NCBI GenBank assembly: GCA_031296325.1
Contig: JARLFY010000054.1
Span: 1-34,103, forward strand
Length of the DNA: 34,103 bases
DNA from: Acidobacteriaceae bacterium
GTDB lineage: Bacteria; Acidobacteriota; Terriglobia; Terriglobales; Acidobacteriaceae
Direction: 5' to 3'
Shown: positions 1-34,103 of the stretch, piece after piece
Numbering within the stretch: the stretch's first letter is position 1
Layout of the letters: every line of letters starts with the position of its first letter
Notes under the pieces: generated by a model
Databases searched by the model: none
The model's input: only the letters and a program-made list of their open reading frames with translations
Told to the model about the DNA's origin: nothing
Position numbers and translations under genes: made by a program

Positions 1-1626
1 CTACTCGATCCCCAGCTTCTTCCAGAGCGCATCAACCTTGGCGACGACGCTGGGTTCCATTGCGACCATCGGCGGCCAGAGACGGGTAAAGCCCTCGGCG
101 GCCCACTTGCGCGTGGCGTCGATGCCCATCTTGGAGCCGTAGTTGGGCAGGCGGCTGGAGTGGTCCAGCGAGTCGACCGGCCCCAGCGTGAACTGAATGT
201 CGCGCTCCGGGTCGATGTTATTGGCCACGCGTAGGGTGACTTCGGCGATGTCCTGCACGTCGCAGTCCTCATCGACCACAATGATGCACTTGGTCGACAT
301 CGCCTGCCCCATCGCCCAGATGCCGTTCATCACCTTGCGCGCGTGCCCGGCGTAGGACTTCTTGATCGAGACCAGAATCAGATTGTGAAAGACTGCCTCA
401 GGCGGCAGGCAGACGTCAACGATCTCCGGCAGCGTCAGTTGCATCAGCGGCAGAAAAATGCGTTCGACCGCCTTGCCCATCCACGCGTCCTCCATCGGCG
501 GCTTGCCCACCACCGTCGCCGCGTAGATCGGGTCCTTGCGATGCGTGATGCAGGTCAGGTGGAAGACCGGATACTCGTCCTCCATGGTGTAGAAGCCGGT
601 GTGGTCGCCGAACGGCCCCTCGGTGCGCAGTTCGGTGAGGTTGACGTAGCCCTCCAGGATGTACTCGGCGTGCGCGGGTACCTGTAGATCGACCGTCTCG
701 CACTGCACCAGCTCGACCGGCTTGCTGCGCAGGAAGCCCGCGATCAGATATTCCTCCACATCCGGCGGCGCGGGAACGATTGCAGAAAACGTCGTCGCGG
801 GATCAGTCCCGATGGCTACGGCAACCTCCATGCGCCCCGCGTTGATTCGGGTCTGCGTCGTCGATGGAATCTTCGCGCCTCCAGCAAGCGCGGTCGTTCC
901 TCCATCGGTCTCGGCCATTAGATTGACACGAGCAGCCAGATCAGCACTCTCAGTCGCCGTGCGCAGACGGTCGCGCAGTTGCTCGGCGGCGTTCTTCTGC
1001 CGCTGCCAGTGCATCCCCGTGGTCTGCCCGTCGTAGACCTGCATGCGATACATGCCGACGTTGCGCTTGCCGGGCTGGTTATCTTTCCCGGCAGGGGCCC
1101 GCGTCACCACGCAGGGCAGCGTGATGAACGGCCCGCCATCCATCGGCCAGGTGGTCAGCACGGGCAGCTTCAGCAGGTCGATTCCCTGCCCGCCATCCTC
1201 CACTGTGCGATGGACGACCTGCTTGCAGGCCGCGTCCTTGGCGGCGATGACTTTTGGGAAAAAGCTTCCGACCTCGGCCAGCTTGGGCAGCAGCTTGAGC
1301 TTGTCCATCAGCGTAGTCGGCGTCTCGGGTTGGATCAGGGTGCGAATGCGTCCCGCGATCTTGTCCAGCGAGTCGGTCTCCAGAGCCAGCCGCATGCGCC
1401 GCTCCGAGCCAAACTGGTTCATCAGAACCTTCGCTCCGGGATAGCCCTTGACGTTCTCAAACAGCAGCGCTGGCCCGCCCGCCTTAGCGGTTCCCTTGCC
1501 CATCTTGGAGACGCGATCGGCGATCTCGGCCATCTCCAGATACGGATCGACGGCCTCGCTGACACGCTTCAGTTCGCCAGCTTTTTCCAGTTGTTTGATC
1601 CAGTCCCGCAGGTCGTTATAGGCCAA
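1..1626 (-). CDS. ubiD: UbiD-family prenylated-FMN decarboxylase
   Basis: UbiD-family enzymes are prenylated-FMN-dependent, reversible (de)carboxylases of aromatic or unsaturated acids; in quinone synthesis they remove the ring carboxylate. The 541-residue chain has the family landmarks: the N-terminal DLRDWI/LEKAGEL segment, GMYRMQVYD near 191-199, the catalytic-region motif EGPFGDHTG at 336-344 (E336 and D341 match the conserved acidic residues), RKDPIYAATVVGKPPMED near 363-380, and a C-terminal KKSYAGHARKVMNGIW block. It is longer than the E. coli enzyme (497 residues), mainly through an Ala/Thr-rich insertion at about 208-262. The start is TTG with GGAG seven bases upstream; the stop lies at the very edge of the window. 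Acidobacteria use menaquinone, so a role in menaquinone synthesis is inferred, but the substrate cannot be read from sequence. The family call is very secure and the pathway call moderate. It is separated from the next gene by a strong hairpin terminator. Confidence 0.93.
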   Translation of the reverse strand: MAYNDLRDWIKQLEKAGELKRVSEAVDPYLEMAEIADRVSKMGKGTAKAGGPALLFENVKGYPGAKVLMNQFGSERRMRLALETDSLDKIAGRIRTLIQPETPTTLMDKLKLLPKLAEVGSFFPKVIAAKDAACKQVVHRTVEDGGQGIDLLKLPVLTTWPMDGGPFITLPCVVTRAPAGKDNQPGKRNVGMYRMQVYDGQTTGMHWQRQKNAAEQLRDRLRTATESADLAARVNLMAETDGGTTALAGGAKIPSTTQTRINAGRMEVAVAIGTDPATTFSAIVPAPPDVEEYLIAGFLRSKPVELVQCETVDLQVPAHAEYILEGYVNLTELRTEGPFGDHTGFYTMEDEYPVFHLTCITHRKDPIYAATVVGKPPMEDAWMGKAVERIFLPLMQLTLPEIVDVCLPPEAVFHNLILVSIKKSYAGHARKVMNGIWAMGQAMSTKCIIVVDEDCDVQDIAEVTLRVANNIDPERDIQFTLGPVDSLDHSSRLPNYGSKMGIDATRKWAAEGFTRLWPPMVAMEPSVVAKVDALWKKLGIE

Positions 1627-1708
1627 TTGCTCGCTCCATCCCCGGCGCAGCCGAGGCTCTTCTATGGTAACTGAGCCGCGCCAGATAACTCACTCGCCAA
1701 CGTAAAAT

Positions 1709-1737
1709 GGGGACTCCGAGCATGGCTCGGAGTCCCC
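1709..1737 (-). terminator. Hairpin terminator after the rhaT-like gene
   Basis: A perfect 13-bp stem (GGGGACTCCGAGC / GCTCGGAGTCCCC) with a 3-base loop lies 27 bases beyond the rhaT-like stop. On the minus strand it is followed by ATTTTA, so it suits rho-independent termination of that transcript and insulates ubiD from it. Confidence 0.8.
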
Positions 1738-1764
1738 ATAAATTACTTGCAGCGCGAACGCGTC

Positions 1765-2967
1765 TTAGTGGACGACCGTTGCTATGACCTCTTTGACCGC
1801 GTGGTAGTAGTTGCCGTAACCAACGACCATCGTCGAGCCGATCAGCAGCGACAGACCAGCGGTAACCAGCAGCTTGGTACGCATGCTGGTGCCGTGCCAC
1901 TCCTTCAACACCAGACCCCACAGCGTGGCAAAGATGATGATCGAGGCCATGTGCAGCGTCCAGCTGGAGAAGTCGTACTTACCCATCTTCGTCTGTCCCA
2001 TGGAGTAGAAGAAGAACTGGAAGTACCAGGTGACTCCGGCCAGCGCAGCGAAGAGGTAGTTGGCAACCAGCGTGTGCGGAGCCAGACGGTCGTAGGTCGA
2101 GGAGTCCAGAGGATCGAAGTCCACCAGCGTATCGCCCGAGGTAGCGGCGGCGCGCATCGGATTCAGTCCGGGTTCGCCCGCAAACTGGTGGATAGAGCCG
2201 TTCTGAATAATGAGAACCGACGACCAGATGAAGTTGGTGATGAATCCGCCCCACAGAACGACGATCAGTACCGGAAGATTCTGCCAGAGATCGCTCTTGC
2301 CAGCGCTCAGCAACTGAGCCTTGGCCAGAACCGCGATAGGCTTGCCCGCATCCAGACCGAAGGCGAAGAAGGAACTCATGAAGCCCGCCAGAACCGCAAT
2401 GCTGACGCCCTTGCCGAAGGAGTAGTCGCGTTCTCCGGCTTCGAGCTTCTCTTCTGGAGTAATCTCCTGCTCCTTGGAGAGACCGGCTGCGCCATTGACC
2501 GCAACGCCGATCAGACAGACAAGAACGCCGAACAGGATGAACTGGCCGGAGGTCTGGTGTACCAGCGTGAAGATCTCGCCGTGAAAGATGGGAGGAACCA
2601 GCGTCCCAAAGACCGCGCAGAGGCCGAGAGCGATCGCGTATCCCAGAGCAATGCCGAGATAGCGAATCGCCAGACCGAAGGTAATTCCGCCGACTCCCCA
2701 CAGCGCTCCAAACAGCAGAGCGTACGCAAGCGACTCGGGGTTACTGCCATAGACAGATCGCAGGATTCCGTAGGGATGGGGAACCAGCAGGCAGGCCAGC
2801 AGAGAGGGTGCAATAATCCATGCGGCAAAGCCCTGAATCAGCCAATAAACCTCCCAGGACCAACGTTTGATGCCGCGGAATGGAATGAAGTTGGTGGCGG
2901 AAGCAAAACCGCCGATCCAATGGTAGATGACGCCAATTAACGGATTAGGTCCCAAGATGCCTCGCAA
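1765..2967 (-). CDS. rhaT: L-rhamnose/proton symporter family permease (RhaT-like)
   Basis: This is an inner-membrane, proton-driven sugar importer of the drug/metabolite transporter superfamily. The roughly 400-residue chain is built of about ten hydrophobic segments and follows E. coli RhaT closely: KRWSWEVYWLIQG near the N terminus, FGALWGVGGITFGLAIRYLGIALGYAIALG at about 85-115, and WYFQFFFYSMG and SSWTLHMASIIIFATLWGLVLKEW near the C terminus. It is about 55 residues longer than E. coli RhaT. The longest reading begins at a TTG directly after a stop codon with no good ribosome site; a second TTG at 2955-2953 has GAGG four bases upstream and may be the true start. No rhamnose catabolic gene is adjacent, so the sugar (rhamnose or a relative) is uncertain. 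It lies alone between a terminator and a long gap. Confidence 0.85.
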   Translation of the reverse strand: MRGILGPNPLIGVIYHWIGGFASATNFIPFRGIKRWSWEVYWLIQGFAAWIIAPSLLACLLVPHPYGILRSVYGSNPESLAYALLFGALWGVGGITFGLAIRYLGIALGYAIALGLCAVFGTLVPPIFHGEIFTLVHQTSGQFILFGVLVCLIGVAVNGAAGLSKEQEITPEEKLEAGERDYSFGKGVSIAVLAGFMSSFFAFGLDAGKPIAVLAKAQLLSAGKSDLWQNLPVLIVVLWGGFITNFIWSSVLIIQNGSIHQFAGEPGLNPMRAAATSGDTLVDFDPLDSSTYDRLAPHTLVANYLFAALAGVTWYFQFFFYSMGQTKMGKYDFSSWTLHMASIIIFATLWGLVLKEWHGTSMRTKLLVTAGLSLLIGSTMVVGYGNYYHAVKEVIATVVH

Positions 2968-3462
2968 CTACAAGAAATTGGATACTGATAAATAATCAGG
3001 TATCTAAGCACCCCTATCTTACCTGATGTGATTCTCCTGTGGGAAATCCCCGCCTGCACAGGTTCTGCGATTGAAAGCGCAGAACTTCAATTTCGGCGTA
3101 AACGCTGCATAATCAACAAGGCATCAGAGCCTAGCCCAAATTGCCCTAGACTGATTTTTTTGTCATTCCGTAGCAACGCGAAGGAATCTGCTTTTGCTCA
3201 TTGCACAATATTCAATAGCATTACGGAAATCACTTACCCCAAAACAAATAAGCCAGACCTGCCCTAGCATCTGTGACCGAACGCGCATCCCCAAGCCTCC
3301 GTGAAAGTTACACGAATTCTTAGAGCTTTGGAGGATCAGTTTGCAGATCCACGCATTCCGTTCACAGATGCCGCAGCGATCTGACTTATCTACAAGTGGC
3401 GCACCAGACGATCCTTGCAATCGTCCCGCACTACAGGTCTTTCATCGTTCTGACATCACGCG
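2968..3462. other. Intergenic gap upstream of rhaT-like gene
   Basis: About 495 bases without a credible gene. The part next to rhaT is AT-rich and should hold its promoter, but I could not fix a -35/-10 pair. One copy of the dispersed hairpin repeat A lies at 3161-3197. A possible 79-residue reading on the plus strand (3028-3267) runs through that repeat and has no ribosome site or recognisable motif. Confidence 0.6.
3161..3197 (+). repeat. Dispersed hairpin repeat A, copy 1
   Basis: Reads TGTCATTCCGTAGCAACGCG followed by AAGGAATCTGCTTTTGC. The ATTCC and GGAAT arms can pair. The same family recurs at seven other intergenic places in this window. Confidence 0.8.
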
Positions 3463-4062
3463 TTACTGATTCTGGATCTTGATGACAATCTCAACGGCTA
3501 CCTGCACGGGCTGGTTATCTACCGTAGCTGGCTTGAAGCGGTACTCGCTGATTGCTGCCATAGCCTTCCGATCCACGACCGATCCCGCCGAGCGGGTTAC
3601 CGTGACATCATTGGGAATTCCAAACTCGTTCACCGTTGCACGAGCCGCAACCAAGGTCACTCCAGGCCGTTCCGACAGTTCTGCCGGAGTGAGTCCAACC
3701 TCAACTGCATGGGTCAGCTTGGGAGCGGAGTTTTCTGTTGGCTCGCTCCCCATGATTGTGTCTCCCAACGCCGCATTCTGACGCTGAATCGCACGTGCAA
3801 AGTCGTCGACCATTTTGGTCTGAATATATTCGTGAACCGTCGCATGAGCGGTCAGCTTGTTTGCTGGAACCGATGCGACAGACGTCGCGATAGCCACGGG
3901 CTTGGCGGCCGCCATAGCGACCTCGGCCAGACCAACGGGGCGTGTTAGCTCGGCCTGATAAAGCACCGAAGCGGAGGACGGCTTAGATTCAGCCGACGTG
4001 CTGACCTGTCCATGAGCCAGGACAGGCAACAGAACGAGAGTGGACAGAATCATTCGACGCAT
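3463..4062 (-). CDS. Exported protein with TonB C-terminal-type domain
   Basis: This 199-residue secreted or periplasmic protein ends in a domain of the TonB C-terminal family. The start is fixed at 4062 by AAGGAG eight bases upstream of ATG and by the signal peptide that follows (MRRMILSTLVLLPVLAHGQ). A longer reading back to 4128 adds a non-signal-like leader. Residues about 20-130 are Ala/Ser/Thr-rich and featureless. The last 65 residues have the TonB-C pattern: ARATVNEFGIPNDVTVTRSAG, then an invariant-style AISEYRFKPA with a Val-rich end strand. Unlike true TonB it has a cleavable signal rather than a membrane anchor followed by a Pro-rich stalk, and no exbB or exbD is nearby. In acidobacteria such stand-alone domains are common and mostly uncharacterised; energy transduction is therefore not claimed. 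Upstream DNA is AT-rich, fitting its own promoter. Confidence 0.75.
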   Translation of the reverse strand: MRRMILSTLVLLPVLAHGQVSTSAESKPSSASVLYQAELTRPVGLAEVAMAAAKPVAIATSVASVPANKLTAHATVHEYIQTKMVDDFARAIQRQNAALGDTIMGSEPTENSAPKLTHAVEVGLTPAELSERPGVTLVAARATVNEFGIPNDVTVTRSAGSVVDRKAMAAISEYRFKPATVDNQPVQVAVEIVIKIQNQ

Positions 4063-4489
4063 ATAAATTCTCCTTTTGGACATAACTTGCCCAAAACAAC
4101 TGTACAGGCAAACAGCAACGACTGTCAATAAAATAATTATTTGCGTAAATTTTCCAATAAATATTGCACCCCCAACGCTCCATATCGAAACTTTTATAAT
4201 CTCTCGTTGAAAAAATAGACATAGAAAACCCTCGTCCTACCTGCCTTGTCCAGATGCGTTCGCTGTATGGCAAGGATTCCGCTATGCAGCGCAACGCACT
4301 GCCGAAAATCCGCGCAAGAGCAAATCTAGCGATGCGAACGCCATCGCCATCTCCCGTTGCAGAGATGGACGAGATTTTTTGGGATAGAGATATGGAGTGT
4401 CGAGAAGTGATCGTCGCCATTCTCGGCGAATACAACGTGTAACGAAGGATCTAGATTGTTTCAGATATTGCTATAAACCAATTTGGTTG

Positions 4490-4530
4490 CCGTTCCGTAG
4501 CGAAGCAGAGGAACCTGCTTTTGCCGTTGC
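4490..4530 (+). repeat. Dispersed hairpin repeat A, copy 2
   Basis: Here the pairing arms read GTTCC and GGAAC instead of ATTCC and GGAAT, so both sides changed together. It is followed by GCCGTTGC/TTGTCTTT-type low-complexity sequence that leads directly into repeat B. Confidence 0.75.
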
Positions 4531-4561
4531 CCCTGTCTTTGCCGTTGCGGTTGTCTTTAAA

Positions 4562-4593
4562 GGGCCAAAGGCCTGTTCTATACCAGCCTAGGG
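4562..4593 (+). repeat. Three-hairpin repeat B, copy 1, left part
   Basis: Contains hairpin 1 (GGGCC AAA GGCCT), the spacer GTTCTATACCAG and the first half of hairpin 2, ending in CCTAGGG. The rest of the element resumes at 4857, so this copy is split by an insert. Confidence 0.8.
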
Positions 4594-4647
4594 TGTATCG
4601 ACATATAGATCTTTTGTAATTGCAGTTGTCCTTGCCTGTTTTTGTTT

Positions 4648-4690
4648 GTCATTCCGTAGCGCAGCGGAGGAATTTGTTTTTCGCCGTTGC
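4648..4690 (+). repeat. Dispersed hairpin repeat A, copy 3
   Basis: TGTCATTCCGTAGCGCAGCG then GAGGAAT, followed by TTTGTTTTTCGCCGTTGC. It lies within the insert at 4594-4856. Confidence 0.8.
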
Positions 4691-4761
4691 GGTTGTCTTT
4701 GCTGTTGCGGTTGTTTTTATAGCATTTTCCCCAAGGGGATAGATTTCCGTGGCGCGAGCAA

Positions 4762-4799
4762 CAAAGCAGATTCCTCCGCTTCGCTACGGAATGACAAAC
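4762..4799 (-). repeat. Dispersed hairpin repeat A, copy 4 (inverted)
   Basis: Reverse complement of the consensus: GCAGATTCCTCCGCTTCGCT then ACGGAATGACAAAC. Together with copy 3 it makes an inverted pair that could fold into a long stem within the insert. Confidence 0.8.
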
Positions 4800-4856
4800 A
4801 AAAGTGAGGCAACAGCAACAGTGGCGTCGCAAAGCAACGTGTATATGTCGATACGG

Positions 4857-4943
4857 CCTAGGGCGCAGCCCTAGGGTTACGGACAGCACAAAGACTGAGG
4901 GCTGAAGACCCGACCTATTCTGCCGAGAACTTTAGAGACAGGA
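4857..4943 (+). repeat. Three-hairpin repeat B, copy 1, right part
   Basis: Resumes with CCTAGGGCGCAGCCCTAGG (hairpin 2), then TTACGGACAGCACAAAGAC, hairpin 3 (GGGCTGAAGACCC) and CGACCTATTCTGCCGA. It ends in GAACTTTAGAGACAGGA (4927-4943), the same right end as the MITE-like element at 31876-32067, so this copy looks like a remnant of that element without its left end. Confidence 0.75.
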
Positions 4944-5096
4944 GCCTGAATAATCTACGCGCATGACCCCCCACAGCCCTCAGGCAAGACGTGGCACCGA
5001 TACACTCTTTGCCTAATCCGTGCTTCTATCCGCGTCATCCGCGTTAAGTTTCTCTGACGGAAAACTCCAGTGTTTATGTACAGATATGGACAGATT

Positions 5097-7274
5097 CTAA
5101 TGCGCAGCGAGTTCCGCTGAATCCACCATCCGCGGCTGCACCACGATGCCGTCAAACAGCGTCGCCGCCACCAGATGGTCGCCCACCGGACGCACAAAGC
5201 GCAGATTCCAGCCCGTATCCCATGCCCTCACCTGCATCGTCGCACTCTCCACCGCAAAGACCGCGGTCGATGGCCCGCTTGAGGTCAGCAGAACGCGTCC
5301 AGCCGCCTCGTCATAGTAAAGGCTGTTCACATTGCGCACACTCAGCCCCTTCGGCGTCGTCCAATTCGCGCCCTTGTCAGAGGAGAAGTAGACCCCATTG
5401 CGATCCCCAACCCACAGATCTCCCTTCCCATCGACCGCCAGTGCCGAGAGCTGTGTCACATCTTCCGGCAGCTTCACCTTCTGCCACTTCTTGCCGCTAT
5501 CCACAGAGATCTCCAGCGTATCCAGGCTCGCCGCCGCCACCACAGACCTCGCCGAAGCGATATAGCGCCACTCCGAACCGCCCAGCGCTGCAACCGCACT
5601 CCAGACCGTTCCGCTCGACACGCTGCGCAGAACTCCCTGCGAACTCGCCGCAAACAGCGTCTCCCCGCTTCTGGCAAAGCCATACACACTTCCATCGAAT
5701 TTCTTCTCTTCGACTGGAACGGGAGCCGACACAACGCGCTCCTTTGCCGCCGGACGAGTCGTCTGCTTCGCCTTCTTCGCTGCAACATGCGCGGTCTTGC
5801 CTCCCGCCGCTGCTGGCGGAACAGGCGCAGTTGGGACAACAATCTCCTCATCCCCCGTGCGCTTCCACTCCGATCCATTCAACCGATAGATTCCATGCTC
5901 AGTTCCCGCCAGAATCGTGCCGTCCGGCGCTTGCCCCAGACTGAAGGCGTCCCGCCCTTCCAGGCCGGCGCCAAGCTGCGACCAGCTCAGTCCGCCTGTG
6001 TGGCTCACAAACACGCCTCCGAAATCCTTATCATTCACCACGCCCACATACACCGTGGCGGGATGCTTGGCGTCGCCGGTGTACGCCGTAATCTGCCGCG
6101 CAGAGAATCCATTGTTCGACGACACAAAGCTCTTGCCCCCGTCGTCGCTCGCCAGAACGCCCTGACGATCCGTCGCCAGCAGCACCACCCGAGAGTCCGT
6201 CGGATCGACGTACACGTCGTTCACAATGACTGCGGAACTGGTCGTCTCGGCCCAGATCTTTCCTGCGCTGTCGGTGCGATACAGCCCCTCGGTCGTTCCG
6301 GCATAGACCGTGTCTGCGCGATTGGGATCCTGCATCAGCACACGAGTTCGCCGCGCGCTGGAAGGGATTCCCAGAGCCTTGACGAACTTCGCCCCACCAT
6401 CGACGCTCTTGTAGATCCCCGAACACGCGCTTGCATACACTACGTTCGAACGCTTCGGATCGACAATGATCGAGAAGACATCCGAGTCATCGATAATTCC
6501 CTGCTTGATGTTGGTCCAGCTCTTCCCCCCATCGGTCGTCTTCCAGGGCAGGTGCCAGGTTCCAGCGTAAATAATGTCCGGGTTCAGCGGATCGACCGCC
6601 AGCGACTCAATCTCGTGAATCTCGTGGCTATCCTTGGGGCTGATCCTCTCCCAGTGCGCGCCGCTGTCCACGGATCGAAAGACACCCTCCAGCGTTCCCG
6701 CCACCAGAACCTTCGCGTTCGAGGGAGCCGCCGTCAGAGCGCGAATCGACTGCCCACGCATCTCCTCCTGACTCGACCACGTCACACCGCCGTCGTTGCT
6801 GATGAACAGTCCGCCATCGGGATGGTTCAGATCGGTCAGGACCCACGCTCCAACCACCAGATGCCTGTTGTTCAGCGGATCGACCAGAATGTGGTCGATC
6901 ACCAGATCGTCCCGATTGCCGATCCGCGCCAGCCGCACCCACTGATTGCCCTCATCGTGCGACTCGTAGACCCAGCCGTTGGCCGCGCCCAGATACAGAT
7001 GCGCATGATCCCTCGGATCTGCCGCGATCGAGCGCGCAGAACCTCCGTCCGGCCCAAACGGAAACCACGAGACGGCATGCATCTGTGGGCAGACAAGAGA
7101 AAAGGCCAGAGCAATCGAAAGTATGTAAATCCGGTGGAATCTGCAATTCAATGTTGAAATCCATCCTGTTGCGTAAGCGTTATTTGTACTGATGAGCGAG
7201 TAAGTGTCCTGAGCCATTAATTCGCGGCACTCGAGTATTTCTCGAATTGCTGTAGACCTGAAATGAAATGTCAC
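5097..7274 (-). CDS. Exported Asp-box (BNR/VPS10-like) beta-propeller protein
   Basis: A large secreted repeat protein of unknown substrate. It shows about eleven Asp-box turns of the form S-x-D-x-G-x-x-W, for example SHDEGNQW (105-112), SNDGGVTW (159-166), SVDSGAHW (201-208), TTDGGKSW (246-253), SVDGGAKF (290-297), SDDGGKSF (376-383), and more near the C terminus. These fold as beta-propellers in sialidases, sortilin and Ycf48-type proteins. A Pro/Ala/Lys linker at about 480-525 separates a large first propeller from a smaller second one. A hydrophobic segment at about 50-62 (IYILSIALAFSLV) followed by QMHA looks like a signal peptide, so the GTG at 7274 may be too early; a TTG at 7151-7149 with GGATGG upstream would put the signal at the N terminus. 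No catalytic residues of a glycosidase can be assigned. A scaffold or binding role is inferred only. Confidence 0.85.
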   Translation of the reverse strand: MTFHFRSTAIREILECRELMAQDTYSLISTNNAYATGWISTLNCRFHRIYILSIALAFSLVCPQMHAVSWFPFGPDGGSARSIAADPRDHAHLYLGAANGWVYESHDEGNQWVRLARIGNRDDLVIDHILVDPLNNRHLVVGAWVLTDLNHPDGGLFISNDGGVTWSSQEEMRGQSIRALTAAPSNAKVLVAGTLEGVFRSVDSGAHWERISPKDSHEIHEIESLAVDPLNPDIIYAGTWHLPWKTTDGGKSWTNIKQGIIDDSDVFSIIVDPKRSNVVYASACSGIYKSVDGGAKFVKALGIPSSARRTRVLMQDPNRADTVYAGTTEGLYRTDSAGKIWAETTSSAVIVNDVYVDPTDSRVVLLATDRQGVLASDDGGKSFVSSNNGFSARQITAYTGDAKHPATVYVGVVNDKDFGGVFVSHTGGLSWSQLGAGLEGRDAFSLGQAPDGTILAGTEHGIYRLNGSEWKRTGDEEIVVPTAPVPPAAAGGKTAHVAAKKAKQTTRPAAKERVVSAPVPVEEKKFDGSVYGFARSGETLFAASSQGVLRSVSSGTVWSAVAALGGSEWRYIASARSVVAAASLDTLEISVDSGKKWQKVKLPEDVTQLSALAVDGKGDLWVGDRNGVYFSSDKGANWTTPKGLSVRNVNSLYYDEAAGRVLLTSSGPSTAVFAVESATMQVRAWDTGWNLRFVRPVGDHLVAATLFDGIVVQPRMVDSAELAAH

Positions 7275-7448
7275 CCTGCCCCTCGAACGAAGTGAAGGGG
7301 AAGAATTCCCGCATCTTGTTCGCAGCCGCTGAAAAGACTTGAACTGATGGATCGGAGGTTGAAACCATTCGACAATCGAGCTTTTCTTCTATACCAGAAT
7401 ACCGTGAAGACGCTCATTCAACGAATCTTCTTTCGTCCAAACAACACA

Positions 7449-7480
7449 ATGGCTGACTGGGAATCAACCCAGTCAGCCAT
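7449..7480 (-). terminator. Hairpin terminator after the OmpA-like gene
   Basis: A perfect 13-bp stem (ATGGCTGACTGGG / CCCAGTCAGCCAT) with loop AATCAA lies 24 bases past the stop. On the minus strand it is followed by TGTGTTGTTT, a T-rich tail suited to rho-independent termination. Confidence 0.75.
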
Positions 7481-7503
7481 CTGTGCTTTATTGCTATTTC
7501 GAA

Positions 7504-9192
7504 CTACTTCTTGTGCTTGTGTGTCTTCTTAACCGCCGTCCGAGGAACAGCCTTGACTGCGCTCTCGTTGACGACTGCATCGCTTGCGACGGGATTGACT
7601 GCGCCCGCCGGAATCAGCGTCGTAGTAACCGTCTTGTTGTCGGCCTTGCCGGTGTAGGTCACGATGCGCGAAGCCTCGATGCCCTTATCGGCAACCAGAT
7701 AGTCCTTGGTGTTGACAGCGCGCTCTGCGGCGAACACAGGCTCCTTGACGGCCTTCTTGTGCTTACCCTTCTTGACGATCATCTCCTTGGCTGAGGCATT
7801 TCCAACCAGTGCCAGCTTGGCATCGGGGGAGTGCTGCAGGTTCAGGGCGATGTCGTCCAGGCAGGCCTTCGCTTCGTTGTCAACGCGCGTCGGACGCTTG
7901 GCGTCACGCTCGAAGTTCACCGTGCAAAGGCTGCTGGCCAAAGGTGCAGCCGGAGCTGGCGGCGGGGGAGGAGCGATCACCGTAACGGTGGTCGTAGCCG
8001 AGACGCTCTGTCCCTTGTCGTCAACTGCGTTGCAGCTCACCGTGATCGGGCCAGGAGCCGCACCCACCGTCGACAACGTCGACGAGGAGCTTGTGCCGCT
8101 GATCGAACCAGCCGTTGCGCTGTAGCTATAGGTCAGAGGACGATTCTGCGGGCTGACTGCGTTCGCCGTAATCGTCGAGCTGTCGCCGGGGTTGACCGAC
8201 GAAGGATTCGCCGAGCAGCCAATGGTCGGCGGCTCAAACGCCTTCACTGTGAAGGTCGCCGAGCAGTCGGCAGACTGACCAGGCTTTGCACCCTCGCTCA
8301 CATGACCCTTCACCGTATAGGTGCCTGGCGCCGCAGCCTTTGTGTCCACGTTCGCAATCGCCGAGCTTCCCGTGATTACGCCGCCGTCTGTGGTCCAGTT
8401 ATACGTCGCGGTCTTCTTCGGATTCAGATTCAACACAACGCCCGTCACCGTGACCGGGTCGCCGGGGAAGCCAACCGCAGGGGCTACCGAGCAGCTATAG
8501 CTGACCGGAGGAGGAGGAATGATGTGGCCGAAGTGCGTCACAATTCCGGTGCTCAACTCAACCGCGTTCAGATTTGTGCGTCCGCCCAGCGCTCCACTCG
8601 TCGGAATCCCGACATAGGGGCCGAAGTCCGCGTGGATGTAGCGATAGTCGGCCTGAAAGAGTCGCAGGCTGAAGCGGTTGTTGAAGAACGGCAGATCGTA
8701 GTCCATACCGCCGCCCGCCGTCAGAGCTACGCCCCAGGTGTAGGGTTCGTGCTCAAGCGAGAGAGGAGCCTCGCTGTTCGGGCCGCCCAGACGAGCGCCG
8801 CCGACCAATCCATGCGCAAATACCGTGAAGTTCTCCATCGGCAGCCGTGCGATCGGGCCGACCGATACTCCCTGAACGCCGTCGTTCGGGTTGCCTTCGT
8901 TGGTCATGTGGTTGGTGTAGATCGCCTCGCCGCCAAAGTACTTGTTGACGTAGTAGGCTCCGCTGCCGATCACTCCCAGATTGATGGAGGAGTAGGGAAT
9001 GCCCGCAGGCTTCAACTGTCCGTGTGCGCCAAAGTAGGAGAACCCGGTGAAGACATCCACGCGAGACGGGTTCAGCGTCTTTACGGGAGCTGGTGCGGCG
9101 GGGGCCTGTGCACTCAGGCTTGCCGCGCTAAGGCCGACTACGCATGCAGCCAACGCGAACCTGCCGAGACTGCGAAACTGGTGATCTATCAT
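7504..9192 (-). CDS. Outer-membrane barrel / Ig-like / OmpA-C protein
   Basis: A 562-residue envelope protein. It has a signal peptide (residues 1-29, cut near SLSAQA), an eight-strand-type beta-barrel region with alternating hydrophobic strands at about 40-235, a Pro-rich hinge (PPPPVSYSC), two Ig/PKD-like domains at about 240-425 with paired cysteines, another PPPPP hinge, and an OmpA-C-like peptidoglycan-binding region at about 433-530 (NFERDAKRPTRVDNEAKACLDD and SRIVTYTGKAD). The tail is unusually basic (KKTHKHKK). The start is well supported by GGAGGA six bases upstream of ATG. It probably links the outer membrane to peptidoglycan; the extra Ig-like domains distinguish it from classic OmpA. 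Its own promoter probably lies in the AT-rich gap upstream. Function beyond structural anchoring is not visible. Confidence 0.85.
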   Translation of the reverse strand: MIDHQFRSLGRFALAACVVGLSAASLSAQAPAAPAPVKTLNPSRVDVFTGFSYFGAHGQLKPAGIPYSSINLGVIGSGAYYVNKYFGGEAIYTNHMTNEGNPNDGVQGVSVGPIARLPMENFTVFAHGLVGGARLGGPNSEAPLSLEHEPYTWGVALTAGGGMDYDLPFFNNRFSLRLFQADYRYIHADFGPYVGIPTSGALGGRTNLNAVELSTGIVTHFGHIIPPPPVSYSCSVAPAVGFPGDPVTVTGVVLNLNPKKTATYNWTTDGGVITGSSAIANVDTKAAAPGTYTVKGHVSEGAKPGQSADCSATFTVKAFEPPTIGCSANPSSVNPGDSSTITANAVSPQNRPLTYSYSATAGSISGTSSSSTLSTVGAAPGPITVSCNAVDDKGQSVSATTTVTVIAPPPPPAPAAPLASSLCTVNFERDAKRPTRVDNEAKACLDDIALNLQHSPDAKLALVGNASAKEMIVKKGKHKKAVKEPVFAAERAVNTKDYLVADKGIEASRIVTYTGKADNKTVTTTLIPAGAVNPVASDAVVNESAVKAVPRTAVKKTHKHKK

Positions 9193-9503
9193 TCGACTTC
9201 CTCCACTAGACTTACTTGTTATAGAGCGAACTGAGTTCCGTCGCTTCGGTACTTCCTTTGTTCAGGTCAACCAAATTCTATCGTAGTTGCCTGCATTGTC
9301 CAGAAAAACTTGTGCCCTGTTTCTTACATTAGAACGATTTACCACCAGAGCCAACTTCTTTTCCGGAAAAATCAAAATCTGTATCCAGCAAATAACTATA
9401 CAAAAAATGAACGAGCCTGTAATCCACTCCTTTGTCTCGGTCATCCATGCCTGAAATACCTGCCGCAATCAGCGATTGCCGTGTTTTCCTTGTCTAAAAC
9501 CAC
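9193..9503. other. AT-rich gap between nuoB and the OmpA-like gene
   Basis: About 310 bases; the half nearest the OmpA-like gene is AT-rich and likely promoter DNA. A 68-codon TTG-started reading on the minus strand (9262-9468) contains a hydrophobic run but has no ribosome site, so I do not call it. No repeat copy is seen here. Confidence 0.5.
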
Positions 9504-10136
9504 TCACGCCAGATTCAAGGTCTTTCGCACCGAACCCCGCTCCTGCTGGATCTTCTCCTGCAACAGCGTAATGGCATACAGCAACTGCTCTGGTCGCGGG
9601 GGGCATCCTGGAACATAGATGTCCACGGGAACGATTTGGTTGACTCCCTGCAACACCGCGTAGTTATTGAAGACGCCGCCCGAGGTCGCGCAGGCGCCCA
9701 TCGAGATCACCCACTTCGGCTCCGGCATCTGCTCATACAGGCGGCGAATCACCGGAGCCATCTTCTGCGAGACGCGTCCGGCCACAATCATCAGGTCGCT
9801 CTGTCGCGGCGAAGGTCGAAAGACCTCTGCTCCGAATCGCGCAATGTCGTAGCGCGCTCCACCCATCGACATCATCTCAATGGCGCAGCAGGCCAGACCA
9901 AACGTCATCGGCCACACCGAGTTCTTGCGCACCCAGTTGATCGCCGCGTCCATCGACGCCAGCACGATTCCCTCCGGGGCCTCGTCTCCCCAGTTCACCT
10001 CGCGCAGCTTCTCGCGATTTTTGCCGAAGCTATCCAGTGACCCGAAGAAATATCGATCATCCGCCTGCGGCCCCGTCGCCTGAGCCTCAGTCGTCAACCG
10101 TCCATCGCCGAAGTTTTGATCTGTATTTATTGACAT
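9504..10136 (-). CDS. nuoB: NADH-quinone oxidoreductase subunit B
   Basis: NuoB carries cluster N2, the last iron-sulfur centre of respiratory complex I before quinone, on the cytoplasmic side of the inner membrane. In the 210-residue form the four ligands are present: tandem C83-C84 in [12 protein letters not shown]149 in [10 protein letters not shown] and C178 in [13 protein letters not shown]. All other core motifs ([26 protein letters not shown]) are intact, so it should be functional. The first 50 residues are longer and more polar than in E. coli NuoB. I chose ATG at 10136; a GTG six codons upstream (10154) is possible, and neither has a strong ribosome site. Oddly, no other nuo gene is adjacent: it is flanked by glnD and the OmpA-like gene. 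It may be a dispersed single subunit or a second copy beside a nuo operon elsewhere. Confidence 0.95.
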
Positions 10137-10287
10137 ATATTTAGTCTCTACCACTATAAACCGGTTGCCAAAAAAAGTTTCGCTGATCTTTCACAATCGA
10201 TCCGCGAACGGTCGGATTATCGTCTCTTACTTGGTTGTCATTCCCAGTCAGATGCGTTCACTTTCCCTCTGGTTGGCTGGTATGCGA

Positions 10288-13011
10288 CTAAACGACGTAT
10301 GCCTTCATCGCCGCCAACAGAGCCTTCCTCAGTTCCTTCTGCTCGGCCGCATCCAGCTTCGCTCCATCGCGCGTGATGTAGAAGACGTCGATGGCCGTCT
10401 CGCCCTCGGTATCCACCAACGCCACCTCGATATTGCATCCCTGCTCGGCCAGCGTCAGGCTGATCGCGCGCAACAGTCCGGGAACATCCTGCGCCACCAC
10501 CTGAAGCAGCGTGCTGTGCGAAGAGACCTCATCGTCGAAGTCTACTCGCGCCTCGACCACCACCTTCGGAGCCTTTTTCCTGCCGCGCCGTCGCCCGTTC
10601 AGCAGCTTCTCCACCGCCTGCTTGCCAGCCATCGCGTCATGTACGCTGGCCACAAATCGCTCATGCTCGGAGGCGTTCATCTCCAACGTACGAAACTGAT
10701 CCGTAAATCGAAAGTTATCCACCACCACGCCCTGCACATTGGAGAAGGCGTCCGCCGTAACGATGTTCATCCCCCACGCCGCCAGAGCCCCCGCCATATC
10801 GGCAAACAACTGCGGGCGATCCTTGGCCAGCAGGGTAATCTCGCTGGTTCCCTGTGCGTAGCGAAACAGAATCTGCACCGGATCCTCATCCAGCCTCTGC
10901 GCCATCTCAAAGTGCATTCGCACCTGATCCGGAGTACGAGTGCGCAGATACCGCTCCGGAAATCCCTCCAGAAACGCCTCCACCTCGGCCCGCTTATCGG
11001 GAATCTGCGCTACAACGCGATTGACCAGATCGCGACCGATCCGCGTCCCCACGCGTTCATCGTCCACGCTGCGATCCAGATAGCTGGCCGTAGACAGATA
11101 AAGCCGCCACAGATTCTCCGCCTTCCACGGCGTCAACGCGTCCGGGTGAACCGCATGAATATCCGCATAGGTAAACACCGTCAACATGCGCAGAGCTTCC
11201 AGCGTCTGCACCTTGCCGGCGAAGGCGCGCACCGTCTCCAGATCAAAGATGTCTCGCCGCAGCGCCGCAGACATCTCCAGATGGTTGTGAATCAGCCCCA
11301 GCATCAGACCGCTCTCGTATGCATCCAGAACCAGCCGTCCGGCCACATGCTCCGCCATCTGCGCGCTCTCCAGCGCATGATCCCCGGTATTGCGTCCCTT
11401 GCCGGTGTCGTGCAGCAGAGCCGCCAGATACAGCAACTCCCGATGCTGCACGTCGCGCAGAATCCCGCCAAACCTCTCCGCCCAGACTCCCATCGGCCCG
11501 GTCTGCTTCTGCTCCAACGCGTGCAGCGTGTCGATCAGCACCATCGTATGCTCGTCGACCGTATAGCGATGGTAGGCATCGCGAATCACCAGCGCATCGA
11601 TGCCATGAAACTCCGGCATCAGCAGTTCCAGAATCCCCAGCGCATGCATCGCTCGCAGCGTCTTGCCCGCAAACGGCCCCAGCAGAATCTCCTGCAAGTG
11701 TCGCCACAGCGCCGGACCTTCTTCCAGATGCGCCGACAGCAGAGGCAGCGCCTGCGAGATCCTCTCCTCGCTTGCGCGATCCAGCCTGCAACCGGTCTTT
11801 GCGATCACCCCGAAGACCTGTAGCACTACGTCGGGATCCTGCGCCGGATCGCCAATCCCTTCCGTAACTCCGTCCAGAATGACCCGTCCGCCCTCTACCC
11901 GACAGCCCACCAGCGGCGATTCCGCGCCACGCCGCACCTTGGCAAAGGCAGCCCTCGCCGTGGCCGTCCACCGGTTCGTCGGCTTGTGCTCCGGCACGGA
12001 CTCCATCCTCTGCGCCAACCGCCGCTCCACGCTGCGCGCGTGGCGAAAGTACAGCCGCATCCAGTAAGCCGCTTCCACTCCCTCCATCGCGCTTGGCTCA
12101 GCCCACTGCATCCGCTGCGGCCCCAGCCCGATCGCCGCCGCCGCTGCCGCATCCTGAGCCTGCCAGTCCAGCGTATTGTCGTCGCGGTCATGCCGATAGT
12201 GCAGAAAACATCGCACCATGAACAGAAACTCCACCGCCTTGGAAAACTCCTCGTGGTCCAGACAGGCCATCATCCCCTTGCCGTCGCAAGTCCCCGGAGA
12301 CTTGGTCGCTCCGCGCCCTGCATTGGCCAGCGTCTTCAACCACGCGCACACATGCACATCGCGCAAGCCGCCGGGACAGTCCTTCATGCTTGGTTCCAAG
12401 TGGAAGGGCGTATCGCCGTACTTCGCATGCCGCTCCCGCGTCAACTCCACCAACACGGTCGCCAGCGCCTGACTCTCCCGCTCCAGCATCTTCGGCAGCC
12501 CGATGTTGGCAAATCGCTCGTAGACCGCCATATCGCCCGCCAACATCCGCTGATCCAGCAGCGACAGGGTGAACTCAGCGTTTTCGGGGTCAAATCGCTC
12601 GGCCTCGCTGCGCTTGCGCGTCGCCGGAGAAAGCTGAACTCCGCAGTCCCACAGCGCCTGACTGATCTTGCGAATCGGCTTCTTGATCTCCGCCTCGGAG
12701 ACCTTCGCGTCGATCAGATAGAGCAGATCCACATCCGACTGGGGAAACAGCTCGCGCCGACCATACCCACCCACGGCCAGCACTGTGATTCCCTGCCCCA
12801 GCACCGGAGACTCCGCCACCGCCTGCTTCCACAGCCCGATGATCAGATCGTCCATCGCCGAAGAGCGTCCAGCGATGGTCGCCGCACCGGTCGCTCCGGC
12901 CTCAAACGCACCGCGAATCGCCAGCATCTGCCGCTGGTACTCCTCGCGTAAACCGTCGTTCGTGCTCTCATTCTCTGGCATAGTCTTGTTTACCGATTGA
13001 ACTTCCAGCAT
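10288..13011 (-). CDS. glnD: [Protein-PII] uridylyltransferase/uridylyl-removing enzyme
   Basis: GlnD senses glutamine and adds or removes UMP on PII proteins. All four parts are visible in the roughly 907-residue chain: the nucleotidyltransferase core GGYGRRELFPQSDVDLLYL (about 81-99, metal-binding DxD at 93/95), the helical GlnD region with KDCPGGLRDVH, an HD hydrolase motif in YLAALLHDTGKG in the middle of the protein, and two C-terminal ACT domains (ITLLAKDRPQLFADMAGALA and LLQVVAQDVPGLLRAISLTLAEQGCNIEVA). The start is ATG at 13011; a TTG at 13041 would overlap the glnB terminator, and another ATG at 12981 is possible. No ribosome site is strong. It lies immediately downstream of glnB, its substrate, in the same orientation, but with a terminator in between, so it may depend on read-through or a weak promoter of its own. 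Confidence 0.96.
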   Translation of the reverse strand: MLEVQSVNKTMPENESTNDGLREEYQRQMLAIRGAFEAGATGAATIAGRSSAMDDLIIGLWKQAVAESPVLGQGITVLAVGGYGRRELFPQSDVDLLYLIDAKVSEAEIKKPIRKISQALWDCGVQLSPATRKRSEAERFDPENAEFTLSLLDQRMLAGDMAVYERFANIGLPKMLERESQALATVLVELTRERHAKYGDTPFHLEPSMKDCPGGLRDVHVCAWLKTLANAGRGATKSPGTCDGKGMMACLDHEEFSKAVEFLFMVRCFLHYRHDRDDNTLDWQAQDAAAAAAIGLGPQRMQWAEPSAMEGVEAAYWMRLYFRHARSVERRLAQRMESVPEHKPTNRWTATARAAFAKVRRGAESPLVGCRVEGGRVILDGVTEGIGDPAQDPDVVLQVFGVIAKTGCRLDRASEERISQALPLLSAHLEEGPALWRHLQEILLGPFAGKTLRAMHALGILELLMPEFHGIDALVIRDAYHRYTVDEHTMVLIDTLHALEQKQTGPMGVWAERFGGILRDVQHRELLYLAALLHDTGKGRNTGDHALESAQMAEHVAGRLVLDAYESGLMLGLIHNHLEMSAALRRDIFDLETVRAFAGKVQTLEALRMLTVFTYADIHAVHPDALTPWKAENLWRLYLSTASYLDRSVDDERVGTRIGRDLVNRVVAQIPDKRAEVEAFLEGFPERYLRTRTPDQVRMHFEMAQRLDEDPVQILFRYAQGTSEITLLAKDRPQLFADMAGALAAWGMNIVTADAFSNVQGVVVDNFRFTDQFRTLEMNASEHERFVASVHDAMAGKQAVEKLLNGRRRGRKKAPKVVVEARVDFDDEVSSHSTLLQVVAQDVPGLLRAISLTLAEQGCNIEVALVDTEGETAIDVFYITRDGAKLDAAEQKELRKALLAAMKAYVV

Positions 13012-13031
13012 ACAACCACCCAACCCCAACG

Positions 13032-13070
13032 CAAAAAACAAGCCTCAGATCTCGTATTGAGACCTGAGGC
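13032..13070 (-). terminator. Rho-independent terminator after glnB
   Basis: The arms GCCTCAGGTCTC and GAGATCTGAGGC (one mismatch) with loop AATAC form a 12-bp stem, followed on the minus strand by TTGTTTTTTG. This is the best classical terminator in the window and lies between glnB and glnD. Confidence 0.85.
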
Positions 13071-13101
13071 CCTGCATACCTATAAATCCGAACCCAATCC
13101 G

Positions 13102-13488
<387 letters not shown>

Positions 13489-13562
13489 CTACGGCGCATT
13501 ACAGCCGCTACTATCAGATGCATCCCCGTGCCAAGAGATGCACCCCTGTTCTGCGAAGCGGC

Positions 13563-13587
13563 CGATCTGAACTCAAAATTCAGATCG
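13563..13587 (-). other. Hairpin between amtB and glnB
   Basis: A 9-bp inverted repeat (CGATCTGAA / TTCAGATCG) with a 7-base loop lies in the 170-base amtB-glnB gap. It has no T-tract, so it is more likely a processing or attenuation hairpin than a full terminator; co-transcription of the two genes remains plausible. Confidence 0.4.
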
Positions 13588-13610
13588 ACCGCCCCATCAG
13601 AGCTGCCAGA

Positions 13611-15092
13611 TCAATGCGCCCACTCGTAGCCGTCTTCGCCGTGCTGCGACAGATCCAGACCCGCGACCTCATCCTCTTCGCTCACTCGCAGCCCAACAGT
13701 CTTATCGACCAGAACCAGAATCGCCAGAGTCCCTACAATCGCCAGCGACCACGCAATCAGCACGCCGATCGCCTGGTTTCCCAACTGATGCCAGTTGCCC
13801 TCGAACAGACCAGTCGCCTTGCCTGCGCCGAAGATCGGGTTGATCTTGCTACAGGCAAACAGCCCGGTCAGAATCGCACCCAGTGTTCCGCCCGCTCCGT
13901 GAACGCCAAACGCATCCAGCGAGTCGTCATAGCCGAATATCGCCTTCACCTTGACCACCATCAGGAAGCAGAAGCCGCCAGCGATCAGCCCAATCCACAG
14001 CGCCGACATCGGAGTCACAAAGCCCGAGGCCGGAGTAATCGCCACCAACCCAGCCACTGCGCCGGAGATCGCGCCCAGGCAGGACGGCTTGCCGTTCTTC
14101 CACCATTCCGCCGCGCTCCAGCCGATCGCCGCCGCCGCCGCACCGAAGTGCGTCGCAACAAAGGCCGAGGTCGCCAGCGTTCCCGCCGCCAGAGCCGATC
14201 CCGCGTTGAAGCCAAACCAGCCAACCCACAGCAGACACGCTCCGATAAAGCTCAGCACCACCGAATGCGGCTGCATCGACTCCTTCGGATAGCCGAGCCG
14301 TTTGCCCATATAGATCGCTGTCACCAGTGCCGAGACGCCCGACGTCACATGAACCACCGTTCCGCCCGCGAAGTCCAGACACGGGAAACGACCGCCCGCC
14401 GCGTTCAAAAATCCACCAAGGCCCCAGACCATGTGCGCCATCGGGCTATAGACCACGATCGTCCAAAGAACCATGAACAGCAGCATCGCGGAGAACTTCA
14501 TCCTCTCGGCAAACGCGCCGGAGATCAGCGCCGGAGTAATGATCGCAAACATCAGCTGATAGACCATGAAGGTCTGTAGCGGAATCGTCGGAGCATACGG
14601 GCTGGGATCCAGCCCAACCCCATGCAGAAACATATTGTGCAGCCCGCCGATAAACGCGTTTCCGCTGCCAAACGCCAGCGAATACGTCACAATCGCCCAC
14701 ATCACCGTCACCACAGCCATCATGGCGAAGCTTTGCATCATCATGCCCAACACATTCTTCTTGCGTACCAACCCACCGTAGAACAGAGCCAGCCCCGGCC
14801 CGGTCATCAGCAACACCAGAGCCGCAGAGATCAGCATCCACGAGTTATCGCCCGCCGTCTGAGCATTGGCAATCGCCACCGTCTGCGCGGCAACCTGCTT
14901 CTCCAGCGCCGCAATCCGATCCGCCTCCGCGCCAGCCTGCGCGTTGCTCGGCGCCCCGGACATATCGGGAGCGACCAGCATTATCGCTGGCATGGGCGCC
15001 TGCGCCACAGCCTGCACTCCACCCAGCAGCGGAGAACCCGCCACCACACAAAGAGAAAATCCCAGAAAAACCTTCAACAACATAGAGCGCAT
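13611..15092 (-). CDS. amtB: Ammonium transporter
   Basis: This is a trimeric inner-membrane ammonium channel. Eleven hydrophobic helices follow residue 85. Key sites are present: GLALFYGGLVRKKNVLG near 99-115, DFAGGTVVHVTSG with D240 and the first pore histidine H248, and DAFGVHGAGGTLGAI with the second pore histidine H398. The start is ATG at 15092, with AGGTGA eight bases upstream and a signal peptide next (LLKVFLGFSLCVVAGSPLLGG). Between the signal and helix 1 there is an extra periplasmic stretch of about 50 residues with coiled-coil character (EADRIAALEKQVAAQTVAIANA is its core, about 56-77). The total of 493 residues exceeds the usual 400-430. It lies directly upstream of glnB, whose product is expected to plug the channel when nitrogen is plentiful. 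Confidence 0.96.
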   Translation of the reverse strand: MRSMLLKVFLGFSLCVVAGSPLLGGVQAVAQAPMPAIMLVAPDMSGAPSNAQAGAEADRIAALEKQVAAQTVAIANAQTAGDNSWMLISAALVLLMTGPGLALFYGGLVRKKNVLGMMMQSFAMMAVVTVMWAIVTYSLAFGSGNAFIGGLHNMFLHGVGLDPSPYAPTIPLQTFMVYQLMFAIITPALISGAFAERMKFSAMLLFMVLWTIVVYSPMAHMVWGLGGFLNAAGGRFPCLDFAGGTVVHVTSGVSALVTAIYMGKRLGYPKESMQPHSVVLSFIGACLLWVGWFGFNAGSALAAGTLATSAFVATHFGAAAAAIGWSAAEWWKNGKPSCLGAISGAVAGLVAITPASGFVTPMSALWIGLIAGGFCFLMVVKVKAIFGYDDSLDAFGVHGAGGTLGAILTGLFACSKINPIFGAGKATGLFEGNWHQLGNQAIGVLIAWSLAIVGTLAILVLVDKTVGLRVSEEDEVAGLDLSQHGEDGYEWAH

Positions 15093-15507
15093 CTGCAAAT
15101 CACCTGTTTTCAGCTTCGTAGGCACAGCACCAGCCAGCCAGCCAACACACGCCAAGGAAACGTCCTCACGAAAAGAGGAACGATCCTCAAAACATGGCAT
15201 AGCGCGCCAGTGTATTTATCGCCCTATCTACTCTACACAAGGAACCCATTAGCAAGCCATTAAATCCCGTAAATCTTTAACCAGCCCCCTCCCCGTTGCG
15301 GCAAGGTGACTCTGGCAGCGTTATAGTATGATTTGATCTTCCTCTTGGGCGCTGAATGTCTCCCTCTGGAACGGACAGAGGGCTTTGCTGAACGGACACA
15401 AGTGGAATCACCGGCGCAAGTTGGGCAAACGATCATAGTGGCTAGCAGTAAAAAAACGGTTCCCGTGACATCACAGTTTTTGGCAACGAACACAAGGAGC
15501 TTCTGAA
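15093..15507. other. Divergent amtB-ssb intergenic region
   Basis: About 415 bases that must contain the promoters of amtB (minus) and ssb (plus). A short (GCCA)n run lies at about 15127-15142. I see TATAGT near 15322 but no convincing -35 partner, and no clear sigma-54 element with GG-N10-GC of good quality. No gene is called here. Confidence 0.5.
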
Positions 15508-15978
15508 ATGGCAAAAGGCGTCAACAAAGTATTTCTTCTCGGCAACGTCGGCAAAGACCCTGAGATTCGTTCCACTGCGTCAGGAATGACGGTCGCAAAC
15601 TTCAGTCTGGCTACGGCGGATCGCGCAAGGGACGCGCAGGGAAACTGGGTCGACAAACCGGAATGGCATAACCTTGTCTGCTTCGACAAACTCGCGGAAA
15701 CAGCGAAGAACTACGTAAAAAAGGGATCCTCGCTCTTTGTCGAAGGCAAGATTACCAGCCGATCCTGGGACGATAAAGAGTCCGGGCAGAAGAAATACCG
15801 CACCGAGATCATCGTCAACGACTTCACCTTCGTTGGGTCTAAGTCCGAAGGCAGCGGAGCCTCCGGCAGCTACGCGAAGTCCAATACGGCCAGCTACGGC
15901 TCAAACGCTTCAGCGGCTCCAGCGGCACAGCCCGAATACGCCGATCAGGGCATCACCGACGACGACATTCCCTTCTAA
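15508..15978 (+). CDS. ssb: Single-stranded DNA-binding protein
   Basis: SSB coats single-stranded DNA in replication, repair and recombination and recruits partners through its acidic tip. The 156-residue protein has an N-terminal OB fold at about 5-110 (NKVFLLGNVGKDPEIR, ATADRARDAQGNWVDKPEWHNLVCF, SLFVEGKITSRSWDDKESGQKKYRTEIIV), a Ser/Gly/Ala-rich flexible linker at about 112-147, and the hallmark C-terminal DDDIPF. AGGAG eight bases before ATG fixes the start. It is followed by a good terminator, so it is probably monocistronic. Its usual partners rpsF and rpsR are not adjacent, which suggests this may be a separately located copy. Confidence 0.97.
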   Translation: MAKGVNKVFLLGNVGKDPEIRSTASGMTVANFSLATADRARDAQGNWVDKPEWHNLVCFDKLAETAKNYVKKGSSLFVEGKITSRSWDDKESGQKKYRTEIIVNDFTFVGSKSEGSGASGSYAKSNTASYGSNASAAPAAQPEYADQGITDDDIPF

Positions 15979-16009
15979 AGCGTCGGCTATTAAAGCTGTA
16001 AGTTTTCCC

Positions 16010-16045
16010 GCATCGCTCTGAGCAATCAGGGCGATTGCATTTTTT
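16010..16045 (+). terminator. Rho-independent terminator after ssb
   Basis: A 12-bp stem with one bulge and one G-T pair (GCATCGCTCTGA / TCAGGGCGATTGC) and loop GCAA is followed directly by ATTTTTT. Confidence 0.85.
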
Positions 16046-16270
16046 CCGCCATTCAGGAACCACAGTGCGTCTATTCGAGCATGTGAATAGGGAGAGTGTC
16101 ATGCCTTCTCTCCATTCCGCAGGTACGATTGAGGTTCAGAACCGACATCAACGGCCTCAAGTGGTTTCTAGCGACGCCAAAATATTACTGGAAGGCGTAG
16201 AAATCTGAGGTGAGGAAAAATGCTTTGCGCTGATGTAGCATCTAAGTGACGCAGGAACGGAGCGACAGCT

Positions 16271-17308
16271 ATGCCAAATGAGACGACGGATTCGATAACA
16301 ACAAATGAGATTCATGGGTTGGCGGTGTACGCTGCGGGAGCGCAGTTGGTTGCGTACAAGTACAATCCGGGCGAGTTGAAGGCCAATGAGGTCGAGATCA
16401 AGATCTCGCACTGCGGAGTCTGCCACTCCGACCTTCACCTGATCGACAACGATTGGGGCTTTAGCAAGTACCCGTTCATCCCCGGCCACGAGATTGTGGG
16501 AAAGGTCTCGGCGGTCGGCAGCGATGTGCGCGACCTCGCTCTGGGACAACGCGTGGGAGTTGGCTGGCAGGCCGATAGTTGCGGAATCTGCGAGTGGTGC
16601 AGAAGGGGCGAGGAACATCTCTGCGCCGCCGCGCAACCGACCTGCGTCGGACGAAATGGCGGCTATGCCGACTCGATTCGCGTGAACTCGCGCTTCGCCA
16701 TTCCCGTGCCCGAGGCCTTGGAGAGCGAGAACGTAGCGCCTCTGTTGTGTGCTGGCATCACGGTCTACTCGCCGCTGCGCAACCACAACGTACGCCCTTC
16801 GTCGCGCGTGGGAATCATCGGGATCGGCGGGCTGGGTCATCTTGGCATACAGTTTGCCCATGCCTTTGGAGCAGAGGTAACGGCCTTCTCCTCCTCGGCT
16901 GACAAGGAAGAAGAGGCGCTCAAACTGGGCGCAGACCGCTTCGTCAACACGCGCGACAATGGCTCGCTGAAGAAGATTGCAGGCTCCTTCGACCTGCTTC
17001 TCTCCACCGTCAGCGGTGATCTGGACTGGCAGGCGCTGCTCAACTGCCTGCGACCCAAGGGAACCCTTTGCATCATGGGTGTTCCGCCGTCGCCGATCAG
17101 CATCAATGCGTTTTCGCTGATCGGGGGACAGAGAGCGATTGCAGGAAGCCCAACCGGAAGCCCTCGCGATCTGTACGAGATGCTGGACGTAGCAGCGCGA
17201 CACAATATCAAGGCCATCACCGAATGCTTTCCCATGGCCAAGGCCAACGAGGCTCTGGTCAAACTCAAGAAGAACCAGTTGCGCTATCGCGCCGTACTAG
17301 CAAATTAG
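16271..17308 (+). CDS. Zinc-dependent alcohol dehydrogenase (YahK/cinnamyl-alcohol type)
   Basis: A medium-chain, zinc, NAD(P)-dependent alcohol/aldehyde oxidoreductase of 345 residues. The catalytic zinc site is given by C48 (HCGVCHSDLH), H73-E74 (PGHEIVG) and C160 (LLCAGITVYSPL). The structural zinc site is C104-x2-C107-x2-C110-x7-C118. The Rossmann motif GIGGLGHLGIQ spans 185-195 and the start of the next strand lacks an acidic residue (FSSSADKEEEA), so NADPH is favoured. HSDLHLIDNDWG and CAGITVYSPL are typical of the YahK/cinnamyl-alcohol-dehydrogenase subgroup, which reduces a broad range of aldehydes. The start is ATG with GGAG eight bases upstream. It stands alone, after ssb and its terminator; the physiological substrate cannot be told. 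Confidence 0.93.
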   Translation: MPNETTDSITTNEIHGLAVYAAGAQLVAYKYNPGELKANEVEIKISHCGVCHSDLHLIDNDWGFSKYPFIPGHEIVGKVSAVGSDVRDLALGQRVGVGWQADSCGICEWCRRGEEHLCAAAQPTCVGRNGGYADSIRVNSRFAIPVPEALESENVAPLLCAGITVYSPLRNHNVRPSSRVGIIGIGGLGHLGIQFAHAFGAEVTAFSSSADKEEEALKLGADRFVNTRDNGSLKKIAGSFDLLLSTVSGDLDWQALLNCLRPKGTLCIMGVPPSPISINAFSLIGGQRAIAGSPTGSPRDLYEMLDVAARHNIKAITECFPMAKANEALVKLKKNQLRYRAVLAN

Positions 17309-17333
17309 GCTCAGAGACAGCGTCTCTCTTGTT

Positions 17334-17370
17334 TGTCATTCCACAGCGCAGCGAAGGAATCTGCTTTTGC
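17334..17370 (+). repeat. Dispersed hairpin repeat A, copy 5
   Basis: TGTCATTCCACAGCGCAGCG then AAGGAATCTGCTTTTGC, placed 25 bases after the alcohol dehydrogenase stop. Confidence 0.8.
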
Positions 17371-17417
17371 TCGCGCCACAACGGTCTGCGCCATTCCCTT
17401 AAAACATCTCAATACAA

Positions 17418-17471
17418 CAACTCGCCCGGCAGGTTGTCGACAACTTTGCCGACAACCTACCGAGCGAGTTG
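17418..17471 (-). terminator. Long hairpin after pgk, between convergent genes
   Basis: Arms of 22 bases (CAACTCGCCCGGCAGGTTGT... and its near-complement ending GCGAGTTG, 17450-17471) with a 10-base loop and two internal mismatches. It lies 50 bases past the pgk stop, between convergent genes. The T-tract on the minus strand is only loose (TATTGAGATGTTTT), so efficiency is uncertain; it could act for both strands. Confidence 0.6.
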
Positions 17472-17520
17472 AAAGATAGCCTGCCACGAATCTGCATACG
17501 CACGATTCGCGGCGAAGCGG

Positions 17521-18729
17521 TTATTTGTCCGTGAGCGCAGCGACTCCGGGAAGCGTCTTGCCTTCGAGAAATTCGAGGCTTGCGCCGCCGCCGGTGGAGA
17601 TGTGGGTGATCTTGTCGGCAACTCCAGCTTGCTTGACTGCGGCGACCGAGTCTCCTCCGCCAACGATGCTGGTGGCCTGCGTATTGGCCGCAACCGCCTC
17701 GGCGATTGCGTTGGTGCCAGCGGCAAACGGAGCCAGTTCGAAGACGCCCATCGGGCCGTTCCACAGGATCGTGCGCGCGTTGCCAATCTCCTTGGCGAAC
17801 AGGGCGATCGTCGCCGGACCGATGTCGAGCGCCATCAGGTCAGCGGGGAAAGCTCCCTCGCCGGAAAAGATCGACGTGGTTGCATCTGCGCCAAACTTGT
17901 CGGCCAGTACATGGTCGATGGGCAGCAGCAGCTTGACGCCCTTCTCCTTGGCCTTGGCCAGCGCGGCGGTGGCAACGTCCAACTTGTCGGCCTCGATCAG
18001 CGACTTGCCAGTAGCCTGGCCCATCGCGTTCAGGAAGGTGTAAGCCATGCCGCCGCCGATCAGCAGCGTGTTGGCCTTGTCCAGCAGGTTGTCGATGACA
18101 TCGATCTTGCCGGAGATCTTCGATCCGCCAATGATGGCGACGAACGGGCGATCCGGCTCAGTCAGAACCTTGCCGAGGAAGTTGAGTTCCTTCTCCATCA
18201 GCAGGCCAGCGGCGGACTGCTTGACGAAGTGCGTGATTCCTTCGGTGGAGGCGTGGGCGCGATGTGCGCTGCCGAAGGCGTCGTTGACATACACGTCGCA
18301 CAGCTCGGCGAGCTGCTTGGCAAAGGCGGGATCGTTGGCCTCTTCTTCGCTGTGGAAGCGCAGATTCTCCAGCAGCAGGGTCTGTCCAGCCTCCAGCGAG
18401 TTCGCCATCTCCTTGGCAACTTCGCCAACGCAGTCCGGCGCAAAGGCCACATTCTCTGCCGAGTCGAAGATCTTGTCCAGCATCTGGCGCAGGCGCGTAG
18501 CCACCGGGCGCAGGCTCATCGAATCCACCGGCTTGCCCTTGGGGCGACCGAGATGCGAACACAGAATCACCTTCGCCTTGTGGCGCAGGGCGTATTCAAT
18601 TGTGGGTAGAGTCTCGCGGATACGCGTGTCATCGGTGATGACGCCGTCCTTGAGAGGTACGTTGAAGTCGACGCGGATGAGTACGCGCTTATTGGCAAGG
18701 TCGAGATCGCGAATCGAGAGTTTAGACAT
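17521..18729 (-). CDS. pgk: Phosphoglycerate kinase
   Basis: Pgk transfers phosphate between 1,3-bisphosphoglycerate and ADP in glycolysis and gluconeogenesis, in the cytoplasm. The 402-residue protein (family usual about 390-415) shows the signature KRVLIRVDFNVPLKDG at about 14-29, the substrate-binding HLGRPKG, the middle GGGMAYTFLNAMGQATGKSL, and the nucleotide-binding C-terminal motifs ILWNGPMGVFE and GGGDSVAAV. The start is taken at ATG 18729, matching the family N terminus (MSKLSIRDLDL); upstream there is no clear ribosome site. Its usual partner gapA is not adjacent, so it appears as a single gene diverging from the MoxR-type ATPase. Confidence 0.97.
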   Translation of the reverse strand: MSKLSIRDLDLANKRVLIRVDFNVPLKDGVITDDTRIRETLPTIEYALRHKAKVILCSHLGRPKGKPVDSMSLRPVATRLRQMLDKIFDSAENVAFAPDCVGEVAKEMANSLEAGQTLLLENLRFHSEEEANDPAFAKQLAELCDVYVNDAFGSAHRAHASTEGITHFVKQSAAGLLMEKELNFLGKVLTEPDRPFVAIIGGSKISGKIDVIDNLLDKANTLLIGGGMAYTFLNAMGQATGKSLIEADKLDVATAALAKAKEKGVKLLLPIDHVLADKFGADATTSIFSGEGAFPADLMALDIGPATIALFAKEIGNARTILWNGPMGVFELAPFAAGTNAIAEAVAANTQATSIVGGGDSVAAVKQAGVADKITHISTGGGASLEFLEGKTLPGVAALTDK

Positions 18730-18865
18730 ATCGACAGAATAAGTGGTTTTGCGCTCAATGGGAACCCTCTGCTGTAAACTTTGTATCTTTCGACCTGATC
18801 CACCCCACCTAATCAGCGCAAAACTCGTGCGTCCAGCATCGTTATCCTCGCGCACAGGATACTTT

Positions 18866-18910
18866 CCGGGTGCCCCACCCATCGCGGTTTCACCGCGATG
18901 GGTGGGAAGG
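18866..18910 (+). repeat. Hairpin repeat C, copy 1
   Basis: CCGGGTGCC leads into a perfect 15-bp stem (CCCACCCATCGCGGT / ACCGCGATGGGTGGG, 18874-18906) with a TTC loop. It sits between divergent pgk and the ATPase gene, so it is not a terminator by position. A relative occurs at 30596-30637. Confidence 0.75.
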
Positions 18911-18997
18911 AAACCGCCCGCACTATAGATTTGTTTCGCGTCGATACACTCGAGCCGGACTATAGGTCAATAAAGCCAAGGAACTATACTTATAGCT

Positions 18998-20566
<1,569 letters not shown>

Positions 20567-20689
20567 CCACATAATTCATTCTGAGCGCAGCGAAGAATTT
20601 CCGCATTCTGCTCACTCCGCGACGATCTGCCCCATCGGCAAAACACTCATCCGCGTCAATCCGTGGTTGCCGTTGCAGCTTAATGGTTT

Positions 20690-20724
20690 GTCATCCCCGA
20701 AGGGGATCTGCTTTTGCCGTTGCT
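20690..20724 (+). repeat. Dispersed hairpin repeat A, copy 6 (variant stem)
   Basis: TGTCATCCCCGAAGGGGATC then TGCTTTTGC: the flanks match the family but the stem is ATCCCC/GGGGAT instead of ATTCC/GGAAT. It lies between the AAA+ and VWA genes, about 55 bases before the VWA start. Confidence 0.7.
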
Positions 20725-20778
20725 GTAGTCGTTGGGATTCGTTTCAAGCCGATAGAGTCTAATCTATTAACAGACACG

Positions 20779-22017
20779 ATGAAGCGCATTCGCTATACAA
20801 AATTTACCGGTGATCTGGCCTCGGTTCTCGGGCTGGAAGATCTGATGCAGTCGCTCAGCGAGTTTCTGCTCGACTCCGGCTTCAAGGATCCCTACGCCGA
20901 TCTCTCCCAGCGCAAACAAACGCTCGACGAGTTGCGCGATGCCATCGAAGAGGCGCTTGAGTCCGGCGATCTCTTCGACGAAGAGTCGCAGCAGAAATTC
21001 GACGAGCTATCCGACGAAGAGGCCGAAGAGATCGTCGAACAGCTCCTGCAAAAGCTCCAGGAGCAGAACTTCATCAACGCCGAGCAATCCTCCGAACCCG
21101 GCACATCCGAGACCGGAGAGGCTGCTTCCGCCAGCTTCGACGTCACCGACAAGAGCATGGACTTCCTCGGCTACAAGGCTCTGCGCGAGCTTCTCGGCCC
21201 GCTGGGCAAGGCCGCGCAAGGTCGCCACGACACGCGCCACGAGGCCAGCGGAGTCGAGATCAACGGCAGCTCCAAGCTCTACGAGTTCGGCGACACGCTC
21301 AACCTCGACATCACCGCCACGCTCAGCTCGGTCTTCGCCCGCGAGGGCCTCGCCTCTGCCATCAAGGGCGAGGAACGCGCGCCGCTACAGATCGAATACT
21401 CCGACCTCTACGTTCACCAGTCCGACTACCACTCGTCCTGCGCGACCGTCGTCCTGCTCGATTGCTCGCACTCCATGATCCTCTACGGAGAAGACCGCTT
21501 CACCCCCGCCAAGCGCGTGGCCATGGCGCTCTCGCACCTCATCCGCACCCAGTTTCCCGGCGACACGCTCAATCTGGTTCTCTTCCACGACACCGCCGAG
21601 GAGATTCCGCTCAGCCAACTCCCCCGTGTCCGCGTCGGCCCGCACTACACCAACACCCGCGAGGGCCTGCGTCTGGCCCAGCGCATCCTCGCCCGCCAAA
21701 GCAAGGAGATGAAGCAGATCGTCATGATTACCGACGGCAAGCCCTCGGCGCTCACCCTGCCCAACGGGCGAATCTACAAAAACGCCTACGGACTCGACCC
21801 GCTGGTTCTCACCGAGACGCTCGAAGAGGTCAGCCGCTGCAAGCGCTCCGGCATTACCATCAACACCTTCATGCTGGCGTCGGAACCCTCGCTGATGCAG
21901 TTCGTCCAACAGGTCAGCGCAATGTGCCGCGGAAAGGCCTACTTCACCTCTCCGCAGACCCTCGGCAGCTACCTCCTGATGGACTTCCTCTCCCGCCGCA
22001 TGAAGACCGTGCATTAG
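20779..22017 (+). CDS. VWA-domain partner of the MoxR-type ATPase
   Basis: A 412-residue cytoplasmic protein ending in a von Willebrand A domain (about 220-405) with an intact metal-ion-dependent adhesion site: DCSHS at 228-232, the threonine in HYTNTREG near 291-293, and ITDGKPS with D319. Residues 40-105 are strongly acidic and helical ([20 protein letters not shown]), resembling the acidic region of chelatase D subunits. Gene pairs of MoxR-type ATPase and VWA protein act as chaperone-like assemblies, with chelatase I/D as the known model; the VWA protein usually bridges ATPase and substrate. Start: ATG at 20779 matches the compact N terminus [16 protein letters not shown]; the reading upstream (to 20683) translates repeat DNA. 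No strong ribosome site is seen. The TAG stop lies three bases before the end of a repeat module. Confidence 0.88.
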
Positions 22018-22020
22018 GCC

Positions 22021-22233
22021 GTATCGACATATAGAGCGAGACCTACAGTCGTTACTCTTTCTTCTATTGACTGTTTTTGCTGTTGTCTTTGTCTGGCAAG
22101 AGCCAAAGGTCCGTCCTATACCAGCCTAGGCCGCAGGCCTAGGTAAACGTACAGCACAACACTGAGGGCTGAAGGCCCGACCTATAGCCTTCGCGCAATC
22201 ATCAATTATGCCGAGCCAGCTATATGTCGATAC
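22021..22233. repeat. Module bounded by 14-bp inverted GTATCGACATATAG
   Basis: A 213-bp segment with perfect terminal inverted repeats GTATCGACATATAG (22021-22034) and CTATATGTCGATAC (22220-22233). It contains a TTGCTGTTGTCTTTGTC-type low-complexity run and a complete repeat B copy. The same ends bound the insert at 4594-4856, but the cargo differs. There is no coding capacity. Confidence 0.65.
22100..22185 (+). repeat. Three-hairpin repeat B, copy 2
   Basis: Hairpin 1 is partly decayed (GAGCC AAA GGTCC). Hairpin 2 is CCTAGGCCGCAGGCCTAGG, with a compensatory change relative to copies 1 and 4. Hairpin 3 is GGGCTGAAGGCCC followed by CGACCTAT. Confidence 0.8.
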
Positions 22234-22264
22234 GCCCTAGCGCAGGTTATAAGATTGCAACGCA

Positions 22265-22294
22265 AAACGGCCCACACCGAAGCGTGGGCCGTTT
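22265..22294 (-). terminator. Terminator after the OprB-like porin
   Basis: An 11-bp perfect stem (AAACGGCCCAC / GTGGGCCGTTT) with an 8-base loop, reading into GTTTTGCG on the minus strand, 11 bases past the porin stop. Confidence 0.8.
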
Positions 22295-22305
22295 CTATGG
22301 ATTCG

Positions 22306-23736
22306 TCAGAAGGTGATTCCTAGTTCCCCTCCCACCGCGATTGCATTGCGAATCCTTCCCGTTCCTCCCGGTCTCACCTCCCACTGCATGTCCGGCTGGA
22401 AGAAGGAGAAGCGTGAAAGCTGGAACCGATGCGCGCCTTCCAACACTACTTCATAGAGTGGGTTGCCTTTTCCCTGCGCCATCTCCATGTGCGCATAGTC
22501 GCGGCTGAACTTGCCATAGATCAGGTTGAAGATGGTCTTGTCCTCCGGACGCTTGTTCCAGAAGCCGGTATAGAACGTGCCGAAGTTCAACTGAAACGGA
22601 ATGATCGAGATGTTCTGTTGCGGGTAGTATGCCGCCGCCGTCCACACGGTGAGTCCTTGTGCGCTGCCGGGAGACTTCTGATGCACCATCTGATCGGCAT
22701 GGGCATAGAAGCCATACGAATTGCCAACCTTGGATCCGGGATTCGCGCTGCCCTGAGACTGAGCAAGTTGCACGGCGAAGGGAGTAAATCCCTTCCACGG
22801 AGTGTAGGTCGTGCCGAGCCAGTAGTGACCGGGAAGACCTGCGGATTGTGTTCCGTTGATGGTCTCCTTCTGGCTGTCCGAAGCTCCTTTGAACAGCATG
22901 GGTGTCCAGGCCGCCTGCTCCATGTAGATCACGCCATCATCCCCATGAATGCTCCAGTCTGTGCCATTCGTCTTGGAATTGAACACATTGTCCCAGGTCT
23001 GGAACACCGCCGAATGAAGAATAAACTTGTTGTTTGGCTGATACTTGACCAACCCCGCCCAAGTGGAAAAGGGGTAAGCGGAAGACTGCGTATCGAAGAG
23101 TACGTTACGAATATCCCCGTCGATTCCATTGTTCAGAGACAAGCTGTAGATGGGAGATGCGTTCAGATCGTCCGAGGCGGAAAAACGCCCAACCTTCAGA
23201 TTGACCTTTCCTTTATCCAACGACTGTTTGAGAACGAGTTCGTAGAAGAACAGGTTCTGCCCTCCCACACATTGCTGGACGTTATATTGTCCCTGAATGT
23301 AGTCGTTGCTCAGGCCTTGTCCATCGCGATTGATGCCGCTGACGGTCAACACGGCATCCTTCCAGCCGACGATCTTGTTCAGATCGAAGTTCGCGCCCAT
23401 GTAGAAATCGTCTACGGCAGTTACATGCCCCTGCTTCGCGCCGCCCAGCGGATTGCCGGAGGTGATGCCCGTCCAATAAACGAACGGATCCACACCGTGG
23501 CTCTGGAGTTTTGTCCGAAGAGTGTCCCAGTCGCCGGAGATGTACTTCCCTTTGCTCCAGCTCTCGTGCGGAGTTTGAGCGATTGCGGCAGAGGCGACCG
23601 GAGCCGAGGAAGTGGGTGCCGGAGCAGTGGAGGCAGCTTCGCTCTGGGCCAGAGCGCCGACAACAGTTACAGACTGGATGGCGGCGAAGGTCAACGCAAT
23701 TTGCAGCCAGCGGAGATGAAGTGATGTGGATTTCAT
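22306..23736 (-). CDS. oprB: Carbohydrate-selective porin, OprB family
   Basis: An outer-membrane sugar porin of 476 residues. A signal peptide (1-31, ending GALAQ) is followed by an Ala/Pro/Ser-rich stretch to about residue 55 and then an OprB-type barrel: SGDWDTLRTKLQSHGVDPFVYWTG at about 68-91, GRFSASDDLNASP near the middle, and many alternating strands. The chain ends with a C-terminal aromatic (GELGITF), the usual outer-membrane insertion signal. ATG has AAGGGG seven bases upstream. It is the last gene of the fructose locus, 227 bases after fruA in the same direction with hairpins between, so it probably admits fructose or fructosides across the outer membrane and may be expressed at a different level from the PTS genes. 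The substrate assignment is by context only. Confidence 0.9.
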   Translation of the reverse strand: MKSTSLHLRWLQIALTFAAIQSVTVVGALAQSEAASTAPAPTSSAPVASAAIAQTPHESWSKGKYISGDWDTLRTKLQSHGVDPFVYWTGITSGNPLGGAKQGHVTAVDDFYMGANFDLNKIVGWKDAVLTVSGINRDGQGLSNDYIQGQYNVQQCVGGQNLFFYELVLKQSLDKGKVNLKVGRFSASDDLNASPIYSLSLNNGIDGDIRNVLFDTQSSAYPFSTWAGLVKYQPNNKFILHSAVFQTWDNVFNSKTNGTDWSIHGDDGVIYMEQAAWTPMLFKGASDSQKETINGTQSAGLPGHYWLGTTYTPWKGFTPFAVQLAQSQGSANPGSKVGNSYGFYAHADQMVHQKSPGSAQGLTVWTAAAYYPQQNISIIPFQLNFGTFYTGFWNKRPEDKTIFNLIYGKFSRDYAHMEMAQGKGNPLYEVVLEGAHRFQLSRFSFFQPDMQWEVRPGGTGRIRNAIAVGGELGITF

Positions 23737-23922
23737 TGTTTTCCCCTTCTAATGGGTCACGGATCCTGCCGTGTGTTGTTGAGTGGCTGCAAGAACTTCG
23801 AGGAACAGCTCTCCTCTGAACGCCGTTGGCGAACCCGTTCTGGCCAGAGATAAGATGCGTGGGGAATCCGAATCGATCAGTTTTCGGATTCACGAAGTTG
23901 CGAGGTCGTACCGATCGAGAAC

Positions 23923-23952
23923 GGCGGCTTCGGCTCCTTTACGGAAGCCGCC
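23923..23952 (-). other. Hairpin in the fruA-oprB gap
   Basis: A 9-bp GC-rich stem (GGCGGCTTC / GAAGCCGCC) with a 12-base loop, 12 bases past the fruA stop, and no T-tract. A second 9-bp stem (GAATCCGAA / TTCGGATTC) lies at 23864-23891. These may protect the 3' end of the upstream message or partly terminate, uncoupling porin expression from fruBKA. Confidence 0.45.
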
Positions 23953-23963
23953 ATAGATTCCTT

Positions 23964-25694
23964 TCAAACCAATTGCATGGGCTGTTTTTTCTTGGCGATG
24001 CGCAGCGCCAGAGTCGTAATCACGGTTCCGGCCAGAACAGCACAGGCATAGTGCATCAAACCCTGCACGGCGTTGGGGATAAACAGAACGAAGATGCCTC
24101 CGTGCGGAACCTTCAGTTGCACCCCCGTAGCCATGGAGATTGCCCCAGCCACCGCCGAGCCGATCATCAGGCAAGGAATTACGCGCAGAGGATCTTCAGC
24201 CGCATAAGGAATCGCTCCTTCGGTAATAAACGACAGCCCCAGAATCGCGGTCGCTTTTCCCTCCGCCCGCTCATGGGCGTTGAAGCGGTTTTTGAAGAGC
24301 ATGGTCGCCAGCGCAAGTCCCAGCGGCGGGGTCATTCCCCCGGCCATGACTGCGGCGATCGGCCCATAGACATTCGACGCCAACATGCCCAGCGAGAAGG
24401 TATAAGCCGCTTTATTTACCGGGCCGCCCATATCGAAGGCCATCATGGCTCCGAGGATGAGCCCCAGAACCAGCGCGCTGGCCTGCTGCATTCCGTTCAG
24501 CCAGTTGGTCAGCCAGCCGAGAGCAATCTTTACCGGAACTCCCACAACATAGATCATGACCAGTCCGACGATGAGCGTGGAAAGTAGCGGCAGCACCAGC
24601 ACGGGCTTGATCCCAGCCAACTCCTTCGGCAGCTTGATGTAGTCGTTGAGAAATTTAGTCAGGTAGCCAGCCAGAAAGCCAGCCACAATGCCTCCCAGAA
24701 ATCCCGCGCCAAGCGTTGCCGAGAGCATTCCGCCAACCAGTCCGGGACAGATACCGGGACGATCGGCAATAGAGTACGCGATGAATGCAGCCAGCACCGG
24801 AGTGTACAGCTTGAAGGCCGTCGCTCCGCCGATCTGCATCAGCGCCCAGCCCAGAGTTCCCGTCTTATCGCCGGCATGGATCCCGCCCACCGCAAAGGAC
24901 AGCGCGATCAGCAGACCTCCGGCGATAACCAACGGCAGCATGTAGGAGACGCCCGTCATCAGATGCTTGTAAGCGCCCGTGCGCTGCTGCTTCTCCACCT
25001 TGGGAGCGTTCTTCTCTGCCGCCGTGGGCATGGGGAGAGCCAGCGCCCTCGCGATAACGTCCTTGCCCCCGTGAATCGCGTCATTGGTGCTGGTACTCAG
25101 CAGGCGCACGCCTTCAAATCGGGCCGTATCCACATGCGTATCGGCGGCAATAATGGACGCATCGGCGAGGCGAATATCCTCCTCCGTCAGCGTGTTCTTG
25201 GCTCCCACCGAACCCTGCGTCTCCACCTTGATCTCGTAGCCCAGATCCTGAGCGGCCTTGCGTAGCGCGGCAGCCGCCATAAAGGTATGCGCAATGCCGG
25301 TCGGACAGGAGGTAATGGCCACCAGCCGCGGCACGGACTTCTCGACCGGCGCAGCCTTCTCCGGCACCGCAGGCAACGCAGCAATCTCCTGCGGAGCTGC
25401 GACCAATCCCAATGCATCTCGCATCACCTTGTCCGTGTGCGCAATGACCTCGCTCGCCGAGACGGCAACCACCTTGTTGTCCTTGAAGCGCTCGTCCGCT
25501 TGCGCACTCTCTCCAACCAACAGAACCACGGCGGCGGAGTTGAGCGGCGACGCTGCCCTCTGCGCCGCCAGATCGGGCATCTCCAGAGTAAGATCATATC
25601 CGCCACGCAAGGCGCATGCCTTCAGGGCTTCGACGGCTAGCCGGGTGTGGGCGCCGCTCAGATTGCTACCGAGTACTGCGATAAGTTTAGCCAC
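23964..25694 (-). CDS. fruA: PTS fructose permease, IIB'-IIB-IIC
   Basis: The membrane part of the fructose phosphotransferase system; it imports fructose and releases fructose-1-phosphate. The 576-residue chain has a degenerate N-terminal IIB' domain without the active cysteine (LIAVLGSNLSGAHTR, 1-100), an active IIB domain with phospho-cysteine C130 in SCPTGIAHTFMAAAAL, and a IIC membrane domain from about 235 with GVSYMLPLVIAGGLLIALSF, AFDMGGPVNKAAY and ITEGAIPYAAEDPLRVIP. This order matches E. coli FruA (563 residues). The start is GTG at 25694, two bases after the fruK stop, with AGGAG seven bases upstream inside fruK; a TTG two codons earlier is too close to that site. Translation is likely coupled to fruK. 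IIA, HPr and Enzyme I are supplied by FruB. Confidence 0.96.
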   Translation of the reverse strand: MAKLIAVLGSNLSGAHTRLAVEALKACALRGGYDLTLEMPDLAAQRAASPLNSAAVVLLVGESAQADERFKDNKVVAVSASEVIAHTDKVMRDALGLVAAPQEIAALPAVPEKAAPVEKSVPRLVAITSCPTGIAHTFMAAAALRKAAQDLGYEIKVETQGSVGAKNTLTEEDIRLADASIIAADTHVDTARFEGVRLLSTSTNDAIHGGKDVIARALALPMPTAAEKNAPKVEKQQRTGAYKHLMTGVSYMLPLVIAGGLLIALSFAVGGIHAGDKTGTLGWALMQIGGATAFKLYTPVLAAFIAYSIADRPGICPGLVGGMLSATLGAGFLGGIVAGFLAGYLTKFLNDYIKLPKELAGIKPVLVLPLLSTLIVGLVMIYVVGVPVKIALGWLTNWLNGMQQASALVLGLILGAMMAFDMGGPVNKAAYTFSLGMLASNVYGPIAAVMAGGMTPPLGLALATMLFKNRFNAHERAEGKATAILGLSFITEGAIPYAAEDPLRVIPCLMIGSAVAGAISMATGVQLKVPHGGIFVLFIPNAVQGLMHYACAVLAGTVITTLALRIAKKKQPMQLV

Positions 25695-25696
25695 GA

Positions 25697-26677
25697 TCAA
25701 TCTCCTATTCCTGCTGCTGCCAAATTCGCTTCTGCGCCGACGTTCTCAACCCGAACCTGCTTCTCGAACTCGTGTAGCTTCCCTGCGTCCAAACCTGCTC
25801 CAACCCGAGTGACGGAGTAGGCTCCCAGCGCAGTTGCCACACGCGCGGTCGCCTCCAATCCATATCCGTTGAGTTGCGCATAGATAATTCCTGCAACCAT
25901 CGCATCGCCCGCGCCGACGGTACTCTTGACCTCGACCTTGGGAGGCTTTGCCAGCAGAGCCGCCGCGCGGGTGACGAAGACCGCGCCCTGCTCTCCCATC
26001 GAGACCACGGCCAGTTCAACCCCGTTGCGAACCAGCGATGCGGCCGCTGTCGCCACCTCCTGCGGAGTCTTCAACGCATGACCAATCAGCTCTTCCAACT
26101 CCGCCAGATTGGGCTTGACGATCTCAGGAGACTGCGCAATGGCCAGACGCAGCGGTTCGCCGCTGGTATCGAGAACGATGCGCCCTCCCTTGCCGCGGAT
26201 TTCCGTAATCAGACGCGCATAAATATCCGTGGAGATGCCCGGAGGCAGGCTTCCCGAAAGCACAATCCAACGGCCCGCTTCCACGCAATCGAGTACGGCG
26301 CCGACCAGCCGTTCAATCTCATCCCCGTCAGGAGCCAAGCCGGGAAAGTTGATGTCCGTGGTCTGATTGCCCTCCGCATCGACGATCTTGATTCCAATCC
26401 GCGTGGCTCCGGGGATGCGAACGAAGTGATCCGAGATCGCCTTCTGGCGAAAGTGTCTTTCAAAGATTCCCAGATTCTCATAGCCCAGAAATCCAGTAGC
26501 CAGAACCTCAACCCCAAGGTCGGCCAGAACCGAGGAGACATTGACCCCCTTGCCGCCAGCGTCGATTCGGCTGGATTTCACCCGATTCACCTCTCCGACA
26601 TGAAAGCCCGCAAGATGCACCGTCTGGTCGATGGCCGGATTCAGAGTTACCGTTACGACTGTCGATTGGCTTGTCAT
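25697..26677 (-). CDS. fruK: 1-phosphofructokinase
   Basis: FruK phosphorylates fructose-1-phosphate to fructose-1,6-bisphosphate using ATP, feeding PTS-imported fructose into glycolysis. The 326-residue protein is a PfkB/ribokinase-fold kinase: TLNPAIDQTV at 11-20, the first PfkB signature region DAGGKGVNVSSVLADLG at 39-55, and the second signature STVGAGDAMVAGI with catalytic base D258. ATG at 26677 overlaps the fruB stop as ATGA and has GGAG nine bases upstream, so the two are translationally coupled; a much longer open frame upstream runs antisense-like through fruB and is not used. The C-terminal tail after about 305 is Ala-rich and variable. Position between fruB and fruA fixes it as FruK rather than tagatose-6-phosphate kinase. 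Confidence 0.96.
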   Translation of the reverse strand: MTSQSTVVTVTLNPAIDQTVHLAGFHVGEVNRVKSSRIDAGGKGVNVSSVLADLGVEVLATGFLGYENLGIFERHFRQKAISDHFVRIPGATRIGIKIVDAEGNQTTDINFPGLAPDGDEIERLVGAVLDCVEAGRWIVLSGSLPPGISTDIYARLITEIRGKGGRIVLDTSGEPLRLAIAQSPEIVKPNLAELEELIGHALKTPQEVATAAASLVRNGVELAVVSMGEQGAVFVTRAAALLAKPPKVEVKSTVGAGDAMVAGIIYAQLNGYGLEATARVATALGAYSVTRVGAGLDAGKLHEFEKQVRVENVGAEANLAAAGIGD

Positions 26678-29166
26678 TCGGATTTGCTCCTTTCGGCTGC
26701 GGCATACAGCGCGCGCACCGACTCCACATCGGAGCAGGCCAGCGCCTGCACCGCCAGAGTCTTCGCTTCCGCTCGTGAGATCGTGCGAATCGCGGCCTTG
26801 ACCGCGGGAATGCTGGGGATGGCCATGCTCAACTCCTTCACCCCTAGACCGATCAGAATCGCGGCGCCAATCGGATCGTCGGCCAGTCCGCCGCAGACCC
26901 CAACCCACTTGCCATGCTTCGTTGCCGCTTCCACGGTCTTGGCGATCATGCGCAACACGGCGGGATGCGTGCTCTGCGCCTCCTTGGCCAGAGTCGCATT
27001 GCCCCGATCCATGGCCAGCACATACTGGGTCAGATCGTTGGTTCCGACCGAGAAGAAGTCAGCTTCCTGCGCCAACTCCTCCGCCATCACGACGGCTGCC
27101 GGAACCTCGATCATCGTCCCAATCTCGACCGGAGCCACGCCGAGCGATCGGCGAACCTCTTCTGCAATCTTCTTGGCCGCAATCAGTTCGGCAGGAGCGG
27201 CGATCATGGGAAACATCAGCTTCAGGTTGCCATGCACCGAAGCGCGATAGGCGGCGCGAAGCTGCGTCCGAAACAACTCCTGATGCCGCATGCAGAGACG
27301 AATTCCGCGTACCCCCAGAAAGGGATTATCCTCGTGCGGCAGGTCGATATAGGGAATCTTCTTGTCGCCGCCAATATCCAGAGTGCGCAGAATCAGAGGA
27401 AGGCCGTCGAGCGCCGTCAGCATCTCACGATAGGCCTCATACTGCTCCTGCTCGGAGGGCGGCTGATCGCGTTCGAGAAAGAGGAACTCAGTTCGCAGCA
27501 GGCCGACGCCCTCGCCTCCCGCCTCCAACGCCTGCGCGGCTTCGGCGGCGCGACCAATATTGGCGCAGACCTCCACGCGTACCCCGTCCGTCGTCAGAGC
27601 GGGTTGAAAACGAGCCTCAAACTGGAGCGCATGGACCTCTTCCAATCCTTGCTGCGCCACCCGCGCTGAGTTGATGTCCTCCTGCGCCGGGTCAAGATAC
27701 AGAACGCCCTGCGCCGCGTCGAGAATGGCAAACTCGCCCTCCTGCATATCCTCCAACCCATCGCCGATTCCCGTAATCGCCGGAATGTTCAGCGAACGCG
27801 CCAGAATCGCTACATGCGAAGTCGCGCTGCCCTCCACGGTGCAGAAGCCGACGATCTTCGCCGGATCAAACGCCGCCGCCTGCGAGGGAGTCAGTTCGCG
27901 AGCCACCAGCAGAATCGGCTCGTCGGAGTCGATCTCTTCCGCCTGCGGTTTGCCTTCCTGCAACAGATGGCGCAGAACCCGCGCTCCAATGTCGCGAATG
28001 TCGGTGGCGCGGGCGGCGGTAATCTCGTTGCCCGAAACCTCCACCGAAGAGGCCAGCTTCTCAATCTCCGAGTTCCACGCATAGGAGGCGCTGGGCGTAA
28101 TGTCGATACACTTCTCCGCTCGCGCCAGCAGAGCGTCGTCCTGCAAAAGCTCCGCCTGAGCCAGAAAGATCTGCGCCGCCTGCTCGGAGTTGCGCGTCCT
28201 GACCTGCTCATACAGCGCCTTCAAATCCTCCTGCGCCGCAGCCAGCGCAGCCCGCAACTGCTGCTTCTCCCTCTCGGGATAGTTGGTCGGAGCGGCAAGA
28301 ACCGCCTTCCTGGCATGAAGCAGGTGAATGCGCGCCATCGCCAGTCCGGGAGAGATGCCCACCCCAACGACCTTGCTCACCGGATGCAGCGGCTTCCAGG
28401 AGATCTTCTTCACCACTTGGCGCTTCTCCTCGACCTCTTCCGCTTCCATCTGCATCTTCAACGCTTCAAGAGCCTGCGCCGCATCCGGCCCATCGGCCAG
28501 AATCCGCACCACCACGCCATGCTCGGCTCCGAGTTGAAGCAGCGAGGCCATAATCTTGCCATCCACCCGCTTCGATCCCGCCTGAACCTGAATGCTGCAC
28601 TGGAAGCTGCGCGCCTTGGTGGCAAACAGCGTCGCCGGTCGCGCGTGCAATCCGTGCGCGGCTCCAATCTTGGCATTGATGCCGATAGTCGTGGCGCTCA
28701 ACGCCTCCAGTTGCGAAGCTCCCGCTTCAGCAGCGGAGTCCGAAGCCAGCAGCGCCGCAACAATCTGATTGGCATCCGTCGTACCCGACAGCGTCTCGAC
28801 CAACTCCTCCTGCGACAACAACTCTGTCAGCTTTGCCAGCAGCTCCAAATGCTCGTCGGACTTCGCCGCAATGCCCACCACCAGACGAACCGTCTCCGAG
28901 GGCTGCCACTCCACCCCAGCCGGAAACTGCACCACCGCAATGCCCGTCTTGCAGATCAGGCCGCGATCGGCAGGCAGCCCGTGAGGGATGGCGATGCCAT
29001 GACCGAGATAGGTGTTGGCCAGCTTCTCCCGCTCCATCATGCTGGCGGTATAACCGGAATCGATATTCCCCTTCTCCACCAGAATCTGGCTGACCTGTCG
29101 AATGGCGTCTTCCTTGTTCTTCGCCACCGCCCCGATGCGTACGCTCGCTACCGTAAAGTCCAACAT
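26674..29166 (-). CDS. fruB: Multi-phosphoryl transfer protein IIA-HPr-Enzyme I
   Basis: One 830-residue chain carries the whole soluble PTS relay. Residues 1-145 are a fructose-type IIA domain with phospho-histidine H62 (LGHGIAIPHG). Residues about 160-250 are HPr, with H174 in AAHGLHARPAT; no clear HPr serine-kinase site context is obvious. From about 265 follows Enzyme I: phospho-histidine H451 in EGSATSHVAILARSL, PEP-binding regions LDIGGDKKIPY (597-606) and EIGTMIEVPAA (681-691), and the C-terminal catalytic C758 in GVCGGLADDP. Domain order and length match FruB of Xanthomonas and Rhodobacter. ATG has GGAGGG eight bases upstream. It is the first gene of the fruBKA-oprB run, behind a promoter overlapped by a LacI-type operator. 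It should make fructose uptake independent of general PTS proteins. Confidence 0.97.
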   Translation of the reverse strand: MLDFTVASVRIGAVAKNKEDAIRQVSQILVEKGNIDSGYTASMMEREKLANTYLGHGIAIPHGLPADRGLICKTGIAVVQFPAGVEWQPSETVRLVVGIAAKSDEHLELLAKLTELLSQEELVETLSGTTDANQIVAALLASDSAAEAGASQLEALSATTIGINAKIGAAHGLHARPATLFATKARSFQCSIQVQAGSKRVDGKIMASLLQLGAEHGVVVRILADGPDAAQALEALKMQMEAEEVEEKRQVVKKISWKPLHPVSKVVGVGISPGLAMARIHLLHARKAVLAAPTNYPEREKQQLRAALAAAQEDLKALYEQVRTRNSEQAAQIFLAQAELLQDDALLARAEKCIDITPSASYAWNSEIEKLASSVEVSGNEITAARATDIRDIGARVLRHLLQEGKPQAEEIDSDEPILLVARELTPSQAAAFDPAKIVGFCTVEGSATSHVAILARSLNIPAITGIGDGLEDMQEGEFAILDAAQGVLYLDPAQEDINSARVAQQGLEEVHALQFEARFQPALTTDGVRVEVCANIGRAAEAAQALEAGGEGVGLLRTEFLFLERDQPPSEQEQYEAYREMLTALDGLPLILRTLDIGGDKKIPYIDLPHEDNPFLGVRGIRLCMRHQELFRTQLRAAYRASVHGNLKLMFPMIAAPAELIAAKKIAEEVRRSLGVAPVEIGTMIEVPAAVVMAEELAQEADFFSVGTNDLTQYVLAMDRGNATLAKEAQSTHPAVLRMIAKTVEAATKHGKWVGVCGGLADDPIGAAILIGLGVKELSMAIPSIPAVKAAIRTISRAEAKTLAVQALACSDVESVRALYAAAERSKSE

Positions 29167-29202
29167 ACCGTTTTCCCTCCCGCTCTGATCTAACGAAACA
29201 GA

Positions 29203-29218
29203 ATGTAATCGTTTACAT
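29203..29218. promoter_or_regulatory. LacI-type operator before fruB
   Basis: ATGTAATCGTTTACAT, a near-perfect palindrome with the central CG typical of LacI-family sites. It overlaps the -10 of the fruB promoter. A near-identical site lies before the regulator gene (29369-29384). Confidence 0.75.
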
Positions 29219-29231
29219 AAATATTTGTCAA
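29203..29231 (-). promoter_or_regulatory. Promoter of the fruBKA operon
   Basis: On the minus strand a perfect -35 TTGACA (29231-29226) is followed after 17 bases by TTACAT (29208-29203) as -10. The operator covers the -10, consistent with repression by the divergent regulator. The flanking DNA is strongly AT-rich. Confidence 0.65.
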
Positions 29232-29368
29232 CACTTTTTTGAAAATATTTTTGCCCTGATTACCGAGTATCTAATCGCGCCCACACGCCCAACACAACTA
29301 ATTTGTTTTGAATGGGGTATGCAATATTTTGCCGACTTCTATTCCGCTCCGCACCAAACTCTGGCACG

Positions 29369-29384
29369 ATGTAATCGTTTGCGT
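29369..29384. promoter_or_regulatory. LacI-type operator before the regulator gene
   Basis: ATGTAATCGTTTGCGT shares 14 of 16 bases with the fruB operator. It lies just upstream of TATATT (29386-29391), a plausible -10 of the regulator gene, and so suggests autoregulation. Confidence 0.65.
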
Positions 29385-29441
29385 GTATATTGATTCAGGG
29401 GAGCAGAACGAACTTGATTTATGGTTGATAGAAGGAGATTT

Positions 29442-30437
29442 ATGGCGAGTATTCGTGATGTTGCGCAAGAATGCGGCGTTTCCACGGCAACCGTGTCCCG
29501 GGCGCTGGCGGGTAAGCAGCACATCCGCGAAGAGGTGCGACAGCGGGTTATGGAGGCGGCGCAACGGCTGGATTACCGGCCCAACCGGGCGGCGCGCAAC
29601 CTGCGCTCGAATCAGTCCTCCACCATCGGGCTGATCGTCTCCGACATTCAGAATCCCTTCTTTACCAGCATCTGCCGCGCCGTCGAGGACACCGCGCTCA
29701 AGGCGGGATTCGCCGTCTTTCTCTGCAACACGGACGAGGATCCAGAGAAAGAAGCTCTCTACCTGCGCCATCTCTCCGAGGAAAATGTTGCGGGAATCAT
29801 CTTTGCGCCAACCGGTCGCATGGCCGGAGATTTCAAAAAGATGAGCGACCTCTCCATGCCTCTGGTGGTCATCGATCGTCCCATCGGAAAAGATGTGGCC
29901 GACACGGTTGTCATCGATAATTCTGCCGCAGCATGCGACCTGACCGAGCACCTGATCTCGCACCATCGTACCCAGATCGCAGGAATCTTCGGCGCCAAGA
30001 GCCAGACCGGAGAGGAGCGGCGAAAGGGCTTTCAACTGGCCCTACAGAAGAACGGGCTTGCGGAGAGAAAAGATCTGCTGCGTTCCGTTCCTCCTCGCGA
30101 AGAAGAGGGGTATAAAGCGGTCTGCGAACTGCTCGCCCTGCCCAATCCTCCCGACGCCATCCTCACCACCAACGGACTTCTTGGCCTCGGCGCATATCGC
30201 GCTTTGATGGAGAGCGGAAGAAAGTTTCCCGAAGAAGTATCGTTTGCCACGTTCGACGAGGCCCCTTGGGTCTCGCTGGTCAAGCCCTCGGTCACGGTAC
30301 TCGAACAGCCAACCTACGAGATCGGATCAACCGCGGCTGGACTGCTTCTCCTGCGGATCGAAGATCCCAAACGCTCCATTCGTCAGGTAGAACTCAAACA
30401 CAATCTAGTCATTCGCCACTCCTGCGGCTGCATATAA
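29442..30437 (+). CDS. fruR: LacI-family fructose regulator
   Basis: A 331-residue DNA-binding repressor/activator. The N-terminal helix-turn-helix (SIRDVAQECGVSTATVSRAL, about 3-22) and hinge helix (RPNRAARNLRS) are classical LacI; the rest (from TIGLIVSDIQNPFFTSICRAVED at about 61) is a periplasmic-binding-protein-like effector domain with the conserved FATFDEAPWVSLVKPSVTVLEQP block. The start is ATG at 29442, with AAGGAG six bases upstream; a reading seven codons longer has no such site. It diverges from fruB, and both promoters carry the same 16-bp operator, so control of fruBKA and of itself is inferred. The effector is probably fructose-1-phosphate or fructose-1,6-bisphosphate, as for Cra/FruR proteins, but this is by analogy. 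Confidence 0.9.
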   Translation: MASIRDVAQECGVSTATVSRALAGKQHIREEVRQRVMEAAQRLDYRPNRAARNLRSNQSSTIGLIVSDIQNPFFTSICRAVEDTALKAGFAVFLCNTDEDPEKEALYLRHLSEENVAGIIFAPTGRMAGDFKKMSDLSMPLVVIDRPIGKDVADTVVIDNSAAACDLTEHLISHHRTQIAGIFGAKSQTGEERRKGFQLALQKNGLAERKDLLRSVPPREEEGYKAVCELLALPNPPDAILTTNGLLGLGAYRALMESGRKFPEEVSFATFDEAPWVSLVKPSVTVLEQPTYEIGSTAAGLLLLRIEDPKRSIRQVELKHNLVIRHSCGCI

Positions 30438-30595
30438 TCCCCGCCCGCTCCTCAACACATTTTCGTCATTACAGCCATACCGACACTCATACCCGGGACC
30501 CCATCTTCGGCGCAGCTTCATCACGCCTAAGGTGGGGTTCGTTGCCGTCGCTGTCGCGTTGCCGTCGCCGTTGCGTTGCCGTCGTTTTGCTGTTG

Positions 30596-30637
30596 CCGGG
30601 TGCCCCATCCATCGCAGCAACATCGCGATGGGTGGGA
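30596..30637 (+). repeat. Hairpin repeat C, copy 2
   Basis: Begins CCGGGTGCC like copy 1. The stem is CCCATCCATCGC / GCGATGGGTGGG (30604-30615 and 30624-30635) with one wobble pair and a changed loop. Confidence 0.7.
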
Positions 30638-30689
30638 TAAATACCGCTCGCACCACTAGCCCCTGCCGTTGCCTTTGCCTATCTTTGTT

Positions 30690-30732
30690 TGTCATTCCGT
30701 AGCGCAGCGGAGGAATCTGCTTTTGCCGTTGC
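30690..30732 (+). repeat. Dispersed hairpin repeat A, copy 7
   Basis: TGTCATTCCGTAGCGCAGCG then GAGGAATCTGCTTTTGCCGT. It runs directly into the 12-bp tandem array. Confidence 0.8.
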
Positions 30733-30780
30733 TTTTGTCGTTACTTTTGTCGTTACTTTTGTCGTTGCTTTTGTCGTTGC
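30721..30780 (+). repeat. 12-bp tandem array, five units
   Basis: Five contiguous units of consensus TTTTGTCGTTGC fill exactly 60 bases: the first has GCC for GTC, and the second and third end in TTAC rather than TTGC. There are no spacers, so this is a tandem repeat and not a CRISPR. It joins repeat A to repeat B. Confidence 0.9.
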
Positions 30781-30787
30781 TTGGCAA

Positions 30788-30875
30788 GGGCCAAAGGCCC
30801 GTTCTATACCAGCCTAGGCTGAAGGCCTAGGTTTACGTTCAGCACAAAGACCAAGGGCTGAAGGCCCGCCCTATA
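30788..30875 (+). repeat. Three-hairpin repeat B, copy 3
   Basis: Hairpin 1 GGGCC AAA GGCCC; hairpin 2 CCTAGGCTGAAGGCCTAGG, with a GAA loop and a T-G pair; TTTACGTTCAGCACAAAGAC; hairpin 3 GGGCTGAAGGCCC. It ends about 55 bases upstream of mtgA. Confidence 0.8.
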
Positions 30876-30929
30876 ACTCCGTCTTTGCATATCCACAAAA
30901 GTAAACCCGATCCAGCTATCATTCTGAAT

Positions 30930-31637
30930 GTGACCTCAAAGCCATCCCCCTCGCGCAAGAGACCGCGTCGCAAGAGCCTTCTCCGATCCTTTTTTCGATG
31001 GCTCGTCATCGCCGTGGTGTCTCTATGGTCGCTCGCCGCGTTGACTCTTGTGGCCGCCCGCTGGATCGATCCGCCGACGACTGCGGTACACATCGAGCGT
31101 CGCTTGCAGGCCCAGATCAGCGACACGCCGTATCAGGAGCGCTATAAGTTCATCCCGCTGAGCCAGATCTCTCCCAATCTCCAGCACGCCGTCGTCGCCG
31201 CAGAGGATGCGCGCTTCTACCAGCACCACGGCTTCGATTGGCACGCCATCCAACTCGCCGCGCAAGAGGACATGGAGGGAGGTCGCACACGCGGCGGCTC
31301 CACCCTGACCCAGCAACTCGTAAAAAACCTCTTCTTCGGAACCGGACGTTCCTACCTGCGCAAGGCTGCGGAGACGACCCTGGTTCCGGTGGCGGAACTC
31401 GTCCTCGGCAAGCGGCGCATTCTGGAGCTATACCTCAACGTGGTCGAATGGGGTCCCGGCATCTACGGCGCAGACGCGGCGTGTCGAACCTACGACGGAG
31501 CCTCGGCCCGCGCTATTGACCGACAACAGGCGGCGCGGCTCGCCGCAATTCTACCGGCCCCGCGGAAACGACGGCCCGAGCGCATGAATAGCTACAGCGC
31601 AGTCATCCTCAAGCGAATGCGTCAGATGGGCTGGTAG
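30930..31637 (+). CDS. mtgA: Monofunctional peptidoglycan transglycosylase
   Basis: MtgA polymerises lipid II into glycan strands at the periplasmic face of the inner membrane. The 235-residue form has a very basic cytoplasmic N terminus (SRKRPRRKS), one membrane segment at about 22-43, and a GT51 domain: catalytic Glu in VVAAEDARFYQHHGFDW (E92), the RGGSTLTQQLVKNLFF motif at about 121-136, the third motif KRRILELYLNVVEWGPGIYG and the later A-x-LPAPRK. There is no transpeptidase domain, hence monofunctional. GTG at 30930 (MTSKPS) is my preferred start; a TTG at 30885 is possible but falls nearly in repeat B. Neither has a good ribosome site. It appears monocistronic. Confidence 0.93.
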   Translation: MTSKPSPSRKRPRRKSLLRSFFRWLVIAVVSLWSLAALTLVAARWIDPPTTAVHIERRLQAQISDTPYQERYKFIPLSQISPNLQHAVVAAEDARFYQHHGFDWHAIQLAAQEDMEGGRTRGGSTLTQQLVKNLFFGTGRSYLRKAAETTLVPVAELVLGKRRILELYLNVVEWGPGIYGADAACRTYDGASARAIDRQQAARLAAILPAPRKRRPERMNSYSAVILKRMRQMGW

Positions 31638-31690
31638 TCGTAAGCCGCATTTCCATAGAGCATTTCCACGATTGCTGTAAAGTATTAGGA

Positions 31691-31733
31691 TTGTCATCCA
31701 GAGCGAGCGAAAGGCGCGAGTCGAAGGATCTGC
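31691..31733 (+). repeat. Dispersed hairpin repeat A, copy 8 (diverged)
   Basis: TTGTCATCCAGAGCGAGCGA then AAGGCGCGAGTCGAAGGATC and TGC. The outer arms ATCC/GGAT are kept while the loop is longer and different. Confidence 0.6.
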
Positions 31734-31875
31734 GTTTCTCTTCGTACGGCAGCACTCTATCCCATTGGAAAAGGCTATAAAACCTCCGCACCCGCCCTGC
31801 TTTGAATGGCCGAAATGCCAGTCCAGCACCGCAAGCCCCCGCATTCAACGAGCCTTTATTGGCTGCGAAAAGATC

Positions 31876-32067
31876 CTAGTGTCCTGTCTCTGAAGTTCAA
31901 TGCATATTGTCGCGCGCTATGGACGTCGAACAAAGGCCAGTTGAACCAAGGGCCAAAGGCCCGTTCTATACCAGCCTAGGGCGCAGCCCTAGGGTTACGT
32001 TCAGCACAAAGACCAAGGGCTGAAGGCCCGACCTATTCTGCCGAGAACTTTAGAGACAGGACACTAG
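31876..32067. mobile_element. MITE-like element with CTAG ends
   Basis: A 192-bp non-coding element with 23-bp terminal inverted repeats differing at one position: CTAGTGTCCTGTCTCT... at 31876-31898 and its complement ending ...AGAGACAGGACACTAG at 32045-32067. Ends in CTAG could be a 4-bp target duplication or part of the repeat. It encloses a full repeat B copy. A separate right end of the same kind is at 4927-4943. No transposase is present, so any movement would be in trans. Confidence 0.7.
31950..32036 (+). repeat. Three-hairpin repeat B, copy 4
   Basis: The most regular copy: hairpin 1 GGGCC AAA GGCCC, GTTCTATACCAG, hairpin 2 CCTAGGGCGCAGCCCTAGG, TTACGTTCAGCACAAAGACC, hairpin 3 GGGCTGAAGGCCC, CGACCTAT. 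Confidence 0.85.
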
Positions 32068-32266
32068 TCTTGAAAGGCCACGGCTTTAGCCGCGCCGCAA
32101 GTCGTCTGTTTTCAACGGGGATTTAGCCCCCACGGGAATATCCACGCACCCCATCCGCTCAACAAAGCATGCCAAGCCATCGGTCTCGAACATCTACCAC
32201 TAAAACCAACAAAATAAACAATTTGCGGCATAAAAATAGTTGGCAGTTTAGTTATGCTCTAACTCG

Positions 32267-32272
32267 TATAAT
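32267..32272 (+). promoter_or_regulatory. Consensus -10 box with no gene behind it
   Basis: A perfect TATAAT in AT-rich DNA. The -35 is weak (CAGTTT at a 17-base spacing). A start near 32279 would lead straight into the long hairpin at 32290-32342. Confidence 0.4.
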
Positions 32273-32289
32273 TTAATCAATAGATCGAA

Positions 32290-32342
32290 GAGATCAACGC
32301 GAAAGGCCCGACGAATTACGTCGGGCCTTTCGCGTTGATCTC
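32290..32342. terminator. 24-bp perfect-stem hairpin
   Basis: A perfect 24-bp stem (left arm GAGATCAACGCGAAAGGCCC... 32290-32313, right arm 32319-32342) with loop AATTA. The inner part AAAGGCCCGACG/CGTCGGGCCTTT resembles a bidirectional terminator, but no T-tract follows on either side. It could close the ric transcript (143 bases past its stop) or be part of a small RNA. Confidence 0.55.
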
Positions 32343-32484
32343 GGCATTGCAAACCAGCAGTCCAGAAGACGCAAAGTATATATGTTGCAGTATATACTAA
32401 AAAATATTACACGCAGAATCAGCAACATAGGTGTATCCCCCCTGGGGGGGACACCGAGTCGCCTTGCCTATAGAGCAAGACAGA

Positions 32485-33216
32485 CTAGCCATTCACCCGG
32501 CTAGCGCGCGTCTCCAGGTCAATCGCATTTGGAAACAGGATGTTGTTCTCTAGATGAATGTGTTGATGAAGATCCTGTTCGAACTCGTGCAGTCCGTCGT
32601 AGAACGCGTGATAGGTGGGGCACGCACCGACGGGAGTGGTGAACTGATGGCTGAGCTGACGAATCTCCGCCAGCAGGGTTCCTGCCGCATCGTGCTCAGA
32701 GAGCATCATGGCGATGGGGCTGGCCACGCTGTCGAAGCATCCCTGCGGAAGCTCGCTGCCAGCGGCGACTGAGCGTTCCAGCGCGCCGATGTAGGGAAAG
32801 AGGATCGCCTCTTCCTTGGCAAGATGCTGCGTCAACTCAGCGTCCAACTGTGCCAGTTTCGCTTGGATCGCGGGCAACTCGGCCTGTGTCTCTCCGTGGC
32901 GGCGAACGACCTTGACCGCCAGTTCGGCCAGTCGGGGCAGCTCGCGTTTGACGTAGGCGTGATGCGTGCTGGCGATGTGGTCGCTCAATCGCTCCAGCGA
33001 GGCCTTGGTCCAGTCTTCGGCGATAGGCGCGGGGCCTTGGGCTGCGGAGTCGAGCGCGGCAAGCACAGCGTCGACCTCAAGGTTACTGGCCGCGCAGGCC
33101 TCGGAGAGCGGCTTGCGTCCACCGCAGCAGTAGTCAATTCCGTACTGCTCAAAGACGCGGATGGAGGTGGGCTGAGCGAGGGCAATCTCGCGAACGGTCT
33201 GTGTCGTAGTCGTCAT
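32485..33216 (-). CDS. ric: Iron-sulfur cluster repair di-iron protein (RIC; ScdA/YtfE/DnrN)
   Basis: RIC proteins help restore iron-sulfur centres damaged by nitric oxide or oxidants, in the cytoplasm. The 243-residue protein has the N-terminal ScdA_N domain with the paired cysteines C30-C31 in YGIDYCCGGRKPLSEAC and a C-terminal hemerythrin-like four-helix bundle with histidine and glutamate iron ligands in SDHIASTHHAY (about 79-88), QHLAKEEAILFPYI (130-143), SEHDAAG (173-179) and HQHIHLENNILFP (217-229). The start is ATG at 33216 with GGGAG nine bases upstream; a 21-codon longer reading has no support and would cover the regulatory site. It diverges from hcp, another NO-stress gene, and the shared upstream region carries two matching palindromes. 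Confidence 0.95.
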   Translation of the reverse strand: MTTTTQTVREIALAQPTSIRVFEQYGIDYCCGGRKPLSEACAASNLEVDAVLAALDSAAQGPAPIAEDWTKASLERLSDHIASTHHAYVKRELPRLAELAVKVVRRHGETQAELPAIQAKLAQLDAELTQHLAKEEAILFPYIGALERSVAAGSELPQGCFDSVASPIAMMLSEHDAAGTLLAEIRQLSHQFTTPVGACPTYHAFYDGLHEFEQDLHQHIHLENNILFPNAIDLETRASRVNG

Positions 33217-33265
33217 GGTGTGTCTCCCTTGATTGCAAGCGTAGGGCGAGCGGGTCCGCATGGCA

Positions 33266-33279
33266 GCGACTTTGGTCAC
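33266..33279. promoter_or_regulatory. GAC-N4-GTC palindrome, ric-proximal
   Basis: GCGACTTTGGTCAC, centred 56 bases upstream of the ric start. In the ric direction it repeats the hcp-proximal site (shared AGCGACTT..GTCACTC), which points to one regulator binding both. The GAC-N4-GTC shape fits CRP/FNR-family NO regulators (NnrR/Dnr/HcpR type). Confidence 0.55.
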
Positions 33280-33323
33280 TCACAACGAAAAAAGATTGAG
33301 GTTGAGGTTTTGAGTTCAAGCGA

Positions 33324-33337
33324 GTGACTTAAGTCGC
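33324..33337. promoter_or_regulatory. GAC-N4-GTC palindrome, hcp-proximal
   Basis: GTGACTTAAGTCGC with a perfect inner palindrome GACTTAAGTC, centred about 73 bases upstream of the hcp start. A class-II activator here would place the start of transcription near 33372. Confidence 0.55.
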
Positions 33338-33403
33338 TGTGCAGAACGAGTGCCGTCGATAAGCTGAGTTTGCTATTCAATCCAGATGAGGACGGTACAC
33401 GCA

Positions 33404-34103
33404 ATGTTTTGCTACCAGTGCGAACAGACTTCCCAGGGCGTAGGCTGCCAGACGCTCGGAGTCTGCGGCAAAGACGAGACCACGGCAACGCTACAGGATC
33501 TATTGCTTCATGCGGTCAAAGGTATTTCGATGTATGCGCATCGTGCGCGGCAGCTTGGCGTGGCCGATCCGGAGATCGATGCCTTCACCATTCAAGCCGT
33601 CTTCGCCACACTGACCAACGTCAACTTCGATCCAGAGCGGCTGGTGCAGCTCATTCAGCAAGCGATCGCGACTCGTAATGATGCACGCAGCCTCTACGAG
33701 CGAGCGTCGGTGGAGGCAGGAGTGGTGCCCGCCGAGCTGGGGGGAGCGGCGGCATGGATTCCCGCGTCAACCCTGGATGGATTGCTCGTGCAAGGCAAAC
33801 AGGTTCTTCTTCCCGCGCGTTTCCTGACCGACGGAAAAGAGATTGCCGATTTGCAGGAGTTGGTGCTGTATGGCATCAAGGGAGTCGCTGCATACGCCGC
33901 ACACGCGTTGGCGCTGGGCGCTGGAGATCCGCAATCCTTCGCAGGGATTCATGAGATTCTCAACTTCCTCACCCATCCTGCGCCAACCGTAGACGAGCTT
34001 CTGGCCAAGGCTCTGGCCGTCGGCGAATTGAACTATCGCGTGATGGAGATTCTGGATCAGGCGCACACCGAGACCTTCGGCCATCCAGTGCCCGCAAAGG
34101 TTC
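33404..34103 (+). CDS. hcp: Hybrid-cluster protein (Hcp), 5' part
   Basis: Hcp is an iron-sulfur-oxygen protein that reduces NO to N2O or hydroxylamine to ammonia and protects against nitrosative stress. Only the first 233 codons are in the window; the frame is open to the edge. The protein begins MFCYQCEQTSQGVGCQ and continues with LGVCGKDE, giving cysteines C3, C6, C15 and C21, spaced CX2CX8CX5C. This is the [4Fe-4S] pattern of Desulfovibrio-type Hcp rather than the wider [2Fe-2S] spacing of E. coli. VKGISMYAHRARQLG and the later LVLYGIKGVAAYAAHALALG are the two typical helical repeats of the N-terminal domain. The hybrid-cluster ligands lie beyond the edge. The ribosome site is weak (GAGG twelve bases upstream). 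It diverges from ric; no hcr reductase gene can be seen. Confidence 0.94.
   Translation, partial: MFCYQCEQTSQGVGCQTLGVCGKDETTATLQDLLLHAVKGISMYAHRARQLGVADPEIDAFTIQAVFATLTNVNFDPERLVQLIQQAIATRNDARSLYERASVEAGVVPAELGGAAAWIPASTLDGLLVQGKQVLLPARFLTDGKEIADLQELVLYGIKGVAAYAAHALALGAGDPQSFAGIHEILNFLTHPAPTVDELLAKALAVGELNYRVMEILDQAHTETFGHPVPAKV

Follow-up and report, generated by a model that had tools for sequence, protein, structure and literature searches.

The three-hairpin repeat that occurs four times in the window, by which we mean the whole stretch of 34,103 nucleotides of an Acidobacteriaceae bacterium that was analysed here, can with good confidence be regarded as the end unit of a small HUH-Y1 transposon that was dispersed as solo, non-autonomous copies, i.e. 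as a REP-like element. Indeed, the repeat has a defined structure with covarying stems, it stands in inverted position at the ends of one specific subtype of Y1 transposase gene, and it is dispersed in numerous copies. Two of its three hairpins correspond to Acido-Lenti-1 (RF01687), which is filed in Rfam as Gene; sRNA. On balance, we favour the view that Acido-Lenti-1 represents the DNA end of a mobile HUH-Y1 system rather than a family of RNAs, with an end architecture of its own (three hairpins, of which the outer and the inner are direct repeats of one motif). In this view, the transposases of subclass 1.2 constitute a REPtron-like lineage of their own that occurs in Acidobacteria, Verrucomicrobia, Planctomycetes, Lentisphaerae, Bacteroidetes and others and spreads solo units as well as gene-less inverted dimers. 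The label of Acido-Lenti-1 as an RNA is probably wrong.

All four copies lie on the minus strand of the window at the places where an earlier note on this DNA had located them, according to both the reading of the sequence and the matches of a model (R1) built from 29 copies of the window's own genome only. R1 recovers all four (best E 4e-33), with copy 1 split and with copies 2, 3 and 4 being part of its training set, and has 87 matches at E<=1e-3 in the 2.6-Mb genome. Read on the minus strand, hairpin 3 (GGGCCTTCAGCCC) of a complete unit is followed, after a variable spacer, by hairpin 2 (CCTAGGCCTTCGGCCTAGG type), which a linker of 12 bases (CTGGTATAGAAC) connects with hairpin 1 (GGGCCTTTGGCCC). 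One motif is directly repeated in hairpins 3 and 1, as TATAGGTCGGGCC... and TATAGAACGGGCC..., respectively (alignment A1 of the 29 own-genome copies). Complete units are present in copy 3 (30779..30879, minus strand; hairpin 1 at 30788-30800, hairpin 2 at 30813-30831, hairpin 3 at 30855-30867; 114.1 bits with R1) and copy 4 (31941..32041, minus strand; hairpins at 31950-31962, 31975-31993 and 32017-32029; 113.2 bits). Copy 2 (22091..22190, minus strand; hairpins at 22100-22112, 22125-22143 and 22166-22178; 103.9 bits) is likewise complete, with a decayed hairpin 1 (GAGCCAAAGGTCC) that contains one broken pair and one G-T pair. Copy 1 is divided into a hairpin 1 part (4553..4611, minus strand; hairpin 1 at 4562-4574; 32.7 bits) and a part with hairpin 2 (4857-4875) and hairpin 3 (4899-4911; 4829..4923, minus strand; 62 bits), because an inverted-repeat element of 266 bp (4592..4857) sits inside its hairpin 2; the arms of this element are 90% complementary and CTAG is duplicated on its two sides, at 4588-4591 and 4858-4861. 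The common order of the hairpins and the compensatory changes in hairpin 2 among the copies read as they had been described. The uniformity claimed for the hairpin sequences does not extend to all copies: besides the decay in copy 2, hairpin 1 of copy 1 reads GGGCCAAAGGCCT, its hairpin 3 (GGGCTGAAGACCC) has one broken pair, and the spacer between the hairpins varies. Copy 1 itself is present, but the end that had been assigned to it (4927-4943) belongs to another repeat, common to copy 4. We agree that the element does not encode a protein.

The element had not been recognised as a member of a named family, which has to be revised. On the minus strand, the RF01687 model (46 positions) matches three of the four copies across hairpin 1, the 12-base linker and hairpin 2: copy 4 (44 bits, 31949-31993) passes the gathering score of 37, and copies 3 (34.6 bits, 30787-30831) and 2 (31.8 bits, 22099-22143) fall under it. 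Copy 1 gave no match to RF01687. The model thus covers hairpin 2, hairpin 1 and the linker of our unit, and differs from it in stopping before hairpin 3, in omitting the inverted pairing around the gene and in being filed as an sRNA. In the window's own genome, 38 matches to RF01687 were found at E<=1e-3, 25 of them above the gathering score. Acido-Lenti-1 is associated with group II introns. According to the accessible part of a Tannerella paper from 2026 (PMC13298647), Acido-Lenti-1 ncRNAs are little understood, and a regulatory effect on some genes is suggested for copies that lie downstream of them.

Conservation of the folded structure is evident at two scales. Among the 29 copies of the window's genome, 98.8% of the cells pair and two-sided changes occur in 5 of 17 pairs; none of 500 shuffles equalled the real alignment in covariation score or in the percentage paired, and 63 of 500 reached its number of pair types. 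In 96 units from several phyla (taken from 48 of 96 fetched loci), two-sided changes are found in 16 of 17 pairs and the stem letters differ widely; the covariation score is 0.452 as against 0.004 to 0.087 with slid partners, in an alignment that was fitted to the structure of the model and still has kinship in it. Both data sets support the selection on folded structure that had been suggested from the window. Folded as single-stranded DNA, three copies of the window are only moderately better than shuffled sequences (z -2.71, -1.61 and -2.45); the predicted fold of copy 4 consists of the three hairpins, and the predictions for copies 2 and 3 are a mixed minimum instead of three separate hairpins. 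As for the alternative of RNA or cruciform DNA that had been left standing, the DNA side is favoured: the inverted position of the units at the ends of a single subtype of Y1 transposase gene speaks for DNA, in the form of a folded single strand.

This placement was first seen in a Y1_Tnp search of 396 genomes of the phylum, in which three genes were close to listed copies of RF01687. A full element measures ~640 bp and has the architecture hp1-hp2-hp3-tnpA-hp3-hp2-hp1, with hairpin 1 (hp1) outermost and hairpin 3 (hp3) nearest to the gene; tnpA encodes a HUH-Y1 (IS200-like) transposase of ~148 aa with the subtype motifs DHVH, WQ and YxxxQxxHH. In a first sample of 16 Y1 loci (G029, G257:C7 and G073:C86 were picked after RF01687 had been seen nearby), RF01687 adjoins the gene in 13, on both sides in 11 and on one side in two (L064 and L073). 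At the both-side loci it lies on the minus strand to the left and on the plus strand to the right, with 4 of the 22 units being found only at E 0.1-0.3. At a further locus (L070) units were found on both sides by R1 and none by RF01687, and two IS200-type genes (L066 and L076) have no units. The proteins encoded at the 14 flanked loci have a length of 143 to 150 aa; WQ, Y, Q and HH are invariant in all of them, and the HUH aspartate is replaced by N in one. All 14 match the Pfam Y1_Tnp and NCBIfam IS200 models, and a profile made from them matches TnpA of ISHp608 (E 1.2e-13).

A second sample provided a fair test, as it comprised the next 16 genes of the subtype and the first 16 other Y1 genes by list order, all in RF01687-bearing genomes, passing over genes already seen and G257:C19:2-397, which is cut by a contig end. 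RF01687 was present on both sides of 11 subtype genes, on one side of three and at neither side of two (n=16). No match was found at the 16 other Y1 genes, neither to RF01687 nor to any Rfam family at E<=0.5; two of these controls are near-identical (L247 and L248), one has a single flank (L260) and two have ~250 bases on one side (L261 and L262). The difference is significant for any unit (14/16 vs 0/16; Fisher p 5e-7) and for units on both sides (p 7e-5). The two groups are well separated by profile A2 (195-231 bits for the subtype vs 41-71 bits for other Y1 proteins) and by the YxxxQxxHH motif (16 vs 0). At L269 and L276, which were missed by Rfam, hairpins are visible by eye, the right-hand unit of L269 being wrongly oriented.

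The association is found in several phyla. When named genomes were scanned with the 14 subtype proteins, 80 loci were kept, which span Acidobacteria, Verrucomicrobia, Planctomycetes, Lentisphaerae, Bacteroidetes, Armatimonadetes, Kiritimatiellota and others. A correctly oriented R1 unit lies <=150 bp from 56 of 94 subtype genes (on both sides in 31, on one side in 25; L074 and L077 among the tested loci are one locus), and 38 of the 94 have no correctly placed R1 unit; near subtype genes, 89 units have the expected orientation versus 15 the opposite one. A model-free count gives the same picture, with a density of perfect hairpins of 1.61 per 110 bp next to the gene as compared with 0.32 farther off, and in 42 of 76 loci the two flanks form inverted repeats above 99% of the mismatched null (four of the 80 were dropped for a flank of <100 bases). 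RF01687 was found at E<=1e-3 in 33 of 40 genomes chosen from the 80 loci, with 111 matches in Terriglobus albidus, which belongs to the Acidobacteriaceae, the family of the window's genome, and 34 in the Lentisphaerae genome of locus L109.

Several described systems resemble this arrangement. The unit-flanked genes, i.e. the neighbours of the units and not the window itself, carry the signature of TnpA-Y1 subclass 1.2 (DH[IV]H, WQ, Y---Q--HH, ~148 aa) in all of the first 14 cases, and YxxxQxxHH in 16 of 16 more. In the accessible part of the 2018 classification (PMC6006769), subclass 1.2 is listed as REP 'no', without IS properties and mostly from Cyanobacteria and Bacteroidetes. It was thus published, as far as this part goes, without REPs or terminal hairpins, whereas the genes studied here are flanked by units and occur in several other phyla. 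Class 3 of the same classification, again by the part available, is similar in its 'atypical secondary structures' (about 600 copies in Solibacter usitatus), in its occurrence in Acidobacteria and Planctomycetes and in having several hairpins adjoining the gene; it differs by its Y----Q and NHVH motifs and its CnGA foot from the Y---Q--HH type, a separation drawn from the published description. Our genes lack the Y----Q motif of class 3, with three residues instead of four between Y and Q. TIRtrons (TIRYT; PMC3733652) likewise combine Y1 genes in Acidobacteria with inverted repeats, some of them self-complementary and some repeated in the genome. They are set apart here by their description, the available part of which draws no link to Acido-Lenti-1, and some of the acidobacterial genes may represent the same system; both class 3 and TIRYT elements may be close kin of the elements described here or partly the same thing.

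The REP / RAYT (REPIN) system shares dispersed palindromes that occur singly or as inverted dimers, also around a Y1 gene. A classical RAYT (class 2) was what we had expected at first, and was ruled out by the protein motifs, which have Y---Q instead of Y---NP. Moreover, the units have three hairpins each and no GT[AG]G foot: the bases 5' of hairpins 3 and 1 are mostly of the GTC and AAC/GAC types (alignment A1, by eye, on both strands). With IS200/IS605 elements (IS608, ISDra2) our elements share the Y1 core and hairpins near the ends. The ends of IS608 are single, non-inverted hairpins, whereas those found here are long inverted three-hairpin units.

Repeat and subtype gene tend to occur in the same genomes. 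In the survey of 396 genomes, in which a per-genome RF01687 count of 15 stands for at least 15, RF01687 is present in 96. Repeat and subtype gene occur together in 68 genomes, the repeat only in 28 of the 96, the gene only in 13 of 81, and neither in 287 (odds ratio 54, with kinship ignored and at a gene cut-off of E<=1e-20, which a few genes of other subtypes may pass). In the window's own genome (88.8% complete) no Y1 gene was found at E<=1e-3 and no subtype gene either, so that the copies there are probably left over from an earlier burst, as relics or dependants. Within the genus (31 genomes), the number of units varies from 0 to 78, with no R1 match at E<=1e-6 in 13. Full-length subtype genes are present in three of these genomes (G382, G195 and G147), a fragment at a contig edge in G445, and in G438 a partial match that lies in an open frame 150 aa long. 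A subtype match at E<=1e-15 was obtained in 4 of 11 genomes with at least 10 units as opposed to 1 of 20 with fewer (p 0.04; one of the four is the contig-edge fragment and one the partial match), and 7 of the 11 unit-rich genomes, including that of the window, have no good subtype match. For such unit-rich genomes we prefer the explanation that the gene was lost after the burst. Loss of REPtrons through deletion has been reported in E. coli (PMC3733652, in the part available).

These distributions also bear on the reading of the repeat as a true non-coding RNA that acts in trans, as its filing in Rfam has it. The covariation of the stems suits an RNA equally well, and a 2010 paper (PMC2864571) grades Acido-Lenti-1 as 'y', probably RNA, in its accessible part. 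Against this stand the copy numbers, both the extreme in T. albidus and the variation within one genus, the inverted arrangement on both strands at the ends of a transposase gene, and the mtgA locus, where six relatives have no unit in the orthologous region and the window has two (the flanks align too poorly to read the junction). We therefore consider an RNA function of this kind very improbable. Two complete elements occupy the same place in T. albidus / G281 (L074) and in G241 (L075), with 1.6 kb of one flank in common; they are mutually inverted, as recombination between the inverted ends of the element would give. G281, a genome of the window's family, is identical to a T. albidus contig over 4001 bp. 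On the 6.4-Mb single contig C1 of G241, 3 of the 59 listed RF01687 matches lie between 1.8 and 4.5 Mb, so that their placement is uneven, and no replication-strand bias is evident by eye among these 59.

A different account would make the units passengers of other inverted-repeat transposons, with the Y1 gene merely one more landing place. Indeed, copy 2 is enclosed by an inverted-repeat element (22018..22236; TATCGACATATA type arms, 88% complementary over 25 nt; ends TTAG / CTAG) and copy 4 by another (31880..32063; TGTCCTGTCTCTGAAGTTC type arms, 96% complementary over 23 nt including CTAG, which is duplicated), the two being of different kinds. The element around copy 2 starts at the stop codon (TAG) of the ORF that lies upstream. 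Genomes that are rich in units but lack the subtype gene would fit this account as well, and so would genome G398, in which 17 gene-less inverted dimers are spaced 142-153 bp apart, with none in the opposite order at such spacing: these dimers (L158 to L186) are embedded in a larger repeat, with flanks that remain conserved to well outside hairpin 1, and this larger repeat may be what spread. Among 30 own-genome copies, however, outer inverted arms exceed the 90th percentile of the mismatched null in only two (L003, which is copy 4, and L009, with another repeat) and the 99th percentile in none. Units as cargo of inverted-repeat elements are thus unsupported as a general rule on these 30 copies and true of copies 2 and 4, possibly also of G398. 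Nor would passengers account for correctly oriented units on both sides of one Y1 subtype in several phyla as against 0 of 16 other Y1 genes, which leaves this account improbable, with the end unit of a Y1 transposon as the reading that we prefer.

By analogy with IS200/IS605 and REP biology, the hairpins of such an end unit would fold while the DNA is single-stranded during replication or repair. The transposase may then recognise hairpins 1 and 3, the two related copies of one motif, together with their single-stranded feet. Cleavage by its tyrosine would allow either the whole ~640-bp element or the gene-less units to move. Candidate places at which the transposase would contact or cut the DNA are the conserved linker CTGGTATA and the TATAG feet. 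Whatever their origin, the dispersed units could have been taken over for a role in the host, such as marking transcript ends or binding DNA, as has been proposed for REPs. Their position is intergenic, with copies 2 and 4 lying between converging genes (as judged from long ORFs), and this accords with such a role, whereas the decayed hairpins of copies 1 and 2 and the 13 genomes of the genus without an R1 match do not; we regard it as unlikely.

Acido-Lenti-1, subclass 1.2, the hairpins of class 3 and the acidobacterial TIRtrons are all in print, each separately. As far as the accessible text of the open-access literature goes, no paper was found that joins Acido-Lenti-1 with the transposase of subclass 1.2, and subscription papers or supplements may contain the link. 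Joining them gives a family of unknown function in Rfam an identity that can be tested, and supplies a hairpin partner for a transposase subclass that was described without one. It also predicts that many annotations as 'Acido-Lenti-1 ncRNA' denote the remains of mobile DNA.

Other repeats are found near the copies in the window. Palindromic intergenic repeats of the CATTCCGTAGCGCAGCGGAGGAAT type (3156-3208, 4642-4694, 17329-17381 and 30685-30737) and of the CCCATCGCGGTTTCACCGCGATGGG type (18863-18923 and 30593-30653) often adjoin the hairpin 1 side of units. Short-period repeats of the GTTGCCGTTGTC type (4510-4560 and 30540-30785) lie on the hairpin 1 side, both at copies 1 and 3 and at numerous copies elsewhere in the genome.
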